A stretch of 53,602 nt of DNA from an uncultured Lachnospiraceae bacterium. GTDB lineage: Bacteria > Bacillota > Clostridia > Lachnospirales > Lachnospiraceae. Shown piece after piece: positions 1 through 53,602 of this stretch (positions are counted from its first letter, which is position 1; the number at the start of each line of letters is the position of its first letter). The position numbers and the translations under genes are program-made. The stretch spans positions 1 to 53,602 of the forward strand of contig CANSTU010000015.1 of the NCBI GenBank assembly GCA_947650005.1, given 5' to 3'. Under the pieces are notes generated by a model. It saw nothing but the letters and a program-made list of their open reading frames with translations, did no database searches and was not told the DNA's origin.

Positions 1-601
1 CCGTTGTAACGGACGCTCCTGCGGACTGTCAGATATTGTTCCTCAAGGTTGATGTCCTGCCATGTCAGTCCTGCAACTTCCCCAAGCCTGAGACCTGCGA
101 AAGAGGATATCTGTACGGGCAGGATGGCATCTTTACTTCGTTTGCCAAGCTGTGCAATCAGCTTTGGCACTGTTTAAATGACAGTGGCTTGACCTTGCCG
201 TTGTCGGTGGCCGTTTCTTCCACAAATAAGTCCATATTGTCCTTTTTATACCTCATGACCACATATTGCATGGGATTGAATATAATGTACTGTTTCGTGA
301 ACACCGCAAAGCGGTATGACTGCTGTAATACTGCAGAAAATGACTTACATAGTCTTTGGAATATCCTTTTAGAAATAAAATCTTCAATCGTGCCTCCAAA
401 AGACACGATATCCATGAACTGCCGTAAATGTCCCGAAGTAACCATTTTTAGCTTTCATCTGCTTACAGGGTGCTGTTTCATGCGATTGATCACCTGAAGA
501 TAAGTAACGACAGTGCCATTGCTTAATGTGCCTATCTTTAATTCCTCTTCCGCCCATGTGTCAATCAACTGCCCAAACGTGATATTGTCCGCCTTTGCCA
601 T
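1..601 (-). pseudogene. Degenerate tyrosine recombinase (integrase), 3' end outside window
   Basis: On the minus strand an ATG at 601, behind a good AAGGAG site, opens a typical integrase N-terminus (MAKADNITFGQLIDTW). An in-frame TGA at about 455 interrupts it. The same frame then resumes with the SAM-like core-binding region (FSAVLQQSYRFAVFTKQ, FNPMQYVV). Near 161-167, at a short T run, one base appears to be lost: the frame shifts, and the beginning of the catalytic domain (SSFAGLRLGEVAGLTW, with the first catalytic Arg) is readable only in another frame down to base 1. A nonsense codon plus a frameshift mean it cannot make a full recombinase. It resembles integrases of Clostridial conjugative elements, so it is probably the relic edge of an integrated element lying to the left of the window. 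Confidence 0.75.
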
Positions 602-718
602 AAGCGTTTCTCCTTTCGAATGAACGCATTTCTGTGTATGCAATCCATTGAACAGATAGGGCAGCCGGAACTGGTGGAATGCTTTCTGCAAATAAGGATA
701 GCATAAAATCCGCATCAA

Positions 719-1207
719 TCAGGAGAGTCGTCTAGCAGAATTTATTTCCTTCCGGTGCTGCAGATGGATACCGATATGGCCGATGCCCAGGAGAGCGGCG
801 GAGAGAGGCATCCATATGACCCTGCCATATATGCCGAGCAGGAAAAAAGCGAGGACGGGCAATGAGGCGCCTGCAACGGGGATACCCAAAAGGCTGCTAT
901 AAAAATCGCTCAGTTTTCGTTCGCTTTTAAAGTATCTGATCCACCAAAATTCATACATACTCATGAGAAGAAAGGCTGCGATCAGCCACCACGTCCATGA
1001 CGTCCATGGTCGTAGATTGAAATCAGAAAACAGGAGAGCACAGCAACAAGTCAATACTTCCCCAATCCGCTCAAAAAACAGAAGGACTTTGCTCTCATGT
1101 TCAGAGGAATAATTCTGCGGAAGATTTCTGGTCCAAATGAGATTGGGGATGAATAACAGCAGCAGAAACAGCAGTCCGATATACGAAAATCCGATGTGGC
1201 CCATCAT
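719..1207 (-). CDS. Small integral membrane protein, unknown function
   Basis: A 162-residue hydrophobic protein with about four predicted membrane segments (roughly residues 5-25, 50-65, 72-90 and 115-145), rich in Trp, Phe and Leu, and no signal peptidase site. I do not recognise the family. The start is ATG at 1207, preceded in the reverse direction by an AGGAGG-like site (AAAGGAGGGAACCAAATG). The protein lies between the integrase relic and the divergent ddl gene. Its termination codon abuts the upstream part of the integrase region, so it could be cargo of a decayed element or a host gene next to the insertion site. Codon use looks like that of its neighbours. Confidence 0.6.
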   Translation of the reverse strand: MMGHIGFSYIGLLFLLLLFIPNLIWTRNLPQNYSSEHESKVLLFFERIGEVLTCCCALLFSDFNLRPWTSWTWWLIAAFLLMSMYEFWWIRYFKSERKLSDFYSSLLGIPVAGASLPVLAFFLLGIYGRVIWMPLSAALLGIGHIGIHLQHRKEINSARRLS

Positions 1208-1383
1208 TTGGTTCCCTCCTTTGGTATGGCAAACGCAGGAATGGTCCTGCGGCCTGCTGCGCTTCCCTGGGATGTCAGGAGTATTTTACATGAGCGGGGT
1301 ATCTTTTGCAAGAACCAGAGCCATCCATGCTAGAGCGACGGCATCTAAACCGTTGCCATCTTATCCGTATGCCTATATGCCGG

Positions 1384-1521
1384 CAATCCGCAACCGTTCG
1401 CCCGCCCTTCCCTTCATGGCCCATTAGGATCCCGGCCGCAGAGGCGTGTTTTGGGGGAGAGGGTGGCGGCCGGGATCCTAATGGGCCATGAAGGGAAGGG
1501 CGGGCGAACGGTTGCGGATTG
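1384..1521. repeat. 56-bp perfect inverted repeat with 26-nt loop
   Basis: Left arm 1384-1439 and right arm 1466-1521 are exact reverse complements over 56 bp and are separated by 26 nt (1440-1465). It sits in the 498-bp region 1208-1705 between the divergent membrane protein gene and ddl. The rest of that region holds only a candidate ddl promoter. No T-run follows, so it is not an ordinary terminator. It carries no transposase, and I see no target-site duplication at its borders. As RNA it would be a very stable rod. Confidence 0.93.
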
Positions 1522-1606
1522 CTTCCACCAAGCATAGAACCTCGTAAAAAGGAGCACAATCTGAGGGAAAAGAAGCATTTTTTGCATTCTATAATGGGAA
1601 GGTTTG

Positions 1607-1615
1607 TGCTATACT
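1607..1615 (+). promoter_or_regulatory. Possible extended -10 promoter for ddl
   Basis: TGC directly followed by TATACT forms an extended -10 about 90 nt before ddl. No good -35 is visible at 16-18 nt. A second TATAAT-like hexamer lies at 1590-1595. Weak support. Confidence 0.35.
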
Positions 1616-1705
1616 GTCCGGAAAGGGTGTATAAATGGCCCGATGAAGAAATAAGGTAAATATATAGGCCCTCTGCGGCCAAAATGAGGAAAGGAGCCAC
1701 CTTCC

Positions 1706-2749
1706 ATGGATATCGTGGTATTGGGCGGCGGGATCAGCACGGAGAGAGACGTTTCCCTGGCATCCAGCCGTATGATTTATGAGGCATTGAAGAAAAACGG
1801 ACACAGGGTCATCCTCCTGGACGTGTACCTGGGCTATGAAGGAGACTGCAAAAATATTTTTGAAGCGAAAAAGGATTGGGCGGCGGATATCGGAGGGATT
1901 ACGGAGAGCAATCCGGATATCGATCAGATCAAGGCGCTGCGAAAGGACGGGGGACGGAGTTATTTCGGACCGCATGTATTGGAGATCTGCCAGATGGCCG
2001 ATGTGGTATTTTTGGGGCTCCATGGGGAGGATGGGGAGAACGGGAAGGTGCAGGCGGCCTTTGACCTGCTGGGGATCCGTTATACGGGAACGGACTACGT
2101 GAGTTCCGCCCTATCCATGGATAAGAGCCTTGCCAAGGAGATTTTCCGCCAGTATAATATTCCCACGCCTGCGGGGATCCATCTGAAGAAGGGAGAGGAG
2201 AGCCGAATGGGAGAGGTGCCCTTTCCCTGCATCGTCAAATCTTGTCGGGGCGGTTCCAGCGTGGGAGTGTGCATTGCCGGAAATGAGACGGACTATGAGA
2301 AGGCAGTGGAGGAGGCTTTTCGCTACGACGATGAGGCGATCGTGGAGCAATATATCGAGGGACGGGAATTTTCCTGCGCTGTGATCGATGGAAAGGCGTT
2401 GCCTGTGATCGAGATCGCGCCTCTGAGCGGCTTTTATGATTATAAAAATAAATACCAGGCAGGTTCCACCGTGGAAACCTGTCCGGCCGACTTGGAAGAG
2501 GGGAAGGTGCGGGAGATTCAGGAGATTTCTGAGCGGGTTTTCGGAGCCCTTCGGCTGAAAAAGTATGCCCGTATGGATTTCATGATGGCACAGGACAAAA
2601 CGGTGTATTGCCTGGAGGCCAACACCTTGCCCGGCATGACGCCCACGTCCCTCATTCCCCAGGAAGCGGCGGCTGTGGGGGTGGACTTCGGTGCGTTGTG
2701 CGAGTGGATCATTGAGCTTGCCCTGGAAAGTGAAGAAAAGACGCCGTAG
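1706..2749 (+). CDS. ddl: D-alanine--D-alanine ligase
   Basis: ATP-grasp ligase of 347 residues that makes D-Ala-D-Ala for peptidoglycan in the cytoplasm. Visible motifs are the N-terminal GGGISTERDVS loop (residues 7-17), GLHGEDGENGKVQ (104-116), the ATP-binding RGGSSVGV stretch (181-188), the omega-loop FYDYKNKY (243-250) typical of D-Ala rather than D-lactate ligases, and the Mg-binding EANTLPGMT (304-312). Length is normal. The ATG at 1706 follows GGAG at 9 nt. murF starts 77 nt downstream, so the two enzymes that make and attach the dipeptide are encoded in series. A 56-bp perfect hairpin lies upstream. Confidence 0.95.
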   Translation: MDIVVLGGGISTERDVSLASSRMIYEALKKNGHRVILLDVYLGYEGDCKNIFEAKKDWAADIGGITESNPDIDQIKALRKDGGRSYFGPHVLEICQMADVVFLGLHGEDGENGKVQAAFDLLGIRYTGTDYVSSALSMDKSLAKEIFRQYNIPTPAGIHLKKGEESRMGEVPFPCIVKSCRGGSSVGVCIAGNETDYEKAVEEAFRYDDEAIVEQYIEGREFSCAVIDGKALPVIEIAPLSGFYDYKNKYQAGSTVETCPADLEEGKVREIQEISERVFGALRLKKYARMDFMMAQDKTVYCLEANTLPGMTPTSLIPQEAAAVGVDFGALCEWIIELALESEEKTP

Positions 2750-2794
2750 GCATGGGCGGAGATGGAAGGATCGTTTCATTCCCCCTGATTTGTA

Positions 2795-2826
2795 TGCGCG
2801 TTAAAGCGCGCAGATGGGAGGCAAGC
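2795..2826 (+). promoter_or_regulatory. Stem-loop/Shine-Dalgarno leader module of murF
   Basis: TGCGCG (2795-2800) pairs with CGCGCA (2807-2812) around a 6-nt loop. The tail GATGGGAGGCAAGC then runs straight into the ATG at 2827. Member of the hairpin-SD family described in the findings; the stem ends 14 nt before the start codon. Confidence 0.75.
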
Positions 2827-4197
2827 ATGAAGAACATGACATTGGAAAATATTGCGGCGGCCTGCCAAGGGAAGCTGGTGGGAGCGGATATTCCACAGGC
2901 ACAGGCGGTCGGCGTGACCACGGATTCCAGAAAGGCGGAGCCGGGTTGTCTATTCATTGCCCTGCGGGGAGAGAGGACGGATGGGCATCGGTTTATAGAA
3001 GATGTGCTCAAAAATGGTGCGCTGGGTGTGGTATGTGAAAGGCTTCCCGAGCATCCTGAGGGCCCCTGTATCCTGGTGGAGGACTGTTTTGCGGCCCTGC
3101 GGCAGATCGGGGAATTCTATCGGCAGCAGTTGGATGTGCGCTTGGTGGGCATCACTGGAAGCGTAGGGAAGACCAGCACCAAGGAATTTGTGGCCTCGGT
3201 GCTGGCGCAGAAATATAAGGTACACAGAACGAAAGGAAACTATAATAACGAAATTGGCGTGCCCTTAACCGTCCTGGCCATGCCGGAGGATACTCAGGTG
3301 GCTGTCCTGGAGATGGGGATCAATCATTTCGGGGAGATGCATAATCTGAGCCGGATTGCCAGGCCGGATATCTGTATCATGACGAACATCGGCCAATGCC
3401 ATTTGGAATATCTGGGAAGCCGGGAAGGGATTCTGCGGGCGAAATCGGAGATCTTCGACTTCATGGCGGAGGACGGAACCGTGTGCGTGAACGGGGACGA
3501 TGATCTGCTCGCCGGGCTCCGGGAGGTGAAGGGAAAGGAGCCGCTCACCTTCGGGAGGAATCCAAAGAATAGGATTTGGGCGGAGGATGTGGTGAATAAG
3601 GGACTGTTCGGGAGCGAGGCCGTAATCCGCCTCGGGCAGGAACGCCTTCCGGTACGGATACCGCTTCCGGGAGAGCATATGGTCTATAATGCGCTGGCAG
3701 CAGCCGCTGCAGGAAGCCTGCTGGGGCTTTCCGGAGAAGAGATCTGCCGGGGAATCGCTGCGGTGAGCGCCACGAAGGGAAGAAGCCATGTGATCCGGCT
3801 GGAGGATTGGGTTCTAATCGACGACTGTTATAACGCGAATCCGGTTTCCATGGAGGCGGCCCTCGATCTGCTGTGTTTGGCGGAGGGCAGAACGGTGGCC
3901 ATCCTGGGGGATATGTTTGAGCTGGGAGAAAAGGAAAGACAGATGCATGGACGGGTGGGTCGTTATGCGGCTGAAAAAGGGGTGGACTGTATCCTGGCCG
4001 CTGGCAGCCTTTCTTGTTCCCTGTGCGGGGAGGCAGAGAAGTACGGCTGCAGGGAGGTTCATCATTTTGAGGATAGGGATAGCTTGATGGAAGCCCTGGA
4101 CGGCTTGCTTTTTCCGGGAGATACGATCCTGGTGAAGGCTTCCCATGGCATGGGGTATGAGAAAATCGTGGAAATGCTCTGTGAAAGAAAAGTGTGA
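2827..4197 (+). CDS. murF: UDP-N-acetylmuramoyl-tripeptide--D-alanyl-D-alanine ligase
   Basis: Adds D-Ala-D-Ala to UDP-MurNAc-tripeptide, the last cytoplasmic amino acid step of the peptidoglycan precursor. The 456-residue protein has the Mur ligase order: N-terminal substrate domain, P-loop GITGSVGKTSTKE (108-120), the KGNYNNEIGVP signature (136-146), then a C-terminal Mur ligase domain with DDCYNANP. An upstream in-frame start at 2752 exists, but ATG 2827 is preferred because the hairpin-SD module with GGGAGG ends exactly in front of it and the residues after it match the family N-terminus. It directly follows ddl, which makes its substrate. Confidence 0.95.
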   Translation: MKNMTLENIAAACQGKLVGADIPQAQAVGVTTDSRKAEPGCLFIALRGERTDGHRFIEDVLKNGALGVVCERLPEHPEGPCILVEDCFAALRQIGEFYRQQLDVRLVGITGSVGKTSTKEFVASVLAQKYKVHRTKGNYNNEIGVPLTVLAMPEDTQVAVLEMGINHFGEMHNLSRIARPDICIMTNIGQCHLEYLGSREGILRAKSEIFDFMAEDGTVCVNGDDDLLAGLREVKGKEPLTFGRNPKNRIWAEDVVNKGLFGSEAVIRLGQERLPVRIPLPGEHMVYNALAAAAAGSLLGLSGEEICRGIAAVSATKGRSHVIRLEDWVLIDDCYNANPVSMEAALDLLCLAEGRTVAILGDMFELGEKERQMHGRVGRYAAEKGVDCILAAGSLSCSLCGEAEKYGCREVHHFEDRDSLMEALDGLLFPGDTILVKASHGMGYEKIVEMLCERKV

Positions 4198-4213
4198 GTG
4201 AGATTTGTTCTCT

Positions 4214-4271
4214 GCGCGTCTCAAAGTTCCCATTGATTAAAATGCCGCTTGCGCGGCGGAATGAGAGGAAA
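4214..4271 (+). repeat. 58-bp intergenic repeat, copy 1
   Basis: Identical at 54 of 58 positions to 31567-31624. It covers a short unpaired section, TGATTAAAAT, the GCCGC/GCGGC hairpin and the GGAATGAGAGG ribosome binding site. It lies just after murF and ends two bases before the start of the PucR-like gene. The four differences lie in its first 24 bases; the hairpin and SD half is identical. Confidence 0.9.
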
Positions 4272-4272
4272 A
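4244..4272 (+). promoter_or_regulatory. Stem-loop/Shine-Dalgarno leader module of the PucR-like gene
   Basis: GCCGC (4244-4248), TTGC loop, GCGGC (4253-4257), then a 15-nt tail GGAATGAGAGGAAAA and ATG at 4273. Same module type as at 31597 and 10719. Confidence 0.8.
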
Positions 4273-5910
4273 ATGAGCGTAACGGTGTCCGATATCTTGC
4301 GGCTTCCCTGCCTGAAGGGGGCGCGGGTGGTGGCCGGGCAAAAAAGCCTTCAAAAGGTGCTTACCAGCATTTCGGTCCTGGAATATACGGATCCCTCTAA
4401 CCTACAGAAAGAGATCTTCGACAGGATCGATTTCCTGGACGGAGAAATCGTGATCACCGCGTTCGCGGGAATTGCGGAGGATGTGGAGCGGCAGTGCGCC
4501 AACGTCCGTCGTCTGGCCTCTGCGGGCGAAGTGGGCTTGATCCTTTATTATGTGGGCATTCTCATGCCGCGGGTGGACAGAAGGCTCATAGAACTGGCGG
4601 ATTCCCTGGATTTCATCCTGATCGTCATGCCCGAGGGACGCATGGATCTGCGGTACAGCGAAGCCATTGTGGAGATCATGGGAACGATTTTTGAGGAGCA
4701 GAAGGCGGAGGTTTCCATCGTGAGCGACGTCCTGGAGCAGGTGTCCAGGCTTCCGGACTACCGGAGGACCGTGGATACGGTGCTACAGATCATCAGAGAG
4801 CGGCTGCGGGTATCCTTGATCCTGCTGGACGGGCAGGAACGCATTCTGGGACAGGCCATGTGGCCAGCCTCTCTGGAATTGGACATGGGAGAATTACTGG
4901 ATGCTTTGGCAGTGCCCGCCGCGCAAACGGATATCCTCATGGAAGACGGTTCCTCGTTATCCGGAAACAGACAGCCATCCTGCGCGGCCCTTCCAGGACT
5001 GCGCTGGGCTTGGCATTGTCCTTTGGGCCTGCACCATTCTCCCATGTCTCTATGTCTGGTGAAGGACGGAGAGCCGCTTTCCGAAGGGCTGGTGGGACAG
5101 ATTACGGAAACCGTCCGGCTCGCCGTGAATATCTGGAGCAGGCGGCATGCCGAGGTGAACGAAGCGGAGCTGGTTCAGGCCATTCTTCAGGATGAACCGT
5201 TGAAGATGAGACGGCTTGCCGAGATTTTCCACATCGATATCGCCTCCGTGAATGCCATGTGGGTAGCCCGGTGGGAAGGGGAGGGCGCGGAAAAGAACGG
5301 CAGAGATGCGCTAAGACAGCTGCGGGACGGATTGAAGCAATGGTGTAATACGGTAATATCCGAGATCTATGAGGGATATGTGGTGGTATTCATGGACTGG
5401 CCGGATACCGCGCCGGATGCGTCCCGGCTTGCGGAATCGGTTCTGGAGGACATGCCTTCTAGAAGGGGAAAAGGCTATCTCGTGCGCTGCCACCAGTTGG
5501 CGGATACATCTGACGTGAGGAAAGCCTTTCTGCTGATTCGGGAACACCTGGCGGATGCGGGACGCATCTGGCCGAAGAAGCGCTGTTATACCCTTCAGGA
5601 AATGGACTATGCCGTCCAGTGTCGCCTGCTCCTGGAAGAAGGGGAGGAGGCGGTGTCCGCCGCCATGCTGCCACTTTCCCTTCTGGAAGCGGGAGGGGAA
5701 GGCATGCAGCTGGCGCATACCCTGTGCACCTGGCTGTTGGATGCGGACGGAAGCACTGCCCGATGTGCTGAATTTCTATTTTTGCACCGCAATACCATTA
5801 AATACCGCCTGGGATGTATCCGGGAACGGCTGGGGTATCCTGCGGATAAGCTCCCGGAGCAGCTCTTTTTGTACCGTGCGGCAGCTTTGAGACGGCTGAT
5901 GAAGGGATGA
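4273..5910 (+). CDS. PucR-family transcriptional regulator
   Basis: A 545-residue cytoplasmic regulator. Residues about 3-125 resemble the PucR N-terminal sensor domain (starting VSDILRLPCLKGARVVAG, with LEYTDP). The middle is a degenerate GAF-like region, and the last 60 residues form the PucR C-terminal helix-turn-helix (RCAEFLFLHRNTIKYRLGCI). The family often controls purine, allantoin, GABA or other amide catabolism. No such genes are adjacent, but an NCS1 permease, DUF917 and HyuA cluster lies 10 kb downstream and could be a target (inference). ATG 4273 is chosen over upstream in-frame codons because the GAGAGG site precedes it at the right distance. Its 3' end converges with the response regulator gene. 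Confidence 0.85.
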   Translation: MSVTVSDILRLPCLKGARVVAGQKSLQKVLTSISVLEYTDPSNLQKEIFDRIDFLDGEIVITAFAGIAEDVERQCANVRRLASAGEVGLILYYVGILMPRVDRRLIELADSLDFILIVMPEGRMDLRYSEAIVEIMGTIFEEQKAEVSIVSDVLEQVSRLPDYRRTVDTVLQIIRERLRVSLILLDGQERILGQAMWPASLELDMGELLDALAVPAAQTDILMEDGSSLSGNRQPSCAALPGLRWAWHCPLGLHHSPMSLCLVKDGEPLSEGLVGQITETVRLAVNIWSRRHAEVNEAELVQAILQDEPLKMRRLAEIFHIDIASVNAMWVARWEGEGAEKNGRDALRQLRDGLKQWCNTVISEIYEGYVVVFMDWPDTAPDASRLAESVLEDMPSRRGKGYLVRCHQLADTSDVRKAFLLIREHLADAGRIWPKKRCYTLQEMDYAVQCRLLLEEGEEAVSAAMLPLSLLEAGGEGMQLAHTLCTWLLDADGSTARCAEFLFLHRNTIKYRLGCIRERLGYPADKLPEQLFLYRAAALRRLMKG

Positions 5911-5958
5911 GATCGATAACCGGTTCCGGCGGAAGGAGAAGGACAATTGGCCTTCCTC

Positions 5959-7599
5959 TTATTCCTGTAGGCCGGAAACAAAGAATTTCCTGCGGTATTC
6001 GGCGGGAGTGATGCCGACCACTTTCTTAAAGGTGCGGGAAAAGTGGGGAGAGGATTCATAACCCACTTGGAATCCGATTTCATTGATTTTCAGCGCAGGT
6101 TCAGCCAGCAGTTCCTTTGCCCGTTCGATTCTCTGTCCGGTGATATAGGTTCCCAGTTTCTGTCCGGTGAGCTGTTTATAAATATGGGAAAGGTAAACGG
6201 GATTCAAATAGACCTGTTCAGCCAGGGCGGTCAGGGTGATTTCTTCATTCAGATGTTCCTGGATGTAGGTATGAATGGTCTGCAGGGTTTTGTTATAACG
6301 CCGTGTCCGCTCCTCGTCCTGCGTTTCCATGAGCCAGCCTCCCACACGATAGAGGGTTTCCGATAAAGAGGAGGCGCCCTTTTCGTAGGGCTCGTAGAAG
6401 ATGGACATGCTTCGAAAACTTTCAAGGAAGTCGTTCTGTCTTCCGGTCTTATAGATGGTATTCAGAAACAGCGTCCTGAGGTTGTTCAGAAGAAACGCCT
6501 GCTGTTCGCTGCCGTAGGGCACTGTCGGCCGCAGAAGGCTTTCCAGCAGTCCCAGAAAGCTGTCCGCGTTTTCCCGCACCAGGCAGAATTCCAGCTGCTG
6601 CAGCTGTTGTAACAGGCGTTCGTAATCGGAAGCGGCAGCTGTCACGGCATAAAAGTCGGTATTGCTGAGTACCATTTCTTCATTTTTCCCCATCCTGTAT
6701 TTGAGCAGAAACAGCATCTTGCGTCCGTAGGCGGCGAACTGCCCGAAGGAAAAGGGCGAAGGTTCCAGCAGCAGGGAAAGGGATATTTCCCTGTTTCGCA
6801 TGCAATAATGAAATTTTTCTGCAGAACCGTTTATAAAGGAACAAAAGGAATCTGCGGGCTCATCCGTTGCGGATTGGATCAACCAAAGCAGATATTGTGG
6901 GTCATCTGAAAAAATCGGGGTACATATGGCCCGCTGAGCCAGGCAGTTTTGAAAAATCACATGAATCTCTATCAGGGAAGAGGGCAGCTCTATGGGGCTT
7001 GCTGCCAGGGGAGGGCGGTCTAAGCGGCAGCCGACCAGAAAAAAGGGCTTTTCTTCGCAAAGGGATAAGCCGAGCCTTTGGGCATCGTCCATGCAGCAGG
7101 ATATCTCGGAATCGGGCGTGGAAGGAGATTTCAGGAGATTGTTCAAAAATGTCTGTTGCAGCATGGGACGAACCCTCTGCAGCTCGTTTTCCAGCTGTTT
7201 TGTCCAGTTTTTTTCACGAGAATCCCGTTCCAGACGAAGGATGCATTCAGACACAGCATCGATCAGGGGCTCATCTCCCTGGCTTTTTAAAATGTAAAAA
7301 TCACAGTGATAGGCCAAAGCGGTTTGTGCGTAATCAAATTCGCTGTAGCCGGAAAGAATGATGGTTCGGCAGTCCGGCCATCTTTTTTTGATTTCGGATA
7401 CCAAATCGAGCCCGTTGGTGACCGGCATATCGATGTCCGTGATGAGGATATCCATGCGATAGCGGGTGAAGAGTTCCAGGGCCTCGGGAGCGGAATAGGT
7501 GCGGTAGACCTCAAGGGAAATATCGGAAATAGAGGAAAAGGTACGGTAGAGCCCATCGGCAATATGTCTTTCATCGTCAACGATCAGCAATTTATACAT
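5959..7599 (-). CDS. YesN-type response regulator, REC plus AraC helix-turn-helix
   Basis: 546 residues. The N-terminal receiver domain (about 1-120) has the acidic pair Asp8/Asp9, the phosphoacceptor Asp55 in ITDIDMP and the usual Lys in YILKS. A long, weakly conserved middle region follows. The C-terminal 100 residues form two AraC-type helix-turn-helix units (ITLTALAEQVYLNPVYLSHI and INEIGFQVGYESSPHFSRTF). It is the partner of the kinase gene just upstream on the same strand (105-nt gap). It probably controls the divergent binding-protein/permease operon that starts near 9.6 kb, as is usual for YesM/YesN systems. Start ATG 7599 has GGAGAGG in front. Confidence 0.9.
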   Translation of the reverse strand: MYKLLIVDDERHIADGLYRTFSSISDISLEVYRTYSAPEALELFTRYRMDILITDIDMPVTNGLDLVSEIKKRWPDCRTIILSGYSEFDYAQTALAYHCDFYILKSQGDEPLIDAVSECILRLERDSREKNWTKQLENELQRVRPMLQQTFLNNLLKSPSTPDSEISCCMDDAQRLGLSLCEEKPFFLVGCRLDRPPLAASPIELPSSLIEIHVIFQNCLAQRAICTPIFSDDPQYLLWLIQSATDEPADSFCSFINGSAEKFHYCMRNREISLSLLLEPSPFSFGQFAAYGRKMLFLLKYRMGKNEEMVLSNTDFYAVTAAASDYERLLQQLQQLEFCLVRENADSFLGLLESLLRPTVPYGSEQQAFLLNNLRTLFLNTIYKTGRQNDFLESFRSMSIFYEPYEKGASSLSETLYRVGGWLMETQDEERTRRYNKTLQTIHTYIQEHLNEEITLTALAEQVYLNPVYLSHIYKQLTGQKLGTYITGQRIERAKELLAEPALKINEIGFQVGYESSPHFSRTFKKVVGITPAEYRRKFFVSGLQE

Positions 7600-7704
7600 C
7601 GTCCTCTCCTTTCATTTCAATAACCATGCCTTTTTGTAACCTGCAAATTTGGGCTGCAGGCATAAATTCATGGTTGAAAAGTGGCTGCAAAAATATTTTT
7701 CAAT

Positions 7705-9390
7705 CTAGCCCTCCCGGTGCGGGAGGGGAATATGGATTTTTACCGTCAGGCCGCTTCCATCTTCCTGGGAAAGGGAAAGCCCGGCGTCCTTTCCATAAAT
7801 CATGCGGAGACGGCGGTGAATATTGATGAGCGCAGTGGTCTCCAGGGTGCTTTCCGGCGCTTCCAGCTTCCTTCGAAGATCCGTGAGCGTTTCCTCCGAA
7901 AGGCCCGGGCCGTTGTTCTCCACGCAGACTACCAGAGCGTCGCCTTCCTGAAAGATATCTAAACGCAGAGAAGGGGAGGGAACCTGATTCAGCCCGTGTT
8001 CAAAGGCGTTTTCAAGGACGGGCTGGATAATCATGCGGGGGACTTTGAGGTTGCGGAATGCTTCCGGAAGAGGGGCGAGCCGTATTTGCAGCCGCCCGTC
8101 AAATCGGAACTTCTGGATGCTGCAATAATTGACGGCATGTTCGTATTCCGAACTGAGGGGCACCTCCGAGGCGGCATTTCTGGTGATATATTGATAGTAA
8201 TTACCAAGATATTTGGAAAACAGGACGATATTTTCGCAGTCCTCATCTTTGGCGAGACGATAAATATTGAAAAAGCTGTTGTAGAGAAAATGCGGATTGA
8301 TCTGAGATTGCAGCTGCTTCAGTTCTGCCCGTTGGGTAAGGATTTTCTGTTCATAGACCTGATGGATCAGGTTGTCGAGATTGTGCGCCATCTTATGGAA
8401 GGACTGATACAGAATACGGAATTCGTCGTTACTGGTAATGGGCATATCCGTGAGCTGGTAATGGCCGGCTTCAATTTCTCCAATAGCGCACAGCAGATAT
8501 TTGACGGGCCGGTTGATGAGATGCTGCAGGGCCAGGCTGAAAAGGGAGATGACCAAGGCCGAGAGGGCGATATAGGCGACCCAGAACAGGCGGTAATTCC
8601 TGATCCCCCCGAAAATCTGGTGGGTGGGGACGTGGGAAGTCAAGACAAGCCCGGTGTTTTCCACGTTGGTGGAGGCAGTAACCATTTTGGAGGAATCCTC
8701 TTGCGAAGCGATTGGACCCGAGGAGAGGCAAAAGCTGCCTTCACCCGAGGAGAGTACGATACGGCTGTCTGGGAAATGGGTATAGTTGCGCAAAAGTTCG
8801 GAAAGGGAATTGCCGGAAAAGGTGACCTTTAGCAAAAAAAGCTCCTCCTCATTTTCAGAAAGAAAACGGACGGGGCTGTGGGTATAAAGGCAGAGCTGGT
8901 TTTGTTCAAAAAAGAGACGGCCGTTTATGGCGTCGGGCTTTCCTTGCCTGCTGAAATATTCGCTGAACAGGATACCCGGTTCCGAATCATTGACGGAAAT
9001 CGTTTTGTTCAGGGAAGGGATGTAAATGGCTGCGCTTTCAAGAAATTGGCTGCTGTTCTGTAGCGTGGAGAGCAGCTGTGCGGTCCGTAGGATGTATTGG
9101 GAACGTTCATAATCGCTCATGACAGGGTAGGCGTTGATCAGATAGTTAATGTCCGTGTTGGATACCAGGCGGTAACAGGAGAGCTGTATTCGGGTGATCT
9201 CGTCGGAAAGAAAACCGGCATACAGAGCCAGCTGGGCAGAGGAGGAATCGGTGATTTCGCGCCGAATCGTGCTGTACCCATACTGATAGATGGTAGAACC
9301 CGCGAGGATGAGAGGAAGCAGGAGGGACAGAAAGAGTGCAATGATTTTTATGCGTAAGGAAAAGTAACGATTTTTTAATACATTTGGCAT
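7705..9390 (-). CDS. YesM-type sensor histidine kinase
   Basis: 561 residues. One membrane helix lies near residues 13-33, followed by an extracytoplasmic sensing region of about 240 residues, a second helix near 280, a HAMP-like linker, then the LytS/YesM His-kinase box with INPHFLYNSF and an HATPase_c domain (QPVLENAFEHG as N box, ENNGPGL as G1 box). It senses an external ligand, likely a sugar or its binding protein, and passes phosphate to the adjacent regulator. A longer upstream frame exists, but ATG 9390 is chosen because AAGGAGG precedes it at 7 nt and a good promoter lies just upstream. The segment 7600-7704 between it and the regulator has a weak TTGAAAA/TTTTCAA inverted repeat. Confidence 0.9.
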   Translation of the reverse strand: MPNVLKNRYFSLRIKIIALFLSLLLPLILAGSTIYQYGYSTIRREITDSSSAQLALYAGFLSDEITRIQLSCYRLVSNTDINYLINAYPVMSDYERSQYILRTAQLLSTLQNSSQFLESAAIYIPSLNKTISVNDSEPGILFSEYFSRQGKPDAINGRLFFEQNQLCLYTHSPVRFLSENEEELFLLKVTFSGNSLSELLRNYTHFPDSRIVLSSGEGSFCLSSGPIASQEDSSKMVTASTNVENTGLVLTSHVPTHQIFGGIRNYRLFWVAYIALSALVISLFSLALQHLINRPVKYLLCAIGEIEAGHYQLTDMPITSNDEFRILYQSFHKMAHNLDNLIHQVYEQKILTQRAELKQLQSQINPHFLYNSFFNIYRLAKDEDCENIVLFSKYLGNYYQYITRNAASEVPLSSEYEHAVNYCSIQKFRFDGRLQIRLAPLPEAFRNLKVPRMIIQPVLENAFEHGLNQVPSPSLRLDIFQEGDALVVCVENNGPGLSEETLTDLRRKLEAPESTLETTALINIHRRLRMIYGKDAGLSLSQEDGSGLTVKIHIPLPHREG

Positions 9391-9436
9391 CGTAGACCTC
9401 CTTATAATATAAAAAGTTTCCTGTTCGGTTTGGCTA

Positions 9437-9465
9437 AGTATAGCATATGGATTGAGCCGTTTCAA
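9437..9465 (-). promoter_or_regulatory. SigmaA-type promoter of the kinase/regulator operon
   Basis: On the minus strand TTGAAA (9465-9460), a 17-nt spacer and TATACT (9442-9437) with a TG extension lie about 50 nt upstream of the kinase start. Coordinates of the hexamers extend from 9437 to 9465. A strong match to the consensus. Confidence 0.7.
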
Positions 9466-9595
9466 GGCGGGGAAAAGGGCGGAAGGGCACTTTGCACCTC
9501 TGAAACAGGCCATGAAGCCTGGATTTTTCGTGGATTTTGCCTTGAATGAGAGAAAAAAGAACTTGATATTATGCAATAAATATAAAGATATATCA

Positions 9596-9625
9596 TTTAC
9601 AGAGAAAAACAATTTTTGATATGAT
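9596..9625 (+). promoter_or_regulatory. Probable promoter of the metallohydrolase/transport operon
   Basis: TTTACA (9596-9601), an 18-nt spacer and TATGAT (9620-9625) lie about 45 nt before the start of the PhnP-like gene. The region is A/T rich. It diverges from the kinase promoter 130 nt away, leaving room for an AraC-type operator between them. Confidence 0.5.
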
Positions 9626-9675
9626 CAACCTGTCAGAAACGGATACAAGGCAGCCCAGCAGAAAAGGAGGGAATG

Positions 9676-10566
9676 ATGGATGAGTTGATTATGCGGTTCA
9701 TGGGCACCGGGGCAGGAGAAGGCGTGCCCACGCCTTTCTGCCGATGCAGAGTCTGTGAACACGCAAGGAAAGTCGGCGGAAAGGAAATCCGCCTGCGGTC
9801 GAGCTTCCGGGTCTCAAAAGAAATGCAGATCGATTTTGGAACGGATATTTTTGCCGAATGCATTCGGACCGGCCTGGACATGTACGATTTAAAATATTTG
9901 TTGGTCACCCATACGCATGATGACCACTTTGACCCTTTCAATTTGTATTTGAAGTCGTTGATCAGCAGAGGAAACGGGGAAAAGGTACATATTTATTTGA
10001 ATGAGGAGGCCTATGGGCTGGTGGAGAAATACGATTCGCTGGGGTTTGATGGCAACAGCCATTTTTACTCGGATAGTACGAAAAGGGACTTTGAATTCCA
10101 TCAGCTGCATTTCTGGAAGGAAGAAAAGATAGGCGATTTTCTGGTTACTCCAGTAAAAGGAGAACACAGAGGGCATTTGGAGAAAAATTCCGCAAACTAT
10201 CTGATTATGCTTCCAGATGGAAAGAGGATGCTGTATGCGCTGGATACCGGCTTCTATGGGAAAGAAACCCTGTCGTATCTGGAAAACGCGCAGCTTGATT
10301 ATTTCATTGTGGAAGGAACCTTCGGAAGTGCGCGCCGGGAGGAGAGGCCCTATTCCCATCTGGATCTGAACAGTGCACACAATCTGTGTCAGTGCTTATA
10401 TGAGCAGAATACCATTACGCAGAAGACACAGGTCTATCTGACCCATCTCAACCAGGAACAGGACTACACCCATGAGGAGATGGTCGCCGCATGTGCGCAG
10501 AGAAAGACGCCTTATCGGGTGACGGTTGCATACGATGGGCTTCAAATTGGGGATTATGTAAATTGA
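9676..10566 (+). CDS. PhnP-like metallo-beta-lactamase-fold phosphodiesterase
   Basis: 296 residues. It begins with the GTGAGEGVPTPFCRCRVC signature. Cys22, Cys24 and Cys27 reproduce the structural-zinc spacing of PhnP, and HTHDDH (79-84) is the metal-binding motif of the fold. Further His residues (GEHRGH, THLN) complete a two-metal site. PhnP hydrolyses cyclic phosphodiesters of ribose; here the substrate is unknown, and the tie to a sugar importer suggests a phosphodiester or cyclic-phosphate sugar (inference). Two ATGs are possible (9673, 9676); 9676 gives better spacing to AGGAGG. It is the first gene of the operon divergent from the kinase/regulator pair. Confidence 0.8.
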   Translation: MDELIMRFMGTGAGEGVPTPFCRCRVCEHARKVGGKEIRLRSSFRVSKEMQIDFGTDIFAECIRTGLDMYDLKYLLVTHTHDDHFDPFNLYLKSLISRGNGEKVHIYLNEEAYGLVEKYDSLGFDGNSHFYSDSTKRDFEFHQLHFWKEEKIGDFLVTPVKGEHRGHLEKNSANYLIMLPDGKRMLYALDTGFYGKETLSYLENAQLDYFIVEGTFGSARREERPYSHLDLNSAHNLCQCLYEQNTITQKTQVYLTHLNQEQDYTHEEMVAACAQRKTPYRVTVAYDGLQIGDYVN

Positions 10567-10718
10567 GTGCATACCTTGCATGCGGAATGAGCAAGATTAA
10601 AAGCGTTCCATTCCCTTGTGTTGTCTGCGCGGCAAAGACGGCAGATGGGAACAGGGATGAAGGAAGGATGCTTTTGGCTTAGAACCTTGTAATAATACAA
10701 AGTTTCTTTGGATGGAGA
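10567..10718 (+). promoter_or_regulatory. Two degenerate upstream copies of the hairpin-SD module
   Basis: Before the functional module at 10719 there are two weaker copies. The first has a GCAT/ATGC hairpin followed by GGAATGAG (about 10569-10588). The second has GTCT/AGAC followed by GGCAGATGGGAACAGGG (about 10622-10656). The second copy resembles the orphan copy at about 14295-14345 well beyond the module itself (shared pattern GATGGGA-CA-GG-TGAA-GAAGGA-GCTTT), so this is a duplicated leader. Confidence 0.5.
10657..10692 (+). other. Candidate 11-codon leader peptide
   Basis: ATG at 10657, 14 nt after the GC that ends the module, opens MKEGCFWLRTL followed by TAA. The paralogous leader at 14327 reads LKEGRFQLP from a CTG at the same place. 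Translation is plausible from the SD-like GATGGGAACAGGG but unproven. A chance ORF of this length is common. Confidence 0.22.
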
Positions 10719-10749
10719 GCCGCCGGGCGGCGGCAGAATGAGAGGAGAT
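10719..10749 (+). promoter_or_regulatory. Stem-loop/Shine-Dalgarno leader module of binding protein 1
   Basis: GCCGCC (10719-10724), GGGC loop, GGCGGC (10729-10734), then the 15-nt tail AGAATGAGAGGAGAT and ATG at 10750. Confidence 0.8.
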
Positions 10750-12480
10750 ATGAAATTAAGAAGAATAGCGGCATTGGTGCTGGCTGCAAGTATGGTTCTG
10801 GGAGGATGCCAGAGCGCGTCCGTACCGGAAGAGGCGGAAAGCGCTGATACACAGCAGATTGAAGAAAAGGAATCGGAAGCTGAATCCGGAACAAATGTGG
10901 CAGCGGCGGATCCAGCGGCTTCTCCCAAGGGAAGATATGAGGAACCGGTGGAGGTATCCATTTCCAAGGTAATGGTTACCAATCCTCATCTGATTGAGGG
11001 ACAGTCTCCGGAAGACAACATAGTTCTGGATCTGATCAAGGAGGATCTGAATATTGACGTTAAAATCGCCTGGGAAGCGGAATCGAGCGAGTATAACAAC
11101 AAATTGTCCCTAAACATTGCTTCGGGCGATTTGCCGGATATTGTGTACATCACCAATTACCTGACGTTCCGGGAAATGGCAGAAAACGACATGCTTGCGG
11201 ATCTGACCGAAATTTATGAAACCTATGCGGGGGATTATATGAGGCAGACCTATGACACATTCGACGGAAGGAACCTGGAGCCCCTTACCATCGATGGAAA
11301 GCTCTATGCCCTTTCCACCGCGAACATCGGCTACGGCCACAATATCCTGTGGCTGCGAGGGGACTGGCTGGATAAGCTGGGACTGGAGGTGCCTTCCACC
11401 ATGGAAGAGCTGAAATATGTCCTGAAAGAATTTGTGGAAAAGGATCCGGGAGGAAATGGCCCGGGGAATACCATTGGTCTGGCAATCCATGCGACCAAAC
11501 CGGTGGCGGGCTATGGTAATAAATTTGGCGTGGAGCCGATCTTCCACAGCGTGGGCGCCTATCCGACGCAGTGGATGGCTGATGCGTCCGGGAACGTTTA
11601 CTATGGTTCCATTGCCCCGGAAATGAAAGACGGGTTGGCGATACTGCGCGAAATGTATGAAGAAGGCTTGATCGACCGACAGTTCGTTACCAGAGTCGGA
11701 TCCGGTGAAACGGATGCAATCGTGGATTCCGGTCTGGCAGGCGCCTGGTTTGCCCCCTGGTGGGGACAGAGCGGGGACAGCTACATCAACAATCCGGATA
11801 TCGAGCTGGCTGTGGCGAACGCTCCTCTGGACGGGGAAGGAAAATTCAATCATCTGCTTCCGGCTCCTACCGCGGACCTGGTTGCAGTGAGTAAAGATTG
11901 CGCAAACCCGGAAGCTCTGCTCAAGATCATCAATGAAGAATATGACATCTATAGAGGGATTGACGCGGAAGGCCTGGCTACGGTACAGCCGATTTTTGAT
12001 CAGGGCGTTTCCAGAGAGGCTCTTTTCCCTACGGGCGGGTTCAATCTGGATTATTATGATGTGGTGCCAAAGCTGGGTAAGCTGTGTAAGAGCCTGGTGG
12101 AAACCGGCGTAATGGGCGGCGATGAAACCACAACGGAATATGACAGATGGAAAGCGGAAGGCGCGAAACGCTTTGCCGATGGAATTGACCCTTCGGATCC
12201 CAATGCGCCGAATACGTTCCGCGATTACTACGGGAGATATGTGGGCTCCAATATCCTGGATACCCCGGAAAACAACCCGGTGGACGCAGCCTACTATTAT
12301 ACGACGGAATCCTCCGACAGGCTGAAGCCCACGCTGGATAAGCTGGAGGAACAGATGTATCTTCAGATTATCACGGGAGAAAAACCGCTGGAATACTTTG
12401 ATGAATTCGTTGAGCAGTGGAAGAAGCTGGGCGGCGATGTCCTCACACAGGAAGTACAGGTAATGGTGGATGGGCAGTAA
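10750..12480 (+). CDS. Extracellular solute-binding lipoprotein of a CUT1 importer (LplA type)
   Basis: 576 residues. A signal peptide (MKLRRIAALVLAASMVLGGC) ends in lipobox LGGC, with Cys20 as lipid anchor, followed by an acidic, Ser/Ala-rich linker to about residue 70. The mature part resembles family 1 solute-binding proteins of the Lpl/YtcQ group, which bind oligosaccharides or sugar derivatives outside the membrane. Length (over 550) is typical of that group, not of the 430-residue MalE type. It overlaps the first permease gene by 11 nt. The two-component pair next door probably controls it. Ligand not predictable. Confidence 0.88.
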   Translation: MKLRRIAALVLAASMVLGGCQSASVPEEAESADTQQIEEKESEAESGTNVAAADPAASPKGRYEEPVEVSISKVMVTNPHLIEGQSPEDNIVLDLIKEDLNIDVKIAWEAESSEYNNKLSLNIASGDLPDIVYITNYLTFREMAENDMLADLTEIYETYAGDYMRQTYDTFDGRNLEPLTIDGKLYALSTANIGYGHNILWLRGDWLDKLGLEVPSTMEELKYVLKEFVEKDPGGNGPGNTIGLAIHATKPVAGYGNKFGVEPIFHSVGAYPTQWMADASGNVYYGSIAPEMKDGLAILREMYEEGLIDRQFVTRVGSGETDAIVDSGLAGAWFAPWWGQSGDSYINNPDIELAVANAPLDGEGKFNHLLPAPTADLVAVSKDCANPEALLKIINEEYDIYRGIDAEGLATVQPIFDQGVSREALFPTGGFNLDYYDVVPKLGKLCKSLVETGVMGGDETTTEYDRWKAEGAKRFADGIDPSDPNAPNTFRDYYGRYVGSNILDTPENNPVDAAYYYTTESSDRLKPTLDKLEEQMYLQIITGEKPLEYFDEFVEQWKKLGGDVLTQEVQVMVDGQ

Positions 12481-13375
12481 ATATAAGAAAAGAAGCGCTA
12501 CGGAAAGATTTTATCATCTGATGCTGTTGCCCGGTATGGCGTTTTTGTTCCTGTTTCATATCGTGCCGCTGGCGGGAGTGATCATCGCTTTCCAGAACTT
12601 TAAGCCGGTCAAGGGAATTTTCGGCTCCCAGTTCATCGGCATGGATAATTTCCAGCGCCTATTTTATCTGCCGGATTTCTGGCAAATCATGGAAAATACG
12701 CTCCTGATAGCGGCAGGGAAAATTGCGTTGGGTATGTTGATGGCTGTTGTATTTGCGGTGCTTCTGAACGAATGCAGAAGCACCGGGCTGAAACGCCTGG
12801 TACAGACTTCCGTCTATCTTCCGCATTTTCTTTCCTGGGTCATCCTTGCAGTGATGTTCAGCAACCTGCTTTCCTATGGCGGCGTGTTTAACCGGTTCCT
12901 CGGGATGTTCGGAGTGGAGCCGCAGATGTTTCTGGTCAGCAATAGGTGGTTCCGCAGCATCGTTATTTTAGGAGATGTGTGGAAAGAATTCGGCTACAAT
13001 GCGGTTGTTTATGTGGCGGCGATGACGAGTATCGATCCTGGGCTGTATGAAGCGGCAAAGATAGACGGCGCAAATCGGTGGGATCGGATATGGCATATCA
13101 CTATCCCCTCTATCCTTCCTACGATTGTGCTGATGATGACGCTGAACATGGGGCAGATCATGAATGCCGGTTTTGAAGAGGTCTTCAATCTGTACAGCCC
13201 GTTGGTCTATGAGACGGGAGATATCATCGATACATATGTGTACCGGGTGGGTCTGACGAACATGCAGTACAGCTTTGGTACGGCTGTGGGCCTATTTAAA
13301 TCGGTGATAAGTTTTATCCTGTTGACCGTATCCTATAAACTGGCCGACAAATTTGCAGGCTACCGGATTTTCTAA
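12470..13375 (+). CDS. ABC sugar transporter permease 1 (LplB type)
   Basis: 301 residues with six predicted membrane segments. The EAA loop EAAKIDGANRWDRIWHITIP (about residues 196-215), which contacts the shared ATPase, is intact. The N-terminus (YHLMLLPGMAFLFLFHIVPL) is characteristic of the LplB subfamily. Its ATG overlaps the 3' end of the binding-protein gene, so translation is probably coupled. No ATP-binding subunit is encoded in this locus; CUT1 importers of Firmicutes often share an MsmX/MsmK-like ATPase encoded elsewhere. Confidence 0.92.
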   Translation: MGSKYKKRSATERFYHLMLLPGMAFLFLFHIVPLAGVIIAFQNFKPVKGIFGSQFIGMDNFQRLFYLPDFWQIMENTLLIAAGKIALGMLMAVVFAVLLNECRSTGLKRLVQTSVYLPHFLSWVILAVMFSNLLSYGGVFNRFLGMFGVEPQMFLVSNRWFRSIVILGDVWKEFGYNAVVYVAAMTSIDPGLYEAAKIDGANRWDRIWHITIPSILPTIVLMMTLNMGQIMNAGFEEVFNLYSPLVYETGDIIDTYVYRVGLTNMQYSFGTAVGLFKSVISFILLTVSYKLADKFAGYRIF

Positions 13376-13391
13376 GGAGAAGGAGATAAGT

Positions 13392-14279
13392 GTGAAGGAA
13401 AAAAGAAAGGTTTCGGCGGCAGATATATTGATCAGCCTTTTACTCATAGTCTGCGGCCTGATGTGCCTCATACCGATTTTGAACACCGTGGCGATCTCCT
13501 TCAGTGATAAGACGAGCGCTGCCATGGGCCGGGTGGGCCTATGGCCGGTAAACTTCAATATGGCCGGATATCGGGCTATACTGGAAGAGAGCCAGTTTTT
13601 TCAATCCTTCTTTGTTTCCGTCAGGAGGGTGGCGGTCGGCACGGCGCTGAATATGACGTTAACCATTCTGATGGCGTATCCGTTGTCAAAGGATCCGAGG
13701 AAATTCCGGGCAAAAAAATATTATATGTGGATCGTGATTTTCCTCATGATGTTCAATGGGGGAATCGTACCGAATTTCATGCTGGTAAAAAACCTGCATC
13801 TTATGGATACCATCTGGGCTCTGGTTCTGCCGGGGGCGGTTCCCGTGTTCAACGTGATCCTGCTCATGAATTTTTTCAAGGGCATACCGAACTCCCTGGA
13901 AGAAGCGGCCGTCATTGACGGAGCGAATCCTTTGCAGATCCTGTTAAAAGTATTTCTGCCCATGTCCAAGGCGGCGTTGGCAACGATAACCCTGTTCTGT
14001 ATTGTAAATCACTGGAATGCCTTTTTTGACGGGAAAATATACATTAACTCTCTGGAAAGGCTCCCCCTGCAGACCTATATTCAATCTCTGGTTGTGGATC
14101 TGAATCCGGAACAGATGGCTTCCATGACGCCGGAACAGATGAGCGAACAGATGCAGCTGTCCAGTCTGACGTTTAATTCGGCAAAGGTCGTGGTGTCTAT
14201 GCTGCCGATCCTGCTTATCTATCCGTTCCTTCAGAAATATTTTGTGACGGGTATCGTCATGGGAGCAGTCAAAGAATGA
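13392..14279 (+). CDS. ABC sugar transporter permease 2 (LplC/YtcP type)
   Basis: 295 residues with six membrane segments and the EAA loop LEEAAVIDGANPLQILLKVF. It ends in the conserved YFVTGIVMGAVKE tail of LplC-like permeases. GTG at 13392 is preferred: AGGAGA lies 5-7 nt in front and the protein then begins MKEKRKVSAADI. An upstream in-frame ATG at 13353 would overlap the first permease by 23 nt and has no good SD. It pairs with the preceding permease as the transmembrane heterodimer. Confidence 0.9.
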   Translation: MKEKRKVSAADILISLLLIVCGLMCLIPILNTVAISFSDKTSAAMGRVGLWPVNFNMAGYRAILEESQFFQSFFVSVRRVAVGTALNMTLTILMAYPLSKDPRKFRAKKYYMWIVIFLMMFNGGIVPNFMLVKNLHLMDTIWALVLPGAVPVFNVILLMNFFKGIPNSLEEAAVIDGANPLQILLKVFLPMSKAALATITLFCIVNHWNAFFDGKIYINSLERLPLQTYIQSLVVDLNPEQMASMTPEQMSEQMQLSSLTFNSAKVVVSMLPILLIYPFLQKYFVTGIVMGAVKE

Positions 14280-14362
14280 AGACACTTTGATCTGAGGCGT
14301 GCCTTGCAAGCAGATGGGATCAAGGCTGAAAGAAGGACGCTTTCAGCTTCCTTGAAATAGAT
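14280..14362 (+). promoter_or_regulatory. Orphan hairpin-SD copy upstream of the PHP gene
   Basis: A GCGTGC-type hairpin (about 14297-14311) is followed by AGATGGGATCAAGG. A second hairpin, GGCTGAAAG/CTTTCAGC (14325-14350 region), lies next. The segment resembles 10640-10692. A CTG at 14327, 14 nt after the module, opens a 9-codon frame ending in TGA. No gene starts here, so it is a leader element of the PHP gene. Confidence 0.45.
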
Positions 14363-14393
14363 GCCCGCAAAAGCGGGCAGATGGGAGCAAATC
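14363..14393 (+). promoter_or_regulatory. Stem-loop/Shine-Dalgarno leader module of the PHP gene
   Basis: GCCCGC (14363-14368), AAAA loop, GCGGGC (14373-14378), then the 15-nt tail AGATGGGAGCAAATC and ATG at 14394. Confidence 0.8.
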
Positions 14394-15125
14394 ATGAATC
14401 ATATGGATACACATTATGTTCTGGATATTCATACCCATACTCTGGCGAGCGGCCATGCCTACGGAACCATCCGTGAGATGGCGAAGGCCGCAGCCGAAGC
14501 GGGATTGTCTGTGTTGGGAATCTCGGAGCATGGGCCCGGAACGCCGGGAACCTGTGATCCCCTTTATTTTCTGAACCTGAACGCGGTTCCGGATCAGCTT
14601 TATGGGGTAAAGCTGCTGCATGGGTGTGAAATCAATGTCCAAAACGATGGACGGCTGTCATTGGAACAGACCTATCTGGACCGGCTGGACTATGGAATCG
14701 TGGGGATTCACGGAATCTGTTATGAGGATGTGGGCAGAAAGAAAAATACGCAGAATCTGATTTCCTGTATGCAGAATGATAAGATTCGGTTCGTATCCCA
14801 TCCGGACGATGGCCATATGCCTTTGGACTATGAACTCTTGGTTCCAGCGGCAAAGGAATATCATGTGGCGTTGGAGGTAAATAATAGTTCTCTTTTGCGG
14901 GCGGACAGGCTGGGTTGTGTACAGAACTATCAAGACATGCTAAAACTCTGCGACAGGCTGCGCGTATCGATCATAGTCAGTTCCGATGCCCACGATCCGG
15001 ACAGCGTTGGCCGTTTTGATGAAGCGCGCAGGCTGCTTTCACAGATGGATTTTGACGAAGCTCTCATTTTAAATACCGACGTAGAAAAGCTGTTTGCGCA
15101 TTTGGCTCCCAGCGACGTTCTTTAA
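14394..15125 (+). CDS. PHP-domain phosphoesterase (YcdX/HisK-like)
   Basis: 243 residues of a PHP-fold metal-dependent phosphoesterase. The motifs are DIHTHTLASGH (about residues 11-21), GISEHGPG, GCEIN, GIHG, SHPDDGH and SSDAHDP near the C-terminus, which together supply the His/Asp/Glu ligands of a trinuclear metal site. The family holds phosphatases of small phosphorylated metabolites and the PHP histidinol phosphatase; this one fits the YcdX-like group. Sharing an operon direction with a PhnP-like phosphodiesterase and an importer, it may remove the phosphate the first enzyme exposes (inference). ATG 14394 is fixed by the hairpin-SD module. Confidence 0.85.
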   Translation: MNHMDTHYVLDIHTHTLASGHAYGTIREMAKAAAEAGLSVLGISEHGPGTPGTCDPLYFLNLNAVPDQLYGVKLLHGCEINVQNDGRLSLEQTYLDRLDYGIVGIHGICYEDVGRKKNTQNLISCMQNDKIRFVSHPDDGHMPLDYELLVPAAKEYHVALEVNNSSLLRADRLGCVQNYQDMLKLCDRLRVSIIVSSDAHDPDSVGRFDEARRLLSQMDFDEALILNTDVEKLFAHLAPSDVL

Positions 15126-15286
15126 TGCGTACCATTGGGTTATTCGTCTGAAGGGGCGGCGGGAGGCCGAATATCATATTAGAATGAGATAAAAGCATTT
15201 CTCTATAATCTCCATTTAAAAAGAAGCATCGTTGTTTTTGTCCAAAAAGACAAAAATATCGGTGTTTTCTTTTGCCCTGTGTCCAT

Positions 15287-15315
15287 TTACCAAAGGAAAA
15301 CATCCCATTTATAAT
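15287..15315 (+). promoter_or_regulatory. Promoter of the NCS1 permease/DUF917/HyuA cluster
   Basis: TTACCA (15287-15292), a 17-nt spacer and TATAAT (15310-15315). In the 327-bp region 15126-15452 the other visible elements are a TTTTTGTC/GACAAAAA hairpin (about 15234-15256), possibly an operator, and the hairpin-SD module. No riboswitch was recognised. Confidence 0.55.
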
Positions 15316-15420
15316 GGATAATGATGTCTTGCCGGATGGAAAAACTTTTGTTTCAACGCACAAAATCCTTTCGCGGGTGGAAACCGCCAGCGGATGCAGA
15401 ACGTTCCTCCGGATTGGAAA

Positions 15421-15452
15421 GCCGTCTTACGGCGGCAGAAAGTGAGGAAATT
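15421..15452 (+). promoter_or_regulatory. Stem-loop/Shine-Dalgarno leader module of the NCS1 permease gene
   Basis: GCCG (15421-15424) can pair with CGGC at 15433-15436 (or GCCGT with ACGGC at 15429-15433). The tail AGAAAGTGAGGAAATT and ATG at 15453 follow. Confidence 0.65.
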
Positions 15453-16802
15453 ATGAAAGAGAATAACACAGGGTTTGAGGTAAAGCCCGAACAGCGTCAG
15501 AGTTGGCTGTCCATCGCCATGGTCTGGGCCGGCGGTATGATCTGCGTCCCCTGCTTGATGGTGGGCGGGGTGTTGTCCGCGGGCGGTTTGTCCATGGGAG
15601 AGATGGTTGCATCCATCCTGATCGGTTATGGATTAATATGCGCCTATATGATCTGCATCGGTATGCAGGCTTGTGATACAGGCCTTCCGGTATCCGTCAT
15701 GGCGGAGGGCGCTTTGGGGAAACAGGGAGCGAGATATATCATCAGTGTGCTTTTGGCATTTGCCTGTATCGGGTGGTTCGGAATCCAGTCTGCCACTTGT
15801 GGAAATGCCTTTGCCGCCATGTTGTCTTCCATGCTGGGTATGGGAGCGCCGGGGCCTGTGATGACCGCGCTGTGTTCCCTGTTCTGGGGCGTGGTGATGC
15901 TGGCGACGGCCTGCTGCGGTTTTAAAGGGCTGAAATGGCTGAATTACATAGCGGTGCCCCTTTTGGTGGTGGTTTGTCTGTACGGTATTATTGCCGGGAT
16001 CATTTCGCATGATGGCGGAGCGGCTATCGCGGCTTATGCACCGGAACAGTCTTCGGGCATCGTGTTTGGCATCTCCATGACCGTGGCTTCCTTTGCCCTG
16101 GGCGGTGTAATTTCCGCGGATTACTGCAGATTTGCGAAGAATCGAAAGGATGTGGTCAAATCTTCGGTTGTAGGGGTGATTCCTGCCGGCCTGTTCATGC
16201 TGATGACGGGAGCGGTGATGAGTATTGTCACCGGAGAATATGATATTTCCGCGATCCTTGCCAGCCTTGGTGTCCCTGCGGTGGGGCTCATCGCTCTGGT
16301 ATTGGCCACCTGGACAACCAACGTTACCAATGCTTATTCCGGCGGGCTGGCCCTCAGCAATCTGCTGGGTTTTGATGAAAGCAAATTTAAGATCACAACC
16401 GGGATTGCCGGAGCGGTGGGAACCGTCCTGGCCGCTTTCGGCCTTCTGAATGCCTTCCAGGGGTTCCTTTCCCTGATGTCGGCCCTGATTCCGCCTTTGG
16501 CAGGGGTGGTGATCGCAGATTATTGGCTGGTGAGGAAGGGAAGGAAGGAACGCTTTCAGGGAAAAGAGGGTTTCTCTCTGCCCGGAGTGGCTGCATTTCT
16601 TGTGGGAGCCCTGGCAGCCTGCATCACCGGAGGCACCTTTGCCTCTTTCCCCGGTTTGGTGGAGGCCCTGCCCTTTTTGAATCTGCCTTTCTTTGTGGGG
16701 CCGGTGAACGGCATTGTGATTTCCCTGGTGATTTATGCATTGCTGGAACGGCTGTTGGGGAGTAAGGCCGCTGAGAATATGGAATACAAGAGGGCGAATT
16801 AG
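15453..16802 (+). CDS. NCS1-family nucleobase/cytosine permease (CodB-like)
   Basis: 449 residues with about 12 membrane segments. The N-terminus (QRQSWLSIAMVWAGGMICVP) is the NCS1 signature, and later segments (GIVFGISMTVASFALGGVISADYCRF, split by a loop) match the CodB branch, which moves cytosine, hydantoins or related bases with sodium or protons. Substrate inferred from the two following genes: a cyclic amide such as a hydantoin or thiohydantoin. An upstream in-frame start at 15321 is rejected because ATG 15453 directly follows the hairpin-SD module. It is 129 nt before the DUF917 gene. Confidence 0.88.
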   Translation: MKENNTGFEVKPEQRQSWLSIAMVWAGGMICVPCLMVGGVLSAGGLSMGEMVASILIGYGLICAYMICIGMQACDTGLPVSVMAEGALGKQGARYIISVLLAFACIGWFGIQSATCGNAFAAMLSSMLGMGAPGPVMTALCSLFWGVVMLATACCGFKGLKWLNYIAVPLLVVVCLYGIIAGIISHDGGAAIAAYAPEQSSGIVFGISMTVASFALGGVISADYCRFAKNRKDVVKSSVVGVIPAGLFMLMTGAVMSIVTGEYDISAILASLGVPAVGLIALVLATWTTNVTNAYSGGLALSNLLGFDESKFKITTGIAGAVGTVLAAFGLLNAFQGFLSLMSALIPPLAGVVIADYWLVRKGRKERFQGKEGFSLPGVAAFLVGALAACITGGTFASFPGLVEALPFLNLPFFVGPVNGIVISLVIYALLERLLGSKAAENMEYKRAN

Positions 16803-16852
16803 CGTGAAATCTTTTATTTCAGCGGAAACGAAGTATCCAGTGCATGTTCCAT

Positions 16853-16893
16853 CTGCCTGTCAAGGCGGACGAATGGGAGCTGGCGTGAAATAA
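16853..16893 (+). promoter_or_regulatory. Hairpin-SD module ending in a two-codon ORF
   Basis: CTGCCT/AGGCGG hairpin (16853-16868, with one wobble pair), tail ACGAATGGGAGCTGGC, then GTG AAA TAA at 16885-16893. The real gene starts 38 nt later. Either a remnant or a minimal start-stop element in the leader of the DUF917 gene. Confidence 0.45.
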
Positions 16894-16931
16894 ATAGTTA
16901 TGAAATGATAAATGGAAAGGAGAATGGAAAC

Positions 16932-18026
16932 GTGCGAAAAATAGGCATTGAAGAAATTGAAGATATTGCCCTCGGCGCAGCCTTGCTGGGAGCGGGAGGG
17001 GGAGGAGATCCCTATATTGGGAAGTTGGTGGCCATCGGGGCCGTGCAGGAGTGCGGCCCGGTTACGCTGCTGGATCCGGAGGAGGTGCCGGACGACGCGC
17101 TGGTGGTGCCCATCGCCATGATGGGGGCGCCCACGATCTTGGCTGAGAAGGCGATCGGCGGTTCGGAATATCAGGTGCTTTACGACAATGTATCCGCGTT
17201 TTACGGAAAACCCATTTACGCTTTCATGCCCATCGAAGCGGGCGGTGTCAATTCCATGCTTCCCATCGCGGCAGCGGCGAGACTTGGCCTGCCTTTGGTG
17301 GACTGTGACGGGATGGGCCGGGCTTTTCCCGAGCTGCAGATGGTCACCTTCACCATAGGCGGCGGTTCGGCAACACCCATGGCTTTGGTGGACGAGAAGG
17401 GGAATTCCACGATTTTCCGCACAATCACGAATAAATGGACGGAGGAATTGGCCCGGGCCGTTACCATGGCCTGCGGAGGCTCGGTTTCCGTATCCTTGTA
17501 CCAGATGGAAGGGGCCTTTATGAAAAAATACGGCGTAAAGGGGATCGTAACCCGAAGCCAGACGCTGGGTTCCGCCATCCGAAAGGTGAAGGAGGCCTCT
17601 GACTGTACGCCGGAGGAAGCCTTCCTGCGCATCACGGAAGGGATCCGGTTATTCCGCGGAAAAATCAGCGATGTGCTGCGCGAGGTACGCGCTGGATTTA
17701 ATTTCGGCCGGGTGGTGTTGGACGGAATCGGGGACTGCAAGGGACATAGCGCCTATGTGGAGTTCCAGAATGAAAATCTGTCCGCCACCGTGGACGGCCG
17801 GATCGTGGCCACCACTCCGGATCTGATCTGTCTGGTGGATGTGGAAACCTTCCAGCCTGTACCTACAGATGCCCTGAAATACGGAAAACGGGTGTTGGTG
17901 GTGGGTCTGCAGTGCTTTCCGTTGTGGAGGACACCGGAAGGGCTGGAATTGGTGGGGCCCAGGTATTTTGGCGTGGACACGGACTATATTCCGCTGGAGG
18001 AACGGTGTAAAGGAGGACTTTTGTAA
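16932..18026 (+). CDS. DUF917 / S-methyl-thiohydantoin desulfurase-like protein
   Basis: 364 residues of the DUF917 family (Pfam calls it S-Me-THD). The N-terminus MRKIGIEEIEDIALGAALLG followed by GAGGGGDPYIGKL is diagnostic. The family regularly sits beside HyuA-type hydantoinase/oxoprolinase genes, as here: the next gene overlaps by 1 nt. The exact reaction is not settled; the family name implies desulfuration of a methylthiohydantoin. GTG 16932 is chosen over an upstream ATG at 16905 because AAGGAG lies 8-9 nt in front and the protein then begins at the conserved MRK. Confidence 0.88.
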   Translation: MRKIGIEEIEDIALGAALLGAGGGGDPYIGKLVAIGAVQECGPVTLLDPEEVPDDALVVPIAMMGAPTILAEKAIGGSEYQVLYDNVSAFYGKPIYAFMPIEAGGVNSMLPIAAAARLGLPLVDCDGMGRAFPELQMVTFTIGGGSATPMALVDEKGNSTIFRTITNKWTEELARAVTMACGGSVSVSLYQMEGAFMKKYGVKGIVTRSQTLGSAIRKVKEASDCTPEEAFLRITEGIRLFRGKISDVLREVRAGFNFGRVVLDGIGDCKGHSAYVEFQNENLSATVDGRIVATTPDLICLVDVETFQPVPTDALKYGKRVLVVGLQCFPLWRTPEGLELVGPRYFGVDTDYIPLEERCKGGLL

Positions 18027-19579
18027 TGTATAGACTGGGGATTGACGTGGGCGGCACCAATACGGACGCTGTCCTGATAGATGAAAACCTGAAGGTGGCG
18101 GCCAGCGTGAAGTGTCCCACCACGGCAGATGTATATGAAGGGATCCTGACGGCGGTACGTGCTGTTCTGGAGAGCTCGGGTGTGAACCGCAGCGAGATCG
18201 CCCAGGCCATGCTGGGAACTACACAATGTACCAATGCCATCGTGGAGAGAAAGCATCTGGCCCCCATCGGTATCCTGCGCATCGGCGCTCCGGCAACTCT
18301 GGGGATTCCGCCCATGGTTGACTGGGCGGAGGAACTGAAAAGCCTGGCGACGGATGTGGCTGTGATCGGCGGCGGTTTTGAATACGACGGAAAGGAACTG
18401 GCGGCCTTTGACGAAGAGGCGGCGCGGACCTTTTTTCAAGGATTAAAGGAAAAGGGGATCCGTTCTGTGGCGATTTCGGGAACTTTCTCCACGGTTCGGG
18501 ATGAACATGAGCAGAAAGCGGCCAAGCTGTGTCGGGAGATTATGGGCGATGAGACACATATTTCCGTTTCCAGTGAGATCGGCTCCATGGGACTGATAGA
18601 ACGGGAGAACGCTACGATTCTGAATGCAGCCCTCTATCAGGTGGCAGAATCCTTCAGCGAGGGATTTGCCAGAAGCCTGAAAGCAGAAGGCGTTACGGAT
18701 GCCAAGGTCTATCTTTCCCAGAATGACGGCACCCTCATGACCATGGAATATGCCCGTAAGTATCCCATCCTCACCATTGCCTGCGGGCCCACTAACTCTA
18801 TACGCGGCGCTAGTTACTTGAGCAGGCTGCAAAATGCGGTGGTAGTGGATGTGGGAGGAACCACCACGGATATCGGCGTCATTCAAAACGGTTTTCCCAG
18901 AGAGTCCAGTGTGGCTGTGACCATCGGCGGCGTGCGCACGAATTTCCGGATGCCTGATGTGGTATCTATTGGCCTGGGCGGCGGCTCCATCATCCGGCAG
19001 AGGGAAGACGGAACGGTGAGCGTGGGCCCGGATTCCGTGGGTTATCAGATCACGGAGAAGGCTATGGTATTCGGCGGGGACGTATGTACGGCCACTGATA
19101 TTGCGGTCCGGCTGGGTATGACGAAACTGGGCGATCCTGGCCGTGTGGAAGGACTGGATGAGGAGTTTGCAAGAAAGGCCATGGCGGAGATGACCGCTCT
19201 GGTGGAGGATGCCATTGATTCTGTGAAAGTCTCCGGGGATGAGGTGGACGTAATCCTGGTGGGCGGAGGCGCCGTCATCCTGCCTGAGAGGCTGGAGGGA
19301 GCCAAGAGCGCGGTCCGGCCGGAATCCGGCGGCGTGGCCAATGCCATCGGTTCTGCCATTTCCAAGGTCTCGGGAACCTATGAGAAGCTTGTGGACTATC
19401 AGGTTCTGCCTCGGGAGCAGGCATTAGAGGAAGCCAAGGCCGAGGCGGTGGAAATGGCTGTGGAAGCTGGAGCGATTCGTGAAACCGTGGAAATCATCGA
19501 TATGGAGGACGTGCCCTTACAGTATTATCCGGGAAATACGAACCGGGTGAAGATCAAGGCGGCCGGGGATTTGGGCTGA
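18026..19579 (+). CDS. Hydantoinase/oxoprolinase (HyuA) family protein
   Basis: 517 residues. The actin-like nucleotide-binding fold starts with YRLGIDVGGTNTDAVLIDE, followed by an N-terminal Hydant_A_N region (TTQCTNAIVERK) and the hydantoinase A core (ACGPTNSIRGASYL, VVDVGGTTTDIG, GLGGGSIIRQ). These proteins use ATP to open five-membered cyclic amides such as hydantoin or 5-oxoproline. The short form, without an HyuB partner here, is typical of those paired with DUF917. Start ATG 18026 shares its A with the DUF917 stop codon, so the genes are translationally coupled. The second half contains an E/K-rich C-terminal tail. Confidence 0.9.
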   Translation: MYRLGIDVGGTNTDAVLIDENLKVAASVKCPTTADVYEGILTAVRAVLESSGVNRSEIAQAMLGTTQCTNAIVERKHLAPIGILRIGAPATLGIPPMVDWAEELKSLATDVAVIGGGFEYDGKELAAFDEEAARTFFQGLKEKGIRSVAISGTFSTVRDEHEQKAAKLCREIMGDETHISVSSEIGSMGLIERENATILNAALYQVAESFSEGFARSLKAEGVTDAKVYLSQNDGTLMTMEYARKYPILTIACGPTNSIRGASYLSRLQNAVVVDVGGTTTDIGVIQNGFPRESSVAVTIGGVRTNFRMPDVVSIGLGGGSIIRQREDGTVSVGPDSVGYQITEKAMVFGGDVCTATDIAVRLGMTKLGDPGRVEGLDEEFARKAMAEMTALVEDAIDSVKVSGDEVDVILVGGGAVILPERLEGAKSAVRPESGGVANAIGSAISKVSGTYEKLVDYQVLPREQALEEAKAEAVEMAVEAGAIRETVEIIDMEDVPLQYYPGNTNRVKIKAAGDLG

Positions 19580-19629
19580 AGGTGAGGGAATGCGGCCAGA
19601 AATGATTTGGCTTGTGCAGATGTGAGAAT

Positions 19630-19667
19630 GCCGGGAGCCGGGCTTTGCCCGTCTCCCGGCTGTTTTG
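19630..19667 (+). terminator. Rho-independent terminator after the HyuA gene
   Basis: GCCGGGAG (19630-19637) pairs with CTCCCGGC (19653-19660), with further CGGGC/GCCCG pairing inside, and is followed by TGTTTT. It closes the NCS1/DUF917/HyuA unit. Confidence 0.8.
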
Positions 19668-19898
19668 GTAAGGGTTTATCGCGGATCTCTCATTCTCCTT
19701 CATACACGCTCATCTGAACGGGTGTACAGGATTCGTATATTTATAAAACCGAGGAAAACCTGAATCAGCAGGAAAGGGCATGTTGCCCCAGGATGCGCTC
19801 CATTTGCGGAGAATAAAACTTTTACATCCACAACAATGCCCATAGCATTGCGGATTTTATTGGGAATGTCCTCTAAAGGTTTGCAGGTATTGCTAAAG

Positions 19899-19927
19899 TT
19901 GTGCGCTATTGTGATCTATGCTATAAT
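19899..19927 (+). promoter_or_regulatory. SigmaA-type promoter of ptsI
   Basis: TTGTGC (19899-19904), a 17-nt spacer and TATAAT (19922-19927), about 90 nt upstream of ptsI. The rest of the 435-bp region 19580-20014 holds the upstream terminator and no gene. Confidence 0.65.
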
Positions 19928-20014
19928 CCGCCCATAGGCATAGACGGGTGATGCGGCCGTATTTAATTATAGAGGGAATACCCGCATTCTGCATTCGGAT
20001 GAGGAATGGATTTT

Positions 20015-21679
20015 ATGATGAAAAAAATGCAAGTGGAAAGAACCGCATCGAATGGAATCGCCGCCGCAAAGGCGTATATTCATGTTTCTCCTGACTTGTC
20101 TCCTTCGGATTATCCGGTTTCTGAGAAAGGGATGGAGGAAGAAGCGGAACGCTTCTTCAAAGCCAAAGGGGAAGTCCTAGCAGAGCTGGAGGGGATGGCG
20201 GGGGAAAATGGAATTTTCCGCTCCTATGCGGCCATTGCTGAGGATGCCACTCTGGAGGAAGAGATTCTGACCAGGATGCGGGAGACAAACTGTAATGTGC
20301 AGCTTGCCGTGGCCGGGGTGACCGGGGAGGCGGCCGCTGTCTTTGAGGCCATGGAAGATGAATATATGAAGGAACGGTCTGCCGATATCAGGGATGTGGC
20401 CAAACGGTTTATGGCGAAGCTGAAGGGATGCAGCCTCAGCGACTTTTCGTGTATTACGGAACCGGTGATTCTGGTAGCCCGGGATCTGTACCCTTCCGAT
20501 GTGGCGGCGCTCAACTTGGAATATGTGAAGGGATTCATTACCCAGGAGGGCGGCGTTACCAGTCATGTATCGATTATGGCAAAGGATGCCGGGCTCCCTG
20601 CCCTGGTGGGGGCGCAGGGCATCCTTTCCATGGTGTCGGAAAATTCCTGGATCTGTATGGACGGAAAGACTGGGGAGATCGTCATCGATCCGGATATGGC
20701 GGAACGGGAACGATTTGCAGGGAAAGCCCAGGAATATGAGAGAAGGAAAGCCCGGTATGAGGAAGCTGGAAGGCTCCCGGCGTGCACTAGGGACGGACAT
20801 GTTGTCCGGTTGTGCGCAAACGCGGGCAACCTGGAAGATGTGAAGACAGCTATGGAAAATCAAGCCCATGGAATCGGGCTTTTCCGTACAGAATTCCTAT
20901 ATATGGAAAAGGATCATTTTCCTACGGAGGAGGAACAGTTTGCGATCTATCGAGAGGCGGCATTGCTCAGCCCGGCGGAACTGACGATCCGTACGCTGGA
21001 TATCGGCGGAGATAAGGCGCTCCCTTATTTTCAGATGGAGAATGAGAAGAACCCTGCCCTGGGCTGGAGAGCGATCCGGATTTCTTTGGAGAAAAAGGAT
21101 CTGTTCAAAACGCAGTTGCGTGCCATTCTTCGCGCCAGCGCTTTCGGACATGTGCGGATCCTGCTTCCCATGCTCATTTCTTTGGGAGAGCTGCGGGAAG
21201 CCAAGCGTGTGGTGGAGGAATGCAGGCAGGAGCTAATGCAGGAGGGAAAGGTCTGTGCATCCGATGTGCCGATTGGGGTAATGGTGGAGACGCCGGCCTG
21301 CGTGCTTCTGGCGGAGGAATTCGCCAAGGAGACGGATTTCTTCAGCATAGGAACCAACGACCTGATTCAGTATCTTTTGGCCGTGGATCGGGGAAACGGG
21401 AAGGTGGCGGGACTGTATGACGGCTTTCATCCCGCTGTTCTCCGGGCAGTCGGTCGGGTCATCGAAGCGGGCCATGGAGAGGAGATTCCTGTGGGCATGT
21501 GCGGGGAACTGGCAGGAGACGAACGCGCTACCGGCCTGCTTATCGGAATGGGGCTGGATGAATTCAGCATGTCCCCAGGGGAACTGCCAAGGATCAGGTA
21601 TGGGATACAGAATATGTCTTATAAACAGGAGAAGGCAGTTGTGAAGGAACAAGCGCATGGCGCTTCAGATTTGGCATAA
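20015..21679 (+). CDS. ptsI: PTS enzyme I (phosphoenolpyruvate-protein phosphotransferase)
   Basis: 554 residues, near the usual 570. Takes phosphate from PEP and passes it to HPr, the first step of all PTS sugar uptake, in the cytoplasm. Domains in order: N-terminal HPr-binding region, swivelling His domain with GGVTSHVSIMAK (active His184), and the C-terminal PEP barrel with GIGLFRTEFLY, SIGTNDLIQYLLAVDRGN and the catalytic Cys of VGMCGELAG. The residue before TSH is Val, where most enzymes I have Arg (GGRTSH). No ptsH or enzyme II gene is nearby. Two ATGs (20015, 20018) fit GAGG at 20001; the ATG at 20006 is too close to it. Confidence 0.88.
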   Translation: MMKKMQVERTASNGIAAAKAYIHVSPDLSPSDYPVSEKGMEEEAERFFKAKGEVLAELEGMAGENGIFRSYAAIAEDATLEEEILTRMRETNCNVQLAVAGVTGEAAAVFEAMEDEYMKERSADIRDVAKRFMAKLKGCSLSDFSCITEPVILVARDLYPSDVAALNLEYVKGFITQEGGVTSHVSIMAKDAGLPALVGAQGILSMVSENSWICMDGKTGEIVIDPDMAERERFAGKAQEYERRKARYEEAGRLPACTRDGHVVRLCANAGNLEDVKTAMENQAHGIGLFRTEFLYMEKDHFPTEEEQFAIYREAALLSPAELTIRTLDIGGDKALPYFQMENEKNPALGWRAIRISLEKKDLFKTQLRAILRASAFGHVRILLPMLISLGELREAKRVVEECRQELMQEGKVCASDVPIGVMVETPACVLLAEEFAKETDFFSIGTNDLIQYLLAVDRGNGKVAGLYDGFHPAVLRAVGRVIEAGHGEEIPVGMCGELAGDERATGLLIGMGLDEFSMSPGELPRIRYGIQNMSYKQEKAVVKEQAHGASDLA

Positions 21680-21741
21680 TATGCACGAGGATCAGCGGCG
21701 CTCTCCTATGGAACCAGGGCCTTTGGCCAGACGAGAGAGAC

Positions 21742-21858
21742 ATGAATGTGGCACAGCTTTATTATAATCAGAAAGATCCGATGCTTGACTGGATCCGCCT
21801 TTTTGCCCTGCTCGTACTCCTCTGTATTTCCGAAGTATCGTTCCTTTGGAAGGAATGA
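21742..21858 (+). CDS. Possible 38-residue membrane peptide
   Basis: An ATG at 21742 behind GAGAGAG opens a 38-codon frame. Its centre (DWIRLFALLVLLCISEVSFLW) would span a membrane, and its TGA falls inside the hairpin at 21827-21869. It lies in the 387-bp region 21680-22066 between ptsI and the convergent GH51 gene. No family recognised. Length and context are also compatible with a chance ORF or a fragment of a lost gene. Confidence 0.25.
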   Translation: MNVAQLYYNQKDPMLDWIRLFALLVLLCISEVSFLWKE

Positions 21859-21869
21859 TACTTCGGAAG
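21827..21869. repeat. About 20-bp inverted repeat with 3-nt loop
   Basis: CCGAAGTATC GTTCCTT (21830-21846) pairs with 21850-21866 at 16 of 17 positions, the exception being a G-T wobble, around TGG. Flanking bases add two to three pairs. It lies between ptsI and the convergent GH51 gene. Confidence 0.85.
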
Positions 21870-21920
21870 GGATGCTGTTGCCGCCCGCTTTCGCCCTGCT
21901 TTTCGGATGGAATCCAGCCA

Positions 21921-21970
21921 GCCTGTGAAGAAGCTGTTTTCGCGGCCGCGAAAACAGCTTCTTCACAGGC
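21921..21970. repeat. Perfect 50-bp palindrome (25-bp arms)
   Basis: A perfect palindrome with no loop, centred at 21945/21946 in CGCGGCCGCG. Beyond a 12-nt left bulge, TTTCGGAT (21901-21908) and ATCCGGAAA (21971-21979) can extend the stem. Probably a bidirectional end structure of the two converging genes, though no U-tract is present. Confidence 0.9.
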
Positions 21971-22066
21971 ATCCGGAAATTGTCCACTCCGAGGAAGCCC
22001 TTCCTTGAAACAGGCACAAACCCTGGAGGAGCGGATCCTGGCAGCCGATTCGTTTCGTAGAAGAAT

Positions 22067-24175
22067 TTAGGACAGAATAATTTCCGTAAAGGAAAAGGGG
22101 CGGGCCTCAAAGGTATGCGGATCTTCCAGGGAAATATCGCCGCAGCGGGTTTCTTCCCGAATGTTCCCATGGGAACGGATGGTTTCCTGGACGGTGCCGT
22201 CGGAGGCGATGAGGCACAGCTCTCGGAAGGCATGAAAATGCCGTCCCAAACGCGAGAAATCCAGGGTGATCAGAGCAGCCTGATCGCACTTATTGACCAG
22301 ATCGACGATCAATTGGGTACGATCCGTATTCCAGTTAACCTGCAGCTCTACGCTTTTCAGGCTGTCCGGGGTATAACCTTCCACCAGCAGCGGCCAGGCG
22401 GCCGGGCTGCGGGACATCCATTTGAGCAGGATTCCCGATGCCGTCAGAATGGTCTCCTGTTTCGATACTTCGATGCAGGACTGGCCTGACGTATTGCAAA
22501 GGTTGTTAAAGCACATGAAACGAGCCAAATCGCCGTAACGCTGATAGTGGAGTAAATTTCCCGCCATGGTGAGCGCGTAAATCCAGGTGCGTCGGCTCTT
22601 GCAGAAATCGATGTCATGATCGGCGTAGTACTGACGTGTAAACGGTGCCAAGGTGAGATCACGGTTTTGCAGCGCCTCGGTGTCGGTATAGTAGATCTTG
22701 TGTTGGTGGGTGCGGTTGTATTGCTCCACGATCGTTATTTTTCGTTTGATATTAAAAGGCTCACACATACGGTCGGCAATAAAGTCAATGGAATCCCCGC
22801 AAAGCTCCAATATCTCTTCGATGACATCGCTGAAAGCATGATACGAGCAGATACCGATCTGAATGTTAGGATCCACCGCGCGCATGGCGGCCGCATACTT
22901 CTGTACGTATGCGGCATATTCCTCCTTCGAAAACCACCGCCAGCCTTCGTTATCCATTTCCCAGTATGTGACATGATAGGGCTCTGGATGGCCGTTTCGC
23001 GCGCGCAGCGCTCCCATTGGAGTCTGGGCGCTGCCGTTGCAGTATTCCACCCATTTTCGGGCTGTTTCGATTCCCGCTTCCAGATCCAATACATGGGTAA
23101 GATTGTATCCATGGCGCTGCAGGCCGCCCCATTGCGCAATTTCTGGAAAAGATTGGAAATAAAACTGCTTGGACGGATGGAACATGTTGACCAATAGCAG
23201 GGGCTCGGCGCCGACCTTTTCACACAGATCCAGGAATTCATCCGTTCCCACATCGTTGTAGTTGAGATCGCCCCAGTTGATGCTGGGTTCAGGCTTCCGC
23301 GTATTTTCCGGGCCGATGGCGTCCATCCAATTGTGGAAGGAACCGAAATTCCCGCCGGGAAAACGCAGGACGCTGGGATGCAGCTCCTGAATAGCTTCTA
23401 AGGCGTCCGGACGCCACCCGTTGGCAGAATGTTCCGGCATCAGGGAAAAAGCGTCGCACATCACCCGGCTCTTTCCGGATGTGACGAGGGCAAAGGTCGC
23501 CCATACGTCCTGTTCTATGGGCCCCAGGATCGCTTCCATCCAGCCGCCCTGCGCGCTGGGCTCTGCCAGCGCGGTAAGGCAGATGGGGGCTGCATCCAGA
23601 GCTGCTGTTTCGTAAAGGCGCAGTTCCAGACAGGCGCATTCTCCGGCCAGCTTCTTGAAATAGCCGGAGAACCGATAGGTTTCACCGGCTCGCAGATATT
23701 TGCCGTCCTGTGCCACGCCGGCCATCCGCTCATCATAGTTGTCGATGATCAGACAGTGTTCCCCGTGCACGCCGCCCGGCTCTTGGGAAAGCAGGATTCC
23801 GTATCCCGGCGTCCGGGGCGTTAGATAGGAGGCATCGCCGGTAATACTTTCCGGCCGGTCCTTTCCTGGAAACGCATACCAACGGTTATGCTGGTATGCG
23901 GAGTGATACCATTCTTCCTGAGTCCAGTCATTACCGAGGCCCTTATCGTCTCCGCCGAACCAGTCATAGGTTCCCTTGGCAATAGGGACGGCCTTTTCAA
24001 AACTGCGGTTAAACAGCAGTTCGGTCCACATACTTTCCACCTGATATCCGAACCCCACTTCTATGAAATTCCCACACAGCAGCCTGCTGACAGGCGTCGA
24101 GGCGTACTCCTTGGGCAGAATGGAGAAGACCCTGCTTCCATGGCCAAATTCTTCGATGTTGGTAAAATTTTTCAC
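22067..24175 (-). CDS. GH51-type alpha-L-arabinofuranosidase
   Basis: 702 residues with no signal peptide, so an intracellular enzyme that releases terminal arabinofuranose from imported oligosaccharides. The order is an N-terminal strand region with LLCGNFIEVGFGYQVES, a carbohydrate-binding-like insert (about 130-250), the TIM barrel with FPGGNFGSFHNWMDAIGP, the acid/base Glu410 in YWEMDNEGW and a probable nucleophile Glu500 in YYTDTEALQ, then a C-terminal beta domain. GTG 24175 is chosen because AGGGGGAATG precedes it; an upstream in-frame ATG at 24211 lacks an SD. It diverges from the kinase of carbohydrate locus 2 and is the likely catabolic enzyme of that system. Confidence 0.85.
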   Translation of the reverse strand: MKNFTNIEEFGHGSRVFSILPKEYASTPVSRLLCGNFIEVGFGYQVESMWTELLFNRSFEKAVPIAKGTYDWFGGDDKGLGNDWTQEEWYHSAYQHNRWYAFPGKDRPESITGDASYLTPRTPGYGILLSQEPGGVHGEHCLIIDNYDERMAGVAQDGKYLRAGETYRFSGYFKKLAGECACLELRLYETAALDAAPICLTALAEPSAQGGWMEAILGPIEQDVWATFALVTSGKSRVMCDAFSLMPEHSANGWRPDALEAIQELHPSVLRFPGGNFGSFHNWMDAIGPENTRKPEPSINWGDLNYNDVGTDEFLDLCEKVGAEPLLLVNMFHPSKQFYFQSFPEIAQWGGLQRHGYNLTHVLDLEAGIETARKWVEYCNGSAQTPMGALRARNGHPEPYHVTYWEMDNEGWRWFSKEEYAAYVQKYAAAMRAVDPNIQIGICSYHAFSDVIEEILELCGDSIDFIADRMCEPFNIKRKITIVEQYNRTHQHKIYYTDTEALQNRDLTLAPFTRQYYADHDIDFCKSRRTWIYALTMAGNLLHYQRYGDLARFMCFNNLCNTSGQSCIEVSKQETILTASGILLKWMSRSPAAWPLLVEGYTPDSLKSVELQVNWNTDRTQLIVDLVNKCDQAALITLDFSRLGRHFHAFRELCLIASDGTVQETIRSHGNIREETRCGDISLEDPHTFEARPFSFTEIILS

Positions 24176-24206
24176 GTTTTCATTCCCCCTGTTTTTTGCT
24201 ATGCTT

Positions 24207-24235
24207 ACCATAACTCAGGTTTTGTCGAAATACAA
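24207..24235 (-). promoter_or_regulatory. Probable promoter of the GH51 gene
   Basis: On the minus strand TTGTAT (24235-24230), a 17-nt spacer and TATGGT (24212-24207), giving a short leader before GTG 24175. Confidence 0.45.
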
Positions 24236-24280
24236 TCTACGATTTTTACGGTTTCCGGATGGATTAGGCAAAATAAGGAA

Positions 24281-24310
24281 TTATCGTTCTGGGTTTTGAA
24301 CTTGTATAAT
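24281..24310 (+). promoter_or_regulatory. Possible promoter of carbohydrate locus 2 kinase
   Basis: TTATCG (24281-24286), an 18-nt spacer and TATAAT (24305-24310). The 315-bp region 24176-24490 also holds the GH51 promoter and the structured leader below. Moderate -35. Confidence 0.4.
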
Positions 24311-24364
24311 TGACTATATCAATAATGAGAATAGGAATTTAAATATATCTTTTCGATTTCCCAG

Positions 24365-24420
24365 ATTTGAAAGCGTGCCCTGCACGCAGACGGGAGCAGG
24401 CTAATCAGCCCTTTTCAAAT
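24365..24420 (+). promoter_or_regulatory. Three-way-junction RNA leader with hairpin-SD core
   Basis: Outer stem ATTTGAAA/TTTCAAAT (24365-24372 with 24413-24420, 8 perfect pairs) encloses hairpin GCGTGC/GCACGC (24373-24378, 24382-24387) and hairpin GGCT/AGCC (24399-24402, 24407-24410). The purine run AGACGGGAGCA joins them. A second, weaker copy (CAGTATTAT ... ATGATATGCAGGGGG) follows at about 24429-24463 before the kinase start. Confidence 0.6.
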
Positions 24421-24490
24421 GAGGCGGCAGTATTATGGGAAAAGCTCATGATATGCAGGGGGATAAGAAGCGGAAAGGCATGGGTATTTT

Positions 24491-26419
24491 ATGAGAATAG
24501 GATATCAATTCCATGGAATACATAAGCTGAAAATATTACAGGGAATGTCCGCGATACGCAGGGGGAAAAACAAAATTTACGGGCAGCTGCGCAGATATCC
24601 TCTCAGTACGCGTTTTTTTGCCATCTGTCTGTTTCTTTGTATTGTCCCGATGATTTTGACATCGGGTATCGTGTTCTTCACCTCCTACCATCAGGAAGTG
24701 GAAAGCTATGTCTCGCTTGCCCGGCAGAGCATGGTGCAGATGAGCAATAACCTGTTCAGCCGTCTCATGAATCTGCGTACGGATGCGATTGATCTGGCTT
24801 ATAACAGTTATGTGCAGGATTACACGCGCAATTACAGCACGGAGAATTCCAATACCGGACGCGTTCCTGTAACGGATGAAGTGGTACATGCGGTTGTGGG
24901 ACGTTTTAATTCCACCTCGGACTCCGGCGGCCTGATTATCCTTTCACCGGACGGACGCCCCTGTTATGTGTATTACCAAAACCGGTTTTCCATGTATTTA
25001 TACGACGATACAAAACGACAGATCATGGAAAACATTGAACGCAATAACATCGGTTATTGGCACTATGCCACGCCCGAGGACTATTACCTGAAAAATCTGG
25101 AGGGACAGTGGTATCCGGCGCAGGAAAAGGAGCCCGTCATTTATTACAGCTTGAAAATGAAACGCCTGGTCGGAAACGAATATGTGGGTTATCTGCTCAT
25201 GACGCTCCGTCCGGGGATATTGACGGAACTTTTTTCCCAATTGAAAAGCGGCAACGCGTCCACCGTTTATCTGCTGGATCGAGACGGTAAGATTATGATG
25301 CAAAGCGGCGGAAAGGACACGTTGGACGAAGCGGTCATGGCCCGGCTGGAGGAGGTGGATTCTCCTCGGATCTATTCCTTTGCTTCCGACAAACTATTTG
25401 GAGATTCCTTTATTGCCATGAAAATGGAGGAAACGGGGTGGTATATCGTAAATGTGATCGACGGCGGCGAGCTGACTACAATGGCGCTGCGCAGCAGCAT
25501 GGACGTATTGTTCCTTCTGTTTGCCATGATGATCCTGATTCCCTGTATTTTTTTCGTATTGAATCAGACCATTAAGCAGCCTCTCCGTCGTATTCTCTGT
25601 GTGCTGGAAGAGGTGAAGCAGGGGGACTTTTCCGCTCAAATCCAGGATATGGGAAGCGATGAGTTCGCGGTCATTGCAAAAAGTATTGATCATATGTCGG
25701 GAAAACTTACAACTATGATTGAGCAAGTGAAAAACAGCGAGCAGCAGCGTCAGGAAGCGCAGATTGAGTTATTGCAGATGCAGATCAATCCGCATTTCAT
25801 CACGAACACGCTCAATACGGTGGCCTGGATGGCGGACATGCAGCAGCAGGCGAAACTGTCCCATATCTTGCAGAGCCTGTCGGCCCTGCTGAACCGCACT
25901 TTGCGTTCCGGACGGGAATTCATTCCGCTATCCGAAGAATTGGATTATATTAATTGGTACATCGATATCCAGCAATACCGTGGGGTGGTGGATTATCGCC
26001 TTCATATATCCATTGATGAAGAATTGATGCCGATTCTCCTGCCTCCATTTACACTGGAACCGTTGGTGGAGAATTCGGTGATCCATGGAACCGTGGCTGG
26101 GCGCAGCGCGCTGGACATTACGATCAAAGGATACCGTACGGGGGACGTGGTGGAGCTTTCTGTCACCGACAACGGATGCGGTATGGATGAAACGACGCTG
26201 AAAAAACTGGGACAGGCGCCGGAAAGGCACGTTGGCAAACTGTACAGCGTGCATGGGATCGGTGTGGCGAACGTGCAGAAACGGCTTCAGATGTATTTCG
26301 GGATGCAGTATGGGGTTTCCTATGACAGTATGCCGGGATGCTTCACCATGGCGGTGGTACGGCTTCCGGCATCGTTTGACAGGGAGGTGCAGATTGTATC
26401 ATGTGATGATCGTCGATGA
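24491..26419 (+). CDS. YesM-type sensor histidine kinase
   Basis: 642 residues. A basic N-terminus is followed by a membrane helix (RFFAICLFLCIVPMILTSGI), a 260-residue extracytoplasmic dCache-like sensor, a second helix near residue 345, HAMP, and the kinase core with INPHFITNTLNTVAW (most relatives have HFLYNTLN), an N box LVENSVIHG and a G1 box DNGCGMDE. It overlaps the response regulator gene by 26 nt. The start is uncertain: ATG 24491 has only a weak GGAAAGG some distance upstream, and ATG 24545 is an alternative. It probably senses an arabinose-containing saccharide or its loaded binding protein, judging from the GH51 neighbour (inference). Confidence 0.88.
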   Translation: MRIGYQFHGIHKLKILQGMSAIRRGKNKIYGQLRRYPLSTRFFAICLFLCIVPMILTSGIVFFTSYHQEVESYVSLARQSMVQMSNNLFSRLMNLRTDAIDLAYNSYVQDYTRNYSTENSNTGRVPVTDEVVHAVVGRFNSTSDSGGLIILSPDGRPCYVYYQNRFSMYLYDDTKRQIMENIERNNIGYWHYATPEDYYLKNLEGQWYPAQEKEPVIYYSLKMKRLVGNEYVGYLLMTLRPGILTELFSQLKSGNASTVYLLDRDGKIMMQSGGKDTLDEAVMARLEEVDSPRIYSFASDKLFGDSFIAMKMEETGWYIVNVIDGGELTTMALRSSMDVLFLLFAMMILIPCIFFVLNQTIKQPLRRILCVLEEVKQGDFSAQIQDMGSDEFAVIAKSIDHMSGKLTTMIEQVKNSEQQRQEAQIELLQMQINPHFITNTLNTVAWMADMQQQAKLSHILQSLSALLNRTLRSGREFIPLSEELDYINWYIDIQQYRGVVDYRLHISIDEELMPILLPPFTLEPLVENSVIHGTVAGRSALDITIKGYRTGDVVELSVTDNGCGMDETTLKKLGQAPERHVGKLYSVHGIGVANVQKRLQMYFGMQYGVSYDSMPGCFTMAVVRLPASFDREVQIVSCDDRR

Positions 26420-28004
26420 CGAATTATATGCCAGAACCCGGGTGAAGGTGGATCTACATTTGGAACAGGATGGGTTTCTGGTGGATCAGGAGGCATCTAG
26501 CGGGCAGGAGGCGTTGAAAAGAATGTGCGCCCAACGGCCGGATATTCTAATGATGGACATGCGTATGCCCGGTATGGACGGGGTAGAGCTTTTAAAACGG
26601 GTGAAACGGCTATATCCTGATCTTCCTGCAATTGCGCTCAGCGGCTATGAAGATTTTGCGTATGTGCGGTCGAGCCTGAAGTTGGGGGCTGTGGATTATC
26701 TGCTCAAACACGATCTGAACCGGGAAGTGGTGCTGGAGGCCCTGCAGAAGTGTGCCGAGCAGATCCGGCAGTCCTACCAGAAGGAAAAGGACAGCCGGAT
26801 ATATCAGACACAGTTGCAGATAGGGAGGATAGCGGGACAGAGGCAGGCCGTGTTGCAGCTGCTGCGGGGTGACAGCGTCGAGCCGGTTTCCCTGGCGGAA
26901 AGCCTGCCGTTTCTCAGTCGGGGAGGCAATATATGGCTCATTCTGATGCAGCTGGACGACATGCGTAAGTTGGAGCAGGCGAACGGTAAAATTGAACTGG
27001 TGATGCTAGGCCCGTCGATTCTTTCCATTTTGCAGGAGGTGATCCAACAGTATGCTCAGGGAGTAATCGTGGAAATCGGCAGCGGGGAATTCGTCATTCT
27101 CGCTTCTCTTGCGGGGTTTACCAGCCAGCAGTCCCTATGGAGCATTGGCCGCCAGCTGGTACAGTCCCTTCGGCATAACCTGGAGAAATACACCAATTTA
27201 ACCGCATGCTTTGTGTTGGGCAGGATTGTACAACGCCCCTCAGACTTGGCGGACTGTTATCACCAGGCCCGGCAGGAAATGTCTCTGCGGTATCTGACCG
27301 GTAGAAGCTCTCTCATCGATGTGTCGGAAGGAAGGGCGACGGAACCGGGCGGCTTACTTACGTTGGATGCGGCAAAGGAAAAGGAGATTGCCAGAGCCGT
27401 GGAACGGCGTGACCGGGAAGCGTGCATGACCATCGTACAGACGGTCTTCGATGATCTGCTTCATTATGAATCTGACCGTACCTCCTGCCAGGTGGCATGC
27501 CTGGAGCTGCTGAATCTGGTGGTCCGAAATATCCGCTCCATGCCGTTTAGCGCACAGCTGCAGGACTTCTGCACCTGTATGAAGAGCGAGGTATTGACCA
27601 GCGACAGCATTCAGGATAACCGCAGCCAGCTTGTAACCGCCTATGAAAAACTGTTCGATTTCCTGAAAGAAGCGGATCAATATTTAAAATATAATTCCAA
27701 TACCATAAAGGCCCTGGAATATATTCATGCCCATTATCGGGAAGAAATCAGCCTGGACGAGGCGGCGAAAAAGCTGAATGTGAATAAATCCTATCTCAGC
27801 CGGATTTTCAGTCACGACTGCCAAAGGAGCTTTACGGAATATGTGGCATATTACCGCATTGAGCAGGCCAAGGCCTTGTTGGATCTGGGAATGCCGATCA
27901 AGGAGGTGGCGGAAGCGGTCGGGATCAGCAATCAATCCTATTTTTTCCGCGTATTTAAGGCCTACACGGGCACGACGCCGCATAATTACGGAAAAAAGGT
28001 ATAA
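26394..28004 (+). CDS. YesN-type response regulator, REC plus AraC helix-turn-helix
   Basis: 536 residues. Receiver domain with Asp8/Asp9, phosphoacceptor Asp55 (MMDMRMP), then a long linker region and two C-terminal AraC helix-turn-helix units (ISLDEAAKKLNVNKSYLSRI; IKEVAEAVGISNQSYFFRVF). The frame stays open far upstream, but the start is most likely TTG 26394: GGGAGG lies 6 nt before it and the protein then begins MYHVMIVDDE. It overlaps the kinase by 26 nt, so the pair is made together. It likely activates the downstream binding-protein/permease operon and perhaps the divergent GH51 gene. Confidence 0.9.
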   Translation: MYHVMIVDDELYARTRVKVDLHLEQDGFLVDQEASSGQEALKRMCAQRPDILMMDMRMPGMDGVELLKRVKRLYPDLPAIALSGYEDFAYVRSSLKLGAVDYLLKHDLNREVVLEALQKCAEQIRQSYQKEKDSRIYQTQLQIGRIAGQRQAVLQLLRGDSVEPVSLAESLPFLSRGGNIWLILMQLDDMRKLEQANGKIELVMLGPSILSILQEVIQQYAQGVIVEIGSGEFVILASLAGFTSQQSLWSIGRQLVQSLRHNLEKYTNLTACFVLGRIVQRPSDLADCYHQARQEMSLRYLTGRSSLIDVSEGRATEPGGLLTLDAAKEKEIARAVERRDREACMTIVQTVFDDLLHYESDRTSCQVACLELLNLVVRNIRSMPFSAQLQDFCTCMKSEVLTSDSIQDNRSQLVTAYEKLFDFLKEADQYLKYNSNTIKALEYIHAHYREEISLDEAAKKLNVNKSYLSRIFSHDCQRSFTEYVAYYRIEQAKALLDLGMPIKEVAEAVGISNQSYFFRVFKAYTGTTPHNYGKKV

Positions 28005-28087
28005 ATTGTGCATAACAGGTAACGAATTTGAACAAGGACGTCTGTACATATTTTACTTAATATGATAAAAAGTGACAATGCTGTGGA

Positions 28088-28116
28088 TTGGATGCGGGCT
28101 TCCTTTTCCCTATAAT
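28088..28116 (+). promoter_or_regulatory. Promoter of the locus 2 transport operon
   Basis: TTGGAT (28088-28093), a 17-nt spacer and a perfect TATAAT (28111-28116), about 45 nt before the binding-protein start. Confidence 0.65.
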
Positions 28117-28163
28117 GAACAAAAGAGGGCAGGAAACTAACTTAAGAAGGAGGAGAATGTATC

Positions 28164-29552
28164 ATGAAAAAAATTATAGCTTTTCTTTTGCTCTTGACTT
28201 TGCTTGTGTCCGTCACAGCCTGTTCCGGCAACAGCGCTTCATCTGGCGGCGATGCTCCGAATAACGGCGACGCGCCGGCGCAGGAGAGCAGTACGCCGGC
28301 AGAGGCTGACGAGCCTGCGGACGGGGAAGAGGCGGCTGACCCGATCGATCTGGTCTGCTGGGTGAACGAGGAACATGTGGACATCTTTGAAACCGGCGAG
28401 AAGCTTTATAACGAGCAGCATCCGCAAAATCCGATCAAACTGAGCCTGGAGTTCTATCCGGTGGCGGAGATGCACAATAAACTGCTCATCGCGCTTCAGT
28501 CCGGCGTTGGAGCGCCCGATATCGTGGATATCAACTTGACCTGGTGGTCCAATTTCCTGCAGGGCGATGTCCAGTTGGTTCCACTCAACGACATTGTGGA
28601 ACCGGAGCTGGATCATGTCGTGACTTCCCGTTTTGACTTATACGCCAAGGACGGCACCTATTACGGCATTCCCACCCATGTGGGCGCCACGGTTATGTTC
28701 TACAATATGGATATCATCGAGCAGGCAGGCGTTGCCATTGAGGAGATCGATGCGATTGAAACCTGGGATCAGTATCTGGAGGTCGGCCGCAAGGTGACTG
28801 AAGCAACCGATCTGGCCTGGACGGCATATGAAACCCTGAATCAGCGCCCCTATTGGCCTCTGTTAAATGAATGCGGCCTGGATTACATCGACGAAAACGG
28901 CGAAGTGACGATGGATAACGAGGAAAATATCGCTCTGCTGGAGTGGATGTACGACGTGTTCCAGGAAGGGCTGGCGGTGGAAGCCCCTGGCGGCGACCTG
29001 ATCAACGAGAATTTCTACAACTGGATGAATGGCGGCAACTGCGCCTCCGTCCTGATGCCCTCATGGTATATGGTGCGTTTAATGAACTATATGCCTGACC
29101 TTTCCGGCAAAATGATCATCCGGCCTGTGCCCGTATTTGAAGAGGGACAGCCGCGTTCTACCTGCGTGGGAGGTACGCCCACTGCGATCACGGTACAGTG
29201 CGAGCACATTGATGAGGCAAAGGAACTGCTCTATTGGGCCAAGCTGAGCGACGAGGGGAGCGTCAATATTTGGGAAAGCCGCGCATTTGACCCGGTAAAC
29301 ATCAATGTATGGACGGATGAGCGTCTGACCGAGCCAATGGAATATTTCTCGGGTGAATCGTTCTTTGAAATCATGCTGCCTTATATCAAAGATGGGATTC
29401 CTTCCCCGCTCAATCCCGGCGATGCGAAATCGACGACCGCCCAGGAATTGATGCGCAACAATGTAATGTATCAGGTATTCGTTACGCAGGAAAAGACGCC
29501 TGCCCAGGCTTTGACCGATGCGGCGAATGAGGTACGTGCGTCCGGCAATTAA
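28164..29552 (+). CDS. Extracellular sugar-binding lipoprotein of a CUT1 importer
   Basis: 462 residues. The signal peptide (MKKIIAFLLLLTLLVSVTAC) ends in a lipobox with Cys20, followed by a Ser/Gly/Ala/Glu-rich spacer to about residue 58. The rest is a family 1 solute-binding fold (LVCWVNEEHVDIFETGEKLYN; GIPTHVGATVMFYNMDIIEQAG; GGTPTAITVQ), the MalE-like length class. AAGGAGGAG stands 8 nt before the ATG. It binds sugar outside the membrane for the two permeases downstream. A 164-nt gap with two strong hairpins separates it from them, which fits the usual excess of binding protein over permease. Confidence 0.9.
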   Translation: MKKIIAFLLLLTLLVSVTACSGNSASSGGDAPNNGDAPAQESSTPAEADEPADGEEAADPIDLVCWVNEEHVDIFETGEKLYNEQHPQNPIKLSLEFYPVAEMHNKLLIALQSGVGAPDIVDINLTWWSNFLQGDVQLVPLNDIVEPELDHVVTSRFDLYAKDGTYYGIPTHVGATVMFYNMDIIEQAGVAIEEIDAIETWDQYLEVGRKVTEATDLAWTAYETLNQRPYWPLLNECGLDYIDENGEVTMDNEENIALLEWMYDVFQEGLAVEAPGGDLINENFYNWMNGGNCASVLMPSWYMVRLMNYMPDLSGKMIIRPVPVFEEGQPRSTCVGGTPTAITVQCEHIDEAKELLYWAKLSDEGSVNIWESRAFDPVNINVWTDERLTEPMEYFSGESFFEIMLPYIKDGIPSPLNPGDAKSTTAQELMRNNVMYQVFVTQEKTPAQALTDAANEVRASGN

Positions 29553-29564
29553 TTGCTGTGAAAG

Positions 29565-29621
29565 CGACGCAGGCGCGAAGCAATCGGCTTTTATTTCTGC
29601 TGGTGCGCCGCGCCTGCGACG
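29565..29621 (+). repeat. Inverted repeat after binding protein 2
   Basis: CGCAGGCGCG (29568-29577) pairs perfectly with CGCGCCTGCG (29609-29618); an A-A mismatch and two more pairs extend it outwards. Loop of 31 nt. Possibly an mRNA 3'-end stabiliser. Confidence 0.75.
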
Positions 29622-29660
29622 TATCTAAGTAAAAAACGTAGGGAGTAAACTAAACTGCTC

Positions 29661-29697
29661 CGGGGCTGTTGCAGGTTAGGACAGTGCAACAGCCCCG
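29661..29697 (+). repeat. 13-bp perfect hairpin before the permease genes
   Basis: CGGGGCTGTTGCA (29661-29673) pairs perfectly with TGCAACAGCCCCG (29685-29697) around 11 nt. No T-run follows, so partial termination, RNase-stable end formation or processing are all possible. Confidence 0.85.
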
Positions 29698-29725
29698 AAC
29701 GATATTATGTGAGGTGATGAATAAA

Positions 29726-30646
29726 GTGCAGACAAAACAGCCGCGCGCTTCGTGGAATCCGAAGCGGCTTCTTTACAGCAAGAAACTGGCTCCGTATCTT
29801 TTTGTGGCTCCGTTTGTGGCCTCGTTTTTGATCTTTTTTTTATACCCTTCTATTGAAACGGTGCGTATGAGCTTTATGCGTATGGAGGGGTTCAATAAAG
29901 CGACGTTTGTCGGATTGGATAATTATGCCCGGCTGTTTAATTACCATTTCGGCAATGCCGTACTCACCAATACCGTCTATACGCTCTGCATTCTCGCGAT
30001 TATGATGACGATTCCGCCGGTTCTTGCGGTGGTGGTCAATTCCAAGATCCTGAAACTTCGGAATGTCTTTCGGGCCTCTTTTTTCATCCCGTCCCTGGTG
30101 TCGGCTCTGATCGCCGGAATCGCTTTCCGCTTGATGTTCAGCGATATGGATTCCGGCTTGTTTAATCAGATCCTCCATCTGTTCGGGAAAGAAAGCATCG
30201 CCTGGAATATGGGATACGGTACGGGGATTCTGATGATGGTGGCGCTGGATGCATGGAAGTCTTTGGGTATCAATATGGTGTACTGCCTATCCGCCCTCCA
30301 GAGCATTCCGGCCGATATCTATGAATCGGCTGAAATAGACGGGGCCAATGCATTTCGTAAATTCTGGTATATTACGGTTCCGATGCTCAAACCGACGCTG
30401 GTGTACATCTTTACCCTTACGGTGATCGCCGGATACCGGATGTTCACCGAAAGCTATGTCTATTGGGTGGATACCACGCCGGGGGATATCGGGCTTACCA
30501 TCGTACGTTATCTGTACCAGATGTCGTTCCAGCGCAATGATATCGGATTTGGATGCGCGATCGGCATCGTATTGCTGGCCATTATCATGCTGATTAACCT
30601 GATTCAGCTTCGCGGATTTGGAATGTTTCGTAAGGAGAACGATTGA
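29726..30646 (+). CDS. ABC sugar transporter permease 1 (MalF/UgpA type)
   Basis: About 306 residues with six membrane segments. The N-terminal run KKLAPYLFVAPFVASFLIFF and the EAA loop YESAEIDGANAFRKFWYITV mark it as a CUT1 permease. The start is GTG 29726 (GAGGTGA 8 nt upstream) or ATG 29717 (only 2 nt from the SD); the frame is also open further upstream through the hairpin. It forms a heterodimer with the next permease. As in locus 1, no ATPase gene is present, so a shared ATPase from elsewhere must power it. Confidence 0.9.
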   Translation: MQTKQPRASWNPKRLLYSKKLAPYLFVAPFVASFLIFFLYPSIETVRMSFMRMEGFNKATFVGLDNYARLFNYHFGNAVLTNTVYTLCILAIMMTIPPVLAVVVNSKILKLRNVFRASFFIPSLVSALIAGIAFRLMFSDMDSGLFNQILHLFGKESIAWNMGYGTGILMMVALDAWKSLGINMVYCLSALQSIPADIYESAEIDGANAFRKFWYITVPMLKPTLVYIFTLTVIAGYRMFTESYVYWVDTTPGDIGLTIVRYLYQMSFQRNDIGFGCAIGIVLLAIIMLINLIQLRGFGMFRKEND

Positions 30647-30648
30647 GA

Positions 30649-31485
30649 ATGAAAAAGAAAATTACATTACAATCCGTCCTGTTAACCCTGATTGTCTTTG
30701 CTCTCGCTGCATGTCTGCTCTTTCCGGTGTATTTCCTGGTGGTGGCTTCCCTGCAGCCCACACAGTACATGTTTAGCAGGGGGATGTCGCTGGTTCTGGG
30801 GGACACGGGGACGCTCGCCAACTATCAAACGCTATTCAATTACCGGGAAGGGATGTACTTTACCTGGTATAAAAACAGCATTTTAATTACCCTTTTGCAG
30901 ACGGCGCTGTCTCTGTTTTTTTCCAGTATGGCGGGATATGCACTGGGCGTATACCGGTTTCGCGGAAGGGGCGTGGTGTTCACGCTGATGCTTCTGGTCA
31001 TGATGATCCCCCTGGAGATTATCATGCTGCCGCTGTACAAGCTCAGCATTGCCCTGCACAGCATCAATACGGTTGCAGGCGTCATCCTTCCTTTTATTCT
31101 GTCGCCCATCTGTATCTTTTTCTTTCAGCAGTTCGTTTCGGGATTGGGCGTCAGCTTCATGGAAGCCGGACGGATAGACGGCTGTACCGAGTTCGGCATC
31201 TATTTTCGGATTATGGTACCGCTGATGAAACCTGCCTTTGGCGCAATGACGATCCTGATTGCTATGAACAGCTGGAACGGTTTTCTCTGGCCCCTCATCG
31301 TACTGCGTACGAATGAAAATCTGACGTTGCCGATCGGCCTGGCATCGCTTATCAGCGCCAATGCGCAGAAAATGGAAGTCCTTCTGCCCGGCGCCGTGTT
31401 GTCCATCCTGCCGATTGTGATCCTGTTCCTCTTTAATCAGAAAAAATTCATCAGCGGATTAACGAGCGGCGGCGTAAAGGCATAG
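30649..31485 (+). CDS. ABC sugar transporter permease 2 (MalG/UgpE type)
   Basis: 278 residues with six membrane segments. The EAA loop reads MEAGRIDGCTEFGIYFRIMV, with Cys in place of the usual Ala after DG, and the C-terminus FNQKKFISGLTSGGVKA is the classical MalG-type tail. ATG 30649 lies 11 nt after GGAG; a TTG at 30643 has better SD spacing and is an alternative. It directly follows permease 1 with only 2 nt between stop and start, so the two are coupled. Confidence 0.9.
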   Translation: MKKKITLQSVLLTLIVFALAACLLFPVYFLVVASLQPTQYMFSRGMSLVLGDTGTLANYQTLFNYREGMYFTWYKNSILITLLQTALSLFFSSMAGYALGVYRFRGRGVVFTLMLLVMMIPLEIIMLPLYKLSIALHSINTVAGVILPFILSPICIFFFQQFVSGLGVSFMEAGRIDGCTEFGIYFRIMVPLMKPAFGAMTILIAMNSWNGFLWPLIVLRTNENLTLPIGLASLISANAQKMEVLLPGAVLSILPIVILFLFNQKKFISGLTSGGVKA

Positions 31486-31495
31486 GAAGAAAATG

Positions 31496-31593
31496 TGCGC
31501 GCTTCAGCGCGCAGACGGGAGGGAAGATTGAAAATTGACATTTTCAATCTCGGACTTTGTGACGCTGCGCGTCCCAAAGTTCCTGCTGATTAA
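31496..31593 (+). promoter_or_regulatory. Structured leader with upstream hairpin-SD copy
   Basis: Three hairpins follow the permease gene: TGCGCGC/GCGCGCA (31496-31513), GATTGAAAAT/ATTTTCAATC (31526-31549, 10 perfect pairs) and GGACTTTG-GACGC/GCGTC-CAAAGTTCC (31552-31583). The first ends in AGACGGGAGGGAAGA, and 15 nt after its stem lies TTG 31528, which opens the ORF below. Confidence 0.6.
31528..31593 (+). other. Candidate 21-codon leader peptide
   Basis: TTG at 31528 behind CGGGAGGG opens a 21-codon frame ending ARPKVPAD and TAA. The related repeat at 4214 would encode ARLKVPID and TAA in the corresponding frame, so the stop and the last eight codons are kept with two changed residues. 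Not proven to be translated. Confidence 0.25.
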
Positions 31594-31624
31594 AATGCCG
31601 CTTGCGCGGCGGAATGAGAGGAAA
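31567..31624 (+). repeat. 58-bp intergenic repeat, copy 2
   Basis: 54 of 58 bases match 4214-4271. It ends one base before the start codon of the isomerase/epimerase gene. Confidence 0.9.
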
Positions 31625-31625
31625 T
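31597..31625 (+). promoter_or_regulatory. Stem-loop/Shine-Dalgarno leader module of the isomerase gene
   Basis: GCCGC (31597-31601), TTGC loop, GCGGC (31606-31610), the 15-nt tail GGAATGAGAGGAAAT and ATG at 31626. Confidence 0.8.
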
Positions 31626-32444
31626 ATGAAAATAAAATCGGCTTATACCGGATGGATGTGGCTACATAAATGGACCGCAGATGGCGCACAGTTTCGGGTG
31701 CGGTTTGAAGAATGCGTGAAGGAGCTGGCCTACCTGGGATATGATTATCTGGAGAATTTTACCTTTCTGAGGGATCATCTAACGCCGGAGCAGGTGCGAA
31801 AGGTTTGCGAAGAATACGGGATTTCCATCTCTGCGCTTTATACCAATTTGGAAGCGGAAGAGGAAACACTAAAGAGGGATATCGATTACGTGGCGCAGAT
31901 CGGCGGGAAATGGCTGATCTGTTCGAGCCCAAATTGGCCTAAAGATCAGGACCTGGACTCGCCGCCGGACTGGGAGGAAGTCAAACGCGAAGCCGAACTG
32001 TGTAACAGGCTGGGAGAATATGCGAAGAGCCAGGGAATAGCGCTTCTGCATAACCATCACTCCTATACCCCTGTGTGCAGGAGGCCTGAAATCGATCTGT
32101 TTGCAGAATTAACGGATCCCCAGCTAGTGGGATTCTGTGTGGATAACGGTCATGCGGCTGCGGCGGGAATCGATGCCGTATCGCTGGTCCAGGACTATGC
32201 GGACCGGGTGGCGTACGTCCACATCAAGGATCTGGATCCAACGCTGGCGTGGCGCGGACGTGGACTTAGCTGGGTGCCGTTGGGGCACGGAGTCTTAAAC
32301 TTTTCAGCGTTTTTTGACGCCTTGGATGGGATTGGGTTTGAGGGAATCGTCTGTGCGGGACTGCCTGCCGGATGTGAGAGAATCAACCGTTTTGAATCGG
32401 CCCGGCTTTCCCGGATCTATATGCGTAGCGCCCTAGGGCTGTAA
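31626..32444 (+). CDS. Sugar phosphate isomerase/epimerase family protein
   Basis: 272 residues of the xylose-isomerase-like TIM barrel (AP endonuclease family 2). Metal-ligand stretches are visible: LGYDYLENF near residue 38, HNHHSYTP near 139, CVDNGHAAAAGID near 172 and VHIKDLD near 200. The family holds sugar and inosose isomerases, epimerases and dehydratases; the particular reaction cannot be read from sequence. It follows the locus 2 importer, so it probably works on the imported sugar. ATG 31626 is set by the hairpin-SD module. Only 13 nt separate it from the TauE/SafE gene. Confidence 0.82.
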   Translation: MKIKSAYTGWMWLHKWTADGAQFRVRFEECVKELAYLGYDYLENFTFLRDHLTPEQVRKVCEEYGISISALYTNLEAEEETLKRDIDYVAQIGGKWLICSSPNWPKDQDLDSPPDWEEVKREAELCNRLGEYAKSQGIALLHNHHSYTPVCRRPEIDLFAELTDPQLVGFCVDNGHAAAAGIDAVSLVQDYADRVAYVHIKDLDPTLAWRGRGLSWVPLGHGVLNFSAFFDALDGIGFEGIVCAGLPAGCERINRFESARLSRIYMRSALGL

Positions 32445-32457
32445 CCGGGAGGAATTT

Positions 32458-33207
32458 ATGCAGATGGAATGGCCTTTTGTGTTCTATACCTTTTTGATTT
32501 GTATTGGCGGCGGATTTATCCAGGCAACGACGGGGTTTGGATTCGGAATCTTTGTGATGGTGTTTTTTCCTTTATATTTGCCGATCATGCAGGCATCCAG
32601 CCTGTCCAGCCTCATTTTGATTTTTCTGCTGAGCGCGCTGGCTTGGCGTTATCGGAAACATGTACAATGGAAACAGGCGCTCTATCCGGCGGCAATTTAT
32701 CTGATCGCCAATACGATAATCGTCCGGCTGATACCCAAAATCGACCTTTCCGGCATTCATATCTGGCTGGGAGTGTTCATGGCGCTGATCGCTGTCTATT
32801 TGGCGTTCATGAACCAGAGGATCCGGATCCGGCCTAACTGGAAGGCTGCTGCCGTCTGTTCCACGCTGTCCGGCGCGGCGGATGGTCTGTTTGGAATCGG
32901 CGGGCCGCCGATGACGATCTATTTCATCGCCCTGCTAGGCGGCGATAAGCTGGCCTACCTGGGGACGATCCAATGTTTTTTCTGGGTGACCAACCTGATC
33001 AATAGCTTTAACAGAATCACCGGAGGGATCCTGGAAATTAGCACGCTTTGGCTCGTCCTTCCGGGAGTATCGGGACAATTTATCGGTATTGCGGCGGGGA
33101 ACCGGGTGGTCCGCAGAATCGACAGCAAACATTTTCAGCCTTTTGTCTATCTTTTTTTAGCTATTGCAGGCATTCTGACGTGTATTTCCAGCATCCTACG
33201 CCATTAG
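32458..33207 (+). CDS. TauE/SafE-family (DUF81) membrane exporter
   Basis: 249 residues with seven to eight membrane helices and the two internal repeat signatures of the family (GGGFIQATTGFGFGIFVMV near residue 17 and SGAADGLFGIGGPPMTIYF near 140). Members export sulfite, sulfoacetate or other small anions; the substrate here is unknown. GGGAGG precedes ATG 32458 and the gene is tightly linked to the isomerase gene, which hints at a sulfur-containing or anionic sugar pathway (speculative). Its stop overlaps by 4 nt the end of the convergent acyltransferase gene. Confidence 0.85.
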   Translation: MQMEWPFVFYTFLICIGGGFIQATTGFGFGIFVMVFFPLYLPIMQASSLSSLILIFLLSALAWRYRKHVQWKQALYPAAIYLIANTIIVRLIPKIDLSGIHIWLGVFMALIAVYLAFMNQRIRIRPNWKAAAVCSTLSGAADGLFGIGGPPMTIYFIALLGGDKLAYLGTIQCFFWVTNLINSFNRITGGILEISTLWLVLPGVSGQFIGIAAGNRVVRRIDSKHFQPFVYLFLAIAGILTCISSILRH

Positions 33208-33935
33208 GATTCTTTATTCTTAAAGTACATCTCCTGAATCCGTGCCAGGGTCATGTCTGCCAGCTTCTTTTTTTCTTCCCGGGAGAGCCCGCAAGGATCA
33301 ATAGGATGGCCGTATTCAATGATCACGTGGGTCTTTTTAATCCTGGGAAGATGATCCTCAAAGATGTCCCCGGCGTTATTGATGGCAATGGGGACGATGG
33401 GGCAGTTGGACTTCTCTGCGATCTTGAAGCTCCCAGCATGGAAGGGCAGGAAAGTATCCGGCACTCGATTGCGGGTACCCTCAGGAAAGATGCAGATGGA
33501 AATTCCAGACTTCACCTTTTCCACGGCGGTGAGAATGATCTTTGCGCCCTGCTTCAGATCATTGCGGTCAAGGAAAAGACAGTGGAGATTGCGCATCCAA
33601 TTGCTCAGGAGAGGGATTTTCTCCATTTCGACCTTTGCAATATAGCCCGTGGGACGCGGTACGCGTACATAGGTCATGAGAATGTCAAAATAACTGCGAT
33701 GGTTTCCGATATAGAGAACGGCCCGATCCTTTGGCACGCGTTCTTCTCCGATATAAGTGATCTTTACGCCGGAGAAGCGCAGGCACCACCGGAACGCCCA
33801 GTTGACGATGGCCAAGGAAGAGCGATCCTTGATATCCATACGGAATTTACCGATGATCCATTCCACGATGAGCAGAGGAATGCTGAAAATGAGAAAAAGA
33901 ACGACAAAAACGGCTATGGCAATCAGACGGATCAT
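33204..33935 (-). CDS. 1-acyl-glycerol-3-phosphate acyltransferase (PlsC family)
   Basis: 243 residues. An N-terminal membrane helix (about 5-28) is followed by the acyltransferase domain with the catalytic HX4D box NHRSYFD (His79-Asp84) and the EGTRN glycerophosphate-binding motif. Makes phosphatidic acid at the membrane by adding the second acyl chain. ATG 33935 is chosen over the far upstream start at 34043: GAAGAGG lies in front and the residues after it (MIRLIAIAVF) are the usual N-terminus, while the longer form would add a Cys-rich, unlikely extension. Confidence 0.88.
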   Translation of the reverse strand: MIRLIAIAVFVVLFLIFSIPLLIVEWIIGKFRMDIKDRSSLAIVNWAFRWCLRFSGVKITYIGEERVPKDRAVLYIGNHRSYFDILMTYVRVPRPTGYIAKVEMEKIPLLSNWMRNLHCLFLDRNDLKQGAKIILTAVEKVKSGISICIFPEGTRNRVPDTFLPFHAGSFKIAEKSNCPIVPIAINNAGDIFEDHLPRIKKTHVIIEYGHPIDPCGLSREEKKKLADMTLARIQEMYFKNKES

Positions 33936-34068
33936 ATGAATACCTCTTCCTTTCCGTATTTTTGTGAATCGCAGCGCACAATCGTACGCGATGCCGCGGG
34001 CACATGCTCTGCAAGAAGATGGCGCCTTTGGGCAGCACATCATGAAAAAATAGGGATACCATTTCGCG

Positions 34069-34650
34069 TTATTCTAAATTACTTATGACAAAGAGGGCAG
34101 TTTTAGGAACGGTATTCGTATCTGCTGCGTGATCCGGAACATTTCCCTGGATCGCAAATCGATAATTCCCGTATTCCCAGACGGCGAGTACCGTTTTTTT
34201 GTCGGCAGGATGCCGTACTTTGACGGATACCCATTGTCCGGAAGCGGTATTGCCTGTCCAGGTCTCGTCCAACGACTCATCATATGTGCCGTTATCCAAA
34301 TCTAGTTCCGCGTCCCTGACTGCCGATAAGGTGCAGTCCATATCTGAAATAGCGTCATGATAAGAGATTTCTAGCCCGCTATCCCCTGCCTGGCCATATG
34401 TAACATCCTGGATCCAAGAGGGGTTTTCCGGCAGTAAAACCGGTAGTCCAAATGCGGAAAATAGTGCTTCTGTATTCTGCTCTTCTTCCGCATCCGGCAA
34501 TGGGAGAACGGGGGATTGTGGCAGGGATTCGGCGAGTACGGCATTTCTTTCCGCCTTCTTTGCTGTCAGCGTTTGTATATCGCCTCTTTGGGATGCACAG
34601 GCAGCCGTCATACACGAAATCAGCAATAGGAGTAAAAACGTTCTTCTCAT
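34069..34650 (-). CDS. Predicted lipoprotein, unknown function
   Basis: 193 residues. The signal peptide MRRTFLLLLLISCMTAAC ends in a lipobox with Cys18. After a linker of about 40 residues comes a compact domain (residues about 65-193) with VTYGQAGDSGLEISYHD and repeated beta-strand-like pieces ending near YRFAIQGN. I do not recognise it, though related single-domain lipoproteins of Clostridia use the same layout. The ATG at 34650 is preceded by GGGGAAAGGACC, and an upstream extension to 34722 has no signal sequence logic. The gene is transcribed away from the gamma-glutamyltransferase gene. Confidence 0.6.
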   Translation of the reverse strand: MRRTFLLLLLISCMTAACASQRGDIQTLTAKKAERNAVLAESLPQSPVLPLPDAEEEQNTEALFSAFGLPVLLPENPSWIQDVTYGQAGDSGLEISYHDAISDMDCTLSAVRDAELDLDNGTYDESLDETWTGNTASGQWVSVKVRHPADKKTVLAVWEYGNYRFAIQGNVPDHAADTNTVPKTALFVISNLE

Positions 34651-34975
34651 GGTCCTTTCCCCTTTCCTTTTGCCCCAATTCGATTGGCTGACGCCGCCGC
34701 CAGGGCGTATTTCCCCTAACAATCATAACAGAAACGGTGGGGGTTATCAATTAAAATCTGCGCTGGGAATGGCGCGAGGAGGATGGGGTTGGAATAGTGC
34801 ACAATGAGAGGCCTCTATTCGGACAAAAATGAGCGGGCAGATGGAAATGCAAAGCCATCCATGTGTTTGGCATAAGGTAGACTTCCTAAGGTATGGGCAA
34901 CTCGATTCCGATGTGTTATGATAAAAAGAAAATCAGGGAAGCGCGATGGACGCGGCAGGAAGGAGCATACAATAA
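34651..34975. other. Divergent intergenic region without a gene
   Basis: 325 bp between the lipoprotein and gamma-glutamyltransferase starts. A TATGAT hexamer (34917-34922) could be a -10 for the latter but lacks a clear -35. A GGCAGATGGAAATGC tail at about 34834 resembles the hairpin-SD tail without a matching stem. Nothing else recognised. Confidence 0.4.
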
Positions 34976-36580
34976 ATGGACGGAGCAAAAAGGAATCCTT
35001 CCATAGGCGGGCGGAGCGTCTATGGAAGAAAGGGGATGGTATGTACATCCCAGAACCTGGCGGCACAGGCAGGGCTGGATATTCTGAAACGGGGAGGAAA
35101 TGCGGTGGATGCGGCCGTGGCGACCGCAATCTGCTTAACGGTGACGGAACCGGTTTCAAACGGGATCGGCGGGGATGCCTTTGCTTTGGTCTGGACGGAA
35201 GGGAAGCTGCACGGCTTAAATGCCAGCGGCCCGGCTCCGGCATCAATCGATGCGGCAGCGGTCCGCGCTGCAGGTTATGAGAAGATACCCGAGGAAGGAT
35301 GGATTCCAGTTACGGTGCCCGGAGCGCCCTCGGCCTGGAAGGCCCTGTCGGAACGGTTTGGGAGGCTGCCCTTTGAAAATCTTTTTGAAGCGGCTGTTCA
35401 ATACGCCCTGGAAGGATTTCCCGTATCCCCCGTGGTGGCCCGCGCGTGGCAGAAAAGCGATGCGGAGTATCGGGAGAAGTATGGGCAGGACGATCTGTTC
35501 GCGGAATGGTTCCGGATCTTTGCCCCCAAGGGACGTGCGCCCAGAGAAGGGGAGCTGTGGAATTCCCCGTTTCATGGGGCCACACTGCAGGAATTGGCGC
35601 AGACGGGATGTGAAAGCTTTTATAGAGGCCGGCTGGCTGACGTGATCCATGACCATGCGGTGAAAACCGGCGGGTTTTTAAGAAAATCAGATTTGGCAGC
35701 TTTTCGTCCGAAATGGGTGGAGCCGGTGAGCGTATCCTACAGAGGGTACGATGTGTGGGAAATCCCGCCTAACGGTCATGGAATCGTTGCATTGATGGCG
35801 TTGAACATCCTTAAGCAGTTCAATCTGGAAGGATTGGACGAGGAAGAACGGATGCATCTGGAGATGGAAGCGGTGAAACTGGCCTTTGCGGACGGAAAGC
35901 ATTACATAGCGGATCCGGCCTGCGCGGAGGTTCCAACAGATGCGCTCCTGAATGAGGAATACGGTAGGAGCCGCGCAGAGCTCATAGGGCGGGAGGCTCT
36001 TGAACCGCTTCATGGGGATCCCTCCTGCAAAGGTACGGTCTATTTGTGTACCGCCGATGGGGAAGGGAATATGGTTTCCTATATCCAAAGCAATTATTGC
36101 GGCTTTGGCTCCGGCATCGTGATTCCGGATACGGGCATCGCCCTGCACGATCGGGGAGCGAATTTTTCGTTGGAGAAAGGCGCGGCCAATGAACTGGCGC
36201 CCGGGAAACGCCCATACCATACCATTATTCCCGGCTTCCTCACCCAAAACGGAAGGGCAGTGGGCCCCTTTGGCGTAATGGGAGCGTTCATGCAGCCCCA
36301 GGGACACGTGCAGGTACTCGTGAATATGCTGGACAGACACATGAATCCGCAGGCAGCCCTGGATGAGCCTAGATGGCAGTGGATCGGCGGGAAAAAGGTG
36401 GAGATGGAGGGCTCACAGCCGTCCGGACTGGTGGAAGCCATGCAGAACAGAGGACATGAGATTACGGTCGTGGACGAACCCTCCGGTTTTGGACGGGGGC
36501 AGATCATCCGAAGAAGGCAGGACGGCTGCCTGGAGGCGGGGACGGAACCCCGCGCGGACGGCTGCGCTGCGGCTTGGTAA
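34976..36580 (+). CDS. Gamma-glutamyltransferase family protein
   Basis: 534 residues, the usual length of an Ntn-hydrolase gamma-glutamyltransferase precursor. Conserved parts are the N-terminal CTSQNLAAQAGLDILKRGGN with AVDAAVAT, NGIGGDAF, and the autoprocessing site before Thr354 (CKGTVYLCTADGEGNMVS). Cleavage there would make large and small subunits with Thr as nucleophile. It cleaves gamma-glutamyl bonds such as those of glutathione. No signal peptide is visible, so it is probably cytoplasmic or released without a signal. The usual TT pair at the cleavage site is GT here, so activity needs a check. ATG 34976 follows AAGGAG by 10 nt. Confidence 0.88.
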   Translation: MDGAKRNPSIGGRSVYGRKGMVCTSQNLAAQAGLDILKRGGNAVDAAVATAICLTVTEPVSNGIGGDAFALVWTEGKLHGLNASGPAPASIDAAAVRAAGYEKIPEEGWIPVTVPGAPSAWKALSERFGRLPFENLFEAAVQYALEGFPVSPVVARAWQKSDAEYREKYGQDDLFAEWFRIFAPKGRAPREGELWNSPFHGATLQELAQTGCESFYRGRLADVIHDHAVKTGGFLRKSDLAAFRPKWVEPVSVSYRGYDVWEIPPNGHGIVALMALNILKQFNLEGLDEEERMHLEMEAVKLAFADGKHYIADPACAEVPTDALLNEEYGRSRAELIGREALEPLHGDPSCKGTVYLCTADGEGNMVSYIQSNYCGFGSGIVIPDTGIALHDRGANFSLEKGAANELAPGKRPYHTIIPGFLTQNGRAVGPFGVMGAFMQPQGHVQVLVNMLDRHMNPQAALDEPRWQWIGGKKVEMEGSQPSGLVEAMQNRGHEITVVDEPSGFGRGQIIRRRQDGCLEAGTEPRADGCAAAW

Positions 36581-36802
36581 GAGCTGGGCGGTAGGCAGCG
36601 GACAACGCCGGGGAAGGGGGGAGGGAACAAAACTTTTCCGGAATAGAAAAAATCAATCCGGGTATTGTATCGGAGAGAAAATGTGATATCCTATGATTGA
36701 TTCCAATAGGAATCTCGGATTTGATGAACCTATAAAGATACCTGCTGCGGCGGGCAGATAAAAGGTTGCATGAGACCTCGATTTCACGATTGTGTGCATA
36801 AG

Positions 36803-36833
36803 GCCGCCAAAGGCGGCGGAATGGGAGGAAGAA
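36803..36833 (+). promoter_or_regulatory. Stem-loop/Shine-Dalgarno leader module of the GDPD gene
   Basis: GCCGCC (36803-36808), AAA loop, GGCGGC (36812-36817), the 16-nt tail GGAATGGGAGGAAGAA and ATG at 36834. A weaker upstream copy (CTGC/GCAG followed by ATAAAAGGTTGC) lies at about 36748-36769; the ATG at 36770 that follows it at the standard distance opens a frame that overlaps the real gene. Confidence 0.8.
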
Positions 36834-37568
36834 ATGAAGACGAAGGTATGGGCTCACAGAGGAGCGAGCGCATATGCGCCGGAAAATACGCTGGAGGCCT
36901 TCAGCCTGGCGGTGGAACAGAAGGCGGACGGGGTGGAACTGGACGTACATCTGAGCAAAGACGGCAAGCTGGTGGTTGCCCACGACGAGACATTGGAACG
37001 GGTGAGCGATGGGATCGGTTATATAAAGGACTATACTCTGGAGGAATTGAAACGGTTTACCTTTCATAAAACCCATCCGGAATATGAGTCAGTTAGGATC
37101 CCTACGCTTGAGGAAGTCTATGGACTCTTAAAGCCTACCGGGCTGGAAATCAATGTGGAGATCAAAACAGGGATCCTTTTCTACCCTGGAATCGAAGAAA
37201 AGCTCTATGAGCTGGAGCGAGCGATGGGAATGGAGGGGCGGATTATTTATTCTTCTTTCAACCATTACAGCGCGATGAAGATGAAGAAGCTGGACCCCAA
37301 AAGCAGAGTGGGGCTTTTGTATTCGGAAGGCTTCATCGATGTACCCAGCTATGCGGCGCGGCTGGGAGCGGACGCCCTGCATCCCGCTCTATATGATTTG
37401 CAGTATGAAAGATACTTGGAGGATTGCAGAAAGAATAATCTTCTTCTCCATGTCTGGACAGTGGACGAGGAAACGCAGATACGCTCCCTTGTGGAGAATG
37501 GAATCGATGCGGTGATCACCAACAAACCGGATGTGGCCCGCAGAGTGGTAGACGGGATGGTGCAATAG
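36834..37568 (+). CDS. Glycerophosphodiester phosphodiesterase
   Basis: 244 residues of the GDPD TIM-barrel family. Shows the catalytic HRG (8-10), ENT (17-19), GVELDVHLSKDG with Glu/Asp metal ligands, a second active-site His in VVAHDETLER, VNVEIKT-like NVEIK and the C-terminal WTVDEE. It splits deacylated phospholipids into glycerol 3-phosphate and an alcohol. No signal peptide, so it acts on imported or internal glycerophosphodiesters. ATG 36834 is set by the hairpin-SD module and the MKTKVWAHRG start; longer in-frame extensions run through the module. Confidence 0.92.
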   Translation: MKTKVWAHRGASAYAPENTLEAFSLAVEQKADGVELDVHLSKDGKLVVAHDETLERVSDGIGYIKDYTLEELKRFTFHKTHPEYESVRIPTLEEVYGLLKPTGLEINVEIKTGILFYPGIEEKLYELERAMGMEGRIIYSSFNHYSAMKMKKLDPKSRVGLLYSEGFIDVPSYAARLGADALHPALYDLQYERYLEDCRKNNLLLHVWTVDEETQIRSLVENGIDAVITNKPDVARRVVDGMVQ

Positions 37569-37630
37569 GCGGCGATCAAGAATACGGTCATAGGACAGGC
37601 TATACGTCAATAGATTAGTAAAAAAGGCGA

Positions 37631-38113
37631 ATGGAATGTGAAATGAGAATGCATTGCATGAAAGGACTCTTTTTCACGGGAAAATCCTTTTTGACGGAAA
37701 AATCCTGTTTTGTGGCGGCCTGTTTCGCGGCGGTCAGCCTGACGGCGCTCCTCTTCATGGGATGTTCTGCGGGTACGGCGTCGGATGATACGAAGGAAAA
37801 ACTGGAGTTCACTGTGGTGAGCGAGGACCGGCTTCCGGATGAATTGAAAGAAATCGTGGAATCTAAAAAAGACAACGGATTTAAGCTCACCTATGCGGAC
37901 GAAGGATATCTTTATATTTGTATGGGATACGGGCGGCAGGAAAGCGGCGGATACAGCGTGACGGTGAACGAATTATACGAGACGGACAATGCGGTCTATG
38001 TGAACACGAACCTGCTGGGCCCCAAGGCGGGCAGTACGCCAGGGAACAGCCCGTCCTACCCATATATTGTGTTAAAAGTGGAGTTTAGGGACAAAACAGT
38101 GGTATTTGACTGA
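37631..38113 (+). CDS. Lipoprotein with a PrcB_C-like domain
   Basis: Up to 160 residues. A basic N-terminus and a hydrophobic stretch end in the lipobox LFMGC (Cys45 if the first ATG is used). The C-terminal half (YLYICMGYGRQESGGYSVTV then VNELYETDNAVYVNTNLLGP and SYPYIVLKVEF) matches the pattern of the PrcB_C domain found in surface lipoproteins and in a protease-complex inhibitor. Function unknown. Four in-frame ATGs (37631, 37643, 37649, 37658) make the start uncertain; none has a strong SD. It stands alone between GDPD and the pyr genes. Confidence 0.6.
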   Translation: MECEMRMHCMKGLFFTGKSFLTEKSCFVAACFAAVSLTALLFMGCSAGTASDDTKEKLEFTVVSEDRLPDELKEIVESKKDNGFKLTYADEGYLYICMGYGRQESGGYSVTVNELYETDNAVYVNTNLLGPKAGSTPGNSPSYPYIVLKVEFRDKTVVFD

Positions 38114-38185
38114 CGGCATGTGAGGAGCCGTCGGGGACACGCTTTCGCGCAGCCTGAGCGCTTGGGGAAAACTTTATTAGCAGCA

Positions 38186-38299
38186 GTATCTCAGGCATGG
38201 CCTGCGATATGCAGAGGGTTAAGTTTGGAAGTTTACTTCCAAACTTTCTATGGGTGACAGTATCGCAAGCTCCGCTTGCAATACGCAGAGGGTATAGGA
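38186..38299 (+). promoter_or_regulatory. Tandem hairpin-SD modules (GCAGAGGG type) before pyrC
   Basis: Copy 1: GTAT-CAGGC/GCCTG-ATAT (38186-38210) followed by GCAGAGGGTTAAGT. Copy 2: GTAT-GCAAGC/GCTTGC-ATAC (38260-38284) followed by the 15-nt tail GCAGAGGGTATAGGA and the pyrC ATG at 38300. Between them lies a 26-bp palindrome AAGTTTGGAAGT/ACTTCCAAACTT (38221-38246). Both stems differ in sequence yet pair, so the structure is conserved. No PyrR-binding loop was recognised. Confidence 0.75.
38225..38257 (+). other. Candidate 10-codon leader peptide before pyrC
   Basis: TTG 38225, 14 nt after the first module stem, opens MEVYFQTFYG and TGA. It lies inside the 26-bp palindrome, so translation would compete with that hairpin. 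Hypothetical. Confidence 0.2.
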
Positions 38300-39610
38300 A
38301 TGGAAAAGATGCTTCTGATTAGGGGCGTACGCCTGGTGGATCCCGCATCGGATACGGACGCCATAAAGGACATTCTAATACGGGATGGGAAGATCGCGCG
38401 CTTGATGCAAGGCTCCCGTTGCTTCGGAGGGGAGGAAGCGGCTTTGGATGGCGGGACGGAAGGGATCCGTATTATAGACGGCAGCGGGTTAGTTGCTGCG
38501 CCGGGCCTGGTGGATACCCATGTGCATTTTCGCGACCCGGGTTTTACTTATAAGGAAGACATGGACACCGGCGCTGCCTCCGCGGCGGCCGGAGGCGTGA
38601 CTACGGTTGTGCTCATGGCGAATACGAGGCCCTGCGTGGATCGGGTGGAAACCCTGCGCTATGTGTTGGAAAAGGGGGCGAAGACCCCGATCCATGTGGC
38701 GAGCTGTGCCAATGTGACCCTTGGGATGAAGGGAGAAACGCTGACGGATATGGATGCGCTGGTGGCGGCAGGCGCGGCAGGCTTTACGGATGACGGCATC
38801 CCGATCCTTGCGGAGGAGACCGTCAGGGCGGCCATGGAGAAGGCGGCGGCCCTTCGCGTGCCCATCAGCTTTCACGAGGAGAATCCGGCGTTCATTGAAA
38901 ATAACGGGATTAACAGGGGGGCGGCCAGCGCGCATTTTGGGATTGGCGGTTCCGACAGACAGGCGGAAATCGTCCTGGTGGCCAGGGACGTACGCCTGGC
39001 GGTGGAAACCGGGGCCCGCGTAGTGATCCAGCACATCAGCACCCGGGAAGGGGTGGAGCTGGTGCGCGCTGCGAAGCGGCAGGGCGCGGATATCCATGCG
39101 GAGGCTACGCCCCATCATTTTTCCCTGACGCAGGAGGCAGCCATCCAATATGGCACGCTTGCCAAGATGAATCCGCCCCTGCGCACTGAGGGGGATAGGC
39201 AGGCCATTCTGGAGGGGCTTCGGGATCAGACCATTGATCTTATCGCCACGGATCATGCGCCTCACAGCGCGGAGGAGAAAAAGAAAGGGATTACCGAGGC
39301 CCCCAGCGGGATCATCGGGCTGGAGACCTCCTTGTCCCTCGGAATTATGAAACTGGTGGACACAGGGGTGCTGACCCTTTCCCAGCTGGTGGAACGCATG
39401 TCACTCGCACCTGCCCGACTGTATGGGCTGGATGCGGGATATGTGGCGGAGGGAGGCCCTGCGGATCTGGTGCTCTTTGACCCGGAGGAAATATGGAAAG
39501 CGGAATATTTCCATTCCAAATCCTCCAACACCCCGTTCCTGGGAAAGACAATGAAAGGAAAAATATATATGACCATCTGCAACGGGCGAATCGTTTATTC
39601 CCGGGGATAA
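38300..39610 (+). CDS. pyrC: Dihydroorotase
   Basis: 436 residues, a type I (multifunctional-like) dihydroorotase that closes carbamoyl-aspartate to dihydroorotate in pyrimidine synthesis. Zinc ligands are in DTHVHFRDPG (His74, His76), and later conserved pieces include ANTRPC, SFHEEN, HISTREGVELV, HAEATPHHF and the catalytic ATDHAPHS. ATG 38300 is preferred over upstream in-frame codons because the GCAGAGGG module precedes it and the protein then begins with the usual LLIRGVRLVDP. It leads the pyrC-pyrK-pyrD run. Confidence 0.95.
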   Translation: MEKMLLIRGVRLVDPASDTDAIKDILIRDGKIARLMQGSRCFGGEEAALDGGTEGIRIIDGSGLVAAPGLVDTHVHFRDPGFTYKEDMDTGAASAAAGGVTTVVLMANTRPCVDRVETLRYVLEKGAKTPIHVASCANVTLGMKGETLTDMDALVAAGAAGFTDDGIPILAEETVRAAMEKAAALRVPISFHEENPAFIENNGINRGAASAHFGIGGSDRQAEIVLVARDVRLAVETGARVVIQHISTREGVELVRAAKRQGADIHAEATPHHFSLTQEAAIQYGTLAKMNPPLRTEGDRQAILEGLRDQTIDLIATDHAPHSAEEKKKGITEAPSGIIGLETSLSLGIMKLVDTGVLTLSQLVERMSLAPARLYGLDAGYVAEGGPADLVLFDPEEIWKAEYFHSKSSNTPFLGKTMKGKIYMTICNGRIVYSRG

Positions 39611-39803
39611 CGGGATAAGTGATCGCCGCGTGGGTGAAATGTCCCGCTGCTTGGCAGCACGGCAGGCTTGATATCCCGTTGTCTGCAACGGGGTATTTGA
39701 TTCCTGCGGCCAACGGGATGGATCGCAGCATCGTGAGGTGAGGAAGCGATGGGAAATGGCTTTGCTGGCAATGCCTGGGACATACATGAGGAGAGGAATG
39801 GAT

Positions 39804-40583
39804 ATGGCACACAAAAGGAAAGAGATGGCAACAATACTTTGCCAGCGCCTGCTGGCTCCCGGGATCTATGATTGTACGTTGGAGACTGCCCTGGCAAAGG
39901 AAGCTGAGCCGGGACAGTTTATTGCGGTTTATCCGAAGGACAAGAGTATGTTGCTCCCCCGTCCCATCAGCATCTGTGAAGCGGACGGACGGCGGGAGAC
40001 TCTACGTATCGTATATAGGGTAGCCGGCGCAGGAACAGCCGAATTTTCCAACTGGAAAGAGGGAGAGAAGATATGGATTCTGGGCGTCCTTGGAAACGGC
40101 TTCCCTTGGAAGGACGTAAGAGAGGGGCAGACTGCGCTTCTGATGGGGGGAGGAATCGGGATCCCGCCCATCTTAGAGCTGGCAAAGCGCGTTGCCGGGC
40201 CCAAAAAGATCGTTTTGGGATACAGGGACGGAGATTGTTTTCTTAGGAATGATCTGGAAAAGTACGGGGATGTGATCCTGGCCACGGAGGATGGGAGCGT
40301 GGGAAGCAGAGGGAACGTGCTGGATGCCGTCTGGGAAAATGGATTGGATGGGGATGTAATTTTCGCATGCGGCCCCATGCCCATGCTGCGCGCGGTAAAA
40401 GGTTTTGCCGCTCGGGAAGGGATCCGGGCTTATATTTCCCTGGAGGAACGGATGGCCTGCGGCGTGGGGGCCTGCCTAGGCTGTGTATGCCGGACAAAGG
40501 ATGTGGATGCCCATTCCCATGTGCATTCCGCCCGCATCTGTACGGACGGCCCGGTGTTTGAGGCACAGGAGGTGGATATCTGA
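39804..40583 (+). CDS. pyrK: Dihydroorotate dehydrogenase B, electron transfer subunit
   Basis: 259 residues of the ferredoxin-reductase fold: FAD domain with LPRPISICE (51-59), NAD-binding region with MGGGIGIPP (114-122), and a C-terminal 2Fe-2S site with Cys219, Cys224, Cys227 and Cys246 (pattern C-x4-C-x2-C-x18-C). Passes electrons from PyrD to NAD. ATG 39804 follows AGGAGAGG at 7 nt; a frame extension upstream is unlikely. Its TGA overlaps the ATG of pyrD. The 193-nt gap after pyrC holds a CCCGTTG/CAACGGG hairpin (about 39676-39692) and no gene. Confidence 0.94.
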   Translation: MAHKRKEMATILCQRLLAPGIYDCTLETALAKEAEPGQFIAVYPKDKSMLLPRPISICEADGRRETLRIVYRVAGAGTAEFSNWKEGEKIWILGVLGNGFPWKDVREGQTALLMGGGIGIPPILELAKRVAGPKKIVLGYRDGDCFLRNDLEKYGDVILATEDGSVGSRGNVLDAVWENGLDGDVIFACGPMPMLRAVKGFAAREGIRAYISLEERMACGVGACLGCVCRTKDVDAHSHVHSARICTDGPVFEAQEVDI

Positions 40584-41485
40584 TGAATACGAAGGTGACA
40601 ATCGCAGGAGTGGAGCTGAAGAATCCGGTGATGACAGCATCAGGCACCTTTGGTTCCGGAATGGAATACAGCGAGTTTGTGGATCTGAACCGGCTCGGAG
40701 CCGTGGTGACCAAAGGCGTGGCGAATGTACCCTGGCCGGGAAATCCTACCCCCAGGGTGGCGGAAGTATATGGCGGTATGCTCAACGCCATCGGCTTGCA
40801 GAACCCGGGGATTGATGTGTTTGTGGAAAGGGATGTGCCCTTTTTGAAACAATACGATACCAGGGTCATCGTAAATGTATGCGGAAAAACGATAGAAGAT
40901 TATCTGGAAGTGGTAGAAAGGTTGTCCGGGGAGCCGGTGGACATGTTGGAGATCAATGTATCCTGCCCCAATGTGAAGGAAGGGGCGATCGCCTTCGGGC
41001 AGAATGCGGACAGCCTGTATGAGATCACCGCCGCCGTCAAAAAGAAAGCCGCACAGCCTGTGATCATGAAGCTGAGCCCCAATGTGACGGACATCGCGCA
41101 GATGGCCAAGGCAGCGGAGGCGGCCGGGGCGGATGCCATTTCCATGATCAACACCATAACGGGGATGAAAATCGATATCCGGCGCAGGAGCTTCCTGCTG
41201 GCCAATAAGACCGGAGGCATGTCCGGGCCTGCGATCAAACCCGTGGCGGTACGCATGGTATACCAGTGCGCCCAGGCGGTGAAAATTCCTATTATCGGCA
41301 TGGGAGGGATACAGAACGCGGAGGACGCCTTGGAATTTCTCATGGCAGGGGCTTCCGCCGTGGCGGTGGGCGCGGCGAATTTCATCAATCCCTATGCCAC
41401 GCAGGAGATCATTACGGGAATCGAGGACTTCATGCGCCAAGAGCATGTAATGGATATTAAGGAACTGGTGGGCTGTGTGAACTAA
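40583..41485 (+). CDS. pyrD: Dihydroorotate dehydrogenase B, catalytic subunit
   Basis: 300 residues, class 1B. Oxidises dihydroorotate to orotate with FMN and works with PyrK using NAD. TIM-barrel motifs are TASGTFGSG (18-26), NAIGLQNPG (68-76), the catalytic Cys128 in EINVSCPN, MKLSPNVTDI, and GMGGIQNAEDALEFL with MAGASAVAVG for FMN phosphate binding. Start ATG 40583 overlaps the pyrK stop (TGATG), so the subunits are translationally coupled. It is followed by the giant inverted repeat and no further pyr gene. Confidence 0.95.
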   Translation: MNTKVTIAGVELKNPVMTASGTFGSGMEYSEFVDLNRLGAVVTKGVANVPWPGNPTPRVAEVYGGMLNAIGLQNPGIDVFVERDVPFLKQYDTRVIVNVCGKTIEDYLEVVERLSGEPVDMLEINVSCPNVKEGAIAFGQNADSLYEITAAVKKKAAQPVIMKLSPNVTDIAQMAKAAEAAGADAISMINTITGMKIDIRRRSFLLANKTGGMSGPAIKPVAVRMVYQCAQAVKIPIIGMGGIQNAEDALEFLMAGASAVAVGAANFINPYATQEIITGIEDFMRQEHVMDIKELVGCVN

Positions 41486-41493
41486 GCCTGAAC

Positions 41494-41800
41494 GCCATGG
41501 CAACCGCATTCCGCCGCAGCTGCCGCTCCGCCAGGTCCTTGCCCGAAGAGAAGCGGCCCGGGATGGGCAAAGCGGCCACGGTGGCCTCTGTTCCTGCGCA
41601 CCATCGCGCCGGACATTCCGATGAGCCCTGGACGCTTTCCTGTCGGGCAAAGGCCCTCCAGGGAAGCAGGTCTCATCTACATGGCGCGAAATGCGCGCGG
41701 GAACAGAGGCCACCGTGGCCGCTTTGCCCATCCCGGGCCGCTTCTCTTCGGGCAAGGACCTGGCGGAGCGGCAGCTGCGGCGGAATGCGGTTGCCATGGC
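41494..41800. repeat. Giant inverted repeat: 101-bp perfect arms, 105-bp centre
   Basis: Arms 41494-41594 and 41700-41800 are exact reverse complements over 101 bp. The central 105 bp can continue the stem imperfectly (CGCGCC with GGCGCG, GCTTTCC with GGGAAGC, GATGAG with CTCATC). It fills most of the 388-bp gap 41486-41873 between pyrD and sipL. High GC. ORFs across it are by-products of the symmetry and match no family I know. No flanking duplication seen. Confidence 0.95.
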
Positions 41801-41873
41801 CCGAATGTCTTCCTGTAATAAAAGAGCCTTCGTGCGAATACATTGTACAAAGTAGGCGCATGGAGGTCTTTTT

Positions 41874-43433
41874 ATGGAATTGATTAAAAAGAATATACAT
41901 ATCGACCGCATGAAATGTAAGGCCGCAACACAGATCACGCTGGAGGATGACATCAATATTACGGATTCCAGGCCGGATGTGTACCAGCTGATTGAGGAAC
42001 AGGGAGAAATCGTGATCGACGAGCTGCGCGCGGTGGCTGATCATGTATATGTGAAAGGAAAATTGGAGTTCCGGGTCCTGTATCTGTCGGACGAGGACGT
42101 GCGCAGGCCTGCCAGCATGGAGGGGAGCCTTCCCTTTGACGAGCAGATCTATATGGAGGGTGTGGTCCCCACCGACGGAGTCTGTATCCGAAAGGAATTG
42201 GAAGACCTGAATGTGGGGATGATAAATTCCAGGAAACTCAGCGTACAGGCGCTTGCCGCCTTGGAACTCTATGTGGAAGAACTGTATGAAGAAGAGGCGG
42301 CGGTGGAACTGCACAGCGATGAACCGGTGGAATTCTGCAAAAAAACGATCGACTTGGCAGGGCTGGCCATTCAGAAAAAAGATATTTTCCGGATTCGGGA
42401 AGAAATAGAGCTGCCCGGAGGCTATCCGAATATTTTTGAGATTTTCTGGCAGGAAGTACGGCTGGAGGATACGGAATTTCGGACGGCGGAGGGAAGGATA
42501 TCCGTTCAGGGTCAAGTACGGCTGTTCTTCATGTATGAAGGGGAAGGGGAAAACAGGCCTGTGGCATGGTATGAAACCTCTTTGCCCTTCAGCGGCGTCC
42601 TGGATTGCCAGGGGCTGAAAGAACGTATGGTGGACGATATTGTTTGCGCAATTGGCCATAAAGAAGTGGAGGTCAAACCGGACAGCGACGGAGAGGAACG
42701 GATCATCAGCCTGGAAGTGGTGCTGGATCTGGATATGAAGATCTATGAAGAGGAACAGACCGAGATCCTTTCGGATGTGTACGGTGTGACAAAGGAAGTA
42801 GAAGCTGTGGCGGGAATGGGAAGCCTGAAGCAGCTTTTGATGAAGAACACTGGAAAGACCAAGATAAACGGCCATTTCAAGGTAGCCGACGGCCTTCCGG
42901 CGATTCAGCAGATCTGCCACAGCGAATGCCAGATCCAGCTTGCAGAGGTACGGATCGTGGACGAGGGGCTGCGGATTACGGGGGCCGCGTTGGTGAAGAG
43001 CCTGTATGGGACAGGAGACGGAGAGGTTCCCTATGACAGTATCTCGGGGACGATTCCGTTTAGCTATGTATTGGAAATCCCAGGGATCACCCAGGACGGT
43101 ACCTATAGGCTGGAGACGACGCCCTGCGAACTGTCCGTCACGATGCTGGACGGGTCGGAATTGGACGTGAAGGTGACGATCACTTTCAGCGGCATTGTAT
43201 TCCAGCACTATGAGGAACCCATGATCAGGGATGTGAAGGTGGCTGAACTGGATCCCCAGAAAGTGAGCGGCCTGCCCGGCATCGTGGCCTATATCGCCAG
43301 GGAAGGCGACAGCCTGTGGAATATAGGGAAGCGATATTACGTTCCGGTATCCCAGATCCGGGAGATTAATGAAATGGCGGGCGATGAGATCCGTCCGGGG
43401 GATAAACTGTTGATCGTGAAAGGGATGGCGTAG
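41874..43433 (+). CDS. sipL: SipL-like spore morphogenesis protein (DUF3794 plus LysM)
   Basis: 519 residues. Three DUF3794-type segments (about 30-150, 160-290 and 310-430) precede a C-terminal LysM domain (IAREGDSLWNIGKRYYVP, about 472-518). This is the layout of Clostridial SipL, the partner of SpoIVA that attaches the coat basement layer to the forespore in the mother cell. Its presence argues for a spore former. ATG 41874 follows TGGAGGT by 6 nt. I could not see a convincing sporulation (sigmaE) promoter in the 73 nt between the giant inverted repeat and the start. Confidence 0.88.
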   Translation: MELIKKNIHIDRMKCKAATQITLEDDINITDSRPDVYQLIEEQGEIVIDELRAVADHVYVKGKLEFRVLYLSDEDVRRPASMEGSLPFDEQIYMEGVVPTDGVCIRKELEDLNVGMINSRKLSVQALAALELYVEELYEEEAAVELHSDEPVEFCKKTIDLAGLAIQKKDIFRIREEIELPGGYPNIFEIFWQEVRLEDTEFRTAEGRISVQGQVRLFFMYEGEGENRPVAWYETSLPFSGVLDCQGLKERMVDDIVCAIGHKEVEVKPDSDGEERIISLEVVLDLDMKIYEEEQTEILSDVYGVTKEVEAVAGMGSLKQLLMKNTGKTKINGHFKVADGLPAIQQICHSECQIQLAEVRIVDEGLRITGAALVKSLYGTGDGEVPYDSISGTIPFSYVLEIPGITQDGTYRLETTPCELSVTMLDGSELDVKVTITFSGIVFQHYEEPMIRDVKVAELDPQKVSGLPGIVAYIAREGDSLWNIGKRYYVPVSQIREINEMAGDEIRPGDKLLIVKGMA

Positions 43434-43559
43434 AGAACGTTGGTTGGCCCCGGGACGACTTCATTGAAATCGCCTCTTCCCGTAACCGGGCGGAATTCCG
43501 CCGGTATACGTGAAGCAGTGGTTTCAATACGGTTGCCCTGTCAGCTGCAGGGATCAATA

Positions 43560-43588
43560 TTGACGGAAGGCGGGAAATTGTATATAAT
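43560..43588 (+). promoter_or_regulatory. SigmaA-type promoter of ispE
   Basis: TTGACG (43560-43565), a 17-nt spacer and TATAAT (43583-43588), about 70 nt before ispE. Between promoter and gene a GCCGG-GCCGC/GCGGC-CCGGC hairpin and ACGGAGGG resemble the hairpin-SD module. Confidence 0.72.
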
Positions 43589-43659
43589 CAAGGGCAATTA
43601 GTGTATACAATTTTCCGCCGGATGCCGCCTGCGGCTCCGGCCACGACGGAGGGATTGCA

Positions 43660-44580
43660 ATGGACCGTATCACGCTCAAAGCGATGGCGAAGATCAACCT
43701 CGGGCTGGATGTGATAAGGCGCAGGGAAGACGGATATCATGAAGTGCGGATGATTATGCAGACGGTGGATTTATGCGATGAACTGTCTTTTCAGCGTCTG
43801 AAGGAAGATGAACTGCGTCTTGCGACAAACCTGGATTTTTTGCCCACGGATCAAAACAACTTGATCATCCGGGCTGCGAAGCTTCTAAAAGAAGAGTTTG
43901 GGATCCGGGAGGGGCTGGACGTAAACTTGACAAAAAGGATTCCGGTGGCGGCAGGCATGGCGGGGGGAAGCACGGATGCGGCGGCTGTTTTCGTGGCGAT
44001 GAACGAACTGTTCCGCCTGGGCCTGTCAGACGATGATCTGCGCAAGCGGGCTGTGGCAATCGGCGCGGACGTGCCTTATTGCATTACAGGAGGGACCGCG
44101 CTGTCCGAGGGGATTGGAGAAATTCTTACGCCTCTTCCGGCGGCCCCGGCCTGTACGGTGATCGTGGCCAAACCTCCCATCCATGTTTCCACGGCCTTTG
44201 TGTATCGGAACCTGGATCTGGGCGGTCTGGAGAGGCATCCGGATATCGATGGAATGTTGGAGTGCATCCGAAGGCAGGATCTGTGCGGAGTGGCAGAGCG
44301 GCTGGAAAATGTGCTGGAAAGTGTTACAGTGAAAAAGTATCCCATCATTGCACGGATTAAGGAATTTCTGACGTCGCGGGGGGCTTTGGGAGCCCTGATG
44401 AGCGGAAGCGGCCCCACGGTGTTCGCGTTGTATGACGACGGGGAAAAAGCCGCTTGGGTACACGAAGAACTGCGGAAATCCGGTTTGGTAAAGGAAAGCT
44501 GCCTGACTTCCTTTGCGGATCGGACATGCATGAAAACCGGAGGAAAGATGGGAGTTAGGGAAAGGAATCTTCGGGTATAA
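43660..44580 (+). CDS. ispE: 4-diphosphocytidyl-2-C-methyl-D-erythritol kinase
   Basis: 306 residues, a GHMP kinase of the non-mevalonate isoprenoid pathway. Phosphorylates CDP-methylerythritol at position 2. Motifs: N-terminal AKINLGLDVIRRREDGYHEV, ATP loop PVAAGMAGGSTD (95-106), and C-terminal GALMSGSGPTVF. The last 15 residues are basic and Gly-rich, slightly longer than usual. GGAGGG lies 7 nt before ATG 43660. The stop codon is directly followed by the ATG of the GntR gene with no base between. Confidence 0.94.
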   Translation: MDRITLKAMAKINLGLDVIRRREDGYHEVRMIMQTVDLCDELSFQRLKEDELRLATNLDFLPTDQNNLIIRAAKLLKEEFGIREGLDVNLTKRIPVAAGMAGGSTDAAAVFVAMNELFRLGLSDDDLRKRAVAIGADVPYCITGGTALSEGIGEILTPLPAAPACTVIVAKPPIHVSTAFVYRNLDLGGLERHPDIDGMLECIRRQDLCGVAERLENVLESVTVKKYPIIARIKEFLTSRGALGALMSGSGPTVFALYDDGEKAAWVHEELRKSGLVKESCLTSFADRTCMKTGGKMGVRERNLRV

Positions 44581-45285
44581 ATGAAAACGGCAGAGAATAG
44601 GCAGGACAACGCAAACGATTATCTCCCGCTTCGGGATGTGGTGTTCAACACCCTTCGGGGCGAAATCCTGAAAGGGGAAATGAAGCCTGGGGAACGGCTG
44701 ATGGAAATTCATCTGGCGGACAGGCTTGGGGTGAGCCGTACGCCGATCAGGGAAGCGATCCGCATGCTGGAATTGGAAGGTTTGGTTACCATGGTGCCGC
44801 GGCGCGGTGCGCAGGTGGCCCAAATATCCGAAAAGGGATTAAAGGATGTGTTGGAGGTGCGCAGGGCTTTGGATGCGTTGGCCATGGAGTTGGCTTGCGG
44901 GCGCATCACGCAGGAGGAGATCAGAGAACTGCGGATGGCTTGTGACCGGTTCCGAGAGGCGACAAAGACGGAGGATCCGGTGCAGATCGCAAAGGCGGAT
45001 GTGGCGCTCCATGACAGGATCGTGCAGGCCAGCAGGAACGATAAACTAATCCAGATGGTGGGGAACTTATCCCAGCAGATTTACCGCTATAGGCTGGAGT
45101 ACATTAAGGATGCGAGCCGACACGGAAGGCTGATAGAGGAACATGAGGAAATCTATCGCTGCATCAGCACTCGGGATCAGGAAGCGGGAGCCAAGGCTAT
45201 TCGGATGCATATTTATAACCAGGAACAGTCCATCCTGAATCAGATACAGCAGAAAAAAACGGACAACGGACCGATTAAAGACTGA
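44581..45285 (+). CDS. GntR-family transcriptional regulator (FadR/FCD type)
   Basis: 234 residues. Winged helix at about 18-80 (VFNTLRGEILKGEMKPGERL, then LADRLGVSRTPIREAIRMLE) and an all-helical FCD ligand/metal domain at about 85-220 with Asp and His residues (DVALHDRIVQ, EHEEIYRCI). FCD regulators usually respond to organic acids or sugar acids. It starts immediately after the ispE stop, so it is translated from the same message. This arrangement after ispE is known from Lachnospiraceae-type genomes as far as I recall, but its target is unknown. Confidence 0.88.
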   Translation: MKTAENRQDNANDYLPLRDVVFNTLRGEILKGEMKPGERLMEIHLADRLGVSRTPIREAIRMLELEGLVTMVPRRGAQVAQISEKGLKDVLEVRRALDALAMELACGRITQEEIRELRMACDRFREATKTEDPVQIAKADVALHDRIVQASRNDKLIQMVGNLSQQIYRYRLEYIKDASRHGRLIEEHEEIYRCISTRDQEAGAKAIRMHIYNQEQSILNQIQQKKTDNGPIKD

Positions 45286-45335
45286 AAGAATCGTCAATAC
45301 TTTCCTTATCAAAGAAAATGGAGGAAAGTGACGAT

Positions 45336-45650
45336 ATGTTAAATAGAGGAAGATGGAAAGAACTGGCTGCGGCATTGCTTCTTGTGTGTTGTTTTTGGAA
45401 TGTCTTTTATCCGGAGTTTTCCCTGACAGGGGATTCCTATCGGAGAAATGATCCAAAGGCAGGGGAAGGGATGACGCTGCCGGGTCAAATAAAGGAAGAT
45501 TATTACGGGATCCTGGAGGCGTCTGACGGGGAAGTAGAAATAAGATTTGGCTTGTTGGAGGGCGCTGGGTATTCTGGTATCGCGCAGAAGAAGGAAGCCT
45601 ATAGAGAAATTCTCCAGGAAATCGCAGGCGCTTTGGGGGAGCGCTCCTGA
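45336..45650 (+). CDS. Small secreted or membrane-anchored protein, unknown
   Basis: 104 residues. An N-terminal hydrophobic stretch (ELAAALLLVCCFWNVFYPEF, about 9-28) is an uncleaved anchor or signal peptide. The soluble part has no motif I know. ATG 45336 follows GGAGGAAAG by about 7 nt, better than the earlier in-frame codon at 45318. It lies between the GntR and murI genes and shows the same codon use, so it is likely a real gene. Confidence 0.55.
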   Translation: MLNRGRWKELAAALLLVCCFWNVFYPEFSLTGDSYRRNDPKAGEGMTLPGQIKEDYYGILEASDGEVEIRFGLLEGAGYSGIAQKKEAYREILQEIAGALGERS

Positions 45651-45714
45651 AAGATCGCTGCGTTCTGCTATGGATGCTCTCCAGGATTTATTGGTTTATG
45701 GGACTGCGTCAGGC

Positions 45715-45749
45715 GTCGCCGCGAGACTGGCGGCAGAATGAGAGGAATC
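45715..45749 (+). promoter_or_regulatory. Stem-loop/Shine-Dalgarno leader module of murI
   Basis: GTCGCC (45715-45720) pairs with GGCGGC (45729-45734), one G-U pair, loop 8 nt. The 15-nt tail AGAATGAGAGGAATC and ATG 45750 follow. Confidence 0.75.
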
Positions 45750-46586
45750 ATGGCATCAGACAGACAAGAATTTCAGGCCAGACCGGTGGGCGTATTTGAT
45801 TCAGGCGTGGGCGGGCTTACGGTGGCGCGTGAGATTATGCGCCAGATCCCTAATGAAAAAATCGTCTATTTTGGGGATACGGCCCGGGTGCCCTATGGGA
45901 GCAAGTCCCGGGATACCGTAGTGCGTTATTCCAGGCAGATTGTTCGGTTCCTACAGACGAAGCAGGTGAAAGCCATTGTGGTGGCCTGCAATACGGCCAG
46001 CGCCTTTGCGCTGGATGTGTTGGAGGAGGAAACGGATCTTCCCATGATCGGAGTAATCCGGCCGGGAGCCAGGGTAGCGGCCAATGCCACCCGGAACGGA
46101 AGAGTCGGAGTGATCGGCACGCAAGGGACCATAGGAAGCGGCATTTATCCGGATTTTATACATAGAATCAATCAGGCGATACAGGTAACGGGAAAAGCAT
46201 GCCCCCTGTTCGTGCCTTTAGTGGAAGAGGGGCTGTTGGAGGATCCGGTAACGGACGAGATCGCTTCCAGATATTTATCGGAACTGATCGATATTGGGAT
46301 CGATACGCTGATTATGGGCTGTACCCACTATCCTCTGATCCGTTCCACGATCAGGAGGATCATGGGAGAGGACGTGACGCTCGTGAATCCTGCCTATGAA
46401 ACGGCTGTGGAATTGAGACGTCTTCTGGAAAAACAGGATTTGCTTTGTGGGAAGCCGCCGGCGTTGGGAGAGAACCGCTACCGTTTTTATGTCAGCGATT
46501 CTGCCGATAAATTCAAGCGTTTTGCCAACTCTATCATCAAATATGGCGTCCTGACGGCGAAGTCCATACCGATAGAAGAATACTGA
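45750..46586 (+). CDS. murI: Glutamate racemase
   Basis: 278 residues. Converts L- to D-glutamate for peptidoglycan, without cofactor, using two cysteines: Cys80 in VACNTAS and Cys191 in MGCTHYPLI. FDSGVGGLTV (16-25) and YFGDTARVPYG are the other family marks. An in-frame ATG at 45738 lies inside the SD tail and is rejected; ATG 45750 comes at the standard distance. Next gene 17 nt downstream. Confidence 0.95.
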   Translation: MASDRQEFQARPVGVFDSGVGGLTVAREIMRQIPNEKIVYFGDTARVPYGSKSRDTVVRYSRQIVRFLQTKQVKAIVVACNTASAFALDVLEEETDLPMIGVIRPGARVAANATRNGRVGVIGTQGTIGSGIYPDFIHRINQAIQVTGKACPLFVPLVEEGLLEDPVTDEIASRYLSELIDIGIDTLIMGCTHYPLIRSTIRRIMGEDVTLVNPAYETAVELRRLLEKQDLLCGKPPALGENRYRFYVSDSADKFKRFANSIIKYGVLTAKSIPIEEY

Positions 46587-46603
46587 CAGAAAGGAAAGCG
46601 GCT

Positions 46604-47047
46604 ATGACAAAAGAGGTCATGCTCTCCATCCGCGGGCTCCAGTTCGAGCAGGGCCCAGGCAGTGAGGAGATCGAGACAATTCAGTGGGGACAGTATTATA
46701 AGAAAAACGATACCCATTATGTGATGTATGACGAACTGATGGAGGGGTTTGACGAGCCGATCCATAACGTGATCAAATTCAAGGAACATGAAATGAGTTT
46801 AACCAGACGCGGCCTGGTGAACGTCTATATGGTTTTTGAAGAAAAGAAAAAAAATGTTACCAATTATCTCACGCCCTACGGAAGCATTCTCGTGGGGTTG
46901 GACACAAACAGCGTAAATTGGGAGGAGGGAGAAGAGGAGATTACATTGAGCGTGGAATATGCCCTGGAGCTGAACTACGAATATCTGACGGACTGCCGGA
47001 TCCGGATCCGAATCCGGCCCGGCGCGGAGGGAAGGCAGGCTTCCTGA
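46604..47047 (+). CDS. DUF1934 (YwiB-like) beta-barrel protein
   Basis: 147 residues of the DUF1934 family, a small lipocalin-like barrel of unknown role. Typical features are the N-terminal VMLSIRGLQ, YVMYDEL, the central LTRRGLVNVYMVFEEKKK and the C-terminal VEYALELNYEYLTDCRIRIRI. The family is widespread in Firmicutes, often near murI, argS or rph. It follows murI by 17 nt and has GGAAAG in front of ATG 46604. No catalytic residues are evident. Confidence 0.85.
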   Translation: MTKEVMLSIRGLQFEQGPGSEEIETIQWGQYYKKNDTHYVMYDELMEGFDEPIHNVIKFKEHEMSLTRRGLVNVYMVFEEKKKNVTNYLTPYGSILVGLDTNSVNWEEGEEEITLSVEYALELNYEYLTDCRIRIRIRPGAEGRQAS

Positions 47048-47150
47048 CAGAGAGTTCCGCTTGAGATGGCAAGGAGCCAGGTTCGAAAGGCGTATGCCGT
47101 TGCTCTTTCAGGCTATCTGGAAGGAGTAAGGTTTTGGCTAAGGATGACAG

Positions 47151-47181
47151 GCCGCCTGATGGCGGCGGAAGGGAGTAGGAT
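47151..47181 (+). promoter_or_regulatory. Stem-loop/Shine-Dalgarno leader module of the GH78 gene
   Basis: GCCGCC (47151-47156), TGAT loop, GGCGGC (47161-47166), the 15-nt tail GGAAGGGAGTAGGAT and ATG 47182. Confidence 0.8.
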
Positions 47182-49362
47182 ATGGAATGGGTGGGAAAAT
47201 GGATTCGGCCTTCACAGGATATGGAAGAGGTATGTCCGGTCTTTGTGCGGGAGTTTCAGACGGAAAAAGGAATCAAAAAGGCGCAGCTGGCCGTTACGGC
47301 GATGGGAGTCTATGAAGCGAAGCTGAACGGGGAAAGGGTGGGAGATTTCATCCTGGCGCCGGGGTGGACGGCATATGAAACGAGGCTGCAGTATCAGACA
47401 TACGATGTAACCGGATTTTTGGGACAGACAAACCGTCTGGAGATCACGGTGGGAAAAGGGTGGTATCGCAGCCCCATGCCCGGTTGGTGCAATGAGGAAG
47501 AAAGAGCGGAACGCAAGGCAGAGCCTGTGGGACTGATCGCCCAGCTACAGATCGTCTATGAGGATGGAAGCGAAGCGGTTATTTACACAGATGAAAACTG
47601 GATGGCAGGGGAGAGCCGGATCCGCTTCAGCGAAATCTACGACGGGGAAACCTATGACGCTGGATTCGAGCCCGGGGAATTCCAGCCTGCCGTCTGTTTT
47701 GCCTATACTGGAGGGACGCTGATCCCCCAGCAGGGCGAGGAGATCAGGGAGCAGGAATATGTGGCAGCGGTGCGCGTGTTCACCACGCCGGCAGGAGAGA
47801 CGGTGGTGGATTTCGGGCAGGAAGTGACCGGGTATGTGAGCTTCACGGTGGATGCCAGGGAAGGTGAGACGGTAGAGATTTCCCACGGAGAGGTGTTGGA
47901 TAAGGAAGGGAATTTCTACAATGCCAACTACCGTTCGGCCAAGGCAAAGATCATCTATACCTGCCGGGAGGGACGCCAGACCTATAAACCATTGATGACC
48001 TTCTTCGGATTCCGCTATATCCGTCTGGACCGTTTTCCCGGAACGCCTGCGGCGGAGCAGTTTACGGCCATTGCGGTGCATTCTGATATGAAGCGTACCG
48101 GTTATCTGAGAAGCTCCGACGCCCTTTTGAACCGTCTGTTTTCCAATATTGTCTGGGGGCAGAAGGGTAACTTTTTGGACGTGCCCACGGACTGCCCGCA
48201 AAGGGACGAACGGCTGGGTTGGACAGGGGACGCCCAGGCTTTTATTAAGACTGCCAGCTACAATTATGATGTGGAACGGTTTTTCACCAAATGGTTGGCG
48301 GATATGGCTGCGCATCAGCTGCCGGATGGTTCCATCCCCCATGTGATTCCGGCAATGTCCGTAGGAAGCGGCAGCGCAGCATGGGACGATGCAGCTACAA
48401 TCTGTCCCTGGCAGGTCTACCTTACTTATGGGAATGCGGCAATCCTGCGGCAGCAGTTTGACTGTATGAAGAAATATGTGGGCTTCATTACCGCATCCAC
48501 GCAGGATCCCTTCCTGTGGACGGGCGGAACCCACTATGAAGACTGGCTGGGCCTGGACGCTCCGGTGGGAAGTTACAAGGGTTCTTCCCGTGCGGATTTC
48601 ATCGCGTCGGCTTTCTATGCCCATTCTACGGATTTGGTGATCCGGGCAGGGAAGGCGCTGGGAGAGGACGTGGGCGAATATGAGGAACTGTACGGCAATA
48701 TCGTGGATAAGTTCCAGAAGACCTTTCCGGATTACCGTACCCAGACCGAACACGTGCTTGCGGTGCATTTCGGTTTGGCGCAAGATGCACAGAAGACGGC
48801 GGATGATCTGGCTGAAATGGTGGTTTCCTGCGGCAGTAAGCTTCAGACGGGCTTTGTGGGAACCCCCTACCTGCTCCATGTGCTGAGCTCCTACGGGCAC
48901 ACCAAGCTGGCCTATACCCTTCTCCTTCGGAAGGAATATCCTTCCTGGCTGTACCCGGTGACGAAGGGGGCAACGACGGTGTGGGAGCACTGGGATGGCA
49001 TCATGGAAAACGGCGATTTCTGGAGCACGGATATGAATTCCTTCAACCATTACGCCTACGGTGCGGTGGCGGACTGGGTGTACGAGGTGGCGGCGGGAAT
49101 CAAACCCGTGGAAGATGCGCCCGGATTTGCCAGGATACATATCGAGCCCCGGCCGGATGCGCGCTTAGAGTGGCTGGAAGGGTCAATTGAGACCAGACAC
49201 GGCCTTGTGCGTTCCCGCTGGGAATGGATAGAGGAGAACGGAGAAAAGAAGATCCGCTATGAGATCGCGACTCCTTCCCCGGCAAAGATCGTGATTGAAG
49301 GAAGGCAGCAGGAAGTGAGGCCAGGTACCTATCTTTTCTTCGGAACAGGGGAAAACGTATGA
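47182..49362 (+). CDS. GH78-type alpha-L-rhamnosidase
   Basis: 726 residues with no signal peptide, so intracellular. Order: N-terminal beta domain (about 1-130), rhamnosidase N-domain with YDGETYDAGFEPGEF, a beta domain with VDFGQEVTGYV, the alpha6/alpha6 catalytic barrel (about 310-650) starting NIVWGQKGNFLDVPTDCPQR followed by DERLGWTGDAQ, the GH78 signature, and WEHWDGI near 603, then a C-terminal beta domain. Removes terminal rhamnose from plant or bacterial glycans or from flavonoid glycosides taken up. It stands alone, without transporter genes next to it. Confidence 0.88.
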   Translation: MEWVGKWIRPSQDMEEVCPVFVREFQTEKGIKKAQLAVTAMGVYEAKLNGERVGDFILAPGWTAYETRLQYQTYDVTGFLGQTNRLEITVGKGWYRSPMPGWCNEEERAERKAEPVGLIAQLQIVYEDGSEAVIYTDENWMAGESRIRFSEIYDGETYDAGFEPGEFQPAVCFAYTGGTLIPQQGEEIREQEYVAAVRVFTTPAGETVVDFGQEVTGYVSFTVDAREGETVEISHGEVLDKEGNFYNANYRSAKAKIIYTCREGRQTYKPLMTFFGFRYIRLDRFPGTPAAEQFTAIAVHSDMKRTGYLRSSDALLNRLFSNIVWGQKGNFLDVPTDCPQRDERLGWTGDAQAFIKTASYNYDVERFFTKWLADMAAHQLPDGSIPHVIPAMSVGSGSAAWDDAATICPWQVYLTYGNAAILRQQFDCMKKYVGFITASTQDPFLWTGGTHYEDWLGLDAPVGSYKGSSRADFIASAFYAHSTDLVIRAGKALGEDVGEYEELYGNIVDKFQKTFPDYRTQTEHVLAVHFGLAQDAQKTADDLAEMVVSCGSKLQTGFVGTPYLLHVLSSYGHTKLAYTLLLRKEYPSWLYPVTKGATTVWEHWDGIMENGDFWSTDMNSFNHYAYGAVADWVYEVAAGIKPVEDAPGFARIHIEPRPDARLEWLEGSIETRHGLVRSRWEWIEENGEKKIRYEIATPSPAKIVIEGRQQEVRPGTYLFFGTGENV

Positions 49363-49493
49363 GGCGGCAGACGGAAAACGAAGGCCGCGCATAGAGCCCG
49401 TGCAAAAGCAGGGGATCTGTTTTGGCCCGCGGGTGATGAGAACTTTTGGCGGGCAGGGATAAATCTTACGCAAATGGAAGGAAACGAATAAAG

Positions 49494-49540
49494 AAACGGC
49501 TTCTGCCCGGTCCGATGAGGATGGGAGAAGCCGTTTTCGT
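49494..49540. terminator. Bidirectional rho-independent terminator
   Basis: AAACGGCTTCT (49494-49504) pairs perfectly with AGAAGCCGTTT (49526-49536), flanked by A-rich and T-rich runs. It lies between the convergent GH78 gene and the 49621-50097 gene. Confidence 0.88.
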
Positions 49541-49620
49541 TCATTCTGGGAAATGTGCCGCCGGATGACGGAAGGAAGAGGCCTTCCCTTTCAGCGGCTG
49601 TCCGGTGGAATGGGGGAATT

Positions 49621-50097
49621 CTATTTCAGCGGCTTGGCCCCTGCCTTTTCCTGTAACTTTTCCACCTGCCTTTTGAACCAGCCCTTCTTCTTCGTAGGCT
49701 TGATTAGGGAGGTTCCATGGAGCCCCTTCACTGAGGTGATGTAAATGCCGCTTACAGTGGCCTTGACCTCTTTCTTTACAGGGACGGAATCGAAAATGCT
49801 TTCCTCGCATACCAGGGACATAACCTGCGGGCCGATTTTGGCCTTGACGATGGGAAGCTTGGAGCGGCGCAGGAGCTTCGGCGTCTGTTCTAAAACCATA
49901 GAGGGAAGCCCGGCGTCCTTTAGCCGCATCCGTTTCTTGTCTATGATCAACATGGATACGGTCTGCTTATAGGCTTCGATCTGCTTCTGCTGTTCTTCCT
50001 GCTTCTTCTGTGCCCTCTTCCCCAGAAAATAGAGGGCAACAACGCCGATAATCAGAACGGCCAATATTATCAGCAATACAATTGTAACGGTGTTCAC
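49621..50097 (-). CDS. Single-span membrane protein with cytoplasmic domain, unknown
   Basis: 158 residues. One membrane helix at 4-24 (TIVLLIILAVLIIGVVALYF), then a basic, Gln/Lys-rich amphipathic stretch (25-45) and a soluble domain rich in Lys and Val. The C-terminus is strongly basic (KPTKKKGWFKRQVEKLQEKA). GTG 50097 is chosen because AAGGAGG lies 7 nt in front; the open frame extends to 50226 but without SD. Family unknown to me, though similar proteins seem to occur in related Clostridia. It diverges from the trigger-factor-like gene and has its own promoter. Confidence 0.65.
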   Translation of the reverse strand: MNTVTIVLLIILAVLIIGVVALYFLGKRAQKKQEEQQKQIEAYKQTVSMLIIDKKRMRLKDAGLPSMVLEQTPKLLRRSKLPIVKAKIGPQVMSLVCEESIFDSVPVKKEVKATVSGIYITSVKGLHGTSLIKPTKKKGWFKRQVEKLQEKAGAKPLK

Positions 50098-50197
50098 GCG
50101 GCAACCTCCTTGCAGTAAATGATCCATACATAGCTCCGGCCGGTTTGGGCTGCAAATCGTTCGTGCCGGGCCGGAAACGTATGGTTTTATGCCAAAT

Positions 50198-50226
50198 ATT
50201 GTAACAGAGTTTGGCCCATAAGGCAA
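50198..50226 (-). promoter_or_regulatory. SigmaA-type promoter of the 50097 gene
   Basis: On the minus strand TTGCCT (50226-50221), a 17-nt spacer and TACAAT (50203-50198). The 396-bp region 50098-50493 holds in addition a TCCGCC/GGCGGA hairpin (about 50273-50308), a weak TAGAAT -10 at 50400, and a GCAGAGGG tail at about 50415 facing the trigger-factor-like gene. Confidence 0.6.
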
Positions 50227-50493
50227 GATGTTCCTAAATAGAGGCGCGGTTAACTTAAGGCCATGTCTGCTCTCCGCCAGGGCTCGTCTCCATGGCAGGC
50301 GGAGGGCCGAGGAAGGCAGGGGAATGGTTTGCTGCAGACAATGGCAAGGAGGATGTGGAAAATCGGAAGATAAGGGTTTTATGGAAGGGGAAAGTGTGGT
50401 AGAATAAAAAAGTATGCAGAGGGCGCAGCCTTAGGATGGCAGGGCGCCTATGCGGCGATATAATGATCAAAGAGGAGAGGAACCGGTTATTTT

Positions 50494-51612
50494 ATGAAAA
50501 AATGGATCACAGTGACAGCAGTTCTTGCCCTTGGAATGTCTGTGCTGACAGGGTGTGGAGAGAAGAAGGAGCCGACACAGACGGAAAGTACCCAGGCCGA
50601 AACTGCCGAGGAAACCGGGACGGCCGAGCAGCCAGATGATGAGACAACGCAAGGGGCTGGAGAGGAATACGGGCCGGAGGCCTATGTGGAAGGAATTCAT
50701 GTGGCGGATTACGTGACCCTAGGAGAGTATAAGGGCATGGAGGTATCCGTGGCGGACTATGTGGAGGAATATATCGAGTTCGATCTCCAGAACAATCCGT
50801 CTTCCACTTACATCACGGATAGGCCGGTTGAAAAAGGGGATATCGTCAACATCGATTATGAAGGAAAGATCGACGGCGTCGCCTTTGCCGGAGGGACGGA
50901 TCAGGGAAGCGACCTGGGGATCGGTTCCGGCGCGTTTATTCCAGGCTTTGAAGACGGGCTGATCGGGGCCATGTCCGGCGAAACGGTGGACGTGGAAGTG
51001 ACCTTCCCGGACAATTATCCAGGTACGGATGTGGCCGGAAAGGATGCGGTATTTACCGTTACGGTCAACAGCATCCGGGTGGAATCACCGGCCGAGCTCA
51101 CGGACGAGTTTGTAAAGGGATTGGATATCGACTGCGAGACGGTGGAAGAATATAGGAAATATGTGTATGATACCGTGGTGCAGTCCAGCGCGTCGGGCCT
51201 CATGCTGCGAAAGGTGATCGAGAATTCTAAGGTAGGGGAAGTGCCGGAGGCGATGGTAAATCGCTATTATGACAGGATCGTTGGCAACATGCAGTATTAT
51301 GCGATGATATACGGTTATGATCTGGAAACCTTCATGAGCATGAACGGGACGTCCGATGAGGAATGCCGGGAATCCGCGCATCAGGCCGGAGAAGAAATGC
51401 TCGTCATGAAGGCGATCGCGGATGCGGAGGGCCTGAATGTGACGCAGGAGGAGCTGGAAGCGGGAATTGCGGAGGATGCCCAGGAAGCAGGCTATGAGGA
51501 TGCGGAAGCATATAAAGAAGCCATAGACCTGAAGGGCTATCAGGAATTCATGATGTCGGAAAAGGTGCTTAATTTCCTTCTGGAAAACGGCGTGGTGGAA
51601 GAGATGGAATGA
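50494..51612 (+). CDS. Trigger-factor-like peptidyl-prolyl isomerase lipoprotein
   Basis: 372 residues. The signal peptide ([20 protein letters not shown]) ends in a lipobox with Cys21. A Thr/Glu-rich linker (to about 60) is followed by a short connector, an FKBP-type prolyl isomerase domain (about 110-195, [33 protein letters not shown]) and a helical C-terminal domain like that of trigger factor (205-372). It lacks the ribosome-binding N-domain. It therefore looks like a trigger factor moved to the outer face of the membrane, probably helping secreted proteins fold. GAGGAGAGG stands before ATG 50494. It lies 110 nt before asnS. Confidence 0.85.
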
Positions 51613-51722
51613 CCGGCAGCGATGGCGGGAATGCCGCAGGAGCAAAGCAAGCGGCTTTCGCTCCTGGCGGTGTGCCGTATCGGCGGCACATATATAAAAA
51701 AGTAGAAAGGTACGGTAGCGGT

Positions 51723-53114
51723 ATGGAATTGACAAATATTAGGGATCTGTTTCGGGAAAAGGAAAAATACGCGGATCAGGATGTGACCGTGGGCGGCTGG
51801 GTGCGCAGCAACCGGGATTCTAAAACTTTCGGTTTTTTGGTGGTGAACGACGGGAGTTTTTTTGAGCCGCTCCAGGTGGTTTATTCCGACACAATGGCGG
51901 ATTTTGAGGCGGTTGCCAAAATCGGCGTGGGTGCGGCGGTGATCGTTACGGGAAAAATCGTGGTGACGCCGGGAGCCAAGCAGCCTCTGGAGATGCAGGC
52001 CGAAGCGGTTGTCGTGGAGGGCGCGTCCCCCTCAGACTATCCCTTACAGAAAAAACGCCACAGCTTCGAATATCTGCGCACCATTTCCCACCTGCGGGCG
52101 AGGACGAATACTTTCCAAGCTGTGTTTCGTGTGCGCTCTTTGGCGGCCTATGCCATCCATCGTTTCTTCCAGGAAAGGGGGTTTGTGTATGTGCATACGC
52201 CCCTGATCACCGGAAGCGACTGCGAAGGGGCGGGAGAGATGTTCCAGGTGACCACCCTGGATCTGGAAAACGTGCCGAAGAACGAAGAAGGAGGGGTGGA
52301 CTACGCTCAGGATTTCTTTGGCAAGCCCACGAACCTGACGGTGAGCGGCCAGCTGGATGCGGAAACCTATGCCTTTGCCTTCCGGAACGTATACACCTTT
52401 GGCCCCACCTTCCGGGCGGAAAATTCCAACACCACCCGTCATGCGGCGGAATTCTGGATGATCGAGCCGGAGATGTGCTTTGCGGATCTTGCGGATGATA
52501 TGCTTCTGGCGGAAGAAATGCTGAAATATGTGATCCGCTACGTGTTGGAGAATGCGCCGGAGGAAATGGCATTTTTCAATCAGTTTGTGGACAAGGGGCT
52601 GATCGAACGCCTGCAGCACGTACTTTCCTCCGAATTCGGACACGTGACATATACCCAGGCGATTGAAATCCTGGAAAAGCACAACGATGAATTTGAATAC
52701 AAGGTACACTGGGGATGCGACCTACAGACCGAGCATGAAAGGTATCTGACGGAAAAAGAATTCAAACGGCCGGTTTTCGTAACGGATTATCCGAAGGAAA
52801 TTAAGGCGTTTTATATGAAGCTGAACGAAGACGGGAAAACCGTGGCAGCCATGGACTGTTTGGTGCCGGGAATCGGTGAGATCATAGGCGGAAGCCAGAG
52901 GGAAGACAAGCTGGAACTGCTGGAGAACCGGATGGAGGAATTGGGCCTTCGGAAGGAGGACTATGATTTTTACCTCGATTTACGTCGCTATGGTTCCGCG
53001 CGCCACGCGGGTTTCGGCCTGGGCTTTGAGCGGTGTGTAATGTATTTAACCGGGATGGGGAACATCAGGGATGTCATTCCGTTCCCAAGAACCGTGAAAA
53101 ATTGTGAACTGTAA
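51723..53114 (+). CDS. asnS: Asparagine--tRNA ligase
   Basis: 463 residues, the normal length of a class IIb synthetase. N-terminal OB-fold anticodon-binding domain ([19 protein letters not shown]), motif 2 ([20 protein letters not shown]) and motif 3 ([15 protein letters not shown]) are intact. Charges tRNA-Asn in the cytoplasm. The start is ATG 51723 ([10 protein letters not shown]); the frame runs further upstream only by chance. Its leader (51613-51722) has a GGAGC-AAGC/GCTT-GCTCC hairpin and a GTGCCG/CGGC(GG)CAC hairpin but no T-box consensus. Confidence 0.95.
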
Positions 53115-53241
53115 AGATGTGCTCATGGACAAGACATAAATGGCCCGTGCATTTTTAGGGGAAGGCGGCCGGGCGTAAACAGGCGGCCGGAAGATGCAAA
53201 GGCTATTTCGGGATGTACCACAGGAAAAAGAAGGTCGGTAT

Positions 53242-53602
53242 ATGCGAAAGAAATTTTTCAGCCTGTTTTTGCTGCTGCTGCTTTTGGCTGCTTCCGCACA
53301 GACGGTGTACGCCACCAGCAACGATCTGCGCAGACAGAGACAGGAGATGGAAAATCAAAGGAAGAATACACAAGGTGCGCTGGATTCCCTGAATGAGGAT
53401 ATCGATTCCCTGTCCGGGGAGAAGGAGGACATTGATGCGCAGATTAGCGCGCTGACATCGAAAATCGCCGAAATCATGGCCAGCATCAGCGTGATGGAGG
53501 AGGAGATCGCCGAGACAGAGGTTCGGATCGATAAGGCGCAGAAAGACTACGACGCGGCCAAAGCCAAGGAAGAGGCGCAGTACATGGCCATGAAAAAAAG
53601 AA
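53242..53602 (+). CDS. Secreted coiled-coil cell-wall hydrolase (partial)
   Basis: The first 120 codons of a gene that runs off the window. A signal peptide (MRKKFFSLFLLLLLLAASAQ, cleavage after about VYA) is followed by a long heptad-rich, Glu/Lys/Asp-rich coiled coil (SLNEDIDSLSGEKEDIDAQI and on). This is the beginning typical of CwlO, PcsB or EnvC-like peptidoglycan hydrolases, whose NlpC/P60, CHAP or M23 domain would lie beyond the end. AAGAAGG precedes ATG 53242. The gene is not complete, so the catalytic type is open. Confidence 0.75.
   Translation, partial: MRKKFFSLFLLLLLLAASAQTVYATSNDLRRQRQEMENQRKNTQGALDSLNEDIDSLSGEKEDIDAQISALTSKIAEIMASISVMEEEIAETEVRIDKAQKDYDAAKAKEEAQYMAMKKR

Follow-up and report, generated by a model that had tools for sequence, protein, structure and literature searches.

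Hairpin-Shine-Dalgarno leaders of unrelated Lachnospiraceae genes are probably copies of a modular repeat family

Why do unrelated genes of an uncultured gut bacterium of the Lachnospiraceae start behind one and the same kind of leader? In the window, i.e. the whole stretch of 53,602 nucleotides analysed here, a first-pass annotation had described ten genes in which a short hairpin is followed by a purine-rich tail and an ATG, with 14-16 nt between the end of the stem and the start codon. All ten leaders are present and the spacing holds, see Table 1; at 14394 it is 14 or 15 nt, depending on the outer T-A pair, and the stem at 38300 contains one C-A mismatch. The three tail classes that had been distinguished are real, and one further class is found here. 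The observation is confirmed, and it is larger than first noted. Several features had been overlooked: the leader at 31626 has an extra unit just 5' of it (31496-31524), there is another class III unit (38186-38219), decayed older units lie 5' of several genes, and a second hairpin (P1) and a common linker are present 5' of the hairpin seen first (P2).

Each leader is the 3' part of a longer repeat unit, about 61-67 bp in size. From 5' to 3' this unit consists of hairpin P1, the linker CCCTGATTTGNA, hairpin P2 and a purine tail with the Shine-Dalgarno sequence (SD); just 5' of P2 the linker reads CCCTGATTTG. The class II linker is moderately conserved (TGATT-like in 47/71), and in the class I tail conservation extends beyond the SD core. 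Chains with at least two units make up 61 of 224, and a start codon stands at the end of 45 of these 61. Adjacent class II units with spacings below 110 nt (n=91) are 61-67 nt apart in 66 cases and 39-41 nt apart in 12, the latter being a form of the unit without P1. The unit ends, GATTGAA.. and ..GGGAGCAA, are by eye not inverted repeats, and the palindromes are internal. Some P1 hairpins can be read as short ORFs (M-K-E-G-R-I.. in the C32 array), but a uORF or leader peptide was rejected: the peptide is not conserved, since members of the C21 array by inspection have ACG or ATG-TGA at this place.

Table 1. Repeat units and unit-like sequences in the window.
Feature	Position	Strand	Parts and remarks
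murF leader, class II	2781-2826	+	linker CCCCCTGATTTGTA 2781-2794, P2 2795-2812, tail with SD 2813-2826
PucR-type regulator gene, class I unit	4194-4272	+	presumed P1 4194-4231, linker, P2 4244-4257, tail 4258-4272
Class IV-like hairpin sequence between two minus-strand genes	7620-7710	-	sister 88 nt shorter; flanks 57/68
Solute-binding protein gene, stacked units	10567-10749	+	decayed units 10567-10595 and 10625-10656
Solute-binding protein gene, terminal unit		+	P1 10683-10704, class I P2 10719-10734, tail 10735-10749
PHP hydrolase gene leader	14297-14393	+	decayed older class II P2 and tail 14297-14321, P1 14325-14347
PHP hydrolase gene, terminal class II unit		+	P2 14362-14379, tail 14380-14393
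Cytosine permease gene leader, class I	15421-15452	+	P2 15421-15436, tail 15437-15452
Class II-like P2 and tail, older, non-terminal	16853-16880	+	5' of gene called at 16932
Older stacked modules, gene start 24491 or 24650	24373-24462	+	class II 24373-24397, class III-like 24427-24462
Inosose-dehydratase-like gene, two units	31496-31625	+	first: class II P2 31496-31513 and tail
Inosose-dehydratase-like gene, repeated class I unit		+	hairpins 31526-31549 and 31552-31583, P2 31597-31610, tail 31611-31625
Glycerophosphodiester phosphodiesterase gene leader, class I	36802-36833	+	P2 36802-36817, then tail
Dihydroorotase gene, two tandem class III units	38186-38299	+	first: P2 38186-38209, tail to about 38219
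Dihydroorotase gene, second class III unit		+	P1 38222-38246, P2 38260-38284, tail 38285-38299
Glutamate racemase leader, class I	45718-45749	+	P2 45718-45734, then tail
Alpha-L-rhamnosidase gene leader, class I-like	47151-47181	+	P2 47151-47166, then tail

Strict patterns of the three leader classes match the whole genome exactly 80, 192 and 11 times, and the reversed controls 0 times. This control understates chance, since the position before genes favours every SD-plus-ATG pattern, and other genomes of the family are a fairer one (see below). Among 646 genes, on stretches partly chosen around pattern matches, a hairpin ends 12-17 nt 5' of the start in 153, compared with 8.5 in shuffles. In a set of 331 called genes, from the window and 20 stretches of the same genome selected partly around matches, a Watson-Crick hairpin ends 13-16 nt 5' of the start in 59, while 30 dinucleotide shuffles give a mean of 1.7 and a maximum of 3; the two neighbouring 4-nt distance bins hold 6 and 13 hairpins and the remaining eight 1-5. 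The window alone has such a hairpin in 8/39 genes. When genes are taken by the tail alone, it is abutted by a stem with 5 bp or more in 83/98 (class I) and 58/71 (class II), against 6.2 and 4.5 after base shuffles. The first-pass annotation had named two outcomes that would speak against the pattern, a frequency equal to shuffles and a loose distance to the start; neither is seen in the gene sample, which supports one recurrent element at a fixed distance before unrelated genes. By rough estimate, leader-bearing genes would make up 1/10 (strict patterns over about 2,700 genes, an extrapolated total) to 1/4 (the match-enriched sample) of all genes.

Covariation of the stems within a single genome had also been claimed, and the claim is supported for class II. 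In class II P2, 45 cells are altered on both sides compared with 15.7 after shuffling, and pair 5-16 is GC 37 times and CG 23 times. In class I the changes are mostly one-sided: in the ungapped alignment 19 cells are altered on both sides, compared with 9.8 after shuffling, but the count rises to 48 and 51 when the partners are shifted by -2 or -3 columns. Nothing is drawn from class I covariation, since loops of unlike length are out of register in an ungapped alignment. Retention also differs with position in the chain. With a profile trained on terminal units, GGAG is retained in 128/150 terminal and 101/165 non-terminal class II units (p 1.3e-6), and a fully paired P2, more weakly, in 113/150 and 103/165 (p 0.015).

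Comparison with the nearest sister species reveals both conservation and change. Among ortholog pairs, a leader is found in both species in 16, only in our genome in 5, only in the sister in 2 and in neither in 21. Presence is correlated between orthologs (Fisher p 7e-6), i.e. leaders are kept more often than random insertion predicts, which speaks against mobility. By inspection, the class differs in 5 of the 16 pairs with a leader in both species. In the sister, murF likewise has a leader of class II, its stem being another one, and the leader region of the solute-binding protein gene is about 149 nt shorter in the sister.

Filled and empty sites were compared by one-gap alignment. Two sites are clean: there, a single unit in one species falls precisely into the gap that separates SD and start codon in its sister. 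At site A, a 62-nt class II unit lies between a class III SD tail and the ATG (flanks 45/47 identical); at site G, a 61-nt class II unit lies between a plain SD (AAAGGAG) and the ATG (flanks 60/67). Both junctions are ambiguous by 1-2 nt, with no clear target duplication. Sites E (flanks 39/50), J (33/50) and F (57/68) are weaker. Nine size differences between the two species were judged, among the differences listed; two contain no unit-like module, and several do not follow the rule of insertion between SD and ATG. At L012:3779 a pair of class III units lies close to the 3' end of a gene in the sister; at L017:14668 there is a composite 5' of the SD, and at L017:13827 the tail is common to both species while P1-P2 differs. 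As in a MITE, we find an interspersed short repeat with presence and absence at orthologous sites.

We suggest that the leaders are, with good probability, copies of a modular, non-coding, SD-carrying repeat family which spreads through the genome and takes over start sites. Newly arriving units would have sense orientation; the two clearest cases place them precisely in the gap from the existing SD to the start codon. The SD of the incoming unit would become the ribosome-binding site, with P2 then ending 14-16 nt before the start, and the old leader would be pushed 5' and decay. Repeated entry or unequal recombination could then produce tandem arrays and class swaps. By settling between a gene's earlier ribosome-binding site and its start codon, such units could exchange the start signal in the manner of a cassette. 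Non-terminal units in annotated stretches (n=128) lie less than 300 nt before a same-strand gene in 95 cases and before an opposite-strand gene in 8. From the comparison of two species we infer that the differences are gains, not losses. The units appear to be mobile by a dedicated mechanism, or to duplicate, and their placement presumably reflects tolerance rather than benefit.

What the terminal unit does for translation was assessed by prediction. Over the full leader, predicted SD accessibility is 0.52 for class I and 0.52 for class II, compared with 0.50 for ordinary genes (p 0.61 and 0.56). With the leader cut back at its 5' end to -38, it is 0.71 for class I and 0.59 for class II, against 0.58 for ordinary genes (p 1e-4 and 0.97). 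By eye, class I and II tails are complementary to the 16S 3' end, taken from one congener, with the match CCUCCUUUCU reaching up to the P2 base. A stronger SD is not claimed, since duplex energies (-9.9 for class I and -10.0 for class II) equal the -9.5 kcal/mol of ordinary genes (p 0.54 and 0.56); in eight class III tails pairing is if anything weaker (-7.8 kcal/mol, p 0.05; base pairs p 0.02). A regulatory role thus gains no support from predicted SD accessibility or strength in classes I and II. The terminal P2-SD is likely an initiation site of ordinary strength with a stable hairpin abutting, where P2 perhaps keeps the SD clear of upstream sequence or blocks a 5' exonuclease.

The first-pass annotation had proposed a stand-alone standby, SD-exposure or protective element. 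As worded this is not supported, since the hairpin and SD belong to a larger unit that occurs in tandem, some orthologs differ in class, and sister genomes differ in presence; classes I and II also resemble ordinary genes in their SD strength and in predicted SD accessibility over the full leader. The leader hairpin may still be protective or stabilising.

Within the genus, the class II pattern matches 192 times in our genome, 155 times in the sister and 3-24 times in 11 other congeners; among 397 genomes of the family, three from other genera have 36-40 matches and the rest at most 10. We read this as a burst in the two sister species with patchy occurrence in other genera. In relatives, a stem abuts the tail at 8 of 20 class II pattern matches fetched, which counts against our explanation. 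Spread by phages was also considered and rejected: the class I pattern occurs in 4 viral stretches and the class II pattern in at least 120, but in 84 listed viral loci no stem with 5 bp or more abuts any of the 84 pattern matches.

Could the unit instead be a functional cassette? An endonuclease would cut the single-stranded linker between P1 and P2, P1 would guard the 3' end of the upstream message and P2 the 5' end of the downstream one, and the repeats would persist because distal cistrons are stabilised. We regard this as possible but doubtful. Classed leaders do lie mostly 3' of same-strand genes (113/128), and their share in same-strand gaps is highest at 50-100 nt (29/88) and lowest below 20 nt (4/107); however, an insertion preference for intercistronic gaps predicts the same gene context. 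The moderately conserved class II linker and the better retention of the SD, and weakly of P2, in terminal units agree with processing, as does the increased class I accessibility after trimming, an increase that class II lacks. Such a cassette would be compatible with mobility.

A regulon in which a protein, sRNA or ligand in trans reads P2 and the class-specific tail at many genes is unlikely. Conservation of the class I tail beyond the SD core and retention of leaders between orthologs would fit, but regulon membership would change wherever the class differs (5/16 pairs), tandem and decayed copies exist, and neither a common function nor a pathway association was found among the ten window genes. 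Operon-specific attenuation is not the explanation either, as had been stated before. The conserved, covarying structure expected of a riboswitch or other cis-regulatory RNA is found for class II P2 only. An Rfam scan of the window gives zero matches above the gathering threshold and five below it, none at any leader, in line with the earlier remark that no named RNA family is known to have this shape. We give little credence to an SD-sequestering switch, where CUCCC/UUCCC of the linker would pair alternately with a P1 strand or the SD (GGGAG, GAGGAA). The potential for such pairing can be seen in many leaders, and some minimum-energy folds contain it, but in predicted SD accessibility class I and II leaders do not differ from ordinary genes, and class III by inspection lacks the C-rich segment. 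Elements of the REP/RAYT or IS200/IS605 type, moved by a Y1 transposase, would share the palindromes and insertion without clear target duplication; they are very improbable, as a search covering the Y1_Tnp family alone (PF01797, E 0.001) finds no match in the 97.7% complete draft genome, while 5/14 control genomes have one. The chance that GC-rich hairpins are simply common 5' of genes is negligible and refuted on these data, both by the shuffles (59 vs 1.7, 153 vs 8.5) and by 192 class II matches here against at most 10 in nearly all of the 397 family genomes.

Bacterial interspersed repeats are usually thought to sit where harm is small. The mobile repeat family suggested here, however, appears to bring the translation start signal, replacing that of the host gene by gene. 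Stabilising elements of the cggR-gapA type likewise have a stable hairpin immediately 5' of a downstream cistron's SD; these are a single locus, while the leaders here form a repeat family. Among the matches listed in a literature search, with subscription papers mostly outside its scope, none describes a hairpin-SD repeat unit. As far as the available parts of the sources go, three systems are comparable. BOX elements of Streptococcus pneumoniae are short repeats built from modules that occur in tandem and in variable number; their transcripts form hairpins, and they have been interpreted as mobile elements of a parasitic, non-autonomous kind (PMC3049150). They are over-represented between convergent genes, and BOX-encoded ORFs have no good SD candidates (PMC3049150). 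Our units are likewise modular, tandem and hairpin-forming, but sense, 5' of starts and SD-carrying. The TAACTGA direct repeats of Beggiatoaceae form intergenic arrays immediately 5' of the start codons of genes that are unrelated and in some cases essential, and a translational role has been proposed (PMC4679880). They are, however, 7-nt direct repeats with little SD character, unlike structured 61-67 bp units containing an SD. The bcr1-bcr18 repeats of the Bacillus cereus group are interspersed, some MITE-like, and often co-transcribed in UTRs and operon gaps; the available text states no ribosome-binding-site role, unlike for the SD-carrying units here (PMC3446304).

A more far-reaching possibility, which we put forward tentatively, is a novel class of mobile element that spreads the translation initiation region as its unit. 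A hairpin-SD cassette would be placed into the gap between SD and start codon by a putative, possibly RNA- or single-strand-based machinery, with about 1/10-1/4 of gene 5' ends rewired, the essential murF included, and exchange between species ongoing. This raises the question of what puts a structured 61-67 bp unit so precisely between SD and ATG. The two species also offer a natural series of start sites, with the same gene carrying none, one or several units or a different class, which can be used to study the effect of an SD-adjacent hairpin on translation and mRNA decay. The family matters for annotation too, as programs that predict start sites or RNA motifs will come across hundreds of copies.

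The ten leaders that the first-pass annotation placed in the window, each a GC-rich hairpin (P2) followed by a purine tail with a Shine-Dalgarno sequence (SD) and, 14–16 nt after the stem, by a start codon, are all found at those positions in the sequence. An automatic search for hairpins that end 9–20 nt ahead of a start codon and are separated from it by SD-like letters recovered all ten, a further unit at 31496–31524 and other matches. The strict form (Watson-Crick pairs, 13–16 nt) precedes 8 of the 39 called genes of the window and 59 of 331 in a first sample consisting of the window and 20 stretches of the same genome, partly picked around matches, while 30 dinucleotide shuffles give a mean of 1.7 and a maximum of 3. 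The hairpin-to-start distance is indeed fixed, as had been claimed: the 13–16 nt bin holds these 59 genes, against 1–13 in the other bins (6 at 9–12 nt, 13 at 17–20 nt and 1–5 in eight others). In a larger sample, with wobble pairs permitted, distances of 12–17 nt and ten shuffles, the hairpin precedes 153 of 646 genes (shuffle mean 8.5), and 65 of 274 in the sister species (4.5). Around murF in 11 other congeners, the numbers are 10 of 126 and 2.0 shuffled.

The draft genome containing the window (contig C15; 3.59 Mb, 97.7% complete) has 80, 192 and 11 exact matches to the strict patterns of classes I, II and III, see the table, counts that include a few overlapping matches or non-terminal array members. 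The three reversed patterns have no match in this genome; this control is lenient, because SD-plus-ATG combinations are favoured in any case, and other genomes of the family are a fairer one. When a covariance model was built from seven class I leaders, 146 of the best 150 of 1,458 candidates in the genome scored at least 22 bits; within the window, these seven score at least 29.7 bits and the next match 12.6.

The repeat unit comprises a hairpin P1, a linker, P2 and the tail together, as 66 of 91 close class II spacings are 61–67 nt; another 12 are 39–41 nt, and these units are without P1. Upstream of P2, 47 of 71 class II leaders have a TGATT-like linker, and 61 have a P1 stem of at least 6 (38.6 base-shuffled), which is moderate evidence for P1 as a frequent part of these leaders. 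When tails are picked by tail alone, hairpin not required, a stem of at least 5 bp abuts 83 of 98 in class I (6.2 base-shuffled) and 58 of 71 in class II (4.5). The differing stems had also been read as covariation, and this stands for class II: in 66 P2 sequences all six pairs contain two-sided changes (33 of 500 shuffles reach the same measure), 45 cells are changed on both sides (15.7 shuffled) and the covariation score reaches 0.39 versus 0.19. A single pair reads GC in 37 sequences and CG in 23. These are non-independent events, since the copies are related. In class I, this kind of count carries no information.

Unit classes and clear arrays before genes
Feature	Location	Stem or repeat	Tail or end	Copies
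Class I		P2 GCCGCC-N4-GGCGGC	RGAAWGNGAGGA	
Class II		P2 TGCGCGC-taaa-GCGCGCA	GATGGGAGCAA	
Class III		P2 TATCGCAGGC-CCTGCGATA type	TGCAGGGGTAT	
Class IV (fourth type)			ATGGAGGTT	four in first sample
Array	contig C32	66 bp		3.2
Array	contig C21, L176 1280–1620	~63 bp, tandem		about five
Array	contig C74, L177 1–300	90 bp, class I-like		

By eye, the class IV P2 loop carries AGGA (e.g., stretches L007 6980–8078 and L184 669–1842); together with UCCU/UUCC after the SD (ATGGAGGTTTCC) it is a possible candidate for a pseudoknot across the start region. Also by eye, P1 pairing is kept in the C21 array and any short reading frame is broken, and in the C74 array the upstream SDs appear inside a further hairpin with the last SD before the gene open.

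The genus has 13 genomes in the set, and the nearest is the sister species G107 (MurF 88% identical). Because their called starts disagree, 4 of 48 reciprocal best hits were excluded; of the 44 used, 16 have a leader in both species, 5 only in our genome, 2 only in the sister and 21 in neither (Fisher p 7e-6). In three of the five, the sister does carry a leader, with an imperfect hairpin, and by inspection the class differs in 5 of the 16 shared pairs. Unit-sized differences recur across 156 kb of alignable DNA. At site A (L012 vs L229; flanks 45/47 identical) both species have the same class III leader, and in our genome a complete class II unit, an extra 62 nt, separates the SD tail of this leader from the ATG. 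At site G (L010 vs L260; flanks 60/67), the ATG follows a plain AAAGGAG SD in the sister, and a 61-nt class II unit stands between the two in our genome. The picture is similar at sites E, J and F, where the flanks are weaker (39/50, 33/50 and 57/68); the insert at F lies upstream of the SD. From this two-species comparison, we infer that the differences represent gains of units. Of nine size differences examined, two lack any unit-like module (L012:5207, L017:8755). In another four (L012:3779, L017:14668, L017:13827, L178:4105) modules do take part, but the gap between SD and ATG is not cleanly the place of the difference. These cases weaken a strict insertion-site rule. Both clean insertions (L012:8517, L010:4412) have AA at each unit edge; a 2-nt target duplication is possible, which two cases do not decide.

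Exact class I matches occur in 9 of 150 family genomes (80 in ours, 52 in the sister, 1–6 in seven others). Class II has at least one match in 244 of 397 family genomes: 192 in ours, 155 in the sister, 3–24 in the 11 other congeners and 40, 39 and 36 in three genomes of other genera (G356, G325, G360). The remaining genomes have at most 10, mostly 1–3, somewhat above the reversed control, and such low counts could come from chance SDs. A stem abuts 8 of 20 class II loci fetched from relatives (G356 5/10, G024 2/5, G311 0/3, G155 1/2), and several G356 loci are laid out as P1-linker-P2, the stems differing in sequence. The pattern suggests an old repeat family with lineage bursts, those outside the two species being seen by sampling. 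In named genomes, class I has at least 80 loci. Among the 80 listed, Acetatifactor is the genus that recurs most (23 of 80); nearly all are presumably Lachnospiraceae or unplaced Clostridia, going by title or genus, the exceptions being one Brevibacillus and one record that carries the label Muribaculum.

Trained on the terminal units of class II, i.e., the last before a start codon, a sequence profile finds 315 units of at least 8 bits in stretches of the two species. GGAG is kept in 128 of 150 terminal versus 101 of 165 non-terminal units, a strong contrast, and full P2 pairing in 113 versus 103, a modest one; recent-copy array members dilute the latter, and training on terminal units biases the comparison in their favour. 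Maintenance of the SD, and weakly of P2, thus occurs at the terminal position and argues for a function in translation or in the stability of the message over mobility alone.

Predicted SD accessibility is 0.52 in classes I and II and 0.50 in ordinary genes, and SD-antiSD energies are -9.9, -10.0 and -9.5 kcal/mol, respectively; pairing is weaker for the few tails of class III (-7.8, n = 8). Since the values for classes I and II match ordinary genes, an incoming unit would mostly supply a standard-strength initiation site. This fits a repeat that would be tolerated since its own SD arrives at the right distance from the start. Leaders mostly lie downstream of a same-strand gene (113/128), and their share among same-strand gaps peaks at 50–100 nt (29/88). 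This context would suit P2 as a protective hairpin after message processing, a role compatible with insertion, but intercistronic insertion fits it equally, and we regard the protective role as a tentative, rather doubtful possibility.

To our knowledge, no repeat family carries an SD and enters the gap between SD and start, and no description of one was found among the literature matches listed. BOX elements, like the units, are modular, have modules in tandem and have been read as parasitic, but they are enriched between convergent genes, and the ORFs they form lack good SDs (PMC3049150). TAACTGA repeats likewise precede start codons of unrelated genes but have little SD character (PMC4679880), and the B. 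cereus bcr repeats are similarly co-transcribed in UTRs (PMC3446304).

An intergenic region of the window, some 190 nt longer than its counterpart in the sister, holds a long palindrome with perfect 57-bp arms at 1383–1522; mir-8515 matches it below threshold at 1405–1500 (58 bits, gathering 100), probably just because the hairpin is long. In the sister, a long palindromic stretch of L260, in the region aligned to L010:4261–4289, is about 240 nt longer than in our genome; its family is not that of the leader units.
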